Below the pieces are notes generated by a model, which did not search any database, had not been told where the DNA came from, and saw only the letters and a list, made by a program, of their open reading frames with translations. Of a DNA stretch of 45,046 nucleotides, positions 1-45,046 are shown one piece after another. Within the stretch, counting starts at the first letter, position 1. Each line of letters opens with the position of its first letter. Location: the IMG/VR virus record IMGVR_UViG_3300030685_000041, positions 1-45,046 of that record; one strand, written 5' to 3'. The position numbers and the translations under genes were made by a program. This DNA comes from a virus.

Positions 1-2
1 GT

Positions 3-320
3 ATACCAATAAATGGTGATTATGTAATATTAATACCAGAAAAACTTAGAGGATATGATCAGATAAATAAAGTTATGTTTAAAAATTTTATTGATAATAA
101 TATAGGGCAAATATTTAGGACCCGCAGCGTGAATAATGTAGAAAGTGAAAGAATATTAAATGTTAGTTACGATTATCCTCCAAAAAATAAAGAAGGATTT
201 ATGTATGATTTTGGAATTAAAAAATATTATGTTTCAGTTTATGAAAAAAATATTTTAGCATTTGCTAAAACTACAGAAGAACTAAAACAAATATTATTAA
301 CAAATAAATATAATATATGA
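3..320 (+). CDS. Internal-protein-like array member, 5' end outside window (NIGQI family)
   Basis: The frame is open from the first bases of the window, so the ATG at 75 is internal and the gene starts upstream. The visible part carries a GDYV block (codons at about 15-26) and then NNIGQI, as in the proteins at 16689-17018 and 17368-17679. A shorter IGQI core is also seen at 6770-7045. The shared pattern (G-D-Y-V, about 25 residues, N-I-G-Q-I, a short beta-rich stretch, a hydrophobic-K-T-x-x-x-L helix and the end K-Y-N-I) suggests a small SH3/KOW-like fold, which is inferred only. The stop overlaps the ATG of the next gene (ATGA). Function is unknown; packaging in the head is proposed from the array as a whole. 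Confidence 0.75.
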   Translation: MPINGDYVILIPEKLRGYDQINKVMFKNFIDNNIGQIFRTRSVNNVESERILNVSYDYPPKNKEGFMYDFGIKKYYVSVYEKNILAFAKTTEELKQILLTNKYNI

Positions 321-676
321 AGCATATAAAAACATTTGAGAATATTAATGAGCCGGAATATATAATTACATATTTTTTTAGCGCAGATGATGATAATGAT
401 ATAATGTCGCATTTATTTATGTTGAGAATAACAAAAATGTCAGAAAATTATTTGGAATATGATAAATATTACTATTATGAAAAAATAGATAGGTTTAATC
501 GTAGACTGTTTTCATTCTCAAATGGCAATATCTGGAATTATAATAATTATAATAATACATTAAAAATAATATATAAAACAAATTCAGAACAAGATGCTTT
601 GAATAGATTAAAAGAAATATTAGATAGTGATTCTATTCAATCTGGAATCTTATTTAGTACAAAATATAACATATAA
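317..676 (+). CDS. Internal-protein-like array member with capsid-targeting-like N-terminus
   Basis: A 119-residue protein of unknown function. It begins MKHIKTFENINE, which fits the T4 internal-protein leader MKTYQEFIAE in length, charge and aromatic position, with I-N-E at residues 10-12 as a possible prohead-protease site. It ends TKYNI, the tail shared across the array. The body is rich in Tyr, Asn and Asp and has no recognisable domain. The start overlaps the previous stop by four bases (ATGA), which implies translational coupling. Packaging into the capsid is inferred from the leader alone. Confidence 0.8.
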   Translation: MKHIKTFENINEPEYIITYFFSADDDNDIMSHLFMLRITKMSENYLEYDKYYYYEKIDRFNRRLFSFSNGNIWNYNNYNNTLKIIYKTNSEQDALNRLKEILDSDSIQSGILFSTKYNI

Positions 677-678
677 AA

Positions 679-1164
679 ATGAAATATATAAAAACATTTG
701 AAGCTAAATATCAATATCTTAATGACGAAGATACTAATAAATTAGATTTGTTTATTGGTGATTATATTGAAAAACAAAATTTACCAGACAAAATAAATAC
801 ATTAAAATTTGATTATTTTGAAGAAAATATATTTAATTATAATGATATTTTTGATGATTTGATATGTATAAGTCATTATGGTCCAGATTCCAATAATATT
901 TATTATGAATCTGACATATTTTGTGATGAAAACAATATATCAACCTCTTCACCAAGAAATCGTAACACTTTATCTAATTTAATTGATAAGTACTTTAAAA
1001 AATATATAAAATATTTTGATAAAAGAGTTATTGAATTGATGAGAATTAGATTAAGACCTTTGAAAAAATATAAAGAAATATACGAAGAGTATGGTGAATA
1101 TTTTAGTACTAAGGTTAAAAAAACTTTTCAATATATTTTAGATACAGAAAAATATAATATATAA
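679..1164 (+). CDS. Internal-protein-like array member
   Basis: A 161-residue protein starting MKYIKTFEAKYQYLND and ending TEKYNI. The leader matches its neighbours, but the usual (I/L)-x-E is replaced by L-N-D, so cleavage is less certain here. The body is acidic and aromatic-rich, and the C-terminal third is a probable helix. No family is recognised. It follows the previous gene by two bases. A late-promoter-like TTTATATATA begins directly after its stop, so the next gene probably has its own transcript. Confidence 0.8.
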   Translation: MKYIKTFEAKYQYLNDEDTNKLDLFIGDYIEKQNLPDKINTLKFDYFEENIFNYNDIFDDLICISHYGPDSNNIYYESDIFCDENNISTSSPRNRNTLSNLIDKYFKKYIKYFDKRVIELMRIRLRPLKKYKEIYEEYGEYFSTKVKKTFQYILDTEKYNI

Positions 1165-1166
1165 TT

Positions 1167-1176
1167 TTTATATATA
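1167..1176 (+). promoter_or_regulatory. Late-promoter-like TTTATATATA box
   Basis: The box sits 22 bases before the ATG at 1199 of the ferritin-like gene and directly after the preceding stop codon. The same ten bases precede structural and homing genes elsewhere in the window and resemble the T4 late element TATAAATA. Role inferred from recurrence. Confidence 0.5.
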
Positions 1177-1198
1177 CCATTAAAAATAATGAAATTTG

Positions 1199-1579
1199 AT
1201 GAAAAATTTTGAAGAATTTATGAGAATAAATGAACTTTTGGCAACTACCCCAGTTGATTTAAAATATGTCGATAAAGATAATGGCGATAAAGAAATATTA
1301 AGATTAGCTATAATAGGTGAATTAGATGCAGTTAGTTTATATGAACAATTGTCAGAAACAGCAAAAAATGAAAAAGTGAAGAAAACTTTATTGGATATTG
1401 CAAAAGAAGAAAAAAGACATATTGGTGAACTTCAAACATTATTGAAAGAATTAGATCCAGAATATAAAGAAGAACTTAAAAAAGGAAAAGAAGAAGTAAA
1501 ATCTGCTGATTCTGATGAAGAAAAAGATGAAGAAAAAGAGGACAAAGATAAAGAGGATGATACTATTCAAAAAAATTAA
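1199..1579 (+). CDS. Encapsulated-ferritin-like protein with capsid-targeting-like leader
   Basis: A 126-residue protein. The ATG at 1199 is preferred over an in-frame TTG just before it because it gives the leader MKNFEEFMRINE, with I-N-E at 10-12 as in T4 internal proteins. Residues about 32-90 form two helices of the encapsulated ferritin (EncFtn) type: E41 and Y48 in helix 1, E70, E71 and H74 in helix 2. E41-E71-H74 reproduces the 30- and 3-residue spacing of the EncFtn ferroxidase ligands as I recall them (Glu32, Glu62, His65, with Tyr39). EncFtn forms ring decamers from two-helix subunits and oxidises Fe(II) inside encapsulin shells, which share the HK97 fold with phage heads. Residues about 92-126 are a highly charged acidic/Lys tail. 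Inferred role: iron or oxidant handling by a packaged protein. A generic rubrerythrin-like protein is the alternative. Confidence 0.8.
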   Translation: MKNFEEFMRINELLATTPVDLKYVDKDNGDKEILRLAIIGELDAVSLYEQLSETAKNEKVKKTLLDIAKEEKRHIGELQTLLKELDPEYKEELKKGKEEVKSADSDEEKDEEKEDKDKEDDTIQKN

Positions 1580-1582
1580 ATC

Positions 1583-1612
1583 AAAAAAGCCACCTTTCGG
1601 TGGCTTTTTCTT
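1583..1612. terminator. Bidirectional intrinsic terminator
   Basis: AAAAAGCCACC, loop TTTC, GGTGGCTTTTT: a strong GC-centred hairpin with A and T tracts on either side, able to act in both directions. It ends the plus-strand array after the ferritin-like gene and faces the minus-strand genes to the right. Confidence 0.9.
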
Positions 1613-1783
1613 TACCTATCTATTCTAACAGCCAAGATAGACTTTTGAATCTTGGATTGGTTTGCAAAATTTAGGAGGTGCATGTTAGTCTTTTATTCCA
1701 TCTATTTACTTCATTATCTATTTAATCTATTTTTTGCTTTTTTGGCTTTCTAGTATATATTATATTAATTAATTTTTTACCTG

Positions 1784-1810
1784 GGCGGACCATTACATTT
1801 TTCCATTTTT
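1784..1810. repeat. Direct repeat copy 1 (GGCGGAC unit)
   Basis: GGCGGACCATTACATTTTTC continuing to 1810. It matches 1881-1907 at all but a few positions. GC-rich cores are rare in this sequence, so the pair stands out. On the minus strand each copy would encode a nine- or ten-codon peptide with C-N-x-P-P, too short to call a gene. Confidence 0.55.
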
Positions 1811-1880
1811 TTTTATCTATATGTTAATAATTTATATATCTATCTATTAATTATCTATTATGTTATTTATTTACCATTTC

Positions 1881-1907
1881 GGCGGACTATTACAATTTTT
1901 CATTTTT
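1881..1907. repeat. Direct repeat copy 2 (GGCGGAC unit)
   Basis: GGCGGACTATTACAATTTTT continuing to 1907. It is the second copy of the unit at 1784-1810, just downstream (minus strand) of the 55-residue ORF ending at 1916. Confidence 0.55.
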
Positions 1908-1915
1908 ATATATTT

Positions 1916-2083
1916 TTAATCGTTTTCAACATATTCAACAATTTTACCGTCACAGTCAACTAAAAATAGTTGTTCTTCTACGCCAGCTAATGCTACGTAT
2001 TTTTCCAAAATATCTGAGAATACAAATTCTTTGATCCAATCGAACTTTTCAAGTTCTGGAGATAAATTTTTTTCGTTTTTCAT
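1916..2083 (-). CDS. Small acidic protein, 55 residues
   Basis: The minus-strand frame reads MKNEKNLSPELEKFDWIKEF and ends in VEYVEND before a TAA. Support is the non-random amphipathic composition, a clean ATG, and a host-type TACATTTG promoter element 25 bases upstream at 2109-2116. No family is recognised. The central V-x-x-Q-L-F-L-V-D-C-D-G-K-I stretch looks like a beta hairpin of a folded mini-protein. Confidence 0.6.
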   Translation of the reverse strand: MKNEKNLSPELEKFDWIKEFVFSDILEKYVALAGVEEQLFLVDCDGKIVEYVEND

Positions 2084-2108
2084 GTTTTCTTGTTTTTTGA
2101 TTACAATA

Positions 2109-2116
2109 CAAATGTA
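2109..2116 (-). promoter_or_regulatory. Bacteroidetes-type -7 element TACATTTG
   Basis: Matches TAnnTTTG, the -7 element of Bacteroidetes housekeeping promoters, on the minus strand 25 bases before the start at 2083. A clear -33 TTTG box was not assigned. Confidence 0.45.
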
Positions 2117-2169
2117 CGGAACTTATTTGAGATTGCCAAATATTTAGGTTTAATTTTAAATAAAACTTT

Positions 2170-2850
2170 CTATCTGACATCTAACATATTTTTATATTTT
2201 TCAATATAATTTACTTCACATATAAAATGATTATTTTGATTATCGTATGACCAATCACATCCATTAATGATATTTCCATTAACATTTAAATAAATTGGAT
2301 TTGTATCAAATGTTTCTGTGGTTAATGTAGTTGCATAACTTATAATTTCTGCATTTTTATAATTTTCTAATGCACGTCCTTCTTTATGAAGTTTTTTGCC
2401 ATTTTCAAAATTTTCATTATCTTTATTTCTTTTACTATAAAATGGTAATTTTGCTAAAAGTGTATCATTATACATTTTTTGCTTGATATGATAATGATCA
2501 TTTGAGATTTGAACACCACTGCTTTTTTTTATAATACAATAATTATATAATTCTGTACAAATATTAATAAAATTTTCTGTTAAATTCACACCATTTGTTG
2601 CAATATAAAAAGTATTGATTTGAATATTTCTTTTTTTACAACCATCTAAAAAATATTTTATTGCTGGAACATTTAATGATGGCTCACCACCTGTTGGACA
2701 AAAATGACCAATAGAACTAACTTGATTTAATAATGAATCAATATACTCAAATGAAATATCTTTGCTTTGACTCTCACCTCTTAAACAATGACTACATTGA
2801 ATATTACATTTTCTTGTGACTTCTATTGCAAGATGTTTAATTTCAATCAT
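2170..2850 (-). CDS. Radical SAM domain protein
   Basis: A 226-residue protein. C15-x3-C19-x2-C22 (CNIQCSHC) is the radical SAM [4Fe-4S] motif, and TGGEPS at 53-58 is the SAM-contacting GGE motif. These enzymes cleave S-adenosylmethionine to a 5'-deoxyadenosyl radical. The C-terminal part contains G-C-D-W and a further Cys, but not enough to define a SPASM auxiliary cluster. At this length it is shorter than full peptide-modifying radical SAM enzymes and close to the small phage or QueE-like class. QueE itself is not indicated because the spacing of the Cys triad is the classical CX3CX2C. The substrate is unknown. Confidence 0.85.
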   Translation of the reverse strand: MIEIKHLAIEVTRKCNIQCSHCLRGESQSKDISFEYIDSLLNQVSSIGHFCPTGGEPSLNVPAIKYFLDGCKKRNIQINTFYIATNGVNLTENFINICTELYNYCIIKKSSGVQISNDHYHIKQKMYNDTLLAKLPFYSKRNKDNENFENGKKLHKEGRALENYKNAEIISYATTLTTETFDTNPIYLNVNGNIINGCDWSYDNQNNHFICEVNYIEKYKNMLDVR

Positions 2851-2943
2851 TTTTCATTAAAATTTGTAAATTTACCAATAGCCAAAAAGTCTGACATTCA
2901 CAATTCGTGATTATCAGAATTTTTTATTTGTATTGTGCTTGAA

Positions 2944-3543
2944 TTAACGAGTTTCTTTCAACATTAGAACTGGAGCAATATCAGAGATAAGTCCTTCAAC
3001 ATCTCCATTTCCACAAGTGAACGCCTCATTGATAGCATCAGTTTTGATACTGTATGTTACTTTTTGAACAAAGAGTGCTTCTTTTTCTTCTTCAGTCATA
3101 AAATCAGCACTCATGATCAATTCTTCGAGTTTATCTGAATATTTGTTTAACAGATCGTTATTCATAATCATTTCTGATTTTTCATCAACAAATGACTCCC
3201 CATATTTTTCACGTAGTTCTGTTGCTCTTTCTTCATCAACACTTCCGGTGTATTTTTTTACAACCATGAACATGATTTTGTCACCTTTTTCACTTTCAAC
3301 CTTAATTGATTCAGGATTTCTTTTCATACCAAGATATAATTTCTTGTATTCATCAAGGCAAATGCCTTTGATGTCGCCTTCAATTGATTTCTGCTCAGCT
3401 GTTTTGTCTTTGATTTCTTCCTTTAATGTATTGAATTTTTTCAATTTATCAGCAAAATCTTCGCCTTTAACAACTGCAACAGGTTTTAAATCTTTTTTTG
3501 CGGCTGGTGCTTTTACTGCTACCACTTTTTTACCTAATGCCAT
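2944..3543 (-). CDS. Hypothetical protein with Ala/Lys-rich N-terminus
   Basis: A 199-residue protein of unknown function. Residues 1-25 are rich in Ala, Val and Lys. Residues about 30-60 are a charged helical or coiled-coil segment. The rest is acidic and mixed alpha/beta and includes G-x-K-R-N-P-E-S-I-K-V. It uses more GC-rich codons than its neighbours, as highly expressed phage proteins often do. It could be an abundant nucleic-acid or scaffold-associated protein; that is a guess from composition and is not supported by a motif. Confidence 0.75.
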   Translation of the reverse strand: MALGKKVVAVKAPAAKKDLKPVAVVKGEDFADKLKKFNTLKEEIKDKTAEQKSIEGDIKGICLDEYKKLYLGMKRNPESIKVESEKGDKIMFMVVKKYTGSVDEERATELREKYGESFVDEKSEMIMNNDLLNKYSDKLEELIMSADFMTEEEKEALFVQKVTYSIKTDAINEAFTCGNGDVEGLISDIAPVLMLKETR

Positions 3544-3631
3544 AATTTTATATTTTAAATGTTATTTATTTCTACAATTACAATAATAATGATATTTTTT
3601 CAATAAAAAAACTTTTTTGATGTTTTTTTAT

Positions 3632-3733
3632 TTAAAATTCGGCGTTAGGTTGAATATTCAAATGTTCAGCACCAAATCCAGTTAAAAACATTTCATTAAA
3701 TTGTTCATCCTCAATTGTCATTTTTGCTTCCAT
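3632..3733 (-). CDS. Small ORF, 33 residues
   Basis: The minus-strand frame begins MEAKMTIEDEQFNEMFLTGF and ends in IQPNAEF. It lies about 40 bases downstream of a TATCTTTG promoter element at 3773-3780. The leader between them is nearly identical to the leader of the next gene upstream, which argues that it is expressed. No family is recognised. Confidence 0.5.
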   Translation of the reverse strand: MEAKMTIEDEQFNEMFLTGFGAEHLNIQPNAEF

Positions 3734-3735
3734 TT

Positions 3736-3780
3736 TTGTGATTTTAAGTGTGTTTCTATTATTTCAACAGTACAAAGATA
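3736..3780 (-). repeat. Duplicated promoter-leader, copy 1
   Basis: About 45 bases holding TATCTTTG (3773-3780) and the untranslated leader of the 33-residue ORF. It aligns with 4318-4361 almost base for base: the stretches ttgtgattttaagtg, tttctat and tttcaa are shared. A duplicated promoter/5' UTR module implies common control of the two genes. Confidence 0.65.
3773..3780 (-). promoter_or_regulatory. TATCTTTG promoter element
   Basis: A perfect TAnnTTTG -7 element on the minus strand, about 40 bases before the ATG at 3733. It lies inside the duplicated leader module. Confidence 0.55.
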
Positions 3781-3806
3781 CGAAATTTATTTAAAATATC
3801 CAAATA

Positions 3807-4313
3807 TTAACTGAATAATTTATTCCAAAATGATTTTTTTTCGTAAAATTGATATTTTCCAATTTTTTTATTATAAATAACTAATTTAATTTCTATTAAT
3901 TGTATAATAAGTTTAGGAAATTCAAAATCATATTTAACCTCAGGTTCATCTATAACATCATAACAATACATATAAAATGGTTCTTGTTTTGTAGACCAAT
4001 AAATATCTGGACTATCATTAATAATTACCATTTTTTCACCAACTTTAGGACGATTTATTGTGTGAGAATATCCAGAATGATTTGAAAGCCAATATAAATC
4101 TAATATGTTATTATGTAAAACTTTACCGTTCCAATGTTTATATTTAACCCAACCATCATGTATATGCCAAGCAGTAAAACCTAATGGGTTAATAAATTCA
4201 TTAAATAGATTTCTTGAAATTTCTTGTTCTTGATGTAAACTTTTTGAAGATTCCATAAATGCTGTTGCACCAGAGCCTTTTACTACTATTCCATTTTCTA
4301 ATTGATATTCCAT
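3807..4313 (-). CDS. Hypothetical protein
   Basis: A 168-residue protein that I do not recognise. It is Trp-, His- and Tyr-rich in the centre (W-H-I-H-D-G-W, Y-K-H-W-N-G-K), with a Lys-rich amphipathic C-terminus. There is no signal peptide or membrane segment. It is transcribed from its own TATCTTTG promoter through a leader duplicated from the adjacent small ORF, so it is probably an early or middle gene rather than a virion gene. Confidence 0.75.
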   Translation of the reverse strand: MEYQLENGIVVKGSGATAFMESSKSLHQEQEISRNLFNEFINPLGFTAWHIHDGWVKYKHWNGKVLHNNILDLYWLSNHSGYSHTINRPKVGEKMVIINDSPDIYWSTKQEPFYMYCYDVIDEPEVKYDFEFPKLIIQLIEIKLVIYNKKIGKYQFYEKKSFWNKLFS

Positions 4314-4317
4314 ACTC

Positions 4318-4361
4318 TTTGTGATTTTAAGTGTTTCTATCGTTTCAATAACACAAAGATA
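4318..4361 (-). repeat. Duplicated promoter-leader, copy 2
   Basis: Second copy of the promoter/leader at 3736-3780, here upstream of the gene starting at 4313. It contains the TATCTTTG element at 4354-4361. Confidence 0.65.
4354..4361 (-). promoter_or_regulatory. TATCTTTG promoter element
   Basis: A perfect TAnnTTTG on the minus strand, about 40 bases before the ATG at 4313. Confidence 0.55.
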
Positions 4362-4389
4362 ATTATTAGTTTATACACTACCAAACTTT

Positions 4390-4974
4390 TTATGCTAATT
4401 TTTTATCTCTTATCAAATTTCTTAAAAATATATTTTTTTCTCCACCTAATAATTCTATCCATTCTTTATATTCTGATATTTTTGAAAAATTTTGAAATTT
4501 TAACCATGCCTTATAATTGTTTACAAGTGATTCTCTACCACTTTTTGCATTAATTAAATCATCTTCTGAAGAATAGTCTTCTTCAACAATTTCTGGAAAA
4601 TATTTTTCTACCACAAAATCTGTAAAATCAGGATATAATTCTTTGTTAAATACTCTTTCATCACAAAGAAAGCAGACTGAAGTTAATGAATCGTTTAGAT
4701 CAGGTTCTTCAAAATATGCAATTTTGATATCGTTTTCAAGTAATTGATCAGCAATTTGATTTAATGTTCCTGTTGATTTAGAAGTAAAGTCTCTTTTACT
4801 ATTAGTTGTTCCACCATTTAAAACAATCCAGGTTTTCCAATTTTCTACAAAGTCAATATACTCTGTATCGTCTTTATATTTGTTAGCATACTGTTCAACA
4901 GCATGACCACATTGAATACCTTGCTGAATACCAGTTAGTTGATAAGGTACAAAAAAATACATTCTTTTTTCCAT
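4390..4974 (-). CDS. Pth2-like peptidyl-tRNA hydrolase family protein
   Basis: A 194-residue protein. Residues 8-30 read FVPYQLTGIQQGIQCGHAVE and resemble the Pth2 signature in which a Lys/Gln-rich loop precedes a conserved catalytic-region His (here H24). An N-G-G-T motif near residue 54 and EPDLNDSLT near 88 match the Pth2 G-x-T and E-P-D-L-N blocks. Pth2 releases peptidyl groups stalled on tRNA. The helical C-terminus (from about 120) is extra to the usual ~115-residue domain. It immediately follows the 108-residue gene with no gap and is probably co-transcribed with the two paralogues upstream. Confidence 0.65.
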   Translation of the reverse strand: MEKRMYFFVPYQLTGIQQGIQCGHAVEQYANKYKDDTEYIDFVENWKTWIVLNGGTTNSKRDFTSKSTGTLNQIADQLLENDIKIAYFEEPDLNDSLTSVCFLCDERVFNKELYPDFTDFVVEKYFPEIVEEDYSSEDDLINAKSGRESLVNNYKAWLKFQNFSKISEYKEWIELLGGEKNIFLRNLIRDKKLA

Positions 4975-5301
4975 TTATTTTTCTTTTTCGTTTAAAATAG
5001 TTAAATATAATTTTTGAAGATGTGCCACAGTATATTCAATATCGTTTTTATTAATATTGTGCGCACATTTTATAATTCCTTTTTCGTTTGTTGTAAAATT
5101 GCTTGCAAGAATATTTTGTGTTACTCTAATACAAAATAATTGAAAATTTTTTAGTTTATCTTCCTCTTCTTCTTTATTTTCTGTAGTAATAATCCAATTA
5201 AAATTAACATCTATTGGTGCTTTCTTTTTTTTTAAAGAGTTAAGTTTTAATTTTCTTTCCTCTTTTATGGTTAATTTCCGTTTTTTTATATTGATGTTCA
5301 T
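4975..5301 (-). CDS. Hypothetical protein, tandem paralogue A
   Basis: A 108-residue protein with a very basic N-terminus (residues 1-30) and a helical C-terminal half. Its segment L-K-N-F-Q-L-F-C-I to the end aligns with L-E-D-F-H-L-F-C-L in the neighbour at 5298-5621, which marks a tandem duplication followed by divergence. The start overlaps the neighbour's stop by four bases (ATGA). Function unknown. Confidence 0.75.
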   Translation of the reverse strand: MNINIKKRKLTIKEERKLKLNSLKKKKAPIDVNFNWIITTENKEEEEDKLKNFQLFCIRVTQNILASNFTTNEKGIIKCAHNINKNDIEYTVAHLQKLYLTILNEKEK

Positions 5302-5621
5302 ATGTTTTTTAATTTTTGTTTTACGATAATTTTAAATAAGCATTCTAAATCTTCTAAAGTTGCTTCTGTGTCTATTTGATTTTCTTCTATATCATATGAA
5401 TGGTCAACAATATCTTCATTTATTTTAACATTATTTTCAAGTAAATCTTTTACTATTGAAAGACAAAATAGATGAAAATCTTCTAATGATTCATCAGATT
5501 TTTCACCTTTTAATTTCCATTCATAACCAATCATTGATTTTGATTTATTTTTTAAAATTAAATCATATTTTAATTGACCTAAATCTTTTAAATCTTGGTT
5601 TCTTTTAATATTTATAATCAT
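5298..5621 (-). CDS. Hypothetical protein, tandem paralogue B
   Basis: A 107-residue protein, first gene of a three-gene unit with 4975-5301 and the Pth2-like gene. Its C-terminal 60 residues share the (L)-x-x-F-x-L-F-C pattern, an N-x-E turn and a terminal amphipathic helix with its neighbour. It lacks the neighbour's basic N-terminal block. Function unknown. Confidence 0.75.
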   Translation of the reverse strand: MIINIKRNQDLKDLGQLKYDLILKNKSKSMIGYEWKLKGEKSDESLEDFHLFCLSIVKDLLENNVKINEDIVDHSYDIEENQIDTEATLEDLECLFKIIVKQKLKNI

Positions 5622-5709
5622 CTTTAGTTTATTAAATTTTGACTACATTCAACACATCTATTAATCAAGAGTAACAATTGGCAATTTATTTTATTAAAAA
5701 TAATATAAA

Positions 5710-6216
5710 TTATTTGTGATAACTTTCCTTAAATTTAGTGCTCCAAGTTGGGTCTGGTTTATAATTAGAATTTATAAAATATTCATAGATTGGCTGCCAA
5801 TCTATTTCTGGATCAAATGAACTTTTATCATCAATTAAAACATTATAATATGGTTTTTTATCATAGCAACCAAAATTGCCTTTTGATTCATTAATTTCAG
5901 GATTTTCATTTATATATTTGAAAAATATTTCATCATTTTCAAATTGTTTCATATAAATTTTAATTTCATCAGGATAAGATGATGTGTATAAAATCATGAT
6001 AATATCAGGTCTATTTTTTGTAATATACTGAAGTGTTTTTTTAACATAATCATAATATTCTATTTCTTTAACTGTTTTTCTATAATCTGGTTTAGAAATA
6101 ACACCATGAAAATCTATAAACCAATAAGTTTCAAACCATTTATGCTGTTCTGCGTGTAAGAACATTTTTTTTATCCATTTTAATAATGATGGTTCATATA
6201 TTATATTAGATTTCAT
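5710..6216 (-). CDS. HAD-like phosphatase family protein with altered motif I
   Basis: A 168-residue protein. Residues 33-40 FIDFHGVI correspond to HAD motif I (hhhDxDGx), with nucleophile D35 present but the acid/base Asp replaced by H37. LYTSS near 97-101 is motif II, and N-V-L-I-D-D near 146-151 is motif III/IV. The motif I change suggests a different chemistry or a binding role. Similar short HAD proteins are frequent in large phages. There is no linkage to an obvious substrate pathway. Confidence 0.7.
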   Translation of the reverse strand: MKSNIIYEPSLLKWIKKMFLHAEQHKWFETYWFIDFHGVISKPDYRKTVKEIEYYDYVKKTLQYITKNRPDIIMILYTSSYPDEIKIYMKQFENDEIFFKYINENPEINESKGNFGCYDKKPYYNVLIDDKSSFDPEIDWQPIYEYFINSNYKPDPTWSTKFKESYHK

Positions 6217-6245
6217 AACTTAACTATTTTTATATTTTTATATTT

Positions 6246-6698
6246 TTATTCTTTTTCACTTATATAATTTAACTCACCTAACTTTATCATTCTCTCTAAA
6301 AGCATGGCATCTTTATATGTATTTTTAGTTTTTTTAATTGCTCTATTTTTATAAAGAAAAGAATCTGAGTAATAACTTGTACCTGAGCAAGTTACTTTTA
6401 TTTTTTTGCCAGTTAATATATTTTTCCTAAGTCTATTAAGAATAACCGCGGATGTTATAATATTATCCATAGGTGCTGAGAAAGTACAATCTTTATATAC
6501 AATATAATTTTGCGTTTTGTGCTTCATTTGCCAAACTATATCAACTTCATGACCTTTTTCTTCACATTCGTTAATTGATTCTAATAAACCATTTAATAAA
6601 GAGTTAGAAAGAATAACTAATTCAAAACCTTTATCAGATTGATTAATCATCTTAATATTTTCTTTATCCTTATGATAAAATTTAATAAATCTCTTCAT
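6246..6698 (-). CDS. Hypothetical protein
   Basis: A 150-residue basic protein with no recognised domain. The middle contains the pattern F-S-A-P-M-D-N and the basic turn G-K-K-I-K-V-T-C-S-G-T. It is preceded by a TACTTTTG promoter element at 6723-6730 and is probably early/middle expressed. The divergent gene at 6770 begins the next array. Confidence 0.7.
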   Translation of the reverse strand: MKRFIKFYHKDKENIKMINQSDKGFELVILSNSLLNGLLESINECEEKGHEVDIVWQMKHKTQNYIVYKDCTFSAPMDNIITSAVILNRLRKNILTGKKIKVTCSGTSYYSDSFLYKNRAIKKTKNTYKDAMLLERMIKLGELNYISEKE

Positions 6699-6722
6699 TC
6701 TTTTTTATTTTTATTATTTTCA

Positions 6723-6730
6723 CAAAAGTA
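6723..6730 (-). promoter_or_regulatory. TACTTTTG promoter element
   Basis: TAnnTTTG on the minus strand, 24 bases before the ATG at 6698, in the divergent region shared with the array gene at 6770. Confidence 0.5.
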
Positions 6731-6769
6731 CAAAATATTTTTAATATAAAAAAATAATATATAATAAAT

Positions 6770-7045
6770 ATGAAATACTTAATACAATATGAAAATTTTT
6801 GGGATGGAATATTTTTAAAAAAAGATAAATTATCTAAAGGTGATTATGTTAGAGTAAAAAAATGTCAAGATATTGGTCAAATAGAAAAAGTTCTTAAAGC
6901 TGGAGGCGCTGGATTGGAAACACGTCCATTACGATTTATTGTCAAATTTAATAATCATAGAAGAGAATATACAGATTATGAATTAGAAAAAATTACTAAA
7001 GATGAATTTGAACTTGAATCTGATATAAAAAAATACAATTTATGA
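6770..7045 (+). CDS. Internal-protein-like array member, KOW/SH3-like
   Basis: A 91-residue protein, first of a five-gene overlapping run. It starts MKYLIQYENF and ends KKYNL. Residues about 22-70 (L-S-K-G-D-Y-V-R-V, I-G-Q-I-E-K-V, F-I-V-K-F, Y-E-L-E-K-I) read like a five-strand KOW/SH3 barrel. The block order matches the larger NIGQI proteins at 3-320, 16689-17018 and 17368-17679. No (I/L)-x-E follows the leader, so cleavage cannot be argued here. Its stop overlaps the next start by four bases. Confidence 0.8.
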   Translation: MKYLIQYENFWDGIFLKKDKLSKGDYVRVKKCQDIGQIEKVLKAGGAGLETRPLRFIVKFNNHRREYTDYELEKITKDEFELESDIKKYNL

Positions 7046-7398
7046 AATATATTAAAACATATGAAGATATATTTGATAATTCAAAATATAAAAAATATAT
7101 AATTACTAAATATAAAAGATATAAAAGTGATAACTCAGAAGATATCTATATAAATCTATATGAAAATCTATATTATACAATGAATAAAAACTCATTTCGT
7201 GCTTTATATTATTATGAAGAATTTACTAATAAAATTGAAGAATTTATAAATAGACAAGAAATTGACTATATTCCAATTAACTTTATTGTATATGAATCAG
7301 ATATTTTAGAAAATTCAATTGAAGAACTTGACGAAATTATTAAATTGCATTTAGAAACAAAAAAATTGAATGTAGCAATAAAAAAATATAATTTATGA
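7042..7398 (+). CDS. Internal-protein-like array member
   Basis: A 118-residue protein starting MKYIKTYEDIF and ending KKYNL. It is Tyr- and Lys-rich in the first half, with an acidic helical second half. The leader has I-F-D where others have (I/L)-x-E. It overlaps both neighbours by ATGA. No domain is recognised; the role is inferred from the array only. Confidence 0.8.
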   Translation: MKYIKTYEDIFDNSKYKKYIITKYKRYKSDNSEDIYINLYENLYYTMNKNSFRALYYYEEFTNKIEEFINRQEIDYIPINFIVYESDILENSIEELDEIIKLHLETKKLNVAIKKYNL

Positions 7399-8012
7399 AA
7401 TATTTACAATCATACGACTCCTATTTAAATGAAAATATTGATTATCAATTGATTTTAGAAGATAAACAAATAAGTTTATATAAGTCAATACAGGATAAGA
7501 CTATAAGCAAATTAAGTTTGAGTTTATATTTTGCAGCAACTTATACTTGGGGTGTAACTATGTTATACCCAATTGTTGATGCTCTTGTTAAGAATTCAGA
7601 TATTCCAAATATAACACAGCAACAAATAGTGTTATTAACATTATATTCTATTACTCAAATTTTAAATATGGCAAATAATGATGTTAAAAAAATTAAAGCA
7701 GAATTGGATAAAGATGGACTATTTTCTATTGCAGAAAAAGTAAAAAAAACATTATTATCAATTCATAATATATTTAGTTTTGTTTCAAGAAGTTTTGGTA
7801 GAGTTATTGATTCATTTATTGATATGGTTGCTTATGTCGGCTTAGGGGTACCTTTTACCACCGCAATTGTTGAGTTAATATCAAAAGAAGGTTTAAATTT
7901 AGATACATTACCACAAAAAGTAGCTATATTTGGTGCTGCAGCAGGTGTTTATACCATTAAAAGTATTGTAGAGACTCTTATTGACATGATCAAAAATAAA
8001 ATAAAAAAATGA
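7395..8012 (+). CDS. Membrane protein with capsid-targeting-like leader
   Basis: A 205-residue protein. The leader MKYLQSYDSYLNE carries L-N-E at 11-13. Hydrophobic stretches at about 42-66, 77-95, 145-163 and 171-192 suggest three or four membrane-spanning or membrane-inserting helices, some containing Gly-rich turns. It has no K-Y-N tail. A hydrophobic protein with an internal-protein leader could be packaged and inserted into the host inner membrane on ejection, as a superinfection-exclusion or pore-like factor. That role is inference; a holin is the main alternative. Confidence 0.7.
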   Translation: MKYLQSYDSYLNENIDYQLILEDKQISLYKSIQDKTISKLSLSLYFAATYTWGVTMLYPIVDALVKNSDIPNITQQQIVLLTLYSITQILNMANNDVKKIKAELDKDGLFSIAEKVKKTLLSIHNIFSFVSRSFGRVIDSFIDMVAYVGLGVPFTTAIVELISKEGLNLDTLPQKVAIFGAAAGVYTIKSIVETLIDMIKNKIKK

Positions 8013-8785
8013 TATTCACTAAATATCAAGATTTTCTGAATGAATCATTAAATCAAAAAGAATTTATATTATTAGTAGGTCCTCCTGGAATGGGCAAATC
8101 TTTCTATACCAATAAATTAGAAAAGAAATATGATATTTTTAATAGAGATGATATTGCAGTTGAAATATGTGAAAGAGAAGGACTTACTTATAAAGATGCT
8201 TTTAACCGTCCAAATTTTGTTTTAGATAAAAACACCAGAACATTTTTTGTTCCAGAAGAAAGTGAATTTTATTATGAGGATGGTAGAAAATATTTATTGT
8301 ATTACGAGTTTTTAGGTGAAATTATTGAATTGCCAGAAAAAAGTTTTTTAAGAAGATGGGCAAATGAAGGATTTAAAAGGATTGTAGATATAAATCATGA
8401 AATTGAAGATACTTTTGCTGATAGATTAGAAAAATCAATAAAGAAATTACACAATATAATTATTGATATGACTAACATTACTAAGATATTAAGAAGGAGT
8501 ACGATTAGTAAATTGAAAGATAATAAAGAAAAATATAAAGTTATTTCAGTTATTTTTAACGATGGCGGCAAAGGAATGGAGGATACAATTATTGGAATAA
8601 ATAGAAAAAGAGATTTGGATTTAATTAAAATTAGAAGAGAAAAAGAACTATCTGATGACCTTCTAAAAACTTTTCTAAAAAATTATGAAGAGCCAGAAAA
8701 AGAAGAAGGTATAGATAAAATTATTCATATTGATACTAAAAAAGAATTAGAAAATTTCTTAAATTCAGACAAACAAACACCATAA
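8009..8785 (+). CDS. P-loop kinase-like protein with capsid-targeting-like leader
   Basis: A 258-residue protein. MIFTKYQDFLNES gives L-N-E at residues 10-12 immediately before a P-loop NTPase: GPPGMGKS at 24-31 (Walker A), and a hydrophobic strand ending in D near 151-153 (I-I-I-D-M-T) as a Walker B-like site. The layout resembles zeta-toxin or polynucleotide-kinase-type AAA_33 kinases, which phosphorylate nucleic acids or small molecules. The C-terminus is a Glu/Lys-rich helix. It overlaps the preceding membrane protein by four bases and closes the array. If the leader is functional this is a packaged enzyme, as T4 Alt is. Confidence 0.7.
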   Translation: MIFTKYQDFLNESLNQKEFILLVGPPGMGKSFYTNKLEKKYDIFNRDDIAVEICEREGLTYKDAFNRPNFVLDKNTRTFFVPEESEFYYEDGRKYLLYYEFLGEIIELPEKSFLRRWANEGFKRIVDINHEIEDTFADRLEKSIKKLHNIIIDMTNITKILRRSTISKLKDNKEKYKVISVIFNDGGKGMEDTIIGINRKRDLDLIKIRREKELSDDLLKTFLKNYEEPEKEEGIDKIIHIDTKKELENFLNSDKQTP

Positions 8786-8814
8786 TTTTTCATATATTAA
8801 GAAAAATATATTTT

Positions 8815-10002
8815 ATGGTTATTCAGTCGAATGATGATTACTTACTTCACTTTATATCGAGTGATTTTAAATATCTAACACAACAAAAAATATTTCCATA
8901 TAAAGGTGTTAACTTAAAAAGTTCTTATTTAATAAGTATTATACACGAACTTTTAATTAAATATTATTTCAATGCAAATATTGAAATTAAATTTAATTTA
9001 TCATCTCTTATTCTTAGAAAAAAATATGGTGAACATTACAATTATTATATAGAATATTTATGTGATAATGGTTTTATGAGTCTAGTATCTAAATATTATG
9101 TTGGAAAAAAGACAAATTCTTATAAATTATCTACTAAATGTGTTTATGATGTTGATAGATATAAAAATACTGATAAGTTTTTGATAAAAAAACAAAATAA
9201 TAGATATGAAACTTCTATTACTGAGATGAATAAGAGTACAATTGTTCCTGAGATTAGAGTAAAATTAATAGAATCTTTGAATAAGATAAAAATTGACTAT
9301 AATAATTCTATCAATTATCTAAAAGAATTAAAAAGTGAAAATCAAATAGATGAATCAAAATACCAGAGAAATTTAATGTCTGTTGAAAATATTTATAATA
9401 AAACTATTTATTTCAATTTTGATGATTTTGGTAGATTTCATACTAATTTTACAATTCTTAAAAAAGAAGTTAGAAATAAATTTTTAACTATTAATAATGA
9501 GATGATTTCCGAAGTTGATATAAGTAATTCGCAACCGTTATTTTTTGCAGTTATATTGAAAAAGCAATTAATTCATATAAATGGTGATACAAAAAAATAT
9601 TTTGATCTTGTTAAATCTGGTTTATTGTATGACGATATAATTCATAATTCTCCAATAAAAAAGAGAAATGAAGCTAAAGAGATGATTTATAAAGTCTTGT
9701 TTGGTGATAATACAAAAGGTAATAAAAAAGTAAATAAGATTTTTAAAGATTTATATCCATCTGTATATGAATATATTTTAGAATTTAAAGAATCAAAAAA
9801 AAATTATAAGGAATTATCACATGAATTACAGAAGATGGAAAGTGAATTTATATTTAATAATGTGATTAAAGAGATTTATGATACTTATCCAGATATTATA
9901 TTGTTTACTGTTCATGATTCAATCATTTTTCCAAAATCATATCAAGAAAAAATTGAAAAGATATTTAATAAGCATTTTCAAAATTTGATAAAAAATTTTT
10001 AA
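8815..10002 (+). CDS. Divergent family-A DNA polymerase-like palm/fingers protein
   Basis: A 395-residue protein. Three polymerase motifs occur in family-A order: motif A EVDISNSQ (D235, compare D-Y-S-Q-I-E), motif B RNEAKEMIYKVLFG at 284-297 (compare R-x-x-A-K-x-x-N-F-G-x-x-Y-G), and motif C TVHDS at 365-369 (compare V-H-D-E). A G-R-F-H segment at 206-209 and L-Q-K-M-E-S-E-F near 338 fit the G-R and pre-C helix positions. No 3'-5' or 5'-3' exonuclease domain is present. Residues 1-110 look like a winged-helix region. Motif C has Ser instead of Glu. It is about half the size of normal Pol I, and T4-type phages carry a family-B replicase, so this would be an accessory enzyme, for instance for repair or primer synthesis. 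It is unrelated to reverse transcriptases. Confidence 0.6.
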   Translation: MVIQSNDDYLLHFISSDFKYLTQQKIFPYKGVNLKSSYLISIIHELLIKYYFNANIEIKFNLSSLILRKKYGEHYNYYIEYLCDNGFMSLVSKYYVGKKTNSYKLSTKCVYDVDRYKNTDKFLIKKQNNRYETSITEMNKSTIVPEIRVKLIESLNKIKIDYNNSINYLKELKSENQIDESKYQRNLMSVENIYNKTIYFNFDDFGRFHTNFTILKKEVRNKFLTINNEMISEVDISNSQPLFFAVILKKQLIHINGDTKKYFDLVKSGLLYDDIIHNSPIKKRNEAKEMIYKVLFGDNTKGNKKVNKIFKDLYPSVYEYILEFKESKKNYKELSHELQKMESEFIFNNVIKEIYDTYPDIILFTVHDSIIFPKSYQEKIEKIFNKHFQNLIKNF

Positions 10003-10025
10003 TATATAAAGAAAAAATATTTTTA

Positions 10026-11444
10026 ATGTTGGATTTTAAATTGTTTTTAGAAAAAGTTTATAATATAAATTTAGCAGCAAATAAAACAGATTATAGTTAT
10101 ATTGGAAAGAATAAAGGCAGATTTAATCGTTTAAAACATCTTATTTATCAAATAGAACAAAGTGGATCTCCATTAGAAGGTGAAAAAGTTTCTGAAATTT
10201 TATTAGGCGCAGTTAATTTAAATACATTAAATTCCAGTTATCCATTTGTTGATATTAAAGTTATATCACCAATTAAAGGTGTAACTAAAAATAATGAATT
10301 AATATCAATAAAAACATCAAGGGACGCTCACACCTTAGAAGATGCTGTAACTTATGTTAATGGTTTCAAAATAAGTCAATTAATTCAATTTGCAATTACA
10401 AAAATAGGATTAAAAATATTTAAAGGTAATATATTTAAAGATCGTTTTGCAATGAAATTATCAAGTATAACATCATATTATGAAAAAACAATAAATAATT
10501 TATTTTTTGATGATGTTAATGTTTATACTTATGCTTTTATTAATACTATTAATATATTAAATTTTGTAAAAGATTATTTTAATCATCTGAGAGGTGATCA
10601 TATAATTGAAGAAGATAGAAAAATTTTATATGCTATAATATCAGTTTGTATTGCATTTTTTATAGATAAAAAATTTAACACTAATTATATTGATAGAATT
10701 GATATTAAATTACCAAGGCATAAATTAGACGAAATAAAATTAGATATTCGTGAATTTATTTCAATTCCAAATAAAAGATATGATTTCAAATCTGATTATT
10801 CAAATTTTGGTGATGCATTACCTGAAGAAATAAAAAATTTATTAGTATCATATTGTATTATTTATTTTAATGATGAATCTGATGAGGTTATTATGAATTT
10901 AGAAAAAACTCAATCAGTTACTTTTAGTGAATTATTCGATAAAGGTATGAAGATATGGATTAGAAAAGGATATCATATTTCACATATTTTAGGTGATATT
11001 AAATCTAAAAAAATGATAGGTAATAAAAACTATTATCTTAATTATAAAGAAGTTATAGAAGCATTTTCAACAAATACTATTAATGGTCCTGATGTATTTT
11101 CAACTCACATCAAGGTTAAAATTGCTGCAGATTGGGAGTATAAAGAAAGAGAGGAAAGTGTTAAAAAACTTTATGTTAAAGTTATTGATAACATTAAAGG
11201 TATAGAGAATGATGCATCACAAATTAAAATTTTAAAATTATTGAATAAATTTTTAAGAAAAATAACTTCTGCTGATCAAAAAACAAAAGATAATTATATT
11301 CAAAGATTCTCAGAAATTTTTCCAGAAAAACAAAATAATTTTGAAGAAGTAAATAAGACTAATTCGTTAATTGATATAGATAGATATAGAAAAAAAGATT
11401 TGAGTGATAATAGCTTAATTAATCTGAATAAATATAGAAAATAA
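10026..11444 (+). CDS. Hypothetical protein, possible PD-(D/E)XK-like fold
   Basis: A 472-residue protein following the polymerase-like gene by 23 bases. The segment E53...F-V-D76-I-K...E-L-I-S-I-K96 has the spacing of a nuclease core (E, D, x-x-K), but with Ser where the second acid is expected, so catalysis is uncertain. The middle is Tyr/Ile-rich and helical. The C-terminus holds two copies of a short motif, S-L-I-D-I-D-R-Y-R-K and S-L-I-N-L-N-K-Y-R-K, reminiscent of the K-Y-N tails of the array proteins. A phage-specific DNA-end or packaging-related role is possible but not shown. Confidence 0.55.
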   Translation: MLDFKLFLEKVYNINLAANKTDYSYIGKNKGRFNRLKHLIYQIEQSGSPLEGEKVSEILLGAVNLNTLNSSYPFVDIKVISPIKGVTKNNELISIKTSRDAHTLEDAVTYVNGFKISQLIQFAITKIGLKIFKGNIFKDRFAMKLSSITSYYEKTINNLFFDDVNVYTYAFINTINILNFVKDYFNHLRGDHIIEEDRKILYAIISVCIAFFIDKKFNTNYIDRIDIKLPRHKLDEIKLDIREFISIPNKRYDFKSDYSNFGDALPEEIKNLLVSYCIIYFNDESDEVIMNLEKTQSVTFSELFDKGMKIWIRKGYHISHILGDIKSKKMIGNKNYYLNYKEVIEAFSTNTINGPDVFSTHIKVKIAADWEYKEREESVKKLYVKVIDNIKGIENDASQIKILKLLNKFLRKITSADQKTKDNYIQRFSEIFPEKQNNFEEVNKTNSLIDIDRYRKKDLSDNSLINLNKYRK

Positions 11445-12050
11445 TTATTCTTCTTCAAATTGCATTAATCTACTTAATTTATATTTTCTTAAAGCAACTT
11501 TAACTTCATATTTTTCAAAGAAATGTTGTTCAAAATTAGAATCTGAATCTGTAATTTCTGTTGCAATTATTATTCCATCCTTATCAATAATTTGATATTT
11601 TTCTCTGGTTTTATAAAATATTTTATCCTTAATTATATTTAATAACTCACTACCCCCTAATATGGTAATTTTTGCATTAGAAATATCAATAAATGACACA
11701 CTCGCAAAAGTTGTCATATTGTTTTGATAAAAAATACCATCTATAATATTACCATATTCTACATGAAGATTAAATGATTTTTTATATATGAATTTATTAT
11801 ACGCTGAGAAGAAAATTTTAAAATTTTCTTGATAATTATAACTACAATAAATATCTGAGATTAAATCTAAATCATTAAATTTTAGATATTTTAAATTAAA
11901 TCCAATTTCATTAAATTTATCTAAAAGCATACCATAATTAATTGATGAAAATTTATCTTGATTAGTTTTAGATATTAAAAAACTATAATCAAAATCAATA
12001 TCATTTTCTTTATAATATTTGAAATTAATGCGAATCACATTATGATACAT
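11445..12050 (-). CDS. Hypothetical protein
   Basis: A 201-residue, beta-rich and aromatic protein with no recognised domain. The second half, with I-T-I-L-G-G-S-E-L-L and I-I-D-K-D-G-I-I-I-A-T, suggests a compact sheet. It ends directly against the 3' end of the plus-strand gene at 11444 (convergent, no spacer). A TATATTTG promoter element lies at 12074-12081. Confidence 0.7.
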   Translation of the reverse strand: MYHNVIRINFKYYKENDIDFDYSFLISKTNQDKFSSINYGMLLDKFNEIGFNLKYLKFNDLDLISDIYCSYNYQENFKIFFSAYNKFIYKKSFNLHVEYGNIIDGIFYQNNMTTFASVSFIDISNAKITILGGSELLNIIKDKIFYKTREKYQIIDKDGIIIATEITDSDSNFEQHFFEKYEVKVALRKYKLSRLMQFEEE

Positions 12051-12073
12051 AAAATTATTTTTTATTAGAAGTA

Positions 12074-12081
12074 CAAATATA
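12074..12081 (-). promoter_or_regulatory. TATATTTG promoter element
   Basis: TAnnTTTG on the minus strand, 23 bases before the ATG at 12050. It lies just outside the sequence shared by the two TnpB genes. Confidence 0.45.
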
Positions 12082-12105
12082 TAAAATAATACTTTAATAA
12101 AAAAT

Positions 12106-12144
12106 CAAAAATAGATAAATATGACTTTATTTTATTTATATATA
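12106..12144 (+). repeat. Sequence shared upstream of both TnpB genes, copy 1
   Basis: 39 bases that align with 21866-21903, with the last 28 (12117-12144) identical to 21876-21903. The sequence ends in the TTTATATATA box. No other gene in the window has the ATATGACTTTATTTTA part, so it may be the left boundary of a TnpB mobile unit plus its promoter. Confidence 0.65.
12135..12144 (+). promoter_or_regulatory. TTTATATATA box before TnpB-1
   Basis: 23 bases separate the box from the ATG at 12168, the same distance class as for the adhesin at 14273 and the ferritin-like gene at 1199. Confidence 0.5.
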
Positions 12145-12167
12145 GTATGTAAAATACTTACTAAAAA

Positions 12168-13340
12168 ATGTTAAAAGCAATTAAAATAAGAATATATCCT
12201 AATCAAGAACAACAATCTTATATAAATAAGATGCTTGGTACTTGTAGATTTGTGTATAATAATTGTTTATCATATAAAATAAGCAAATACAACGAAAATA
12301 AAAAGTCTATTTCGTTTGCTGATACAAGCAAACATTTAACATTAATAAAAAATGAATATGAGTGGATTAAAGAAAGTCATTCTAAGGTAGTTCAGCAAAC
12401 TTTAATTAATCTAGATATAGCATATAAATCATTTTTTAAAAATGGGAATGGTTTTCCAAAGTTCAAATCAAAAAAAGATAATAATCAATCTTGTAGATTT
12501 CCTGTTGATGCGATAAGTGGAATTAAAGGAAATAGAATAAATATTATAAAAGCATTAAAAGATATTCATTATAAATGTTCAAAAATTGATGAAATATGTT
12601 TAAATAAAAACCAGAAGAAAATTAAATCAGCAACATTAACTAAAAATAAATCTGGTAAATATCATTTATCTATTTTAATTGATAGAGAAAATAATAAAAA
12701 ACTAACTGATACTAATAAAGTAATTGGAATTGATGTTGGAATTAAAACATTTATTGTTGGATCTGATGGAATTAATTTTGATAATATAAAAATTAAAAGA
12801 AATAATGAAGATAAATTAAAAAGGCTTCATCAATTACACTCAAGAAGAGAAAATAATTCAAAGAATAAAGAAAAATCAAGAATTAAATTAGCAAGATGTT
12901 ATGAAAAATTAAATAATAAAAAAGAATACTATCTACATTCAATTACAAATAAATTACTTAGCGAAAACCAAGTTATAGTAATGGAAGATTTAAATGTTAG
13001 TGGAATGTTAAAAAATCATTGCTTAGCTAAATCTATACAAGAATTAAGTTTATATAGATTTAAAGAAATGTTAAAATATAAAGCAAATTGGTATAGTAGA
13101 GATATAATTGAAATAGATAGATGGTTTCCTTCAAGTAAATTGTGTTCTAATTGTGGTTATAAAAAAGATGATTTAACATTAAATGATCGTAATTGGATTT
13201 GTCCAAAATGTGGTTCAAATCACGATAGGGATTTTAATGCCGCGAATAATATTGAAAAAGAAGGAAGAAGAATATTAAAAATAGGGTTGAGTTCGCCCAA
13301 ATTAACGCCTTTGAAGACCAGAACATTAGTTCAGTCGTAG
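12168..13340 (+). CDS. tnpB: TnpB RNA-guided nuclease, copy 1
   Basis: A 390-residue protein with full TnpB architecture. An N-terminal helix-turn-helix-like WED/REC region is followed by the RuvC triad D189 (GIDVGIK), E273 (MEDLN) and D355 (HDRDFNAAN), and a zinc ribbon C326-x2-C329...C345-x2-C348 between RuvC II and III. TnpB proteins of IS200/IS605-type elements are guided by an omega-RNA from the element's right end. No TnpA transposase is present nearby, so the gene is a solo TnpB, perhaps acting as a homing-like gene in the phage. It is only about a third identical by eye to the second copy at 21933, yet both share the same upstream 28 bases. All catalytic residues are intact. Confidence 0.95.
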   Translation: MLKAIKIRIYPNQEQQSYINKMLGTCRFVYNNCLSYKISKYNENKKSISFADTSKHLTLIKNEYEWIKESHSKVVQQTLINLDIAYKSFFKNGNGFPKFKSKKDNNQSCRFPVDAISGIKGNRINIIKALKDIHYKCSKIDEICLNKNQKKIKSATLTKNKSGKYHLSILIDRENNKKLTDTNKVIGIDVGIKTFIVGSDGINFDNIKIKRNNEDKLKRLHQLHSRRENNSKNKEKSRIKLARCYEKLNNKKEYYLHSITNKLLSENQVIVMEDLNVSGMLKNHCLAKSIQELSLYRFKEMLKYKANWYSRDIIEIDRWFPSSKLCSNCGYKKDDLTLNDRNWICPKCGSNHDRDFNAANNIEKEGRRILKIGLSSPKLTPLKTRTLVQS

Positions 13341-13374
13341 AATTAGGAAAAGAATGTAAGAAATTACAGAACTA

Positions 13375-13836
13375 TCACGATACAATTCGTATTTTTGGAA
13401 ATACCGAATTTACTCTATTCATATAGTTTCTATATTCTAAGCCAAACATTTTTAATAAGTATTCTTCCTCTATATGAATATATTTTTTAAAAATAAAATA
13501 TGACATAATTGGAATTGTTAATCCAATGATTGATCCCCAATAAAGTATTATACCTGGAATAATAATAACAATCCAAATTGCATAAATTGGATGCCTACAA
13601 TAAGCATAAAATCCTTTTGTTCTAAGTCTTTTTTCATTAAAATATTTATCAATTGTTACTGCTGGATAAATAAATAAACAAAATCCAACTAAAATTAAAA
13701 TTAAACCAAGTGTTTTTAATTTTGTAAATTCAAAATTAGTGCAAAAATTGTTTTGAATTATATAAATTACTAATGAATAAAAAATAGTTAATATTCCAAA
13801 TTTAGGACCAATACCCCACCTAGTCATTGTCCTCAT
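13375..13836 (-). CDS. ICMT/phospholipid methyltransferase-like membrane protein
   Basis: A 153-residue integral membrane protein. Membrane segments lie at about 14-30, 41-60, 88-106 and 107-122. The C-terminal signature RTKGFYAYCRHP...E-E-E-Y-L-L-K-x-F-G-x-E-Y-x-x-Y is that of the isoprenylcysteine carboxyl methyltransferase / PEMT family, whose R-H-P and E-E segments bind SAM. Bacterial members methylate lipids or other small hydrophobic acceptors. It is probably host-derived. Its stop lies 35 bases after the TnpB-1 stop and its start overlaps the upstream gene by four bases. The substrate cannot be told from sequence. Confidence 0.8.
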   Translation of the reverse strand: MRTMTRWGIGPKFGILTIFYSLVIYIIQNNFCTNFEFTKLKTLGLILILVGFCLFIYPAVTIDKYFNEKRLRTKGFYAYCRHPIYAIWIVIIIPGIILYWGSIIGLTIPIMSYFIFKKYIHIEEEYLLKMFGLEYRNYMNRVNSVFPKIRIVS

Positions 13837-14180
13837 TTTATTAACTTTTTAATAGTTTCTTTGATTAATTCATATGAATTTTTGTCCCATTTAACAAAAA
13901 ATTTATCATTTTCAATTGATTTACAATTTTTTATAAAATCTTCATCTTCTGGAACAAGTGCACATGCCAATACTATAAGTTCCTTATTATCAAGAATTTC
14001 ATATTTTTTAAGTTCCTCTTTATATTTATTATTGAAATCTGAATAAATATCAAGAACTTCATCAACATTAAGCACAGGATTTGATTTCTGTATTTCGCCA
14101 AATATTGGTTCTGTTGGTTTTACAAAAACTTTACGATTATAATATAGAACAACGTCAAAAATTTCAATATGATCTGTCAT
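13833..14180 (-). CDS. Hypothetical protein
   Basis: A 115-residue acidic protein of unknown function, first gene of a two-gene unit with the ICMT-like methyltransferase (ATGA overlap). The order is beta strand, loop, then helices: I-E-I-F-D-V-V-L-Y-Y, D-F-N-N-K-Y-K-E-E-L-K-K, K-E-L-I-V-L-A-C-A-L-V-P. A TATCTTTG element lies 22 bases upstream. Confidence 0.7.
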   Translation of the reverse strand: MTDHIEIFDVVLYYNRKVFVKPTEPIFGEIQKSNPVLNVDEVLDIYSDFNNKYKEELKKYEILDNKELIVLACALVPEDEDFIKNCKSIENDKFFVKWDKNSYELIKETIKKLIK

Positions 14181-14201
14181 AATTTTTTTATTTATTTGTC
14201 A

Positions 14202-14209
14202 CAAAGATA
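14202..14209 (-). promoter_or_regulatory. TATCTTTG promoter element
   Basis: A perfect TAnnTTTG on the minus strand, 21 bases before the ATG at 14180. It sits in the divergent region that also holds the plus-strand TTTATATATA box at 14242. Confidence 0.55.
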
Positions 14210-14241
14210 ATAATTAAAAATGAAATAAAAAAGGATTTTTA

Positions 14242-14251
14242 TTTATATATA
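14242..14251 (+). promoter_or_regulatory. TTTATATATA box before adhesin gene
   Basis: 21 bases before the ATG at 14273. It is divergent from the TATCTTTG at 14202, so this short intergenic region shows both promoter classes back to back. Confidence 0.55.
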
Positions 14252-14272
14252 CAGAAAATAAATTATAAAATT

Positions 14273-15358
14273 ATGACAGCAATTCCAGCAAAAGTTTGGA
14301 TAGATAATCATTGGGTTTTCTTTTCATTAATAATTGGCGATTATAAAAATTTGATTTCGTTTCTAAATACTAATGAGTTATCATTTTTAACTACACTAAA
14401 TATTGATTTTACTAATATTCCGTTAAATTTACACGGTAAAGGTGTTAGTAATAATTTGTTGAATTATTTATCAAATAATTCAAATGATAATTTTCTTATT
14501 GATCAATTTTTGAATTATTTTTTGAATAAGATAATTATTATTAGTTATTCATCAGGAAAAAAATTAAATTATAAATTGAATGGTGATGCAAAGTGGCAAG
14601 ATATGACATTCAGTGCTTATAGTTCTTATATACCTACCACAACCACAACAACAACTGCAATAACTGCAATGATTATAACAATAGAATCTACTGTTGGTGA
14701 TACTTTTTTTAATGCTACATTATCATATACCGTTGGTAGTTCAGGATCTTCAGGTAGTTCAGGATCTTCAGGTAGTTCAGGATCTTCAGGTAGTTCAGGT
14801 ATTCTAATGCTAGTAGATTTGGGTGATGGTACTACAGATAATTATACTAATGACAGTAAGAAAAAAGGAGGTATGGCATATTTGCCAGATCATTATTATG
14901 CAGATGCTGGAACATATATTGTCACATTAAATATACCTCTTGATAATTCATTATATTTTTATTTTAATTGTGCTGATATAACTGAAATTATTTTTCCACT
15001 ACTACCAACATTAGAAACATTAGATATATTTTCACAATCATTAGAAGTATTAGATGCAACTTCATTAACTAATTTAAATTGTTTATATTGTGAAAATAGT
15101 CAATTGAGAATATTAAATGTGAATGGGTTAACTAATTTAACTGGTTTGTATTGCGCTAATAATAAATTAGATAGTTCAAATATTAATACTATTTTAGATA
15201 ATTTAATTTCATTTAATAAATCTGGTGAATATTTTGATTCAAGAAATCAAAATCCAATAGCATACGCAGATTCAGCAAAAGTAGATGCATTATCTAACAT
15301 ATGGAATACTGTATATGCGGATGTAGAAACAACTACAACAACAACAAATCCTGTCTAA
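14273..15358 (+). CDS. Modular virion adhesin: Thr linker, Ser-Gly repeat, PKD-like and LRR-like domains
   Basis: A 361-residue protein. Residues 1-120 are an N-terminal domain, probably for virion attachment. A poly-Thr linker follows (about 121-130), then a Ser-Ser-Gly repeat (about 155-176, coded by an 18-base tandem repeat). A PKD-like segment comes next (D-L-G-D-G-T-T near 184, then Y-A-D-A-G-T-Y-I-V-T-L). A short leucine-rich repeat tract (L-E-T-L-D-I, L-E-V-L-D-A, L-T-N-L-N-C-L-Y-C, L-T-N-L-T-G-L-Y-C) resembles Bacteroidetes surface LRRs. The protein ends in another T-T-T-T-T-T tail. It is most likely a head or tail decoration or receptor-binding protein. Thr linkers of the same kind occur in the proteins at 23280 and 30271. 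Confidence 0.75.
   Translation: MTAIPAKVWIDNHWVFFSLIIGDYKNLISFLNTNELSFLTTLNIDFTNIPLNLHGKGVSNNLLNYLSNNSNDNFLIDQFLNYFLNKIIIISYSSGKKLNYKLNGDAKWQDMTFSAYSSYIPTTTTTTTAITAMIITIESTVGDTFFNATLSYTVGSSGSSGSSGSSGSSGSSGSSGILMLVDLGDGTTDNYTNDSKKKGGMAYLPDHYYADAGTYIVTLNIPLDNSLYFYFNCADITEIIFPLLPTLETLDIFSQSLEVLDATSLTNLNCLYCENSQLRILNVNGLTNLTGLYCANNKLDSSNINTILDNLISFNKSGEYFDSRNQNPIAYADSAKVDALSNIWNTVYADVETTTTTTNPV
14735..14800 (+). repeat. 18-base tandem repeat coding Ser-Ser-Gly
   Basis: Three and two-thirds copies of GGTAGTTCAGGATCTTCA in frame within the adhesin. Copy number can change without a frameshift, which would lengthen or shorten the flexible linker. Confidence 0.9.
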
Positions 15359-15385
15359 GGAAACATAAAAATAATTAAAAATAAT

Positions 15386-15886
15386 ATGTTAAAAAGATAT
15401 TTTATAGTTGGCGATAAATTGATGTGTTTCATACCAAGAACAGCAAGCACATCTTTATTAACTTTAATAGAAGAAAAATATTATCCTAGATTAAAGCATA
15501 TAGATAATGTTACTCTTCATTTTAAAATACCATCTGTTATAGATGATGGTAAAAGAGAATTAGTTGCAGTTATTCGTAATCCAGTGGAAAGGTTTTTATC
15601 TGGTTGTGCAAGAAAAAAATGGACTATTGAATATGGTATAGAAGAACTTAAAAAAGATTCACCTGATTTTCATATTAGAGCGCAATATACATTTTTAAGT
15701 GAAAAAAGAGAAACTAAATTTTTTAAATTTCCTGATCAAATTGATGAAATTGCTAATTATTTAGGATTGCCGACTCCTGTACCAAAATTAAATGTTAGTA
15801 GTTCTAAGCCAATTCCAACAGATGAACAATTAGCTTGGCTTACTGAATATTATAAAAAAGATTTTGATTTATTAAATAGAATATAA
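15386..15886 (+). CDS. Sulfotransferase family protein
   Basis: A 166-residue protein. FIPRTASTSL at 15-24 is the 5'-phosphosulfate loop (usually P-K-x-G-S-T-S), and VIRNPVERFLSG at 62-73 is the 3'-phosphate motif (R-x-P-x-x-R-x-x-S). These enzymes move sulfate from PAPS to hydroxyls of sugars, proteins or lipids. Length is at the short end of the family, as in other phage and cyanophage versions. It is co-oriented with the adhesin 27 bases upstream, so virion or glycan sulfation is a reasonable guess. It is followed by a strong terminator. Confidence 0.8.
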   Translation: MLKRYFIVGDKLMCFIPRTASTSLLTLIEEKYYPRLKHIDNVTLHFKIPSVIDDGKRELVAVIRNPVERFLSGCARKKWTIEYGIEELKKDSPDFHIRAQYTFLSEKRETKFFKFPDQIDEIANYLGLPTPVPKLNVSSSKPIPTDEQLAWLTEYYKKDFDLLNRI

Positions 15887-15890
15887 AATA

Positions 15891-15924
15891 AAAAAAAGAT
15901 TCAAAATATTTTGAATCTTTTTTT
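15891..15924. terminator. Bidirectional intrinsic terminator
   Basis: AGATTCAAAA, loop TA, TTTTGAATCT, with A and T tracts outside. It lies between the convergent sulfotransferase gene and the minus-strand array ending at 15931. Confidence 0.9.
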
Positions 15925-15930
15925 TAAATT

Positions 15931-16389
15931 TCATATGTTAAATTTACTAATATTATTTTTTCTATCAACAACATCATTATAAACTTGCCTACCATGACTA
16001 TCACCACCTTTCATTTTATATTTATCTATTAATTCTACTAACCAAGGATCTAAATTTATACCTTTACCTTCAACTTCTTCTCTAAGTTCTTTTGGTAACC
16101 AAATGTGATAAATGTAACTATCATGTTGGAATCTGGCCCTCATTTCCAATCCTTTACTTGCCATAATACTTTGAATATCAGGTGTCATTCTAACCATATT
16201 TTCTATTTCTATGGTTTTTTTATATAATCCACCTTTTTCTTCAGTAAAAGATTCTTTTGCTATAAACATATAAAAATCATGATCTTCATTTAATGGATTT
16301 TCGTTTAATAATTCTGCAAAAAGTTCTACTTGATATTTTTCTTTTTTCTTTTCGTCTTCTTTTGTTTCAAATGTTTTTATGTGTTTCAT
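15931..16389 (-). CDS. Internal-protein-like array member, last of minus-strand run
   Basis: A 152-residue protein starting MKHIKTFETKEDEKKKEKY. L-N-E occurs later (about residues 28-30 and 33-35) rather than at 10-13. It ends in S-K-F-N-I although no gene follows it, which shows that the tail is conserved for protein reasons and not only because it doubles as the next gene's start region. The body has a folded look (Y-H-I-W-L-P-K-E-L) but no recognised family. Confidence 0.8.
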   Translation of the reverse strand: MKHIKTFETKEDEKKKEKYQVELFAELLNENPLNEDHDFYMFIAKESFTEEKGGLYKKTIEIENMVRMTPDIQSIMASKGLEMRARFQHDSYIYHIWLPKELREEVEGKGINLDPWLVELIDKYKMKGGDSHGRQVYNDVVDRKNNISKFNI

Positions 16390-16392
16390 ATT

Positions 16393-16692
16393 TCATATAT
16401 TATATTTTTCTTGATCTATTATTATTTGGAATTTGTCGATACAATCTTGTAAATCATTTGATGTGTATTTTATAGCTTTATCTTTATTTCTAAAAAGAAG
16501 ATATGGGTTATAATTTACAAGTACTAATTTATTATTAATATATTCATATAAAGTTTTAGACCAAGTGTTATCAGATACTGGCGAGTTAATATTTTCGGTG
16601 TCTAATTCCAATATTTCCATAGAATATTTATTTATCCATATGACATATTTTTTTAAAATATTAATATTTTCGTATGTTTTTAAGTGCTTCAT
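16393..16692 (-). CDS. Internal-protein-like array member
   Basis: A 99-residue protein starting MKHLKTYENINILKK and ending DQEKYNI. The leader has I-N-I rather than I-N-E. A short Trp-containing beta region is followed by a C-terminal helix. Its stop lies three bases before the ATG of the next gene, and its start overlaps the preceding stop. Confidence 0.8.
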   Translation of the reverse strand: MKHLKTYENINILKKYVIWINKYSMEILELDTENINSPVSDNTWSKTLYEYINNKLVLVNYNPYLLFRNKDKAIKYTSNDLQDCIDKFQIIIDQEKYNI

Positions 16693-17018
16693 ATATTATA
16701 TTTTTTTGATGCTAATTTTAATTCTAAGTCTTTTTTTGTTTTTGCATAATATTCTATTATTGGACGATAAAATTTAAAAGTATTATTAGTAAAAAAATGT
16801 TTAAGTCCTAGTGGTATATTATAATATCTAATTTTTGTATAATCATATCTGTTTTTATTTCTATAGTCTGATGGTAATCTAACTATTTGCCCTATATTAT
16901 TACTGATAAATTTTACAAATATATCGGTCATATTTTGAATAGATTCTGCATCAATTAAAACATAATAGCCGATTTGTAGGGAATCTTGTAAAGATTCAAA
17001 TGTTTTTAAGTGCTTCAT
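16689..17018 (-). CDS. Internal-protein-like array member, NIGQI family
   Basis: A 109-residue protein starting MKHLKTFESLQDS and ending SKKYNI. It contains G-Y-Y-V-L-I and, about 25 residues on, F-I-S-N-N-I-G-Q-I-V-R, the hallmark of this subfamily. A Y-A-K-T-K-K-D-L-E-L helix comes just before the tail and aligns with F-A-K-T-T-E-E-L-K in the protein at 3-320. Paralogy is clear by eye; function is unknown. Confidence 0.8.
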   Translation of the reverse strand: MKHLKTFESLQDSLQIGYYVLIDAESIQNMTDIFVKFISNNIGQIVRLPSDYRNKNRYDYTKIRYYNIPLGLKHFFTNNTFKFYRPIIEYYAKTKKDLELKLASKKYNI

Positions 17019-17371
17019 ATATTATATTTTTCTATATTTAGTTCAAAATCAATTTTATCAAAATAACTTTTAGGTACATTATATACTTCAAACACTACAC
17101 AATTTGTTTCTGGATATATTTTAAATACTAAATTTTCAAAATCTTTATAGAGTTTTAATAAAGCAACATTACTTACAGTATAATTATATTTAATTGATAT
17201 TGTGATTTGATTAGCCTCACTAAATACTGACACTTCATTTTGCCTTTTAATACCAGTTTTTAATAATATTATATTATCATCATAATATTTTATTGATAAA
17301 TATCTATTATATTTAGCCCAAGATTTAAAATTTCTATTTTCAAATAATTCTATTTCTTTAACGTGATTCAT
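17015..17371 (-). CDS. Internal-protein-like array member
   Basis: A 118-residue protein starting MNHVKEIELFENRNF and ending NIEKYNI. L-F-E at 9-11 is a candidate prohead-protease site. The body alternates short beta strands (I-T-I-S-I-K-Y, C-V-V-F-E-V-Y). It overlaps both neighbours by ATGA. No domain is recognised. Confidence 0.8.
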   Translation of the reverse strand: MNHVKEIELFENRNFKSWAKYNRYLSIKYYDDNIILLKTGIKRQNEVSVFSEANQITISIKYNYTVSNVALLKLYKDFENLVFKIYPETNCVVFEVYNVPKSYFDKIDFELNIEKYNI

Positions 17372-17679
17372 AGGTTATACTTTTTTATTTTTATATAGCT
17401 TTCAACATCTTCAATATTAGGTGAAAAATATAAGATTTCTGATAAATATATATTTCTTAACCCGCTAGATTCTATTAAATCTTTTATATTATTATAATTA
17501 TTATATTTTACAGTATAGTACACACCACTTATAGTTTTACCAATATCTATTATTTGTCCTATATTTGATGATATAAATTTTATTAATTTATTTATTTTAA
17601 TGAAATTTTTTTCATTACATATAATATAATCATTAATTTGTGGTTTATTAATATTTTCAAATATTTTTATATATTTCAT
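17368..17679 (-). CDS. Internal-protein-like array member, NIGQI family
   Basis: A 103-residue protein starting MKYIKIFENINKPQIND and ending KIKKYNL. N-D-Y-I-I-C near residue 16 and F-I-S-S-N-I-G-Q-I-I-D near 35 place it with the proteins at 3-320 and 16689-17018. The leader has I-N-K in place of I-N-E. Function unknown. Confidence 0.8.
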   Translation of the reverse strand: MKYIKIFENINKPQINDYIICNEKNFIKINKLIKFISSNIGQIIDIGKTISGVYYTVKYNNYNNIKDLIESSGLRNIYLSEILYFSPNIEDVESYIKIKKYNL

Positions 17680-18500
17680 AAATCAATTAGTTTTTTAGTA
17701 TATAAATAAATCATAAAACTTGTCATAACTTTATCTCTAGAGAATTTATCTATTAATATTGGTATATTTAAGTACTCTTTGTATTTGTCAGAGTATTTAT
17801 CTTCAAACTCAATAATAAAAGTATTAAAAATTGTTAATGAATCTTCCCGTATTACATCATTATAAAGTTTATAAGGATCTTTTGAATTTTGTTTCTTTTT
17901 TAATATATTAATTTCTTTTGCTCTATCAACGTTAAGAAATAATATTTCACGAATTTTTTCATCAGATAAATTATTTTTAACATTTGCCAAATGACTTACA
18001 ATAATATCAGTAATAACATTTGCTTTTCTTCCATATAATCTTTTTACAATTTTTGTAAAATTTTCAGCAAAATCTTTTTTGAATGTATTTGTAATTGAAT
18101 CAAAATCTTGTTCTGCTTTTCTAACTTTTCTAATTTTTGAAAATTCATGTAACCAAGTACCAGATATTAGTTGATATGATTTACAATTTCTTCCAATTTC
18201 TTTAACAGCATCAGTCAAATTTGTTATTATTCTGTCACTTTTAACCCATTTTTCACTTCCAAAATCATCTGAAGTTATAGAATAATTTTCAGTGTAAAAT
18301 TCTTTGTTATAAGAGAATAAAATATTTATTTTATTTTCACATAAAAGTGTAGTAATATTTTTCTTATATGTTAATTGTCCCCACTGTGCATCCTCAGAAA
18401 TTGCATAATCTCTTTGAATAAGTTTCATAACATATTTAGGTACACTTATATTAATAAGTGAACTTTTTTCAAATAATTTATAAGAAAGTAAAAATTTCAT
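17676..18500 (-). CDS. Large internal-protein-like protein heading the minus-strand run
   Basis: A 274-residue protein starting MKFLLSYKLFEKSS, with L-F-E at 9-11. It ends in K-K-L-I-D-L rather than K-Y-N-I. Mixed alpha/beta N-terminal half; a helical, Lys-rich C-terminal half. No family is recognised. It is the promoter-proximal gene of the six-gene run and overlaps the next start by four bases. The divergent TTTATATATA box at 18510 points the other way, and no clear promoter for this run was identified. Confidence 0.75.
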   Translation of the reverse strand: MKFLLSYKLFEKSSLINISVPKYVMKLIQRDYAISEDAQWGQLTYKKNITTLLCENKINILFSYNKEFYTENYSITSDDFGSEKWVKSDRIITNLTDAVKEIGRNCKSYQLISGTWLHEFSKIRKVRKAEQDFDSITNTFKKDFAENFTKIVKRLYGRKANVITDIIVSHLANVKNNLSDEKIREILFLNVDRAKEINILKKKQNSKDPYKLYNDVIREDSLTIFNTFIIEFEDKYSDKYKEYLNIPILIDKFSRDKVMTSFMIYLYTKKLIDL

Positions 18501-18509
18501 AATTTATTA

Positions 18510-18519
18510 TTTATATATA
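18510..18519 (+). promoter_or_regulatory. TTTATATATA box
   Basis: 11 bases before an ATG at 18531 and 80 before the preferred ATG at 18600. It lies in the divergent gap between the minus-strand array and the small plus-strand structural genes. Confidence 0.5.
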
Positions 18520-18599
18520 AAATATTTAAGATGAAAAATTATTTAAAAAAAAAACGATATTTTTTTATTAATATATATGATAAAATAAATTGTACAATT

Positions 18600-18794
18600 A
18601 TGAAGACTAGAAAAAATATTAGGGATGCTTTTGAGTATAATGGCGGTGGCACAAGTAAATCTGCTGAATTAGAAACAGCAGAAATAACAAGTCTTACAAC
18701 TTATTCAAATGATATAAATGACTTTTATGTATATTATACTTATTCTGGAACTAAAAGAATTTCGTTTTCAGATGGTGAAGAAGTAGTTGTATAA
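18600..18794 (+). CDS. Small virion-associated-like protein, 64 residues
   Basis: The ATG at 18600 gives MKTRKNIRDAFEYNGGG, which resembles the start of the next gene (MRIRKLMYDSFYSNNEA). The 23 extra residues from an in-frame ATG at 18531 are low-complexity, so the shorter form is preferred. The body is Thr/Ser/Tyr-rich and beta-like, ending F-S-D-G-E-E-V-V-V. It is probably a small structural or fibre-associated protein, inferred from context. Confidence 0.6.
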   Translation: MKTRKNIRDAFEYNGGGTSKSAELETAEITSLTTYSNDINDFYVYYTYSGTKRISFSDGEEVVV

Positions 18795-18823
18795 TAAAAA
18801 AAATAAAAAATAATTATAAGAAA

Positions 18824-19540
18824 ATGAGAATAAGAAAATTAATGTATGATTCGTTCTATTCAAATAACGAAGCATTTTCTGGTGTTACAAGTGTAGATAG
18901 CTTAACTGCTGATTTATATTTTCACTTTACAGATTTAAATGATTCTGAATGGAAATTATCAGGTAATACTTCGTTATTAGCATCCGGTGTTATTTTAGAG
19001 AATTCAGATACTACTGCAATCACAGTTACCCCTGCTACATTTATAAAATTTACTGGTGCAACACAACAAATAGGTGTAGTTAATCAAGACGGTGTTAATG
19101 TGATCACAGAATGTTTATTCACTCGTTCAAATTCTGGCGCATCTGTTTCAAATGGTGGATTAATAACAGTATTATTAACTGGTTCAACAACTATTACAGT
19201 TACGCATAACGATGGACCTACTGGCGCAACTGTAGTTACAGGTTATTGGCCAGGACCTGTTACATTATCACCTTTATCTACAACTGGAATTACTGGAACA
19301 ACATTACAGTATAATTTAGTTACAACTGGTGGTAATAATATTACAAATCAATCAACTTGGACTAGTGTTATTAGTGGAACATCAACAGCATCAACTGGTG
19401 TAACTATTAATTCTGCAGGTTTAGCATCAATAGCAGCAACTGCACCAAATGGTTTAATAGTAACTATTACAGCAACATATGGATCTGCAACAGGCACACC
19501 ATATCAACCATCTACTCAACTTACTGTAATCGCACCGTAA
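18824..19540 (+). CDS. Fibre/decoration protein with Ig-like (Big_2-type) C-terminus
   Basis: A 238-residue protein. The basic-hydrophobic start MRIRKLMYDSF matches the preceding small protein. The remainder is Thr/Gly/Ser/Val-rich beta sequence. The C-terminal ~90 residues (N-S-A-G-L-A-S-I-A-A-T-A, V-T-I-T-A-T-Y-G-S-A-T-G-T) have the bacterial Ig-like group 2 rhythm common in phage surface proteins. The gene is markedly less AT-rich in codon choice than its neighbours. A bidirectional terminator follows. Confidence 0.7.
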   Translation: MRIRKLMYDSFYSNNEAFSGVTSVDSLTADLYFHFTDLNDSEWKLSGNTSLLASGVILENSDTTAITVTPATFIKFTGATQQIGVVNQDGVNVITECLFTRSNSGASVSNGGLITVLLTGSTTITVTHNDGPTGATVVTGYWPGPVTLSPLSTTGITGTTLQYNLVTTGGNNITNQSTWTSVISGTSTASTGVTINSAGLASIAATAPNGLIVTITATYGSATGTPYQPSTQLTVIAP

Positions 19541-19546
19541 ACTTAT

Positions 19547-19579
19547 AAAAAAAGAAGTCAAAAATGACTTCTTTTTTTT
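19547..19579. terminator. Bidirectional intrinsic terminator
   Basis: AAAGAAGTCA (19551-19560), loop AAAA, TGACTTCTTT (19565-19574), with flanking A and T tracts. It lies between the convergent genes ending at 19540 and 19578. Confidence 0.9.
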
Positions 19580-19835
19580 ATTTTAAAAATGTACCAGCAT
19601 GCCAGGATTTTTCAGTATCTATAGGCTGCAATAAATATTTATTTAGTAAATCACTAAGTTTAGATGAGGATTCAATCGCAAAAGTGTGACAACCAACCTT
19701 TACAATATATCCATAATTTACTTGCTTAATAATAATTTCTCTAATTTTTCCTGTTTCATCCTTTTTTTCTTCATAATCACAAATTTCTCGACATGGTCCT
19801 GGATCTTCTTCACACAATTCGTCTCTTTCTCTCAT
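19578..19835 (-). CDS. Small Cys-rich hypothetical protein
   Basis: An 85-residue protein. The N-terminus (residues 1-20) has three Cys in an acidic, Pro-containing stretch (C-E-E-D-P-G-P-C-R-E-I-C), then a beta-rich middle with V-G-C-H-T-F and a Leu-rich C-terminus. A metal site is possible but does not match a named ribbon. It is placed alone between two late genes. Confidence 0.65.
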   Translation of the reverse strand: MRERDELCEEDPGPCREICDYEEKKDETGKIREIIIKQVNYGYIVKVGCHTFAIESSSKLSDLLNKYLLQPIDTEKSWHAGTFLK

Positions 19836-19907
19836 AATTAAACTTTTTATTTAATAAATAAACTTAAAAAAGTTTATGTTTCAGATGACTTTTTTGATCT
19901 TAAAAAT

Positions 19908-19917
19908 TTTATATATA
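19908..19917 (+). promoter_or_regulatory. TTTATATATA box before homing endonuclease
   Basis: 14 bases before the ATG at 19932 of the zinc-finger/PD-(D/E)XK endonuclease. Confidence 0.5.
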
Positions 19918-19931
19918 CAAATAAAAAAGTT

Positions 19932-20765
19932 ATGATAATTACAAAAACAATTAAAATACCTGTAAATGGCACAATGGTTAAAAGATATAGAGATATGGGT
20001 TATGATGTTAAACAATATGATATTATAGAATTTCCAGTTGATAAACTAAGTAAATATAGTCATTTAAAAGTATTGTGTGCGTGCGATATTTGTGGTGAAG
20101 AAAAAGAAGTTAAATATAATAATTATTATAGATATATTGAGAGAGGTGGAATATATACTTGTAAAATATGTAATTTGGAAAAAAGAAAAAATACTTGTAT
20201 AGAAATATATGGTGTTGATAATGTTTCAAAAAATGAAGAAATTAAGAAAAAAGTTAAAAAATCAATGAAGGAAAATGGAACTGATAATGGATTTAGATCA
20301 CAGTCTTATAAAGACACATTGATGAAAAATTATGGTGTTACAAATCCTTCATATTCAGCAGAAGTCCAATTAAAAAAAGAAGAAACTTGCTTAAGTAATT
20401 ATGGTGTTAGATATCCTGCTCAATCAGAAGAAATTTATAAAAAACAACATTCTGGATATATTTTAAAACATCACGAATCAGGGTTATACTATAGAGGAAC
20501 ATATGAAAAGGATTTTATAGATTATTGTTTACAAGAGAATATAGAGATTGAAAATTTTATAGGTACAATTGAATATTTTTTTGATGGAAAAATTAGAAAG
20601 TATTTTCCTGATTTTTTAATCAAAAATTCAAATACTGTTGCTGAAATTAAATCATTATATACTTATGAATGTGAGAAAGATCAAAATGAAGCAAAAAAAG
20701 AAGCCACTATAAATAATGGCTTCAATTTTAAATTTGTAATTGATAAAAATTACACTTGTTTGTAA
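19932..20765 (+). CDS. Homing endonuclease-like protein: zinc finger plus PD-(D/E)XK/VSR-type nuclease
   Basis: A 277-residue protein. A zinc-binding region C51-x2-C54...C77-x2-C80 is followed by repeated DNA-contact-type motifs Y-G-V-D-N-V-S, Y-G-V-T-N-P-S and Y-G-V-R-Y-P-A (about 93-163). The C-terminal nuclease core comes last: E192 (RGTYEKDF), P226-D227 (F-P-D-F-L-I) and E238-I-K240. The layout matches phage homing endonucleases of the EDxHD/VSR-like group, which cut an allele lacking the gene. It lies directly next to gp32, a typical homing neighbourhood, and carries its own late-like promoter. Confidence 0.8.
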   Translation: MIITKTIKIPVNGTMVKRYRDMGYDVKQYDIIEFPVDKLSKYSHLKVLCACDICGEEKEVKYNNYYRYIERGGIYTCKICNLEKRKNTCIEIYGVDNVSKNEEIKKKVKKSMKENGTDNGFRSQSYKDTLMKNYGVTNPSYSAEVQLKKEETCLSNYGVRYPAQSEEIYKKQHSGYILKHHESGLYYRGTYEKDFIDYCLQENIEIENFIGTIEYFFDGKIRKYFPDFLIKNSNTVAEIKSLYTYECEKDQNEAKKEATINNGFNFKFVIDKNYTCL

Positions 20766-20776
20766 ATTGCTGATAA

Positions 20777-21736
20777 TCAATCATTATCCTCAATTTCGAA
20801 GAAATCCCCGGCATCATCATTTTCTCCAAATGTTGCTTCATCATCAGGCTCTTTTGTTGAAAACGATTCACCTTTAGAAGCTATTTTTTGAGTATTTTGT
20901 ATATCATTACCAGAAAGAATTTCAAGTATTTGACTAACTTTATACTTTTCTTCTGATGTCCACTCTTTTGCAATATGATCTTCCAAATTTACAGTTCGTT
21001 CCATTAGCATATCGGTAATCATCTTTTTTGCTTTTGGATTGGTAATTTTATTTTTACCAGTTTTTTCATCTATTTCAACAGGAACTTTTCGGCCTTGAAC
21101 CATAATAGGAGAAATATCCATAAATGTACTTGAATCATAGTTAGGATATTCACCAAGTTGTTTTATAACAAGTTTAAAGTTTCTACCATTAGCCAAATCA
21201 AAAACATTACAAGGATCACCTGCTGTACCATCTTTTTGATCTTTAATTTTTTCTTTAATTTTATAACCATAAGGATAAATCATAATTTTACCTTCAAGAT
21301 CACGATTTTGTTCATCTTCTATTACAAGAATGTAAGAATAATATTTTGTACTTCTACTAATTAATTCTGCTTTTTCAACTTCAGTTGCGTTTTTAGAATT
21401 ATGTAATTTCCAATACATTGTACACATATCACATTTATCAGTAAGATTTTTTGCACAATCATAATATCCTGCTAATTCTGGATGATTTTTGAAATCAACG
21501 TAGTGTTGGTGTTTTTCTATAGCAGATTGTAATACTTTTCCATCTCTGGAAAGATTTGGGAGGAACCTAATTGTAGCAATATAACCTTTCTTTTTATCAG
21601 TTATTTTTGGACGATAAATACCATCCATTGCACCACTTTTTTTGTCTAAGAAACCTAATGTTTCTGATTGCGCATCAATGCTGTCGAATATATCTATATC
21701 GACATTTTTTTCATTTTCTTTCATTTGCCTTTTCAT
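20777..21736 (-). CDS. 32: Single-stranded DNA-binding protein, T4 gp32-like
   Basis: A 319-residue protein that aligns with T4 gp32 (301 residues). It has a basic/charged N-terminus for cooperative binding, I-R-F-L-P at 56-60, and a zinc region with His near 76-85, C94, C102 and C105 (C-D-M-C; T4 uses His64, Cys77, Cys87, Cys90). OB-fold blocks follow: Y-I-L-V-I-E-D...E-G-K-I-M-I-Y and N-F-K-L-V-I-K-Q-L-G-E-Y-P-N-Y-D-S-S-x-F. The tail is Asp/Glu-rich and recruits partners in T4. It coats single-stranded DNA at the fork and during recombination. It is flanked by a homing endonuclease and a TnpB. ATG at 21736 is used; a second ATG four codons in is possible. No clear promoter box was seen. Confidence 0.92.
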   Translation of the reverse strand: MKRQMKENEKNVDIDIFDSIDAQSETLGFLDKKSGAMDGIYRPKITDKKKGYIATIRFLPNLSRDGKVLQSAIEKHQHYVDFKNHPELAGYYDCAKNLTDKCDMCTMYWKLHNSKNATEVEKAELISRSTKYYSYILVIEDEQNRDLEGKIMIYPYGYKIKEKIKDQKDGTAGDPCNVFDLANGRNFKLVIKQLGEYPNYDSSTFMDISPIMVQGRKVPVEIDEKTGKNKITNPKAKKMITDMLMERTVNLEDHIAKEWTSEEKYKVSQILEILSGNDIQNTQKIASKGESFSTKEPDDEATFGENDDAGDFFEIEDND

Positions 21737-21865
21737 TTTTTTTATAAAGCCTTTGAGCCTTCTAAAAACATTCTATAACCTTTTAGTTTTAAAACATTTT
21801 ATGTATTTTATATAATTATATAGTGGTAAAGTTTGATTATTTTTAATGATTCTAAATAATATTTT
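21737..21865. other. Divergent region upstream of gp32
   Basis: About 130 bases before the TnpB-associated repeat. It includes a run of AT-rich sequence with AAGCCTTTGAGCCTTCT at 21747-21763, but no clear hairpin or TAnnTTTG element that I would assign to gp32. In T4, gp32 autoregulates through an AU-rich leader; the leader here is equally AU-rich, but no pseudoknot was established. Confidence 0.3.
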
Positions 21866-21903
21866 CAAAATAGTAAAATATGACTTTATTTTATTTATAT
21901 ATA
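21866..21903 (+). repeat. Sequence shared upstream of both TnpB genes, copy 2
   Basis: 38 bases aligned with 12106-12144; the final 28 bases are identical. It lies between gp32 and TnpB-2. Confidence 0.65.
21894..21903 (+). promoter_or_regulatory. TTTATATATA box before TnpB-2
   Basis: 29 bases before the GTG start at 21933, the longest spacing seen for this box. Confidence 0.5.
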
Positions 21904-21932
21904 CTTATACAAAAACATTATATTTTTCATAA

Positions 21933-23177
21933 GTGAAGATAATTAAATATACATATAAATTCAGGTTAAAGCCAACACTAGATCAAAAGGTATTATTGAA
22001 TAAGCATTTTGGCTCTGTTAGATGGACCTATAATTACTTTCTAAACCAACGAAAAACTGAATACCTTAATAACAAAAAATCATTAAACTATTACGACCAA
22101 GCAGCAGAACTAACCCAAATCAAAAAAGTTAATGAATGGCTGAAAGAAATTAATAGTCAAACATTACAATACTCTCTGAAATGTCTTGATATGGCTTACC
22201 AAGGTTTCTTTAATAAAAGAACCAAATTTCCTAATTTTAAGTCAAAACGAAACAAAAATTCATTTACTATACCACAAAATGTTAGATATGATGGAACTAA
22301 ATTAATTGTTCCAAAATTTCTTGATGGAATAGAAATGATAATGGAAAGACAAATTAAAGGCATTATAAAACATTGTAATATATCAAAAACTCCTACTGGA
22401 AAATACTTTGTATCAATTCTAACTGAACTTGAATATCAACCTGTTAGAAAGACAAACCAATCAGTAGGAATAGATTTAGGTATAAAAGACTTTTTAGTGT
22501 TATCTAATGGAACGAAAATCAAGAACCATAGATTTCTAAAACACTACGAAAGAATTTTAGCTGAAAATCAAAAATATCTATCAAGAAAAACCAAACAATC
22601 AAATCGTTACGAAAAACAACGACTAAAACTTGCTAGAATTTATGAGAAAGTTACCAATTCTAGAATGGATTTAATTCATAAAACAACTAATAATCTAATT
22701 CATAATTTTGATATTATTTATTTAGAAGATTTAAATATTAAAGGAATGAGTAAAAGGTGTAAGCCAAAGCAAGATGAAAATGGAAAGTATTTACCTAATA
22801 ATCAATCGGCAAAATCAGGATTAAATAAATCTATTTTAGATGTTGCTTGGGGAACTTTCATAGATACACTTGAATACAAAGCATTGTGGAATGACAAACA
22901 AGTTATTCATATTGATAGGTTCTTTCCATCTTCTAAAGCCTGTTCTAAATGTGGCTGGATTAATAATAATTTAACCTTGAAAGATAGAAATTGGATTTGT
23001 CCTAAATGTGGTGAAAAGCATGATAGAGATATAAATGCCGCAATCAATATCCTTAATGAAGGATATCGTAAAAATATATCAGATGGAACGTCTGATTACG
23101 AGCGTGGAGCAAAAATAAGACCAATTTCGACTGGCACAAGCAACGAAACGCTTAAAAAGAAGGAACTCGTTTCCTGA
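21933..23177 (+). CDS. tnpB: TnpB RNA-guided nuclease, copy 2
   Basis: A 414-residue protein starting at GTG; no in-frame ATG near it would keep the conserved N-terminal strand. The RuvC triad is D181 (GIDLGIK), E265 (LEDLN) and D366 (HDRDINAA). The zinc ribbon is C337-x2-C340...C356-x2-C359. Compared with copy 1 it has a longer insertion between RuvC II and the ribbon and a different C-terminus. The sequence and codon use differ clearly (fewer AT-only codons), so the two copies are separate acquisitions or an old duplication. No TnpA is adjacent. A hairpin directly follows the stop. Confidence 0.95.
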   Translation: MKIIKYTYKFRLKPTLDQKVLLNKHFGSVRWTYNYFLNQRKTEYLNNKKSLNYYDQAAELTQIKKVNEWLKEINSQTLQYSLKCLDMAYQGFFNKRTKFPNFKSKRNKNSFTIPQNVRYDGTKLIVPKFLDGIEMIMERQIKGIIKHCNISKTPTGKYFVSILTELEYQPVRKTNQSVGIDLGIKDFLVLSNGTKIKNHRFLKHYERILAENQKYLSRKTKQSNRYEKQRLKLARIYEKVTNSRMDLIHKTTNNLIHNFDIIYLEDLNIKGMSKRCKPKQDENGKYLPNNQSAKSGLNKSILDVAWGTFIDTLEYKALWNDKQVIHIDRFFPSSKACSKCGWINNNLTLKDRNWICPKCGEKHDRDINAAINILNEGYRKNISDGTSDYERGAKIRPISTGTSNETLKKKELVS

Positions 23178-23179
23178 AA

Positions 23180-23200
23180 CTAAAATATTTTATTTTAGTA
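23180..23200 (+). other. Hairpin at the 3' end of TnpB-2
   Basis: ACTAAAATA, loop TTT, TATTTTAGT: a perfect nine-base inverted repeat starting three bases after the stop. It could be a weak terminator, the sub-terminal hairpin of an IS200/IS605-type right end, or part of an omega-RNA. The copy-1 gene does not have the same sequence. Confidence 0.5.
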
Positions 23201-23265
23201 GTTCATTTAGCATACATTGAAATTATCAAAAGTTAATTAATTTTAATTTTTGAGTAATAAAAAAT

Positions 23266-23275
23266 TTTATATATA
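23266..23275 (+). promoter_or_regulatory. TTTATATATA box, four bases before the start codon
   Basis: The box ends only four bases before the ATG at 23280. If transcription starts 5-8 bases after the box, as for T4 late promoters, the message would be leaderless or nearly so. Confidence 0.5.
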
Positions 23276-23279
23276 GAAT

Positions 23280-25337
23280 ATGAAAATAACACAAGGAGTT
23301 TTAAAATATTGCAAAATTTATAATGTTACATTTGAAGATAAGTATTCCAATATAAAAACTATAAAATCAATTGAAAATTTCGATTCAAAATTTTCAAGTA
23401 ATTCAGGTACGTCTCAAACTTCTACTGTTTTATCCAATAATAATAGTTATTATAACGTAGTTGAAGAGAGCAATATAAATAATGGTCGAATATTATATAA
23501 TTGTGATGTTGAAAATGGCAGATTTTTAAATTCTACATTCTTATCATTAAATAATGCTAATCATATTACTGATGGATATTTTAGTGGCTGCACTTTTTCT
23601 GGTTATACTATCAATGGCGGGCAATTTTTTGATTGTACAATACATTCTGGATGTACTTGGAATAATGGACAATGGAACGATGGAACTTTCAATGTTAGTT
23701 GGACTGGTGGAGTTTGGAATAAAGGAATTTTTCCATTTTTAATTTGGCCCGCTGGTATTTTTAATGGCGGTATTTTTAAATTTCCATCTGTATGGATTAC
23801 AGGCGTTGCAAATGGCGGAATTTTTAGTGGAATAACTTGGAATCATGGTTTAGTTCGTAATGGAGATTTTCTTGATTGCACATTTATGAGTGGTTCTTTT
23901 AATAATGGAAATTTTAGTGATGGAACATTTATTGGTGGTATTTTTAATAATGGAAAAATGGATAATTCAGTTATTAGCGGAGGTATTTTTAATGATGGTA
24001 CAATTTCAAATTGTACAGTTAGTGGCAATACAGAAATTAATGGTGGTGATTTTTCAGATACAATTATAAATGATGGTAAAATTGTTAATATGAATGGTAC
24101 AAATTTAATTGTAAATTATGGCAAGTTCTATAATGGCACTTATGATACTATACAATTTATAACTGGAGATATATATAATGGTTTATATTTGAATTCATCT
24201 GGTATTACATCAGGTTTAACAATACATAATGGTACATTTAAGAAGAGTGCATTTTGGCTAACTAATATACATAATGGAAATTTTACAAATTGTTATTCAG
24301 AAAATGTAAAATGGGATTATGGTATTTATACTGAAGGCTCAATGATGTTTAATCTTCCTGGGAGTTATTGGAATGATGGCTATTGGAATGATGGCATATT
24401 TACTGCGATTGATCCTATAGTTAGTATTCTTTCAAATGTGCAATCAATTGATGCAATTACTACTACAACAACTGCTGCACCAACAACTACAACTACAACT
24501 ACGATAGCACCACATTATATTGGTGAAAAAGTCAGTACAAATGGCGTGATTTATGGCACTATTTTTTATCTATATTCTGGAGGTAAAAGCGGATTAATTT
24601 CTGCTAATGTAGATACCGCCACGATTACAGATCCAGATAGTTTTTGGGCTAGTGGCTCTGGTGGATATCAAAGCACAGGAGGACGCGGCACATCAATAGG
24701 AACTGGGCAAGCAAATAGTACTGCTATGCTAGCACAGCCTAAAACTAATGGGCATGTAATAAAATATTGTCATGACTTATCATTAGGGGGATTCACTGAT
24801 TGGTTTCTTGGTTCAAAATATGAGGTATTAGCACAATATTCAAATAGATCACTTATTGGCGGTTTTTCTAATAACGGATATTGGTCAAGTACAGAATCTA
24901 ATTATGATCATAGTATTGCTATTAACTTTGGAAATGGAGTTGCAGATACGTGGTTAAAACATGATCATTTTTATGTTCGTGCAATTCGCTTTTTTGATGA
25001 TACAATTGGAACATATACAAATGTTATAATTGATAATACTTCAAACGATATAATAATAAACGATGTACAAATTGGCAATTCTTCTATTTTTGGTGTTATT
25101 TTTCCTATATCTACTGGTTCACATTACGTAGGAACTACTACATTAAATTCTGAACTAACTACATTGATGATAAATTTTTCTAATATAACAGATAATAATC
25201 AAAGTATAAGTGTAAATATTAACTCTGTAAATTATTGTTATAATATGCCACATTCACCTATAATATCAATTCCTATAAATTTTATTAAAGGTCAAAATAT
25301 TAATATAAGTGCTATTAATGCTAATTGTGTGTTTTAA
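23280..25337 (+). CDS. Large tail-fibre/adhesin: repeat solenoid, Thr linker, DUF1566-like C-type-lectin domain
   Basis: A 685-residue protein. Residues about 60-375 are a run of short repeats, N-G-G-x-F, W-N-x-G-x-W, G-G-I-F-N-N-G, typical of a beta-solenoid shaft. A Thr-rich linker follows (about 395-412). Residues about 415-575 carry D-W-F-L-G-S-K-Y-E, Y-W-S-S-T-E and Y-V-R-A-I-R-F, the signature of the DUF1566 family, which has a C-type-lectin/FGE-like fold used in phage receptor binding. The last ~100 residues are another beta domain. It is the best candidate in the window for host recognition. No diversity-generating template repeat or reverse transcriptase was seen. Confidence 0.8.
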   Translation: MKITQGVLKYCKIYNVTFEDKYSNIKTIKSIENFDSKFSSNSGTSQTSTVLSNNNSYYNVVEESNINNGRILYNCDVENGRFLNSTFLSLNNANHITDGYFSGCTFSGYTINGGQFFDCTIHSGCTWNNGQWNDGTFNVSWTGGVWNKGIFPFLIWPAGIFNGGIFKFPSVWITGVANGGIFSGITWNHGLVRNGDFLDCTFMSGSFNNGNFSDGTFIGGIFNNGKMDNSVISGGIFNDGTISNCTVSGNTEINGGDFSDTIINDGKIVNMNGTNLIVNYGKFYNGTYDTIQFITGDIYNGLYLNSSGITSGLTIHNGTFKKSAFWLTNIHNGNFTNCYSENVKWDYGIYTEGSMMFNLPGSYWNDGYWNDGIFTAIDPIVSILSNVQSIDAITTTTTAAPTTTTTTTIAPHYIGEKVSTNGVIYGTIFYLYSGGKSGLISANVDTATITDPDSFWASGSGGYQSTGGRGTSIGTGQANSTAMLAQPKTNGHVIKYCHDLSLGGFTDWFLGSKYEVLAQYSNRSLIGGFSNNGYWSSTESNYDHSIAINFGNGVADTWLKHDHFYVRAIRFFDDTIGTYTNVIIDNTSNDIIINDVQIGNSSIFGVIFPISTGSHYVGTTTLNSELTTLMINFSNITDNNQSISVNINSVNYCYNMPHSPIISIPINFIKGQNINISAINANCVF

Positions 25338-25353
25338 AAAATAAAAATAAAAA

Positions 25354-25770
25354 ATGACAGGAGTAACAATTAAAGAAGAAATTTTATCTGATAATAGTAG
25401 ATTATATACAATTGTTGATGGATCTAGCTGTAAATTTGCGTCGTTTAATTGGTATTTATTATCTGGTACAACAGTTACATTAGTAAGTACTGATAGTACG
25501 TACCTTCTTAAAGCAGTTGATGTTTCAGCACATATAGGTGATAAATTGAGAGTTATGGTAAATCAATATTCTGAAACATATTGGAATGGTGGTGAATTTT
25601 ATGGCGGCAATTTCAGTGGTAATTTTGGTGGTGGGACATTTCATTATGGACAATTAAACGAATGTTTTTATATTAAACAAGAAATTAAACCAAAGCCATT
25701 TATTGAATATATTAATAAACCAACTGGACCCCAGAGTATAAAATCAGTAAATACTTCTAGTTTACTCTAA
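25354..25770 (+). CDS. Short fibre-like protein with Gly/Phe repeat
   Basis: A 138-residue protein just after the large fibre. The N-terminal beta domain (residues 1-70) is followed by Y-W-N-G-G-E-F-Y-G-G-N-F-S-G-N-F-G-G-G-T-F, the same repeat type as the solenoid of the upstream fibre. The C-terminus is Lys/Pro-rich. It may be a fibre-tip accessory or a chaperone-like partner, or a fragment derived from the larger gene by duplication. Confidence 0.7.
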   Translation: MTGVTIKEEILSDNSRLYTIVDGSSCKFASFNWYLLSGTTVTLVSTDSTYLLKAVDVSAHIGDKLRVMVNQYSETYWNGGEFYGGNFSGNFGGGTFHYGQLNECFYIKQEIKPKPFIEYINKPTGPQSIKSVNTSSLL

Positions 25771-25801
25771 TTAATTATTAAACTTATTTGTCATTATTTC
25801 A

Positions 25802-25809
25802 TATAAATA
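25802..25809 (+). promoter_or_regulatory. TATAAATA, T4-type late promoter match
   Basis: An exact T4 late-promoter octamer 13 bases before the ATG at 25823 of the spanin-like gene. AT richness makes chance matches possible, but the position fits. Confidence 0.4.
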
Positions 25810-25822
25810 AGAAAAAAATCTT

Positions 25823-26632
25823 ATGAAAAATATAGTTACGTTTATTAAAAAGTATTATGTCTTTTTATTATTTATTTTAGTGATTGCTTTATCTGTATTT
25901 TTATTCAGAACATTATCAACACTTAAGCAAGAACGTGCAGATAGAAAATTTGAGCAAAAAATTGAAGCTCAAAATTTAAGTGCATTAAAAGATAGTATTA
26001 CAACAGAATATGATAAAAAATTAAAAGCATATGTTTCTACTAGTGACAATTTTGTTGTTAATAAATTATCAGATTTGGAGAAATATAATAAATCTTTAAC
26101 TGATGAATTAAAAAAGATGAAGGGTGATATTTTATCAGTTATTGAATCCAAAATTCAAGCTGATCTTGGTGGAATTACAACTAAAAATGATTCTATTGTA
26201 GTATTAGATGAAAAAACAAATCATTATGGATTAAAATTTAATAGTCCATATTCAGATGCTGGATTTCAACAAAAATTGATAGGTATGAGTAAATTTTATG
26301 TTATTCCAAATGAGACAACAAAAAAATGGACTATAACACCTGATGCAACTATTTTTAGTACAAATTTAACTTCAATTGCTATAACTTATGGATTTGAAGA
26401 CTTAAAAGATAAATATAAAGTCTTTGCTTATACAAAATCTGATAAAATTAAAATAACTGATATAACTGGCGGATATTTTATTGATAAGCAAATAGTTAAA
26501 CCAATAAAGAATAAAAAATGGGGAATTGGTCCTCAAATTGGATATGGTATGAGCACTAATTCTAACTTAACTAATCCATCATTTGGATGGAATATTGGCA
26601 TCGGTGTTCATTATGATATATTAAAATGGTAA
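25823..26632 (+). CDS. Putative spanin-like protein: N-terminal membrane anchor, coiled coil, outer-membrane-type C-terminus
   Basis: A 269-residue protein. A basic N-terminus and one membrane helix (about residues 11-31) are followed by a Lys/Glu-rich coiled coil (about 35-115) and a beta domain. The protein ends W-G-I-G-P-Q-I-G-Y-G...W-N-I-G-I-G-V-H-Y-D-I-L-K-W, an alternating, aromatic-terminated pattern like outer-membrane strands. This inner-membrane-to-outer-membrane layout is what a lysis spanin of a Gram-negative phage needs, and similar proteins occur near lysis genes in Bacteroidetes phages. No endolysin or holin is adjacent here, so the call is tentative. Confidence 0.5.
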   Translation: MKNIVTFIKKYYVFLLFILVIALSVFLFRTLSTLKQERADRKFEQKIEAQNLSALKDSITTEYDKKLKAYVSTSDNFVVNKLSDLEKYNKSLTDELKKMKGDILSVIESKIQADLGGITTKNDSIVVLDEKTNHYGLKFNSPYSDAGFQQKLIGMSKFYVIPNETTKKWTITPDATIFSTNLTSIAITYGFEDLKDKYKVFAYTKSDKIKITDITGGYFIDKQIVKPIKNKKWGIGPQIGYGMSTNSNLTNPSFGWNIGIGVHYDILKW

Positions 26633-26647
26633 AATAAAATAAAAAAT

Positions 26648-26854
26648 ATGATTAAAATTAACATTAGTTATTGGCTAGGTAGTTCACAATTTAAAAATTT
26701 GAAGTATAAACATGATGATGAGATTAAATATACTTTAGATAAGCAAACAGAAATTATTAATGAATTGATTAATAAAGGGCTTAATGTTATGATTAGACCG
26801 TTTCCACATCATTTGATGATTTATATTGATGATAAAGGATTTCAAAAAAGGTAA
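26648..26854 (+). CDS. Hypothetical small protein
   Basis: A 68-residue protein with a beta start (I-K-I-N-I-S-Y-W-L-G), a helix (T-E-I-I-N-E-L-I-N-K-G) and a final beta hairpin (L-M-I-Y-I-D-D-K-G). No family is recognised. It is the first of three short genes following the spanin-like gene in the same direction with small gaps. Confidence 0.65.
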   Translation: MIKINISYWLGSSQFKNLKYKHDDEIKYTLDKQTEIINELINKGLNVMIRPFPHHLMIYIDDKGFQKR

Positions 26855-26878
26855 AAAAATTAAAAAAATTAAAATATT

Positions 26879-27145
26879 ATGAGTGATAGTGGTAGATATT
26901 ATGTTACTGATATTGAATCAGGTAGGAAATTTTGTGTAGAGCCAATAGGTGTTAGCCATCCTGAATGGGGTGATGTTGATCCTGTAACTAAAAAAATGAC
27001 TGGTTCTTATGGCGAAAAACATAAAGGATGCATTGATGAAAGTGAATCTATTATTACTGAAGAAAATGGATTTAAAAACATTGTTACATTACCTGCAGGT
27101 GAATCACCTGATAGTTATATTAATAATTTGTTAAAAAGAAAATAA
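26879..27145 (+). CDS. Hypothetical small protein
   Basis: An 88-residue protein of unknown function. It carries Y-Y-V-T-D-I-E-S-G-R-K-F, G-V-S-H-P-E-W-G-D-V-D-P and Y-G-E-K-H-K-G-C-I, a pattern of conserved-looking Gly, His and Cys that suggests a folded domain. It lies five bases upstream of the next gene. Confidence 0.7.
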   Translation: MSDSGRYYVTDIESGRKFCVEPIGVSHPEWGDVDPVTKKMTGSYGEKHKGCIDESESIITEENGFKNIVTLPAGESPDSYINNLLKRK

Positions 27146-27150
27146 AAATT

Positions 27151-27621
27151 ATGTCAGAAGAAGTTAATTGGAATATAATGGGTGATAATAGAGAAATAAG
27201 AGTATTTACAATACCTGTTGGTAATTTAGATCGTAAAGAATCTGAAAAACTAATTCAAGAAATAATGAACAAATATAAAGAATATTCATATGGTGATTAT
27301 TGGCCTTCAATTAAAGAAGAAAATATTGTAGACAATCATTTTGGAAATGATGGAAAAGATTTGGATGCAGATTATCATTATATAACTAAAGAAGAAATTT
27401 GGAATGAATTAACTGATGGCGAAAAAAAAGAAAGACAATTATCTAAAGAAGAGCAAGATGAAATTTTCAAAAAAACTGGATTTGTTGATTGGAATCAATA
27501 TGATTTAGATTATCTTGTTGAATATTTAGAAAATAAATGGAAATATAATAGTTCTGGTGAGGCTCTTGCAATATTCAAATTGATTGATTTTTATAAAACA
27601 CATATAGAAAAATATAAATGA
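27151..27621 (+). CDS. Hypothetical acidic protein
   Basis: A 156-residue protein. The first 40 residues (I-R-V-F-T-I-P-V-G-N-L-D-R-K-E-S-E-K-L-I) look like a portal-vertex or gp20-region small ORF seen in many phages, but the match is only by shape. The rest is Glu/Lys-rich and helical. It is convergent with the minus-strand gene ending at 27717. Confidence 0.65.
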   Translation: MSEEVNWNIMGDNREIRVFTIPVGNLDRKESEKLIQEIMNKYKEYSYGDYWPSIKEENIVDNHFGNDGKDLDADYHYITKEEIWNELTDGEKKERQLSKEEQDEIFKKTGFVDWNQYDLDYLVEYLENKWKYNSSGEALAIFKLIDFYKTHIEKYK

Positions 27622-27642
27622 AAAGTTGAGAAAGTATAATAT

Positions 27643-27672
27643 ATGAAAATTCTATAATTTTTAAATTTTCAT
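27643..27672. terminator. Weak terminator-like hairpin
   Basis: ATGAAAATT (27643-27651) with AATTTTCAT (27664-27672), between convergent genes. The stem is all-AT but for one G-C pair, so terminator activity is uncertain. Confidence 0.3.
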
Positions 27673-27716
27673 TAATTAAAAAGATTAGGAAAGAAAAACT
27701 TGAAAAAATAAACAAA

Positions 27717-28007
27717 TTAGTGAATTAATTTTTCTAATTTTATCTTTCTTATAAATCTAATTCTTTTTTCTTTATCATATGCTATTTCTTGCAGCATTGA
27801 TGATGTCATATCTGGTATTGTGCATTTTCTTTTATATTTACCACGATTTATTCTTTCAATAAATTCACAATTTATTAACATATTAATATAATTATCTATT
27901 GTTGACCCTCCTTTATCAATAATTTTCCTTTCAATTATTTCATTAGAATTTATATAATTTCTAATTATTTCCCATTTGCTTATATTTTCAGGATAATTTA
28001 TTTTCAT
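27717..28007 (-). CDS. Winged-helix-like small protein
   Basis: A 96-residue protein. The centre reads like a winged helix: a helix (S-T-I-D-N-Y-I-N-M-L-I-N) followed by a basic wing (C-E-F-I-E-R-I-N-R-G-K-Y-K-R-K), with a basic C-terminal helix. It is in the same frame as the intein-like ORF immediately upstream and separated from it only by a TAG and one further codon, so its ATG may be a re-initiation site. A DNA-binding role is possible. Confidence 0.6.
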   Translation of the reverse strand: MKINYPENISKWEIIRNYINSNEIIERKIIDKGGSTIDNYINMLINCEFIERINRGKYKRKCTIPDMTSSMLQEIAYDKEKRIRFIRKIKLEKLIH

Positions 28008-28010
28008 TAT

Positions 28011-29038
28011 CTAATTTGCAGTTATAAACATTTTTCCGTTTCTTCTAGCAATCCAAGTATTATATTTCTCCATTATTGGTGACCACATTACACCATCATA
28101 ATATCCTTTTTGTATAATTGAATCTTTTGAATTTCTTAATAGTTTATGTGTTGATTCTGTTAATTGTGTATAATTAGCATAATTTTTAGAGAATATTCTA
28201 TCTGCTGTATATCCAGCTAAAATACTTAATATTTGAGTTCTATCGTGAAAATCTTCATATTTTCCTCTTATAGCAAAAGATTTTGATGACCTTATACTAC
28301 CATCACCATCTATAATTCCTTCTATTATTTTTTTTAATGTTTTTAAATTTAAATTAAACATATTAAAATTAATTTTTTTATCTGGAATCAATTTTAAGAA
28401 AATATCTTTATATTTACTTCCAATTCTTATATCAATAACATCACAAATTTGAATATCAGTATAATCATAAATATCAATTTTTTTCACAGATACTAGAGTG
28501 TCTTTATTTTTTTTTTATCACCATTATATCTATAGTATCGTTTTCTTTTACTATAAGTATATCCAATTTTTAAATTATTTAAACTATTTAAAATTTTATC
28601 AACAACATCATCATTCTTTGTATAATTTTGAGTAATTCCAATTCCATATTTAACAATGTGACCATCTGTTATAATAATGCCTAACAAATATGCTAAATTT
28701 TCATCTATATTTTCAAAATTAGCAGTTCTTTTACAAGATGTTAAAATTTTATCATATTGTTTTAAATTTTCTGACTCACATATTTTTATTTTTCCATTAT
28801 AATCTTCTATAACCATTTTATGACTTGGTGTTGAGATCATTGAAATTCTTCTACTATCAATAAATATAATAGGTCCATTATAATTATCTATTTTTATATT
28901 TTTTATTTTATCCCAAATTAAAAAATTTTCAATTATATCGTAAGATAATACAAAATCGCCAATTATTAGTTCATTAAATTTTTTCCAACCATTTATAGTT
29001 AAACATTCAGTGTCTATATCTACGTAACTATTTTCCAC
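28011..29038 (-). pseudogene. Intein-derived Hint/LAGLIDADG endonuclease, split by a frameshift in a ten-A run
   Basis: Two open frames (29038-28493 and 28487-28011) join into one protein of about 345 residues if one base is added in the A10 run (minus strand, 28516-28507); the second frame is open straight through the join. The first part has an intein N-terminal Hint segment: D-T-E-C-L-T-x-x-G-W, G-D-F-V-L-S-Y-D, and T-P-S-H at 70-73 (block B). It also has LAGLIDADG motif 1 (L-L-G-I-I-I-T-D-G). The second part has motif 2 (I-I-E-G-I-I-D-G-D-G) and a canonical intein C-terminus, W-I-A-R-R-N-G-K-M-F-I-T-A-N. The final Asn is followed at once by TAG, so there is no C-extein. The start is GTG, overlapping the methyltransferase stop. 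It is a free-standing intein relic or homing endonuclease. The frameshift may be real, a sequencing error, or bypassed by slippage. Confidence 0.75.
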
Positions 29039-29858
29039 TATTCAATAATTTTTCTTGTTTTCTTCTCTTTCGCTCTTGGTAAGTTATACCCTTGATAACA
29101 TGTTTATCAATCTCTTTTTGATATTTCTCTAAATAATCATTTGAATTTTCCAATCTATTTTTAGCCATATCAAGATAATTGGCTGAAATATCAATACCGA
29201 CATAATTGCAACCAAAAATTTTGCAACACACTGGAACAGTGCCTGACCCGCAATAAGGATCCAAAACAATTTTATCTTTATCATCATCAAATATAGAATA
29301 TATAATTCTTGTTGGTATATCTAAAGAAAAAGGCGCTGGATGTGGATTATTATTTTCTGGCATTATATCCCAAATAGCCATCATATTTGCATGTTTTGGA
29401 AGTAATTCCTTGCCTATTTTAGAATGATTTGGCTTATATAGCCAGTATATCCGTTCATCTGCTTGCCAGAACCTCCAACCTCTTAAATTACCTGTTATTT
29501 TTCTATTCCAAACAATTTCTTGTTTAATCATCCATTGTGTTTTATGAAGCCAAAGTATTGGATGAATCATATTTCCATTTACCCATCGACATTTATGATT
29601 ATAAAAAAAAGATCCACCTGGTTTTATAGTTCTATATATTTCGTTTAGAACCTTTATTTGATTTTCTTGATAGATATCTTCTGGTATATTATCATCATAA
29701 GTATCATATTCAACTTTTTTAATTAGTGCGCCACTATTATTCTTCTTATTATATACTGGACTCGTAATTCCAAGATCAAAATAATCAGAATCAATTTTTT
29801 GTAAAGTTTGTAGTGTATCACCTAATATTAATTCGTTTATTGGCCTCATAAAATTCAT
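29028..29858 (-). CDS. DNA adenine/cytosine-N4 methyltransferase
   Basis: A 276-residue protein. It starts near G-D-T-L-Q-T-L, then S-P-V-Y-N at 33-37 (motif IV, usually S/D-P-P-Y), then W-N-R-K and, near the C-terminus, L-D-P-Y-C-G-S-G-T at 199-207 (motif I, SAM binding) followed by G-I-D-I. This order (IV before I) is that of beta-class N4/N6 amino-methyltransferases. It transfers methyl from SAM to the exocyclic amine in DNA and probably protects phage DNA. Val in place of the first motif IV Pro-adjacent residue is unusual but tolerated in the class. The enzyme appears complete and is not itself interrupted by the intein-like gene behind it. Confidence 0.88.
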   Translation of the reverse strand: MNFMRPINELILGDTLQTLQKIDSDYFDLGITSPVYNKKNNSGALIKKVEYDTYDDNIPEDIYQENQIKVLNEIYRTIKPGGSFFYNHKCRWVNGNMIHPILWLHKTQWMIKQEIVWNRKITGNLRGWRFWQADERIYWLYKPNHSKIGKELLPKHANMMAIWDIMPENNNPHPAPFSLDIPTRIIYSIFDDDKDKIVLDPYCGSGTVPVCCKIFGCNYVGIDISANYLDMAKNRLENSNDYLEKYQKEIDKHVIKGITYQERKRRKQEKLLNSGK

Positions 29859-29880
29859 TTATTTTTGTAATTCAAAAAAT

Positions 29881-29896
29881 ATACCTGTTCAGGTAT
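29881..29896. promoter_or_regulatory. Palindrome ATACCTGTTCAGGTAT
   Basis: Seven-base arms around TT, in the 83-base gap upstream of the methyltransferase. A related half-palindrome, TATACC...GGGTATA, lies at 29943-29959 in the end of the neighbouring gene. It may be an operator or a small terminator; no T-run follows. Confidence 0.35.
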
Positions 29897-29941
29897 AGTC
29901 ATTTTGTTAAAGTATTAATTATTAATTATTTTTCTAAATTT

Positions 29942-30226
29942 CTATACCTTATCGGGTATAAATTCTGAAATTTTTTGTAATTTTGATTTTCTCAAATAAA
30001 TATTCAATCTATAATCTAAATATTCTTTGAGCTTTGGATAGTAACTCATATTTGAAATATTGAAACTCATACCACTTGATATACTTATCCATTTATCTCT
30101 ATCTTTATAGAACGTGCCAGTACAATATTTGTCTAATTTTAATAAATGTTCTAATTCTGATTCTGTGCCGTGATTATAAAAATCTATCTCATAATACCCC
30201 CAACTATTTATTTCAAACTTTGCCAT
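29942..30226 (-). CDS. Hypothetical small protein
   Basis: A 94-residue protein with a beta start (F-E-I-N-S-W-G-Y-Y-E-I-D-F-Y-N), a short helix, and a Tyr/Lys-rich C-terminal helix. No family is recognised. The start is well separated from the adhesin gene upstream. Confidence 0.65.
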   Translation of the reverse strand: MAKFEINSWGYYEIDFYNHGTESELEHLLKLDKYCTGTFYKDRDKWISISSGMSFNISNMSYYPKLKEYLDYRLNIYLRKSKLQKISEFIPDKV

Positions 30227-30270
30227 AAATAATTTAGATAAAAATATAGATTAAGTTTAATAAAAATTAA

Positions 30271-31437
30271 TTATGGACAGCCAAAATATATAGTTGAATT
30301 TATTGTAATTATAGAAAATATATCTGGATCAGGTAAAATAAGTGATGTTCCAATAACAGTATAAAAATTATCAGAATCGTCTACTACTCTAGATGTAGTT
30401 ATATATGATTGAGAACCACTAAAAGGACCAGCGCAATATGTATTATGTGTAATACAATTTTGTAATATATACCAATATAATTGTAATGTTGTAGTTGTAG
30501 TTGTAGGCACGACAGTTGTAGTTGTAGTAGGAACAATAGTTGTTGTGGTTGTTGGTGCCGCAGTTGTTGTAGTTATTGGTGTCGCAGTGGTTGTAGTTGT
30601 TGGTGCCGCAGTGGTTGTAGTTGTTGTAGGCGGTATAGTTGTAGTTGTAGTTGTAGTTGGAATAACTGTTGTAGTTGTAGTTGTAGTTGTTGTTCCAGTA
30701 ATTAAATAAAAATCGTAAATTGTATTTTTTGTAATATCAATAGTAATACCTGTAGGTGTATATCCATTTGCACTACAATTTACTATAAATGATCCAGGTG
30801 GAACAGCAAGTGAGTAATATCCATTTTCATTAGTATTACTATATACACCAAGCGAATTTATAGTAATAGTTGCATTTGATATTGTTGCCCCAGTTATCGT
30901 ATAAACTTCACCTTCAATAATTTCAAAAGTTCCTATATTACATTGATAATATACTACACCATCTGAAATATCATTGAAATAATTTCCACTTCTACAGGAC
31001 ATTTTACTTAAATATTGATTTTTTAATAACATTCCTGGTGTAATATCATTAAAATATCTATTTATAACTATTTCATTTCTATAATTATTTGTATATAAAA
31101 TCTTATATCCAGTATAAAAATTTGAAAAAGCTATCGCAGGATTACTTAAATCAAATGTTCCAGAATTTATTATTGGTTCAGTATAAGTAATATAAACTAT
31201 ATCACCGATGGTGAAATTATTTTCAATTTCAGTATATAATTTTATGTAACCTTTATAATTAGAGTATGTTTCTAAAATTTTAACAGCATTTCTAATATTT
31301 ATATAACTATTGGTTTTTAAATTTATTTGACTTTGGATCAACGGCATGTTGCCACTTAATGAACTTGATACATTTGATGATTTTGCATTTGTTGCAATAG
31401 CTATAGGCTTTTTATTTTGAATAATTAAACGTGGCAT
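30271..31437 (-). CDS. Thr-rich modular adhesin with carboxypeptidase-regulatory-like domain
   Basis: A 388-residue protein. Residues 1-180 are an N-terminal beta region. Residues about 182-248 are a carboxypeptidase-regulatory-like (CarbopepD_reg) beta sandwich (G-A-T-I-S-N-A-T-I...N-G-Y-Y-S-L-A-V-P-P-G). Residues about 250-320 are almost pure Thr interrupted by Pro, Ala, Val and Ile. A C-terminal domain has four Cys. The Thr stalk resembles mucin-type stalks that can carry O-glycans. It is probably a virion surface protein. It has its own TTTATATATA box, unlike most minus-strand genes here. Confidence 0.75.
   Translation of the reverse strand: MPRLIIQNKKPIAIATNAKSSNVSSSLSGNMPLIQSQINLKTNSYINIRNAVKILETYSNYKGYIKLYTEIENNFTIGDIVYITYTEPIINSGTFDLSNPAIAFSNFYTGYKILYTNNYRNEIVINRYFNDITPGMLLKNQYLSKMSCRSGNYFNDISDGVVYYQCNIGTFEIIEGEVYTITGATISNATITINSLGVYSNTNENGYYSLAVPPGSFIVNCSANGYTPTGITIDITKNTIYDFYLITGTTTTTTTTTVIPTTTTTTTIPPTTTTTTAAPTTTTTATPITTTTAAPTTTTTIVPTTTTTVVPTTTTTTLQLYWYILQNCITHNTYCAGPFSGSQSYITTSRVVDDSDNFYTVIGTSLILPDPDIFSIITINSTIYFGCP
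30487..30694 (-). repeat. Low-complexity Thr-coding repeat (GTTGTAGTTGTA type on plus strand)
   Basis: Degenerate tandem ACA/ACT codons with Pro/Ala spacers. Related short tracts occur near 14635-14660, 15330-15350 and 24460-24505, which gives these separate adhesin genes stretches of shared sequence where recombination could swap domains. Confidence 0.8.
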
Positions 31438-31458
31438 GAATAAAATTTATATTTTTCT

Positions 31459-31468
31459 TATATATAAA
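31459..31468 (-). promoter_or_regulatory. TTTATATATA box before Thr-rich adhesin
   Basis: Minus strand, 21 bases before the ATG at 31437. Confidence 0.5.
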
Positions 31469-31484
31469 TTTTATTGTTTTCAAT

Positions 31485-32042
31485 TTAATATCTATTTGGA
31501 TATTTAAGATATGATTGTAATTCTCGACAATCTAAATTTGTAATACCATTATATCCTTTATCTATATAAAATTGAAAAAGTTTTTCTTGGGAAAGATTTT
31601 TTATTTTTTCAACTTCATTATTAATATAGTTTTTTGATACATTTATTGTTCTTTTTATAACTGGCATAAGATTTACGTTTAATTTTATCATCGCCATTGC
31701 TCTGTGCCTACCTTCTTGACCAGAGTTATTTACAGTATAAAATACTACTGGAAATTTATCTCCATTTTTCATATTTTCTACATATTTATCTACTAATTTA
31801 TCATTAATTGGAATTAAAGCGTCTTCATATGATAAATTCCCAAAATTTCTAGCAACAGTATAAATGTATTGTGTAGGACTGATATAAGTTAATTCTTCAA
31901 TTGTTCTTTTCCAAAGTAATGAATATATGGGATTTTCATATGCTGAATACATATTTTTAATATTTTTCATATCAAAATACTTACAGCCATCACATATTTG
32001 TATATTTTCATTTAAAAAATCTTTTAATGCTAAAATTTTCAT
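31485..32042 (-). CDS. ParB/sulfiredoxin-fold protein with capsid-targeting-like leader
   Basis: A 185-residue protein. MKILALKDFLNEN supplies L-N-E at 10-12, the same arrangement as in the kinase at 8009. Residues about 95-120 (P-V-V-F-Y-T-V...G-Q-E-G-R-H-R-A-M-A) match the ParB/Srx catalytic region, where G-x-x-R-x-x-A binds nucleotide. Two Cys near 17-20 form C-x2-C. ParB-fold proteins in phages act as CTPases, nucleases or phosphotransferases; which applies here cannot be told. The leader suggests the protein is packaged. A TTTATATATA box lies four bases before the start. Confidence 0.7.
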   Translation of the reverse strand: MKILALKDFLNENIQICDGCKYFDMKNIKNMYSAYENPIYSLLWKRTIEELTYISPTQYIYTVARNFGNLSYEDALIPINDKLVDKYVENMKNGDKFPVVFYTVNNSGQEGRHRAMAMIKLNVNLMPVIKRTINVSKNYINNEVEKIKNLSQEKLFQFYIDKGYNGITNLDCRELQSYLKYPNRY

Positions 32043-32046
32043 AAAT

Positions 32047-32056
32047 TATATATAAA
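32047..32056 (-). promoter_or_regulatory. TTTATATATA box, four bases before the start codon
   Basis: Minus strand, ending four bases before the ATG at 32042. The same close spacing as at 23266 and 37068 suggests a leaderless or very short-leader message. Confidence 0.5.
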
Positions 32057-32074
32057 TTCTAAAAAATATAATTT

Positions 32075-33034
32075 TTAATCTTTATATCTTTCAAAAAATA
32101 AATTTGGATGTTTATATGTAATTTTTAACCGTTCCGCAAATGTTTTATCTGATGTTGCGTCACCAACCATAATACAAGATTTTAAATCTAATTTATGTTT
32201 ATGCATCATTAATATTCCAGTACCAGATTGAGGTTTTCTACAATAACATACATCTTTTGGTGGTAGATGTGGACAAAAATTATAATCATCTATCACATAA
32301 TCTAGTAATTCATTAGTTTTCTCAATAAGTTCTTTAACTCTTGAAATAGTTAATGTTTTTCTAGCCACACCAGATTGGTTAGTAACTGCAATTATTTTAT
32401 AACCTTCTGCCTTATATTTTTTTAGAATTTCTTTACTATTTCTTAAAATTTCAATATCTTTTACTTCCGTTGGATATGCTTCTACTCCATTACTTTTTCT
32501 AACTGTGCCATCTAGGTCAACAAATATTGCTTTATTAGTATATCCAAAATTATCTTCTCTTACAAATTTTGTAGTTTCAATAGCATCAAAACCTTCTGAA
32601 ATATTTAATTTTTCAATATTTTTTGCCATTGTAAAAATTGGAGTTATGACAAATAAATTTGAAGTTTTATGTTTTGCCGGAACATCAGAAACATGCATAT
32701 AAATTTCACCATATTGACTATACATACGATGTAATGAATTTATTAAGCAATCATCTTTTGATGTGTTAATATAATGACAACCAATTGTTAAGTTGTTGGT
32801 TTTTGCACAATCAATAAATTTTTTACGAGTAATTAATGTTGTATTTGTATTGTCAATAATAACTTTATTACCTTTTTCAATCTCACGATTTAAGGCTGCT
32901 GTTTCAGTAGCAGAAGACATTGTTTTTTTATCTAAACTAAGAACTATATAACCTAATTCTTCATATTTTTTTGTTATTGAACTTTTTCCTGATGCAGGTA
33001 AACCCATCATTACTACTATATCTGTTTTTAACAT
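32075..33034 (-). CDS. Polynucleotide 5'-kinase / 3'-phosphatase
   Basis: A 319-residue two-domain enzyme. The kinase has Walker A GLPASGKS at 11-18 and the acceptor-side D-N-T-N-T at 61-65. The C-terminal HAD phosphatase has F-V-D173-L-D175-G-T-V, T-N-Q-S-G-V-A-R near 218-225, a Zn-loop C-P-H...C-Y-C-R-K-P, and G-D-A-T-S-D. T4 Pnk has the same kinase-phosphatase order, but the phosphatase here is of the HisB-N/GmhB type with a zinc loop. It heals RNA or DNA ends (5' phosphorylation, 3' phosphate removal), countering anticodon-nuclease defences in T4. No RNA ligase was found in the window. Confidence 0.9.
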   Translation of the reverse strand: MLKTDIVVMMGLPASGKSSITKKYEELGYIVLSLDKKTMSSATETAALNREIEKGNKVIIDNTNTTLITRKKFIDCAKTNNLTIGCHYINTSKDDCLINSLHRMYSQYGEIYMHVSDVPAKHKTSNLFVITPIFTMAKNIEKLNISEGFDAIETTKFVREDNFGYTNKAIFVDLDGTVRKSNGVEAYPTEVKDIEILRNSKEILKKYKAEGYKIIAVTNQSGVARKTLTISRVKELIEKTNELLDYVIDDYNFCPHLPPKDVCYCRKPQSGTGILMMHKHKLDLKSCIMVGDATSDKTFAERLKITYKHPNLFFERYKD

Positions 33035-33106
33035 TTTAAATTATTTATTGTTTTTATTTCTTGATATTCTATAACTTTGTGACAATAACAAATTGGCGGC
33101 TTTTAT

Positions 33107-33730
33107 TTAACTTTTTAATCTTTCAGGAATATCTATTCCATTTGATATACAGTAATCTTTTACTGCTGTTTTTAATTTAGGACCAATTTTAATAGGTAAT
33201 ATGATTGATGGAGTTCTTGTCCAACCTAAAATACGAACCCAGCCTTTATCTTGTAGTACACAGTATGGATATGTGTTATGATATGATGTCTCATAAGATT
33301 CTTTATCATTATCAAATAACCATTCAGAAGCAAAATTGTTGTGTTGTGCAATACCTACAACATATGATTTGCCAAAAGGATCAATCCACATAGAATCATA
33401 TTGTCGTTTTAATTCTTGTTTTGCCTCAGTACTTTTTTTTGCTTTAATTTTTTGAATTTTATCACCTTTGAAAACTAAACTTCCAGTAAGAGTTTTTTTG
33501 ATTTCAACAGGTTTAATATCTTCATCAGTTTCTTCAAAATTAATAACGACCCATTCAAATACTAATTCAAAATCAAATTTATCACAAAATTTTGAAATTT
33601 TTGAATCAACCCATTCTCTTGCATCATATGTTGATTCAAATGGATTTCCATCTAAAACAGTTTCAAAAATTACTTTTTCAAAACCGCCATATTGACAATG
33701 TGTACAAAAAAATGTTAATTTAGTTTTCAT
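33107..33730 (-). CDS. Hypothetical protein
   Basis: A 207-residue protein. The N-terminus contains F-F-C-T-H-C-Q-Y-G-G (one C-x2-C), then a basic middle (K-I-K-A-K-K-S-T-E-A-K-Q) and an aromatic C-terminus (V-R-I-L-G-W-T-R-T). No family is recognised. A clear host-type promoter (TATCTTTG with a TTG about 20 bases further upstream) precedes it. Confidence 0.7.
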   Translation of the reverse strand: MKTKLTFFCTHCQYGGFEKVIFETVLDGNPFESTYDAREWVDSKISKFCDKFDFELVFEWVVINFEETDEDIKPVEIKKTLTGSLVFKGDKIQKIKAKKSTEAKQELKRQYDSMWIDPFGKSYVVGIAQHNNFASEWLFDNDKESYETSYHNTYPYCVLQDKGWVRILGWTRTPSIILPIKIGPKLKTAVKDYCISNGIDIPERLKS

Positions 33731-33759
33731 TTATTCAAAACTTTTTGTTTTTATTGATA

Positions 33760-33767
33760 CAAAGATA
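33760..33767 (-). promoter_or_regulatory. TATCTTTG promoter, with TTG upstream
   Basis: The -7 element on the minus strand, 29 bases before the ATG at 33730. A TTG (in CCTTGATC) about 20 bases upstream is a candidate -33 box. This is the best-formed Bacteroidetes promoter in the window. Confidence 0.6.
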
Positions 33768-33799
33768 TAATAATTTTTGATATTGATCAAGGATATTTT

Positions 33800-34012
33800 T
33801 TATTTTGATGATATTTTTGCTAATTTCTTTAATTTAAGTTTTCTAGTTCTTTGTTTATTAAATTTATAATTTTCACATTCAGGATTAATACAACCTATTT
33901 TTGGACCAAAAAAATAATATTTATTAGATTCTGTTGAGCCACAATTAGGACACGTACCTTCAGTACCTTCAGTTATAATTCTACAAAGTGGTGGTGCTGG
34001 TTTTTGTTTCAT
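33800..34012 (-). CDS. Zinc-ribbon small protein
   Basis: A 70-residue protein. A Pro-rich start is followed by C-P-N-C (residues 20-23) and C-x4-C (C-I-N-P-E-C), a four-Cys zinc ribbon, and a Lys/Arg-rich tail. Probably a nucleic-acid-binding or partner-recruiting ribbon. It follows the Dam-type methyltransferase gene by two bases and is probably co-transcribed. Confidence 0.75.
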   Translation of the reverse strand: MKQKPAPPLCRIITEGTEGTCPNCGSTESNKYYFFGPKIGCINPECENYKFNKQRTRKLKLKKLAKISSK

Positions 34013-34014
34013 AA

Positions 34015-34506
34015 TTATTTTAAATTAATAAATTTTCCACGAATTCCACAATATTTTAATATTTCTACATTATTTTTGCCATATGCTACAAGAACAGATG
34101 GTGCTCCAGCATTTGCTGATGCTTTTTCACCTGTTACATAATGAAAAAATAATCTACCTTCAATAAATAATAGAGCATCAGCTTTATTCCACACATGATC
34201 AAAAAACATTCTAGTTTCAGTTCTGGCAAATATTAATGCTATTCCATTACCATGTTCGGCAAGTTTGTTCAACCAATCCGCAGCTTGTAACCCATATGGT
34301 GGATTACACCAAACTCTACCAAACCATTTTTGTTTTAGTCCATTATCTTCAATTGTAAATTTATTTTTTGCTGTAGTCCAAGGTGATATTATTGGCGCAC
34401 AAGGATCTAAATCAAAAATATCTAAAGCATCTAAAATATGTGGTGGTGTTAACCATTCATCATTTTGCATATTTGATGATTGATGCGATCCTATTCCTTT
34501 TCTCAT
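34015..34506 (-). CDS. Phage Dam-type DNA N6-adenine methyltransferase
   Basis: A 163-residue protein of the phage Dam family (PF05869 type). It has D-E-W-L-T-P-P at 16-22, F-D-L-D-P-C-A-P at 31-38, E-D-N-G-L and W-C-N-P-P-Y-G at 66-72 (catalytic N-P-P-Y), and A-R-T-E-T. It methylates adenine in DNA. It is the second complete DNA methyltransferase in the window. The start overlaps the end of the upstream gene by four bases. Confidence 0.92.
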   Translation of the reverse strand: MRKGIGSHQSSNMQNDEWLTPPHILDALDIFDLDPCAPIISPWTTAKNKFTIEDNGLKQKWFGRVWCNPPYGLQAADWLNKLAEHGNGIALIFARTETRMFFDHVWNKADALLFIEGRLFFHYVTGEKASANAGAPSVLVAYGKNNVEILKYCGIRGKFINLK

Positions 34507-35138
34507 ATTTTAATAGATTCTAAAATATCACAGCAAAACACTGTCATTTCATAATTAATTGGAACAAAATCAAAAGATAACCCTAATTCTGATGGTGCTT
34601 TATAATCTGGCATAATTATATTCCAAATTCTTTTTCTTTCATCCCATTCTTTTTCCAATTCTTTTTGACGTTCTTCTGCCATTATATTCCAATCTTCTTT
34701 ATCCCAATCATAATTACTTTGATCTGTATTATTTTGATAATGATAATCTTTAAATTGTGAATATTTATTTAATACTTGTTTTTGATAATCTCTTGGTAAT
34801 CCAAATAGTTGAATATAGATATTGTTTTCACAAAAATAAACAACTGCTGAAGCAGAAATATTAAATGGATGGTGTTCACCTATTTTTTCTTCTTTCCTAA
34901 TAATATTTTCTAAAATAAATTCTGAAAAATTTATTTCTTTTAATTCTTTCCAAGTTAAATCTGAAGGTAGAAACGGATATCTATCTTTTTTTAAAATCCA
35001 ATCAGCAGAAGAAAAATTACATTTCATTAACATATTTTTTGTTAATTCAATATACTCTTTCTTAATCTCTTTTAATACTGATATAAGTTCTTCTCCATTA
35101 CCTTCAAATTTGAAAGCATTATAAATTTTTGTACTCAT
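34503..35138 (-). CDS. Hypothetical protein
   Basis: A 211-residue acidic protein, unrecognised. It starts S-T-K-I-Y-N-A-F-K-F and is helical for the next 40 residues. A D-W-D-K-E-D-W-N motif and a Glu/Lys helix lie near the middle. It is translationally coupled with genes on both sides (overlapping stop and start), so it belongs to a unit running from 36432 to 33800. Confidence 0.65.
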   Translation of the reverse strand: MSTKIYNAFKFEGNGEELISVLKEIKKEYIELTKNMLMKCNFSSADWILKKDRYPFLPSDLTWKELKEINFSEFILENIIRKEEKIGEHHPFNISASAVVYFCENNIYIQLFGLPRDYQKQVLNKYSQFKDYHYQNNTDQSNYDWDKEDWNIMAEERQKELEKEWDERKRIWNIIMPDYKAPSELGLSFDFVPINYEMTVFCCDILESIKI

Positions 35139-36028
35139 TAAATTGATTTAATTTTTTCTAATTTTTCTTTTCTTTCTGCTTTTAGTAAATCAAATTTTGC
35201 ATTTAATATAAGATCAAAATCAATTGGTGTTACTTGAATGTTATGTGATTTAATATAATCATCAATTTCAGTGTTATTTTCTTCAGTCAATCTTTTTATT
35301 ACGTTATACGATTTAACTTCTTCGCCTTTTTCTTTTGCTTCTTTTTCGATTTGTTTTATAACAGAATTTCTAGCAAATCTTCTAATACGAGTTTCTTCTG
35401 ATGGTATAAATTTTAATATTTTATTTATCAATTCAGAACCACGAAAATTATCATTTAATGAATTCCAATAATGATTAGGATCAAATAATTGAATTTTTAT
35501 ACTAAATCCTCTAACTTCATCAAATGCATACCAATCTTTTTCTCGTTGTTTCCATTGCTGTCTTGATACACTTTCGTCTGGATCACATTGATTTTGACAA
35601 TACCAGTCTTCTAAAAATTCTAATAAAATGTTTTTGTGCTCATTTACTATAATACTAGGATATACTAATATTTTTCTATTATTGATGGCTTGTATAGATA
35701 TATTTAAATGAGCCATAAAATCATTTATATAAGTACATTTAGATAGAATTTTTGATGCTTGAAATAGATATGATAATATTGTTGTATCATCATTGATTTC
35801 TATTTTTTTTATTTTATCTTTTAATTCTACTTCGGTAATTGCTTCATATTCAATCCTTTTTATTATATCATAATGTTTATCAATATGATCAGTAAAAGCA
35901 GCTGCATAACTTTTTGCTAATTTGTTTTCTGATGCTTCTTTAAATCTATCTAATCTTTTAACAATTTCGTCTTGTATAAATTTGATGCTTTTTCTAGACA
36001 TCATTCCATCATATGCTTTTAAACTCAT
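35138..36028 (-). CDS. Hypothetical protein
   Basis: A 296-residue helical protein of unknown function, starting S-L-K-A-Y-D-G-M-M-S. It has long charged helices and a Trp-rich centre (W-K-Q-R-E-K-D-W-Y-A-F). Its start (S-x-K-x-Y) is like that of the following gene, so the two may be distantly related or interact. Coupled to the YqeY gene upstream by a two-base gap. Confidence 0.65.
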   Translation of the reverse strand: MSLKAYDGMMSRKSIKFIQDEIVKRLDRFKEASENKLAKSYAAAFTDHIDKHYDIIKRIEYEAITEVELKDKIKKIEINDDTTILSYLFQASKILSKCTYINDFMAHLNISIQAINNRKILVYPSIIVNEHKNILLEFLEDWYCQNQCDPDESVSRQQWKQREKDWYAFDEVRGFSIKIQLFDPNHYWNSLNDNFRGSELINKILKFIPSEETRIRRFARNSVIKQIEKEAKEKGEEVKSYNVIKRLTEENNTEIDDYIKSHNIQVTPIDFDLILNAKFDLLKAERKEKLEKIKSI

Positions 36029-36030
36029 AA

Positions 36031-36432
36031 TTATAACACTTTTTTAATACAATCACTTACAATTTTACCATCATATTTTTTACCAAAAAATTCTTTTGAT
36101 TCAGCAATTATTTTACCCATATCTCGTATGGTATATAATTTTTCATGATAATATTCCTGACGATCAAAAATATTTTGCAAAAAATCTAATACTTCTTTTT
36201 CAGTTACTTTTTCTGGCATATATGTTGAAAGTATTTTAACTTCAGAAATGTTATTACATTCTGTTGCACCTTCAATCATTCGTTTAAGTATTTTAAGTAC
36301 TTGTTCATCAGTAAGTTCTTTACTTTCTTCTCGACTCATTTCTCCTACAACTACTTTTAGCAGATTCCTTTTAGGAATATTTGTAGTCATTGATTCTTTT
36401 AAATCATTTTTAATTTGTTCTTGTAATATCAT
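36031..36432 (-). CDS. YqeY/GatB-C-terminal-domain protein
   Basis: A 133-residue protein. The pattern L-K-V-V-V-G-E-M-S-R near 25-34, the helix Q-V-L-K-I-L-K-R-M-I, I-L-S-T-Y-M-P (65-71), and the C-terminal D-M-G-K-I-I-A-E-S...Y-D-G-K-I-V match the GatB/YqeY tail domain, which contacts tRNA in GatCAB amidotransferase. Free-standing YqeY is common in bacteria and large phages; its role is not settled. Confidence 0.8.
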   Translation of the reverse strand: MILQEQIKNDLKESMTTNIPKRNLLKVVVGEMSREESKELTDEQVLKILKRMIEGATECNNISEVKILSTYMPEKVTEKEVLDFLQNIFDRQEYYHEKLYTIRDMGKIIAESKEFFGKKYDGKIVSDCIKKVL

Positions 36433-36438
36433 TATATT

Positions 36439-36978
36439 TTATTTTTTTAATAATTCTTCTAGTAAATCCCACATTTCAATATATTCTGGTTTTTCAAAAA
36501 ATTTCCAAAATGATTTTCTTCTTTTGAGCATTTTTTTAAAGTGATAATTTTCTTTACGATATAGATCCGCCATTCTACTTCCACCATTGGTACTATATTT
36601 AACATTTGCCAATCTGTCACACAATTTGACAAAAGTTGCATATTTAGTATTTCTAATCCCCTTATAATATTTATCATTTGCTCTTTCTGCTCTGTTTCTA
36701 CCTTTTTCATTAGTACAGGCGTATGCAATTTCCGCAACCATTATATTTGTTGACTTTTTAAGGTCGTTAAAGGTGACGCTAGATACATCTTCAATAATAT
36801 CATGGCACCAGCAACCAGATATAACATTATTTCTATCTTTTTCTGGTATTAAGTGAATAAATAGTTTAGCAAAATATTCAGCCATTTCTAAATGATAATC
36901 ATATGAATGACCATTGTATTTTTGATTTATTGATTTGTGTGAATCAATAGCTAATTTTTTTGCGATTTCTATATTCAT
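36439..36978 (-). CDS. HD-domain hydrolase of the SpoT/MESH1 (alarmone hydrolase-like) type
   Basis: A 179-residue protein. Y-D-Y-H29-L-E-M, W-C-H59-D60-I-I-E63-D64-V and K-L-C-D-R-L-A-N125-V-K reproduce the metal and nucleotide-binding signature of (p)ppGpp hydrolases (H, HD-x2-ED, D-R-L-x-N). There is no synthetase domain, so it is a stand-alone hydrolase like MESH1. It could lower alarmones to keep translation running, or detoxify nucleotides made by an antiphage toxin. A TATATTTG promoter element precedes it. Confidence 0.8.
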   Translation of the reverse strand: MNIEIAKKLAIDSHKSINQKYNGHSYDYHLEMAEYFAKLFIHLIPEKDRNNVISGCWCHDIIEDVSSVTFNDLKKSTNIMVAEIAYACTNEKGRNRAERANDKYYKGIRNTKYATFVKLCDRLANVKYSTNGGSRMADLYRKENYHFKKMLKRRKSFWKFFEKPEYIEMWDLLEELLKK

Positions 36979-37000
36979 GATATTTAATTTTTAATTTTTA

Positions 37001-37008
37001 CAAATATA
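37001..37008 (-). promoter_or_regulatory. TATATTTG promoter element
   Basis: TAnnTTTG on the minus strand, 22 bases before the ATG at 36978. Confidence 0.5.
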
Positions 37009-37067
37009 ATAAATATATTTCAATAAACAAAATTAGTTTGAAAAATGACACAATTGAAGATTGAATT

Positions 37068-37077
37068 TTTATATATA
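37068..37077 (+). promoter_or_regulatory. TTTATATATA box, five bases before the start codon
   Basis: Directly upstream of the GIY-YIG endonuclease ATG at 37083. It is the only plus-strand signal in this otherwise minus-strand region. Confidence 0.5.
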
Positions 37078-37082
37078 GAATT

Positions 37083-37616
37083 ATGAGAATTTATAAAACT
37101 ACAAATAAGATTAATGGTAAAATTTATATAGGTCAAGATAAAAATGATAGAAAAAATTATTTTGGCAGTGGTTATATTATAAAAAATGCTATAAAAAAAT
37201 ATGGTAAATCTAATTTCACTAAAGATATATTAGAGGTTTGCAACAATGAAAAAGAATTAAATGATAGAGAATACTTTTGGATTAAATTTTTTGATTCTAA
37301 AAATCCAAAAATAGGGTATAATATAAAAGACGGAGGAGGATATGTAGGAAATAAATTGGATATACACGCAAATAGAATAAATATTTTGAAAAAAATATCA
37401 GAAAATCATGCTGATGTTAGTGGTGATAAAAATCCAATGTATGGAAAAAAACATAGCGATGAGTCAAAGAAAAATATGTCAATAAATACTAAAAACACGT
37501 TTAAAAATAATCCTAATTTAATTAAAAATCATAGTATCACCATGAAGGAAAAATCCAAAGGTAGAAATAATTCTAATTATAATCCAACTGAAGTTTTACA
37601 AATTAGAATCTTGTAA
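37083..37616 (+). CDS. GIY-YIG homing endonuclease, SegA-like
   Basis: A 177-residue protein. R-I-Y-K-T-T-N-K-I-N-G-K-I-Y-I-G-Q at 2-18 is the GIY-YIG core (first motif R-I-Y rather than G-I-Y). Y-G-K-S-N-F and R-E-Y-F-W-I follow, where the catalytic Glu (R-E) is expected. N-P-M-Y-G-K-K-H-S-D-E-S-K-K near 118 is a NUMOD3 DNA-binding motif. It is placed singly against the orientation of its neighbours, as free-standing Seg genes of T4 are. It is convergent with the gene ending at 37622, only five bases away. Confidence 0.9.
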   Translation: MRIYKTTNKINGKIYIGQDKNDRKNYFGSGYIIKNAIKKYGKSNFTKDILEVCNNEKELNDREYFWIKFFDSKNPKIGYNIKDGGGYVGNKLDIHANRINILKKISENHADVSGDKNPMYGKKHSDESKKNMSINTKNTFKNNPNLIKNHSITMKEKSKGRNNSNYNPTEVLQIRIL

Positions 37617-37621
37617 TTTCA

Positions 37622-38029
37622 TTAGTTTAGATCCCAACAAAGTTCTGTCATAAATCTGTGATTATCTGGATATTCAGAAATTTCCTTATCAGCTGCATCT
37701 AAAAACATTTTTAGATCATTATTTTTTAGGCATAGTTGGTCATAATGATTTAATTTAGCAATATGAATTATATAATCATAATCTTCATCTCTTAAGTGCC
37801 CTTTTAACGGTATAATTCTACCTACACAACTTTCCCAATGAATATTTTTACCATCAAAAGTAATATAATACCAATCTTCACCATCATCACCAATGGCTAT
37901 TAATCTTTCAGTTTTAAAAAATGCATCAGTCATAATATGTTGACCTTTTAATCTGTTAAATTCTTCTAAAATTATTTTAAGATTACCATCTGGATTTTGT
38001 AGATGCTCTTCCCATTCTTGTTTGTTCAT
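37622..38029 (-). CDS. Hypothetical protein
   Basis: A 135-residue acidic protein of unknown function. It contains D-D-G-E-D-W-Y-Y-I-T-F-D-G and an E-S-C-V-G-R-I-I-P-L strand and begins with a helix (E-W-E-E-H-L). It is the last gene of the GDP-sugar run (ten bases after Gmd), but nothing in it suggests sugar metabolism. Confidence 0.65.
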   Translation of the reverse strand: MNKQEWEEHLQNPDGNLKIILEEFNRLKGQHIMTDAFFKTERLIAIGDDGEDWYYITFDGKNIHWESCVGRIIPLKGHLRDEDYDYIIHIAKLNHYDQLCLKNNDLKMFLDAADKEISEYPDNHRFMTELCWDLN

Positions 38030-38039
38030 AATAAAAATT

Positions 38040-39038
38040 TTAATTATTTAAATCGTATTCCATCATAATTTTAACCAATTCTTTAAATTTAACTTTTGAT
38101 TCCCAGCCTAAAACATTTTTTGCTTTTGTTGAGTTTCCTAAAAGTAAATCTACTTCTGATGGTCTGAAGTATTTAGAATCTATTTTAATTACAGTTTTAC
38201 CTGTTTTTTTATCTATTCCTATTTCATCATTACCAGAGCCTTTCCATTCAATTTCAACATGAATATGCTTAGAAGCTTCTTCAATAAATTCCCTATTTGT
38301 GTGTCCTTCTCCTGTTGCAATAACAAAATCATCTGGCTCTGAATGTTCTAAAATTTTTATCATGGCATCACAATATTCTGGTGCATATCCCCAATCTCTT
38401 GAACTATCAATATTTCCTAAATGAATAGGCTCTCCTGTTTTTGTCCATTTAACTAAACCTTGAGTTATTTTTTTTGTAACAAAATTACCACCCCGTCTTT
38501 CTGATTCATGATTAAATAATATTCCATTTGAAATAAACATATTATAAGAATCTCTATAATTTTTAGAAATCCAAAATGAATATAATTTTGCAACGCCATA
38601 CGGTGATCTAGGATGAAAAGGTGTAGATTCCGTTTGTGGTATTTCTTGAACTTTTCCAAATAATTCTGATGTTGTAGCATTATAAACTCTACATTCTGGA
38701 CAATGCTTTTTAACAGCTTCTAAAATCATTAAAGTACCTAATCCATCAGTTTGAGCTGTGTATAAAGGCAAAAAGAATGATATTTGTACGTGACTTTGAG
38801 CTGCTAAATTGTAAATTCTATCCGGTTTTATTTTGTTAATTATTTCATCTATACTTAATGGATCAGTTAAATCTCCATAATGCAAATTTAGTTTATCAAA
38901 TATGTGATCTATTCTACTGGTATTAAATGAGCTTGATCTTCTTATAACTCCATGAACTTCATTTCCTTGTTCTAATAATTTTTCCGCTAAATAGCTCCCA
39001 TCTTGACCTGTCACTCCTGTTATTAATATTTTTTTCAT
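38040..39038 (-). CDS. gmd: GDP-mannose 4,6-dehydratase
   Basis: A 332-residue short-chain dehydrogenase. It has the NAD(P) loop T-G-V-T-G-Q-D-G-S-Y-L at 7-17, N-L-A-A-Q-S-H-V at 77-84, the catalytic T123-S124-E125, and Y147-x3-K151 (P-R-S-P-Y-G-V-A-K). All Gmd hallmarks are present. It converts GDP-D-mannose to GDP-4-keto-6-deoxy-D-mannose, the branch point for GDP-fucose and GDP-colitose. It is immediately followed upstream by Fcl and ColD homologues. GDP-mannose must come from the host or from genes outside the window. Confidence 0.95.
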   Translation of the reverse strand: MKKILITGVTGQDGSYLAEKLLEQGNEVHGVIRRSSSFNTSRIDHIFDKLNLHYGDLTDPLSIDEIINKIKPDRIYNLAAQSHVQISFFLPLYTAQTDGLGTLMILEAVKKHCPECRVYNATTSELFGKVQEIPQTESTPFHPRSPYGVAKLYSFWISKNYRDSYNMFISNGILFNHESERRGGNFVTKKITQGLVKWTKTGEPIHLGNIDSSRDWGYAPEYCDAMIKILEHSEPDDFVIATGEGHTNREFIEEASKHIHVEIEWKGSGNDEIGIDKKTGKTVIKIDSKYFRPSEVDLLLGNSTKAKNVLGWESKVKFKELVKIMMEYDLNN

Positions 39039-39045
39039 TTATTTT

Positions 39046-39975
39046 TTATTTTAATGTACTTAGATAATTTTTATAAGTTTCTATTATGCCTTCTTTTAAT
39101 TCTATTGTATGAAACCACCCTAATGAATGTATTTTAGATACATCTAATAATTTTTTTGGAGTTCCATCAGGTTTAGAAGAATCAAAAAATATGTCACCTT
39201 CAAACCCTATATATTTTTTCATTAGAAATGCTAATTCCTTTATTGATAAATCTGTACCAGAACCAACATTTATTATTTCACTATCATTATAATTTTCCAT
39301 TAAAAATATACAAGCATCAGCTAGATCATCAACATGTAAAAATTCTCTATAAGGCGAGCCTGTTCCCCAAAGTATTATATATTTATCACCTCTAATTTTA
39401 GCTTCATGAATTTTCCTTATTAATGCTGGAAATACATGTGAATTTTCTAAATGGTAAGAATCGTTTATTCCATATAGATTTGTTGGCATTACAGAAATAT
39501 AATTAGTATTATATTGTTTATTATATGATTGACACATTTTAATGCCAGCAATCTTTGCAATTGAATATGCATCATTTGTTTCTTCTAAATAGCCAGATAA
39601 TAAGTATTCTTCTTTAATTGGTTGAGTACAATTTTTAGGATAAATACAACTTGATCCTAAAAACAATAATTTTTTTATATTAAACTTATAACAAGCGTTT
39701 ATTACATTTGCTTCAACCATTAAATTTTGATAAATAAATTCGGCTGGATAAAGATTATTTGCCATAATTCCTCCAACTTTAGCAGCAGCTAAAAATACAT
39801 ACTCTGGTTTTTCATTTTTAAAAAAATTATAAGTTTTTTTTTGATTTGTGAGATCAACCTCTTTATGACTTACAGTAATTATATTTGTGTATCCCTGATT
39901 TAATAATTCTCTTAATATTGCACTACCGACCATTCCATTATGACCAGCTACAAAAATTTTACTATTTAATTCCAT
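39046..39975 (-). CDS. fcl: GDP-L-fucose synthase (epimerase-reductase) family
   Basis: A 309-residue protein. It has G-H-N-G-M-V-G at 11-17, S108-S109-C110 (G-S-S-C-I-Y-P), Y137-x3-K141 and H180 (N-S-H-V). These correspond to the Ser, Cys109, Tyr136, Lys140 and His179 of E. coli Fcl. It turns GDP-4-keto-6-deoxy-D-mannose into GDP-L-fucose by 3,5-epimerisation and 4-reduction. Because a ColD-like gene is in the same operon, a ColC-like role (5-epimerase/4-reductase on the 3-deoxy intermediate) must also be considered. Sequence motifs favour a true Fcl. Confidence 0.93.
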   Translation of the reverse strand: MELNSKIFVAGHNGMVGSAILRELLNQGYTNIITVSHKEVDLTNQKKTYNFFKNEKPEYVFLAAAKVGGIMANNLYPAEFIYQNLMVEANVINACYKFNIKKLLFLGSSCIYPKNCTQPIKEEYLLSGYLEETNDAYSIAKIAGIKMCQSYNKQYNTNYISVMPTNLYGINDSYHLENSHVFPALIRKIHEAKIRGDKYIILWGTGSPYREFLHVDDLADACIFLMENYNDSEIINVGSGTDLSIKELAFLMKKYIGFEGDIFFDSSKPDGTPKKLLDVSKIHSLGWFHTIELKEGIIETYKNYLSTLK

Positions 39976-39987
39976 ATTTAATTTCTT

Positions 39988-40332
39988 TTATTTGTGTCCT
40001 TTATAAAGTTTTACAGAGTCTTCAATTAGTGATTTTCCTTCTATAATTGATTTTTCCATCATTCTATTAATAGCCTCTACATATTTTGGCCTTTTTTGTT
40101 TAAAACAAATGTCAATTTTTCTTTTTAAGTCTGCAATTTCTATATCTGATGTTGATGATCCAATTGCATCTTCTAAATACCACATTCTACAATGTAATAT
40201 AGATAATTTTTCTATAACTTCACCAATATTATCAGTCTCAATAATATCTGACGGCATATCTACTTTTATTGATTTATTTAATGTATTATTAATTGTTTCT
40301 TTAATAATATCTTCTATTCGTTCTCCTATCAT
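39988..40332 (-). CDS. DUF4254-like small helical protein
   Basis: A 114-residue all-helical protein. The segment L-H-C-R-M-W-Y-L-E-D...I-A-D-L-K-R-K-I-D-I-C-F-K-Q-K-R resembles DUF4254 proteins, which occur next to heptosyltransferases in Bacteroidetes and phages. Here it sits in the same operon as a GT9 gene. Its function is not established; a helper of glycan assembly is suggested by context. Confidence 0.55.
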   Translation of the reverse strand: MIGERIEDIIKETINNTLNKSIKVDMPSDIIETDNIGEVIEKLSILHCRMWYLEDAIGSSTSDIEIADLKRKIDICFKQKRPKYVEAINRMMEKSIIEGKSLIEDSVKLYKGHK

Positions 40333-40333
40333 G

Positions 40334-41488
40334 TTACATATTTTTATTTATTATATCACAAATATACTCTACTTCTTTTAGACCTATATCTGGATTATTT
40401 GGTACATATAGACCATATTTATCTACTATATCTGCAAAGTTAAAAGATTGCTTTCCATATATTTTTATCCAATAAGGTTGATTTCCAATAGATCCACAGA
40501 TTAATGGTCTACAATCAACTCCACCTTTATTTAATTCTTCTGCAATTTTTTTTCTATTTGGATGAATTATAGGATAAGCAAAATTTGAAATGTATGTATT
40601 TGGAAGATCAGTTATCTTCCAGTAATCATTTTTAATTAATGCATTATAATAGTAATAATTATATTGTCTTATATTTACAATTTTATCAACTTTATCTATT
40701 TGATTTATACCTATGAATGCCTGCAAATCAGTTGATCTTAGATTAAATCCAGGATAATAGAATGTATATAAATCTTTAAATTCATCTATTTCAAATCCTT
40801 TTTTTAATTTTGATTTAAACGAATCATCTAAATCCCTATTCCATCCGTGAGCCCTAATAGATTTTAAAATGTTATATAATTCATAGTCATCTGTTGTGAT
40901 CATTCCGCCTTCTATTGTTGATAAATGATGGCCAAAATAGAATGAAAATGAACTCATTAAACCAAATGATCCAGTTTTTATTCCATTATAAGTTGAACCA
41001 ATACTTTCACAAGAATCTTCTAACAAAATAATATTATTTTGATCACATAATTCTATTATTTCGTTCATTTTATTTGGAAATCCTAGCACATGAACCAATA
41101 TTACAACAGAAGGATTGTATTCTTTGATTAATCTTTTTAAATCATTAATATCTAAACCAAGTGTTTCTTTATCACATTCACAAAGAATAGGCGTTAGTCC
41201 AAATTGAATAATTGGAGTTACTGTTGTTGTCCATGATACTGCTGGTACTATAATATTATTATTTTTCAATTTACCAGAAATTAATAAACTATAAATCATA
41301 GCAAGATTTGCTGATGAACCAGAATTAACATATACTGAATATTTTCTATTTTGATATTTAGAAAATTTTTCTTCAAATTCTATAGTAAGTTTATTCTTGG
41401 TAAGAATTGGATTTGTTTTTAACCATTCTATTAAAAGATTAATATCATTAGCATCAATAGTATCCTTAACTAAAGTTATTCGATTCAT
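40334..41488 (-). CDS. colD: ColD-like GDP-4-keto-6-deoxymannose 3-dehydratase (DegT/DnrJ fold, His in place of Lys)
   Basis: A 384-residue PLP-dependent sugar enzyme. It has N-S-G-S-S-A-N at 55-61 (phosphate loop), E157-D158 (PLP ring) and F-Y-F-G-H187-H188-L-S-T-I-E-G-G at 183-195. In ordinary DegT aminotransferases the residue six before E-G-G is the PLP-binding Lys; here it is His187. That change, with the F-G-H-H pattern, is the mark of ColD, which removes the 3-hydroxyl to give GDP-4-keto-3,6-dideoxymannose using PLP and glutamate. With Gmd in the operon this supports a GDP-3,6-dideoxyhexose route. Overlap with the next upstream gene (23 bases) indicates coupling. Confidence 0.82.
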   Translation of the reverse strand: MNRITLVKDTIDANDINLLIEWLKTNPILTKNKLTIEFEEKFSKYQNRKYSVYVNSGSSANLAMIYSLLISGKLKNNNIIVPAVSWTTTVTPIIQFGLTPILCECDKETLGLDINDLKRLIKEYNPSVVILVHVLGFPNKMNEIIELCDQNNIILLEDSCESIGSTYNGIKTGSFGLMSSFSFYFGHHLSTIEGGMITTDDYELYNILKSIRAHGWNRDLDDSFKSKLKKGFEIDEFKDLYTFYYPGFNLRSTDLQAFIGINQIDKVDKIVNIRQYNYYYYNALIKNDYWKITDLPNTYISNFAYPIIHPNRKKIAEELNKGGVDCRPLICGSIGNQPYWIKIYGKQSFNFADIVDKYGLYVPNNPDIGLKEVEYICDIINKNM

Positions 41489-42254
41489 TTCTTGTCTTAA
41501 TTTTTTCTATCTCAGAGATAGTATCTTCATATAGATTATTATATAGAATTTGTTTAGATTTTAAGTAAAAAATATGTTCATTTGAAGTAATATTTTCTTT
41601 ATAATCTTCGGTTACAAATTCATCATATTTCATATTAAAATGTGAATATAAAGTTCTAATAAAATCATTAACAAAAATTAATCTACCTGAACCAATTATA
41701 TTATCTGAAGTGGCTTTTATAGATTGATCTACAATAAATTTAGGATGTAATAATTCTCTATAAAAATAAGTATTACCAATCGTTATTTTCTTTTCATTAA
41801 TAATGGAATCAAAAATTTTAGAAAATAAAAACCCTTCTTTCCGATAAATAGAATTAAAATTAAAAGGATGAAGAATTATAATATTTGAAAATAATTTACT
41901 TATTATATTAATTAACAATCTTTTAGAATCAATATAATCTGTAGATCTGTAATCGTAAGGTGTACTTATATCAATAGCACCATCATAATTATTCCATAGT
42001 TCACTTGTACCGTATATTATAATATTATTTGATGTCTTACTAAAATGCCTTATTATATTAATAATATAATCTACATTAGTATCTAAAAATAATTGTTTAT
42101 TATTTTGTATAAATGTTCTTTGTTCTGCTAAGCAAATATAAACTCTATCATATCTTTTATTTGTAAATTGAATATTCCTTGACGATATTTTTTCATAATT
42201 ATCTGGAAAATAATATGATAATTGTGATGTGTTACCTATTACTAAATTTTTCAT
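41466..42254 (-). CDS. Short SDR-type NAD(P)-dependent sugar epimerase/reductase-like protein
   Basis: A 262-residue protein with a degenerate N-terminal nucleotide loop (V-I-G-N-T-S-Q-L), Y-G-T-S-E-L-W at 81-87 and Y107-I-D-S-K111 as the catalytic Tyr-x3-Lys. The C-terminal part is divergent. It could supply the 4-keto reduction step after ColD. The loss of the standard G-x-x-G-x-x-G loop makes cofactor use uncertain. Confidence 0.65.
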   Translation of the reverse strand: MKNLVIGNTSQLSYYFPDNYEKISSRNIQFTNKRYDRVYICLAEQRTFIQNNKQLFLDTNVDYIINIIRHFSKTSNNIIIYGTSELWNNYDGAIDISTPYDYRSTDYIDSKRLLINIISKLFSNIIILHPFNFNSIYRKEGFLFSKIFDSIINEKKITIGNTYFYRELLHPKFIVDQSIKATSDNIIGSGRLIFVNDFIRTLYSHFNMKYDEFVTEDYKENITSNEHIFYLKSKQILYNNLYEDTISEIEKIKTRNESNNFS

Positions 42255-42271
42255 TTTTATTTAATTTTTAT

Positions 42272-43432
42272 TTATAATATTATTTCATGTATAGTTTCAT
42301 TAAAATAACTAAATTTTAATTTTACTTTACTTTCATCTACAATTATTCTATTTATAATAAAAAAATAATTTACGTTTTTTGCTATATGAGGATATAATGC
42401 ACCATATGATATATCAAAATTGCCATCATTATTTAAATCTATATAAGAATTAATGGTAATATTATATAAATCTTTATAACATTGAAAATTAACTTGGTTA
42501 TTTGTTCTTAATATATTTAATTCTTTAATATATTTTTTATTAAAAAATAAATTATATTTTTTAATAATTTCATCATTAATAATATCAAATATATTATCAC
42601 TATCATTATTAGTAATTAATATTCTGTCAGATTTACTAAATTCAGAGTAAAAAGCTATAATATAACTTGATGTTATTGCAATAAATGTTTTATTAAAATC
42701 GTTGAAATTATGTTTTGTTAATGTATAACAATATGGACCAGATGCTCTACCAATTATTATATTACAAAACGTTGATAAATAAGATATTTCATTCAAATCT
42801 GGTAAATTACAATTTATAAGATTGTTAGTAAATAAAATATTATCTTTTACTATATCTATTTTTTTAGTTAATATAAAATCAATATTTGGATATATATCTG
42901 ATAATTTGTTAATTATAGAATCAAGTAAAATATTTGATTGAGCTGACAACACATCACCATTGCAAATTAGAATTTTAAATTTTTCATTATTTTTAATATA
43001 TTTATCTACATTTTCTATTTCGAATTTTGAATAATCTATTTCTGGAATGTAAGAATTTTTTTCATTTAATTGTATAGTGAGTTTATTGTAAATAAAAGAA
43101 TAATATTTATAATATGCATCAAGTAAGGATTTATATGCTAACCATTCATTATCTTTTAATGCGAAATAATAAAGAATATTTGTTCTCATAAAGTGAATGT
43201 TTATATAAACATCTTGATTTATCTTATAATATGTTTGATCTATAAAACAATTTTCATTTAATTTTCCAAATTTAAGATTTTGTATATCAGATAATAATTT
43301 TGACGATGATTTTTTTTCTAATATATAATATTCATCAAAATCAGTTTTATATATTATATCTTTCATAAATTCTCTATAATAATGTAAATCACCATTGTGA
43401 CAATTGAAATTATTAAAATAAAGTATTTTCAT
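42272..43432 (-). CDS. Glycosyltransferase-like protein
   Basis: A 386-residue protein of the GT-B shape. The N-terminal half has aromatic alternation. The second half has F-K-I-L-I-C-N-G-D, then I-I-I-G-R-A-S-G-P-Y near residue 225, where GT-B enzymes bind the sugar-nucleotide phosphate, and L-I-T-N-N-D-S-D-N. No specific family can be assigned. The 3' end of the following GT9 gene overlaps its start by 20 bases. It is probably part of the same glycan pathway. Confidence 0.55.
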   Translation of the reverse strand: MKILYFNNFNCHNGDLHYYREFMKDIIYKTDFDEYYILEKKSSSKLLSDIQNLKFGKLNENCFIDQTYYKINQDVYINIHFMRTNILYYFALKDNEWLAYKSLLDAYYKYYSFIYNKLTIQLNEKNSYIPEIDYSKFEIENVDKYIKNNEKFKILICNGDVLSAQSNILLDSIINKLSDIYPNIDFILTKKIDIVKDNILFTNNLINCNLPDLNEISYLSTFCNIIIGRASGPYCYTLTKHNFNDFNKTFIAITSSYIIAFYSEFSKSDRILITNNDSDNIFDIINDEIIKKYNLFFNKKYIKELNILRTNNQVNFQCYKDLYNITINSYIDLNNDGNFDISYGALYPHIAKNVNYFFIINRIIVDESKVKLKFSYFNETIHEIIL

Positions 43433-44633
43433 TTATATTTAATGTTTTTAATATAGATTTATAAACTTGATCTGGCGTTGGATGGCATTCATACGTTAAT
43501 TTATTTAAATAACAAATACCAGATTTTAATATTTGAGTACTATTGGTTTGATCAATTGATATTTTTGGATTTGCTAGGCATTCAGCTTGACATATACCTC
43601 TAACATAACTTAAATTATAATTTTCTATTCCTTTCCTTTTTCTATAATAACTTGTGTCCCAAGATGTTGACAATTCTGTAATATGATTATCTAAATTACA
43701 AAGTGATAATATATATAATCCATTATTCATAGTTACAAATGTTTTACTTTTATTTATTATATGATAAGCTTGTGAAATTGTATTTTGACAAGGATTATTT
43801 AATAAATTTAATCCATTTTTAATTTGAATATTAGAAAATTTTTTTGTTAGATTAGAATCTAAATATGTTTCTTTTCCTATTGCAACTATTGGAATATGCT
43901 CTTGTATTAATTCTATAAATTTTTGCCAATTGTTGTGACCCCAAGTTCTTTCAGGTTCTGTTTCAGATGGATTTATACAAATAAAATTTTCAGGTAAATT
44001 TTTAATATTCTCAAAAGGATCTGGATAAAATTCCATATCAAGTTCATTTGATTTTAATTGAAATCCACAATTATATGCACAAATTTGTTTATGATCTATC
44101 AATCTCCAATTTGTATTCATAAGATTAAATAAGTGATGTATATCAAAATTAGTATCAAATGAATCTAATAATTGATTTAAATTATTATTTATTTGTATAA
44201 TTTTCTCAATATATGGATTATTAATAAATGCTGATGATATATAGGTTAATATTATAATCTTTTGATTATATATTTCTGACATTTTTTTTATTGTTGGCGT
44301 TGCTGCTAAATTATCACCAATACCAACTTCTGAATGTAAAACTAAAACTTGCTTTTTTATTTTTTGATTATAAATAGTTTTAAAATTAAAAAATTGATCC
44401 TTAATTATATTATTGTTATATATAATCTCAACCTTTAACCCCTTTAATTCACTTAATTGTGTTGTTGAATACCATAATTCATTATGATCAAAAAAAGATA
44501 ATGTACTATATAATAATATTGTACTATTATTATAAGAATTCCAATCATATAAATTAATTTTAGCTTTTAAAGTATAATCACAAGAGATATATGTTTTGTT
44601 TTCATCTAAATTACATCTTACATTAAAATTCAT
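43413..44633 (-). CDS. Glycosyltransferase family 9 (heptosyltransferase-like) with N-terminal extension
   Basis: A 406-residue protein. Residues 1-90 are a beta-rich extension not found in normal GT9 enzymes. From about 95 it reads V-L-V-L-H-S-E-V-G-I-G-D-N-L-A-A-T-P (GT9 start motif), and later C-I-N-P-S-E-T-E-P-E-R-T-W and I-V-A-I-G-K-E, the sugar-nucleotide side. Typical GT9 proteins transfer heptose to LPS core. In phages they are often near DUF4254 proteins, as here. The acceptor could be LPS, virion protein or DNA. Confidence 0.75.
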   Translation of the reverse strand: MNFNVRCNLDENKTYISCDYTLKAKINLYDWNSYNNSTILLYSTLSFFDHNELWYSTTQLSELKGLKVEIIYNNNIIKDQFFNFKTIYNQKIKKQVLVLHSEVGIGDNLAATPTIKKMSEIYNQKIIILTYISSAFINNPYIEKIIQINNNLNQLLDSFDTNFDIHHLFNLMNTNWRLIDHKQICAYNCGFQLKSNELDMEFYPDPFENIKNLPENFICINPSETEPERTWGHNNWQKFIELIQEHIPIVAIGKETYLDSNLTKKFSNIQIKNGLNLLNNPCQNTISQAYHIINKSKTFVTMNNGLYILSLCNLDNHITELSTSWDTSYYRKRKGIENYNLSYVRGICQAECLANPKISIDQTNSTQILKSGICYLNKLTYECHPTPDQVYKSILKTLNINENTLF

Positions 44634-44637
44634 TTAT

Positions 44638-45046
44638 TTAATTTTTTATATTTTTTAATGCATCATTATAAAATTCTTCAACTCTCTCACTACCAATATA
44701 ACAACACTTTTTGTTTATGCAAGCTTTTGCCGTTGTGGAGATGCCAGAAAATGGATCATATATTAAAGATTTTTCAGGAAAATAGATATGAATTAATTTT
44801 TCAACTAATTCACTTGAGTATGTTGCTTTTAGTTTAGTTTTAAAGCCATCATTATTTTTAGCTTCTATTAAATTAGTATAGTTTTTATAGAAATTTTGAC
44901 CTGTTTTTTCATTAATTGTACTGATTTCTTTATTTGTTATAAAATCATGTAAATGGTTTTTTTTAACAATAATATATATTAATTCGCAAATTCTACTCAA
45001 TTTTGTTGGAGAGGTCTGGAATGGTATACTGGTTTTTTTTTTTTCC
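44638..45046 (-). CDS. DNA N4/N6 methyltransferase, 5' end outside window
   Basis: The frame is open to the window edge. The edge-proximal codons (45035-45021) read T-S-I-P-F, a motif IV-like variant of T-S-P-P-Y, so the TTG at 45000 is not the start. Towards the C-terminus K-A-T-Y-S-S-E-L-V, Y-D-P-F-S-G-I-S-T-T (motif I) and G-S-E-R match beta-class amino-methyltransferases. A run of 12 A lies at the edge (minus strand, near 45044-45033). It is the third DNA methyltransferase of the window. Confidence 0.82.
   Translation of the reverse strand, partial: EKKKTSIPFQTSPTKLSRICELIYIIVKKNHLHDFITNKEISTINEKTGQNFYKNYTNLIEAKNNDGFKTKLKATYSSELVEKLIHIYFPEKSLIYDPFSGISTTAKACINKKCCYIGSERVEEFYNDALKNIKN

Follow-up and report, generated by a model that had tools for sequence, protein, structure and literature searches.

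The locus raises the question of why runs of small phage genes should encode proteins that begin and end alike around dissimilar bodies. An earlier note on this 45,046-nt stretch of viral DNA (the window, which is the whole of its record) had described three arrays of such genes, with a shared leader and a K-Y-N-I tail, and had regarded them as packaged, possibly injected anti-host effectors. We find the genes and termini as described there, and the phenomenon to be larger than noted. Our preferred reading, to which we assign a probability of roughly 0.6, is that the arrays encode late-expressed, lineage-specific and probably packaged cargo with a leader resembling a capsid-targeting sequence (CTS) and a new C-terminal tag.

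We call tailed those proteins that end in C-terminal K(Y/F)N(I/L) (Lys-Tyr/Phe-Asn-Ile/Leu). The first array, on the plus strand, begins with a tailed gene (3..320, KYNI) whose 5' end lies outside the window and whose full start, MKHIKTFEKTFENISIPINGDYVI, is present in an overlapping record (L235), and continues with 317..676 (MKHIKTFENINE...STKYNI) and 679..1164 (MKYIKTFE...TEKYNI). The latter, the last tailed gene of the array, ends on the stop TAA, and the tag is thus kept here without an overlapping start. It is followed on the same strand by a late-type promoter motif (TTTTTATATATA, 1165..1176), situated 22 nt upstream of the start codon (ATG, 1199) of an untailed gene (1199..1579; start given as 1196/1199), whose product combines the leader MKNFEEFMRINE↓LLA (the arrow marks the cleavage point) with a rubrerythrin/EncFtn-like domain. 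The second array, also on the plus strand, is preceded by a weaker match to the late-type motif (ATTTTTAATATAAA, 6737..6750; score 9.9, 19 nt from the ATG) and comprises the tailed genes 6770..7045 (MKYLIQYENF...IKKYNL) and 7042..7398 (MKYIKTYEDI...IKKYNL), the second of which overlaps its neighbors by 4 nt on both sides, along with two untailed genes: 7395..8012, with the leader MKYLQSYDSYLNE↓N, and 8009..8785, with the leader MIFTKYQDFLNE↓S and a P-loop ATPase/kinase-like product (AAA_33 and KTI12 matches).

The third array, on the minus strand, is headed by a conserved untailed anchor gene (MKFLLSYKLFEKSS; 17676..18500), for which the structure model (pLDDT 51) is too uncertain for use. Its late-type promoter motif (ATATTTTATATATA, 18512..18525, minus strand) lies 11 nt from the ATG with a score of 12.0, the reverse-strand control there being 11.2. 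The anchor is followed by the tailed genes 17368..17679 (MKYIKIFE...IKKYNL), 17015..17371 (MNHVKEIELFE...IEKYNI), 16689..17018 (MKHLKTFE...SKKYNI; structure model with a pLDDT of 84.9 and residues 1-6 disordered), 16393..16692 (MKHLKTYE...QEKYNI) and, last, 15931..16389 (MKHIKTFE...SKFNI), whose orthologs in three further records (L230, L232 and G010) retain leader and tag and differ in the residues before the tag. A solitary untailed gene on the minus strand (31485..32042; leader MKILALKDFLNE↓N) shows a weak ParB-like match.

Ten of the 68 genes in the window carry the tag as against 0.02 expected, and in the window together with eleven related records it terminates 232 proteins as against 0.56 expected, with 97 tailed genes in one 330-kb relative; two long homing-endonuclease-like proteins (L196 and L210) bearing it by chance were discounted. 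Tag and leader go together far more often than by chance (odds ratio 89, p ~1e-137), and the tag is also found with variant leaders of the forms MITxFK(I/L)FE, MKIxRFNE and MKTYQQFNE. Selection on it acts at the protein level, because its codons vary synonymously, with wobble positions free to vary in tag and leader alike, and because it persists in 58 of 231 tailed genes that have no close downstream gene. The same two observations rule out a DNA element, promoter or start signal, as might have been read from a TATAAT within the KYNI codons. Further, the choice between Y and F is set per genome, being F in 88 of 97 cases in one relative (G003) and Y in 69 of 69 in three others (G001, G002 and G010; p 1e-27), with no difference in the proteome-wide Y/F ratio between Y-type and F-type genomes; the Asn codon of the tag in G003 is a mixture of AAT and AAC (48/49). 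This genome-wide fixation of the aromatic residue suggests a single tag reader. The tag is confined to a subclade of phages whose major capsid protein (MCP) shares at least ~81% identity with that of G005, and is linked to a single leader and a single class of promoter. The statement in the earlier note that it has no known counterpart stands after searches of the tailed proteins against Pfam, PHROGs and PADLOC and of the open-access literature consulted. No match to the junction pattern turned up among 84,980 genomes of bacteria and archaea, which hence provided no host.

The leaders of the tailed proteins conform to the consensus M-K-x-(L/I)-K-x-(F/Y)-E, and the pattern M(K/R/N)x(hydrophobic)xx(aromatic) is present in 161 of 249 tailed as against 92 of 1623 untailed proteins. 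Mapping of the T4 IPIII CTS had assigned targeting to residues 4 and 7 and processing to residues 8 and 10 (PMC9026906); the T4-like character proposed earlier for the leader is borne out at both targeting positions (hydrophobic residue 4 and aromatic residue 7), to which a Glu8 is added in 144 of the 161 tailed leaders. The accompanying idea of gp21 cleavage after (I/L)xE does not extend to the tailed proteins generally. In its generic form this motif occurs at residues 9-13 at the background level (19 of 135, or 14%, vs 16%). Near tailed N-termini, enrichment is limited to the more specific (L/I/M/V)NE (19 vs 3.0 expected). A site of this kind is carried by about 8-12% of tailed proteins; with (F/Y)NE counted as well, at residues 9-18, the figure is about 12%, ~88% being without a site. 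Among the instances listed earlier, the INE of 317..676 (residues 10-12) fits the specific form, whereas the LFE at 17015 and 17676 does not.

Strong protease sites are seen in 4 of 161 tailed leaders vs 15 of 92 untailed ones. As judged from sequence, cleavable leaders with strong sites form a largely separate, tail-less set (class A; 1199, 7395, 8009 and 31485 in the window), which had been merged in the earlier note with the mostly site-less tailed genes. The sites of these four window genes (INE↓L, LNE↓N, LNE↓S and LNE↓N) have the same form as that of the MCP. The class A leader is conserved in the homologue of the 1199 protein in L236, and a protein of G006 has a short leader of this class (MKKFKEYIKE) directly ahead of an MCP N-arm (E=1e-11). 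Such genes are co-operonic with tailed genes in the first two arrays of the window and in G006, where 24112-24363 precedes tailed genes.

With regard to the bodies, the tailed proteins fall into ~159 families, 122 of them singletons. The earlier description of the bodies as unrelated holds for most; the exceptions in the window are 3..320, 16689..17018 and 17368..17679, which belong to the main family (~35 members, typified by GDYV...NNIGxI). A fold search of this family against PDB and BFVD gave no significant match. The tailed proteins are small (median 13.5 kDa) and acidic, with a median net charge of -2.7 per 100 aa, and among 148 of them Pfam matches are limited to scattered ankyrin, LRR, ExoX-like_C and DUF4240 domains, PHROGs and PADLOC matching single members each. 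Their ends are nearly invariant while the bodies diverge, and even the residues immediately before the tag differ among orthologs.

A T4-type gp21 prohead protease, a portal and a gp23 MCP, to the first and last of which the earlier note had drawn attention, are encoded in the relatives, including records with tailed genes, and lie outside the 45-kb window; the maturation site of the MCP is (L/M/I/V)NE↓N in 53 of 53 cases. Tailed cassettes are found inside the terminase-neck-portal-gp21 head operons of relatives. Between conserved anchor genes the gene content is variable, and it changes even between close relatives. The best matches of gp32 are to LR756504, LR756501, LR756502 and LR745206 (40-43%), and the phages are probably Mahaphage-like huge phages with Bacteroidetes hosts, the Mahaphage clade having complete genomes of 634-735 kb (Al-Shayeb et al. 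2020, PMC7162821).

As for timing, we found a promoter motif, TTTTWATATATA, common to the tailed operons and the portal, sheath and protease genes: learned from tailed genes, it recurs ahead of the genes for portal, sheath and gp21 and is absent at gp32, and a motif trained on virion genes agrees with it. The T4 late box TATAAATA was rejected as the promoter, showing no excess over the reverse-strand control. In the form TTT(W)ATATATA the motif precedes 43 of 90 tailed operons, 145 of 676 others and 2 of 105 tail-2 operons in a 2-36 nt test window picked after the motif had been seen closer to the ATG; in a fixed 14-34 nt window the tailed operons show no enrichment over other genes (25/90 vs 180/676). 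Its distance from the ATG is 2-12 nt in many tailed operons vs 18-24 nt in virion genes. An early motif, TAnnTTTG, occurs at 2 of 90 tailed operons. The genomes behind these counts are 75% AT, the reverse-strand controls reach rates of 8%, and no promoter is recognizable at about half of the tailed operons; on the motif evidence the tailed arrays are probably expressed late, with the virion class.

From these patterns we infer packaging, cleavage, ejection, an anti-host role, and a reader and function for the tag. The leader would act as a capsid-targeting sequence that brings a small protein into a T4-type prohead, having retained the targeting positions 4 and 7, mostly without a prohead-protease site, and the separate, mostly tail-less set with a like leader plus (L/I)NE would be both targeted and cleaved. 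K-(Y/F)-N-(I/L)-COOH may be a second tag, peculiar to the lineage, for sorting or retention, with a single partner as its reader, which would itself differ from phage to phage. The bodies are replaced quickly as cassettes between fixed anchors, as would fit host-facing or defense-facing effectors. Going further, we tentatively entertain, at somewhat under even odds, that the tag is a true address label, whereby one phage- or virion-encoded receptor, co-evolving with it in each phage (Y-type vs F-type), directs a phage's interchangeable set of dozens to ~100 proteins either into the virion or to some site in the cell infected next.

Alternatively, the proteins might be late but unpackaged, with leader and tail sending them elsewhere in the infected cell (an assembly site, replication compartment or membrane) and the leader resembling the T4 CTS by convergence. 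The prevalence of site-less tailed proteins, their acidity and the largely exclusive distribution of tail and cleavable leader would agree with this; but the match to the CTS targeting positions, the presence of cassettes next to portal and gp21 within the head operon, and the operons shared with cleavable-leader genes make it, in our estimate, unlikely. A role in stability or degradation instead of location, in which the tag might, for instance, shield proteins from a host tail-specific protease or phage adaptor or else deliver them to it, draws on its position at the extreme C-terminus, since peptides with a free hydrophobic C-terminal end are the type read by PDZ-type proteases. PDZ_2 proteins are indeed present in the control genome Bacteroides ihuae; however, no PDZ_2 domain, as a candidate tag reader, was found in the phage records, and the restriction of the tag to a phage subclade and its tie to one leader and promoter class render such a role rather improbable.

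Simple paralogy, by which one ancestral family was duplicated and its middles diverged past recognition, leaving the ends as remnants, could account for the 35-member family. To this too we attach a low probability, given the 122 singletons among 159 body groups, some of them ankyrin, LRR or ExoX-like_C proteins, and near-invariant ends on differing bodies, with pre-tag residues varying between orthologs. Finally, ~35 nt of repeated junction DNA (tail, overlapping start and leader) might serve as recombination handles that shuffle cassettes by annealing, the protein sequence being a by-product. Exact 4-nt overlaps with the next gene are found in 133 of 214 tailed same-strand cases vs 133 of 1036 untagged genes, and content does differ between close relatives, yet freely varying wobble positions, tags kept without a following gene, and an aromatic residue fixed genome-wide next to a mixed Asn codon make this very improbable.

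If packaging of tagged cargo is correct, some huge phages bear a modular arsenal far exceeding the few internal proteins of T4, and the tag alone would list a phage's candidate effectors from sequence, with a bearing on what huge phages do with their hundreds of small genes of unknown function. The Y/F switch would offer a direct handle on the receptor, CTS-type targeting would be separable from prohead cleavage, and a two-ended label for protein loading into large capsids might become available.

Should the tag be a true address label, phages would have an equivalent of the C-terminal tetrapeptide signals of organelles. In PTS1 and KDEL-type signals a free C-terminal tetrapeptide is the address on unrelated proteins; these are eukaryotic, and the likeness is one of analogy only. 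Encapsulin cargo-loading peptides, short C-terminal peptides that bring diverse cargo into an HK97-fold shell, are comparable in function, whereas in the phages the peptide is found together with a leader at the other end of the protein and with a scaffold and protease of T4 type. In SPN3US and other phiKZ-like giants, the ejection proteins are likewise large-phage head cargo with a Glu-specific prohead protease; in the portions of the published account drawn on here, cleavage takes a different form (an AXE site, with propeptides mostly of 111-254 residues and two of 20-24), and no common short leader or C-terminal tag is mentioned (PMC10052503). A further likeness is to T4 IPI, IPII and IPIII (MKTYQEFIAE↓), which share the short M-K leader with key residues 4 and 7, small diverse bodies, a gp21/gp23-type head and, probably, a late-type promoter. 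The tailed proteins differ from them in having Glu at position 8, usually without a processing site, in their acidic bodies (the T4 proteins being called basic in PMC9026906), in a conserved C-terminal tetrapeptide, of which the sections of T4 literature consulted give no description, and in their large arrays, which amount to 97 genes in a single 330-kb record compared with the few of T4.

The complete 45-kb viral record carries ten tailed genes in three head-to-tail arrays (3-1164, 6770-8012 and 15931-18500), with 4-nt ATGA overlaps between most of them. All ten products share the C-terminus K(Y/F)N(I/L), here the tag, and in nearly all the N-terminal leader is MKx(I/L/V)Kx(F/Y)E or a near variant of it; the first gene is completed by the overlapping record L235, which contains two further tailed genes upstream. 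ORFs were called uniformly across the window, ten IMG/VR records with a tail-plus-leader junction (found directly or via a homologue) and the 636-kb genome LR756504. With the internal frequency of K(Y/F)N(I/L) as the expectation, 232 of the 2816 ORFs have this end vs 0.56 expected (window 10/68; 330-kb relative G003 97/589; related records G010 30/134 and G001 24/152). The arrays resemble a rapidly changing arsenal of late-expressed cargo, combining a T4-like targeting leader with a new C-terminal tag; we infer packaging, ejection and a partner of the tag. Among the open-access papers searched, none on phages contained the leader or the tag string.

The phages carrying the arrays look like relatives of the Mahaphages, for which the original authors predicted Bacteroidetes hosts (PMC7162821), and their gp32 is 40-43% identical to that of 634-735 kb genomes. 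The tag showed no clear excess over a backward control in five complete huge-phage genomes and Lak-A1, and is hence a subclade trait. Tailed genes occur near the capsid gene only where the major capsid protein (MCP) is at least ~81% identical to that of the related record G005, with 11 tails among 370 genes at capsid-gene loci of the close group; the 500 genes at the more distant loci have a single one, put down to chance.

The tag is conserved as protein rather than DNA: it is encoded by ~30 synonymous codon versions, the wobble sites of the leader vary freely, and in 58 of 231 cases the tagged gene is not followed by another within 35 nt. Orthologs of the 15931-16389 protein keep both ends and vary in the residues preceding the tag (NNISKFNI, KFRDKFNI, KNVVKYNI, KDSNRYNI). 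Residue -3 is set per genome, being Phe in 88/97 cases in G003 vs Tyr in 69/69 in G001, G002 and G010 (p 1e-27), and proteome Tyr/Phe content is equal (0.51-0.56) among genomes differing at this position. In our reading, this genome-wide choice reflects a tag that co-evolves with a single reader in each phage. The tag Asn codon is split 48/49 in G003, with AAC in half of the genes vs 13% over all pooled ORFs, a codon bias immediately ahead of the overlapping start.

At six related loci (L009, L031, L177, L182, L187, L197) tailed genes lie within the cluster of terminase, neck, portal and gp21 (T4-type prohead protease) genes. Array 3 is a variable island with gp32 near; on one side stands a conserved anchor gene (17676-18500), on the other the 13833-14180 homologue. 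The island recurs between these boundaries in G010, L012, L230, L232 and L233, and its contents vary even at 82-86% anchor identity. Similar cassette exchange is seen in array 1 between L235 and L236. The window also has two transposase-like genes (12168-13340 and 21933-23177; zinc-ribbon, TnpB-type by eye), the former with a 36-nt stretch matching Lak phages at 97%. When the ends were removed, the bodies of 250 tailed proteins (tag variants included) fell into 159 groups, 122 of them singletons. The largest (35 aligned) was modeled as a small beta-rich domain with a C-terminal helix (pLDDT 85) and a disordered leader, and a fold search recovered no significant match in PDB or BFVD; ankyrin, LRR, ExoX-like_C and DUF4240 domains are scattered among other tailed proteins.

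A motif learned solely from the 60 nt upstream of the first genes of tailed operons, TTTTWATATATA, recurs outside this training set ~19-25 nt upstream of portal in 7/8 records and 21-24 nt upstream of sheath genes in 6/7 scorable cases; its core is near most gp21 genes too, and no gp32 gene has the motif at the corresponding position. At 55 further capsid loci the (A/T)ATATATA core stands 14-34 nt upstream of gp21 (41/50), portal (31/40) and MCP (25/55) genes, and in 0/37 cases of the operon-internal neck gene. Tailed operons and other genes are not told apart when the window is fixed at 14-34 nt, because in the former the motif is often just 2-12 nt from the ATG. In virion genes it lies ~18-24 nt away, and the short distance in many tailed operons may reflect almost leaderless mRNAs. 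A further large group of small proteins ends in a second, basic motif, R(K/R)xK(L/I)x(K/R)(L/I) (tail-2). G003 has 64 such genes vs 0.43 expected; others are at 33800-34012, 29942-30226, 27717-28007 and 35138-36028 of the window and in L004 and L005, and 40 genes of the related record W01 have the form RKxxIxxLL. TTT(W)ATATATA is found within 2-36 nt upstream of 43/90 tailed and 2/105 tail-2 operons and of 145/676 others, and the Bacteroidetes-like TAnnTTTG element upstream of 2/90, 30/105 and 102/676, respectively; a motif learned from virion genes divides tailed from tail-2 operons in the same way (20/90 vs 1/105). As tail-2 operons are without the late-type motif and often have TAnnTTTG, each tag probably marks an expression class of its own.

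The relatives encode a gp21-like protease and a gp23-like capsid protein, with the MCP maturation site (L/M/I/V)NE|N at 53/53 loci. Within residues 9-18, this very form occurs 19 times in tailed proteins vs 3.0 expected, and 12 times in LR756504 leader proteins vs 0.4 expected; for other (L/I/M/V)xE forms, tailed proteins show no significant enrichment. Strong site and tail are largely exclusive (site in 4/161 tailed vs 15/92 untailed leader proteins, p 1e-4), and we therefore distinguish two putative cargo classes. Class A would be cleavable and is mostly without a tail (window 1199, 7395, 8009 and 31485), and class B is tailed with the site mostly absent. An 83-residue protein of the related record G006 (L097, 24112-24363) has a short class A leader fused directly to the MCP N-arm (E 1e-11) and two tailed genes next in its operon, which supports reading class A as a head propeptide. 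Both this protein and a short one in W01 (233552-234145) have the mature MCP N-terminal arm behind a different leader. G005 (64886-67234) and W01 (185342-187636) each encode a protein of 760-780 aa that has the gp21-like protease as its N-terminal part and contains repeated YIAE-type motifs; it seems to be a fusion of protease and scaffold.

The window gene 1199-1579 has a perfect late-type motif. Its product is rubrerythrin/EncFtn-like, begins with a leader of the cleavable type and is related to proteins in L236, L237, L238 and L239 (larger ORFs contain the similar domain in L237 and L238); it is possibly a ferritin-like cargo of the phage head, recalling encapsulins. In the T4 IPIII leader, residues 4 and 7 serve targeting and residues 8 and 10 processing, and Asp at residue 10 blocks processing with targeting unaffected (PMC9026906). 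Compared with T4 IPIII, the leaders of the tailed proteins keep the targeting residues 4 and 7, and 144/161 have Glu8.

What the first reader, a model, noticed from the sequence alone, without database searches (positions are those of the whole stretch)
1199..1579. Encapsulated-ferritin-like protein carrying a phage head-targeting leader
Seen: E41, Y48, E70, E71 and H74 keep the spacing of EncFtn metal ligands, and the protein begins MKNFEEFMRINE like the internal-protein array beside it. Known: EncFtn works inside encapsulin shells, which have the HK97 fold of phage heads. Inference: a phage that packages an iron-oxidising protein in its own capsid, targeted from the N-terminus instead of the C-terminal encapsulin tag, perhaps to carry iron or to limit Fenton damage to DNA.
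Basis: partly seen in the sequence, partly recalled or inferred. Interest (0 to 1): 0.88.

Follow-up and report, generated by a model that had tools for sequence, protein, structure and literature searches.

The report
Phage-head iron enzyme with cleavable leader
A giant virus of bacteria carries a small iron-oxidising protein of the kind that normally sits free in cells or inside protein nano-shells, fitted with what looks like a cut-off address tag that sends it into the virus's own head, and many other viruses seem to have done the same, some by fusing it to their head proteins, so phage capsids may double as iron-handling compartments.

Summary
Observation confirmed. Window 1199-1579 encodes a true EncFtn-fold protein (PDB 5n5e E=4e-21; AlphaFold pLDDT 86); E41, Y48, E70, E71 and H74 fall on the ferroxidase ligands, whose spacing 76 of 79 viral ORFs keep. 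MKNFEEFMRINE is an add-on: free cellular homologues begin with Met where it ends. In 25 of 26 leader-bearing viral EncFtns the junction reads [LIVM]-x-E (background 4.8%), the T4/phiKZ-type prohead-protease signature. A related virus (EncFtn about 52% identical) has, on one contig, a portal, a prohead protease fused to a scaffold full of YSEYIAE repeats, and a gp23-like capsid protein with a plausible MNE site; an unrelated gene beside its EncFtn type carries a near-identical leader. In other phages EncFtn is fused to portal, head protease or other head-module proteins. Neither 50 viral records nor 40 genomes of the nearest cellular relatives hold an encapsulin, so this is not ordinary encapsulin cargo. 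Best explanation: an EncFtn packaged by a capsid-targeting leader and released by the prohead protease. Virion presence, iron chemistry and biological role are untested; no published description was found. New variant of a known kind; interest 0.84.

The parts
1199..1579 (+). EncFtn-fold ferritin-like protein with N-terminal leader, 126 aa
   Evidence: ORF; PDB 5n5e E=3.9e-21; AlphaFold and Foldseek; PF02915 47 bits over cut-off 22.8
1199..1234 (+). Predicted capsid-targeting leader MKNFEEFMRINE, predicted prohead-protease cut after E12
   Evidence: Cellular homologues start with Met at the position of L13; [LIVM]xE at this junction in 25 of 26 viral EncFtns; same P3-P1 type as the MCP site of a related virus
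1235..1501 (+). EncFtn core of the predicted mature protein, ligands E41, Y48, E70, E71, H74
   Evidence: Invariant columns in A2 and A3; PMC5012862 ligands
1502..1576 (+). Acidic, low-confidence C-terminal tail; no encapsulin targeting peptide recognised
   Evidence: Sequence; pLDDT about 58 at the end; C-terminal pattern check
1583..1610 (.). 12-bp hairpin with T runs on both sides, likely terminator after the EncFtn gene
   Evidence: scored on the - strand; 1 found, shuffles mean 0.2; + strand AAAAAAGCCACCTTTCGGTGGCTTTTTC
317..676 (+). Neighbouring leader protein MKHIKTFENINE...
679..1164 (+). Neighbouring leader protein MKYIKTFEAK...
7395..8012 (+). Leader protein MKYLQSYDSYLNE, candidate internal protein
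8009..8785 (+). P-loop kinase/ATPase-like protein with leader MIFTKYQDFLNE
   Evidence: PHROG 2071, PF13671 and PF08433
31485..32042 (-). Weakly ParB-like protein with leader MKILALKDFLNE
   Evidence: PHROG 1033 E=0.004, weak; sequence
20777..21736 (-). gp32-type ssDNA-binding protein that places the window among T4-like huge phages
   Evidence: PF08804 E=1.5e-20; best matches are 634-735-kb phage genomes

Best explanation
This is an internal head protein of a T4-like huge phage. (1) Shown by sequence and predicted fold: the body is an EncFtn-fold ferritin-like protein with the complete di-iron site. (2) Strongly inferred: residues 1-12 are a capsid-targeting sequence like those of the T4 internal proteins and Alt, which binds the prohead core; the prohead protease then cuts after INE12 and leaves an EncFtn that starts almost exactly where free cellular EncFtns start. 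(3) Inferred from R. rubrum EncFtn chemistry (apo-monomer, decamer on binding Fe2+, PMC5012862): packaged as apo-monomers or dimers, it assembles and oxidises Fe2+ inside the capsid. Most likely role: keeping Fe2+ off the packaged DNA (less Fenton damage) in the particle, possibly continuing after ejection into the host. (4) Similar recruitment appears in many other phages, by a leader or by fusion to portal, protease or other head-module proteins.
For: EncFtn homology and fold. Ligands invariant. Leader is an add-on exactly upstream of a full-length EncFtn: cellular homologues (68 read cleanly) start with Met at window L13. [LIVM]xE at the junction in 25 of 26. In the T4-type EncFtn phages [FY]..[LIM]xE lies in the N-terminus of 29% of all ORFs against 4% at internal positions (p=1.4e-10), with no enrichment in cellular loci (4 vs 5%) or in phages with EncFtn fusions (2 vs 2%). 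Shared leader on an unrelated neighbour: L131 MDKKTLNFDDFITE|KHH beside EncFtn MKKTLNFDDFLNE|TLS. On contig G049, which carries the same EncFtn type (L132): portal (PHROG 213), head maturation protease (PHROG 207 E=7.6e-31; Peptidase_S80 over its cut-off) fused to a scaffold with 17 [FY]..[LIV]xE sites (YSEYIAE repeats), and a gp23-like MCP with a plausible site MHSMNE|N. T4-type protease (S77) in 14 of 40 longer viral EncFtn records, gp23 family in 18 of 37 records searched. Fusions: portal::EncFtn in L003 and L031, EncFtn::head protease in L032, EncFtn in 682- and 925-aa proteins upstream of head protease and MCP in L004 and L036; Eggerthella phage LE2-3 protein between portal and MCP. CTS biology: PMC7411985, PMC3012670.
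Against: No virion proteomics, cleavage or iron data exist. The window and its closest contigs (L001, L002, L021) are fragments without the protease or capsid genes, so the protease link comes from a relative with an EncFtn about 52% identical. Four near-complete huge-phage relatives lack EncFtn, so it is accessory. The [LIVM]xE count rests on one alignment and on related sequences. The array leader MKYIKTFE often lacks an [LI]xE site, so the array may hold two leader types. The motif enrichment inside the window clade alone is modest (15 vs 9%, p=0.04). The decamer would probably not pass a tail tube, so ejection would need the apo-monomer.
Confidence: 0.78

Rival explanations
1. Cytoplasmic iron or oxidative-stress gene: EncFtn acts free in the infected cell, like its archaeal relatives, and the N-terminal extension has no packaging role.
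For: Nearest cellular relatives are free proteins without encapsulin; L136/L026 is viral and has no leader; phages carry free Dps and Mn-catalase (PMC8008677, PMC6669764).
Against: Does not explain the conserved [LIVM]xE junction, leaders shared with unrelated neighbours, or fusions to portal and head protease.
Confidence: 0.13
2. Ejected effector: packaged with the leader like T4 internal proteins, but its job is in the host after injection (sequester iron or blunt peroxide stress); the capsid is only the vehicle. This shares steps 1 and 2 with the best explanation and differs in step 3.
For: T4 CTS proteins are ejection proteins (PMC7411985); apo-EncFtn is a monomer that assembles on Fe2+ (PMC5012862).
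Against: Portal- and protease-fused versions would not be expected to leave the head as free enzymes.
Confidence: 0.3
3. Structural use: an EncFtn ring or four-helix pair serves as scaffold or DNA-condensing element and metal chemistry is incidental.
For: Fusion to portal and head-module proteins; the acidic tail may contact core proteins.
Against: Retention of E/Y/EE/H ligands in 76 of 79 viral ORFs and in the 32-row alignment implies selection for the metal site.
Confidence: 0.08
4. The shared N-termini are only a DNA-level translation or recombination cassette with no protein function.
For: Array genes share near-identical DNA around the start, including an AT-rich TATAAT-like element before ATG.
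Against: The EncFtn leader differs in DNA but keeps the class pattern; distant viruses keep F/Y..[LI]xE with unrelated DNA; the motif is repeated inside the scaffold and occurs in the MCP N-terminus.
Confidence: 0.05

Closest known systems
Pyrococcus furiosus EncFtn fused to its encapsulin (PFC_05175, PDB 5n5e, 2e0z)
   Same: Best sequence and fold match (E=3.9e-21; Z 10.2, rmsd 2.2 over 87 residues), same ligands, placed inside an HK97-fold shell
   Different: There fused to the shell protein itself; here separate, with an N-terminal leader, in a DNA-packaging phage
Stand-alone short EncFtn-like proteins (s-FLP, e.g. NE0167 PDB 3k6c) and the archaeal/CPR 94-aa homologues L041-L120
   Same: Same body, no C-terminal targeting peptide recognised, begin where the mature phage protein would begin
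   Different: No leader, no capsid link, no encapsulin in any of 40 genomes searched
R. rubrum, H. ochraceum and M. xanthus EncFtn/EncB/EncC encapsulin cargo
   Same: Fold and di-iron site
   Different: C-terminal targeting peptide and encapsulin partner; neither found here
T4 internal proteins IPI-III and Alt (capsid targeting sequence)
   Same: 10-20-residue N-terminal leader ending in x-x-E, shared by unrelated proteins, cognate prohead protease
   Different: Known bodies are anti-restriction proteins or an ADP-ribosyltransferase; none is a ferritin
Phage Dps, Mn-catalase (Gratiaviridae, Lactobacillus phages) and Vi01-like gp217 ferritin
   Same: Ferritin-superfamily proteins in phages; gp217 seen by mass spectrometry
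   Different: Named by their authors as other families; no head leader or portal fusion described; tail-side Ferrojan-horse idea for Vi01-like phages

Membership tests
EncFtn / encapsulated ferritin-like proteins | Two-helix EncFtn fold | tested here: met
   AlphaFold pLDDT 86; PDB matches led by 5n5e, 3k6c, 7s5c, 5da5
EncFtn / encapsulated ferritin-like proteins | Di-iron ligands Glu32, Tyr39, Glu62, His65 | tested here: met
   E41, Y48, E71, H74 by alignment; invariant
EncFtn / encapsulated ferritin-like proteins | Curated family cut-offs | tested here: inconclusive
   PF02915 met; PF22277 24.9 of 27, NF058679 70 of 90, TIGR04535 59 of 125 bits not met
EncFtn / encapsulated ferritin-like proteins | Annular decamer with ferroxidase activity | not testable with these tools
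   Monomer prediction only
Encapsulin cargo | C-terminal encapsulin targeting peptide | tested here: not met
   Tail ends KEDDTIQKN; simple pattern check found no TP-like motif
Encapsulin cargo | Encapsulin shell gene in the genome | tested here: inconclusive
   PF04454 in 0 of 50 viral records (control genomes positive), but most records are fragments and the window record itself was not among them
T4-type CTS internal head protein | Short N-terminal leader shared by otherwise unrelated proteins | tested here: met
   Leader class in 32 of 214 ORFs of the clade against 1 of 931 in cellular loci; near-identical leader on a neighbour in L131
T4-type CTS internal head protein | Prohead-protease cleavage motif (x-x-E) at the end of the leader | tested here: met
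   INE at residues 10-12; 25 of 26 homologues. Cleavage itself not shown
T4-type CTS internal head protein | Cognate prohead protease in the same genome | tested here: inconclusive
   Window is a fragment without it; present with a related EncFtn on contig G049
T4-type CTS internal head protein | Present in mature virions | not testable with these tools
   No proteomics available

The most novel reading that the evidence does not exclude
Many tailed phages independently turn their own capsid into an encapsulin-like iron-oxidising compartment, by giving EncFtn a capsid-targeting, protease-released leader (T4-like and huge phages) or by fusing EncFtn to portal, maturation protease or other head proteins. 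This would be a previously undescribed layer of virion biochemistry, and a natural parallel to the encapsulin-EncFtn pairing with its evolutionary direction open.
Probability: 0.6. Interest if true: 0.92.

Novelty: new variant of a known kind. Interest (0 to 1): 0.84.

Why it matters
Encapsulins are thought to be domesticated phage capsids that can hold EncFtn as cargo (PMC8346489). Finding EncFtn addressed to, or built into, real phage heads gives the mirror image: viral capsids used with the same iron enzyme. It would make a concrete, testable claim about why virions need iron chemistry (protection of packed DNA from Fe2+ and peroxide, or delivery to the host), give a marker for capsid-targeting sequences in huge uncultured phages, and bear on whether the capsid-EncFtn partnership began in viruses or in cells.

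Tried and rejected
Encapsulin-cargo reading: rejected as membership because no C-terminal targeting peptide was recognised and no shell gene was found. Pairwise N-terminal similarity of EncFtn leaders to neighbours against other viruses' N-termini gave little, because the null contains the same leader class; replaced by the positional motif test. Direct search for EncFtn in the four huge-phage relatives was negative. tblastn of the window protein, the L004 domain and the P. furiosus core against 50,697 phage records found only Eggerthella phage LE2-3, so the family is almost absent from deposited phages. The -KYN[IL] C-termini of array proteins were considered as a second targeting signal and set aside, because the underlying DNA also precedes genes with other upstream sequence. 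A single-origin tree could not be shown or excluded (94 columns); starred branches force at least four label changes for fusion, so more than one fusion event is likely.

Full report
What is there. Window 1199-1579 encodes a 126-aa protein. By sequence it matches the EncFtn domain of Pyrococcus furiosus (PDB 5n5e, E=3.9e-21; 2e0z, 3.5e-20) and, more weakly, M. xanthus EncC and EncB. Pfam Rubrerythrin is over its cut-off (47 vs 22.8 bits); EncFtn-like, EncB_fam and TIGR04535 match below their cut-offs. AlphaFold on a 32-row alignment gives pLDDT 86 with two long core helices, a further C-terminal helix and an N-terminal helix over the leader; solved structures matched best are 5n5e, NE0167 3k6c, EncB and R. 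rubrum EncFtn. They correspond to Glu32, Tyr39, Glu62 and His65 of R. rubrum EncFtn (PMC5012862), are invariant in viral alignments, and 76 of 79 viral ORFs keep their spacing.

Where the window belongs. It is a 45-kb fragment of a virus. Its gp32-like protein is nearest to uncultured phage genomes of 634-735 kb, so this is very likely a piece of a T4-like huge phage. Two further contigs carry the same EncFtn (L001 100%, L002 86% identity).

The leader. The protein body begins at L13. Of 80 cellular homologues (archaea and candidate bacterial phyla), 68 could be read cleanly; they are about 94 aa long, and their start Met aligns with window L13. MKNFEEFMRINE is therefore an addition to a complete EncFtn. 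In 26 viral EncFtns with a leader, 25 have [LIVM]-x-E at that junction against 4.8% per position in the same proteins; the count depends on the alignment and the sequences are related, so the binomial value printed there is not a probability. Examples: FDDFLNE|T, KNYLNE|V, KINE|I, FKEFMLNE|M, KKFINE|E. Several also have an earlier site (YLTE|S, YLTE|A).

The leader is shared. In the window, proteins of different kinds start alike: MKHIKTFENINE, MKYIKTFEA, MKYLQSYDSYLNE, MIFTKYQDFLNE on a P-loop kinase-like protein, MKILALKDFLNE on a weakly ParB-like protein. MK..[FY][EN] starts are found in 32 of 214 ORFs of the clade, 19 of 198 ORFs of huge-phage relatives, and 1 of 931 ORFs near cellular EncFtn. 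Across the T4-type EncFtn phages [FY]..[LIM]xE sits in residues 3-18 of 29% of ORFs and 4% at internal positions; phages with EncFtn fused to head proteins, and cellular loci, show no such bias; the window clade alone shows a modest one (15 vs 9%). In L131 an unrelated acidic protein just upstream of EncFtn starts MDKKTLNFDDFITE, beside EncFtn MKKTLNFDDFLNE.

The protease and its substrates. Contig G049 carries this EncFtn type (L132, about 52% identical to the window's) and, on the same contig, a portal (PHROG 213), a head maturation protease (PHROG 207, E=7.6e-31; Peptidase_S80 over cut-off) continuous with a scaffold-like region of about fifteen repeats such as YSEYIAENLDKSID, and a Gp23-family capsid protein. 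That protease-scaffold protein has 17 [FY]..[LIV]xE sites, other ORFs on that stretch 0 to 4. The N-terminal segment of the capsid protein holds a plausible site MHSMNE|N, and in LR745206 FHSINE|N, the same P3-P1 as window INE|L and L021 MNE|L. T4-type S77 protease was found in 14 of 40 longer EncFtn virus records (10 over cut-off), Gp23 in 18 of 37 records searched. In T4 and phiKZ-type giants the prohead protease cuts after a motif ending in E; in T4 it removes 10-20-residue capsid-targeting sequences from internal proteins (PMC7411985, PMC5694885, PMC10052503), and the T4 CTS carries foreign proteins into heads (PMC3012670).

Other phages use fusion. EncFtn is at the C-terminus of a portal (L003, PHROG 146 E=1e-43), within the C-terminal half of another portal (L031, E=2e-102, followed by head protease and MCP), N-terminal to a head-maturation protease (L032, PHROG 530 and DUF2213), inside 682- and 925-aa proteins upstream of head protease and MCP (L004, L036), and in a 948-aa protein between portal and MCP of Eggerthella phage LE2-3. 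Leader-type genes of the L029 group lie between head-closure and tail-sheath genes. Starred branches of a tree force at least four changes of the fusion label, so fusion probably happened more than once; the tree has few columns and most forks are open.

No encapsulin. PF04454 is absent from 50 viral records and from the 40 whole cellular genomes tested, while control genomes ring. The nearest cellular relatives therefore work without an encapsulin, like the s-FLP class (PMC11202242). The phage protein is an EncFtn by fold and metal site, not an encapsulin cargo by targeting.

Mechanism proposed. Shown: fold, ligands, add-on leader, motif, shared leaders, head fusions in other phages. Inferred: packaging through the leader, cutting after E12, metal-driven assembly in the head (apo-EncFtn is a monomer and assembles on Fe2+, PMC5012862), oxidation of Fe2+ near packed DNA. 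Whether the benefit is in the particle or after ejection is open; portal and protease fusions favour the particle, the T4 precedent favours ejection. The acidic tail may help bind iron or core proteins (guess).

Literature. Searches of the held library found phage Dps and Mn-catalase (PMC8008677, PMC6669764), a mass-spectrometry-supported phage ferritin assigned to the tail (PMC10892097), and no report of EncFtn in phages or of a ferritin with a capsid-targeting sequence. Most subscription papers and preprints are not covered.

Noticed in passing
L210 9911-12256; L213 3547-5670 (huge phages): Prohead protease continuous with a scaffold-like region made of about fifteen 14-residue YSEYIAENLDKNI repeats, each a likely self-cleavage site; an unusual protease-scaffold fusion.
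   Followed up: partly
window 317-1164, 6770-7398, 15931-17679: Array proteins end in -KYN[IL]; the DNA behind it (AAATATAATAT or ATATAATTT next to the following ATG) also occurs before genes whose upstream sequence is not such a C-terminus (31485-32042, - strand), so it may be a promoter-like element read through as a C-terminus.
   Followed up: partly
window 12168-13340 and 21933-23177: Two TnpB/OrfB-like (IS605-type) genes by sequence look, inside the phage fragment.
   Followed up: no
window 28011-29858 (- strand): DNA methyltransferase-like gene followed by reading frames with intein/homing-endonuclease-like sequence (ECLTINGWKKF...).
   Followed up: no
window 38040-44633 (- strand): Run of sugar-nucleotide and glycan-type genes (epimerases, aminotransferase), suggesting surface or DNA glycan chemistry.
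   Followed up: no
L022 9666-10821 (411-kb phage): Three consecutive genes, EncFtn in the middle, start MNPRKAFEQALVK, MNPRKAFEQALAK and MNSRIAFEQALAK: a different leader class without an [LI]xE end.
   Followed up: partly
L034 584-1087 against L029 6662-7439: A leader protein that is separate in L029 (MRLKNFLKEG...) is fused to EncFtn in L034 (MRLQLFLEN...): a leader-bearing domain joined to EncFtn.
   Followed up: partly
L036 8861-11638 and L005 12690-14240: Head-region protein with EncFtn and a P-loop ATPase-like part in L036; a P-loop ATPase (DUF5906-like) with start MRLVKSFED lies near the L005 EncFtn.
   Followed up: no
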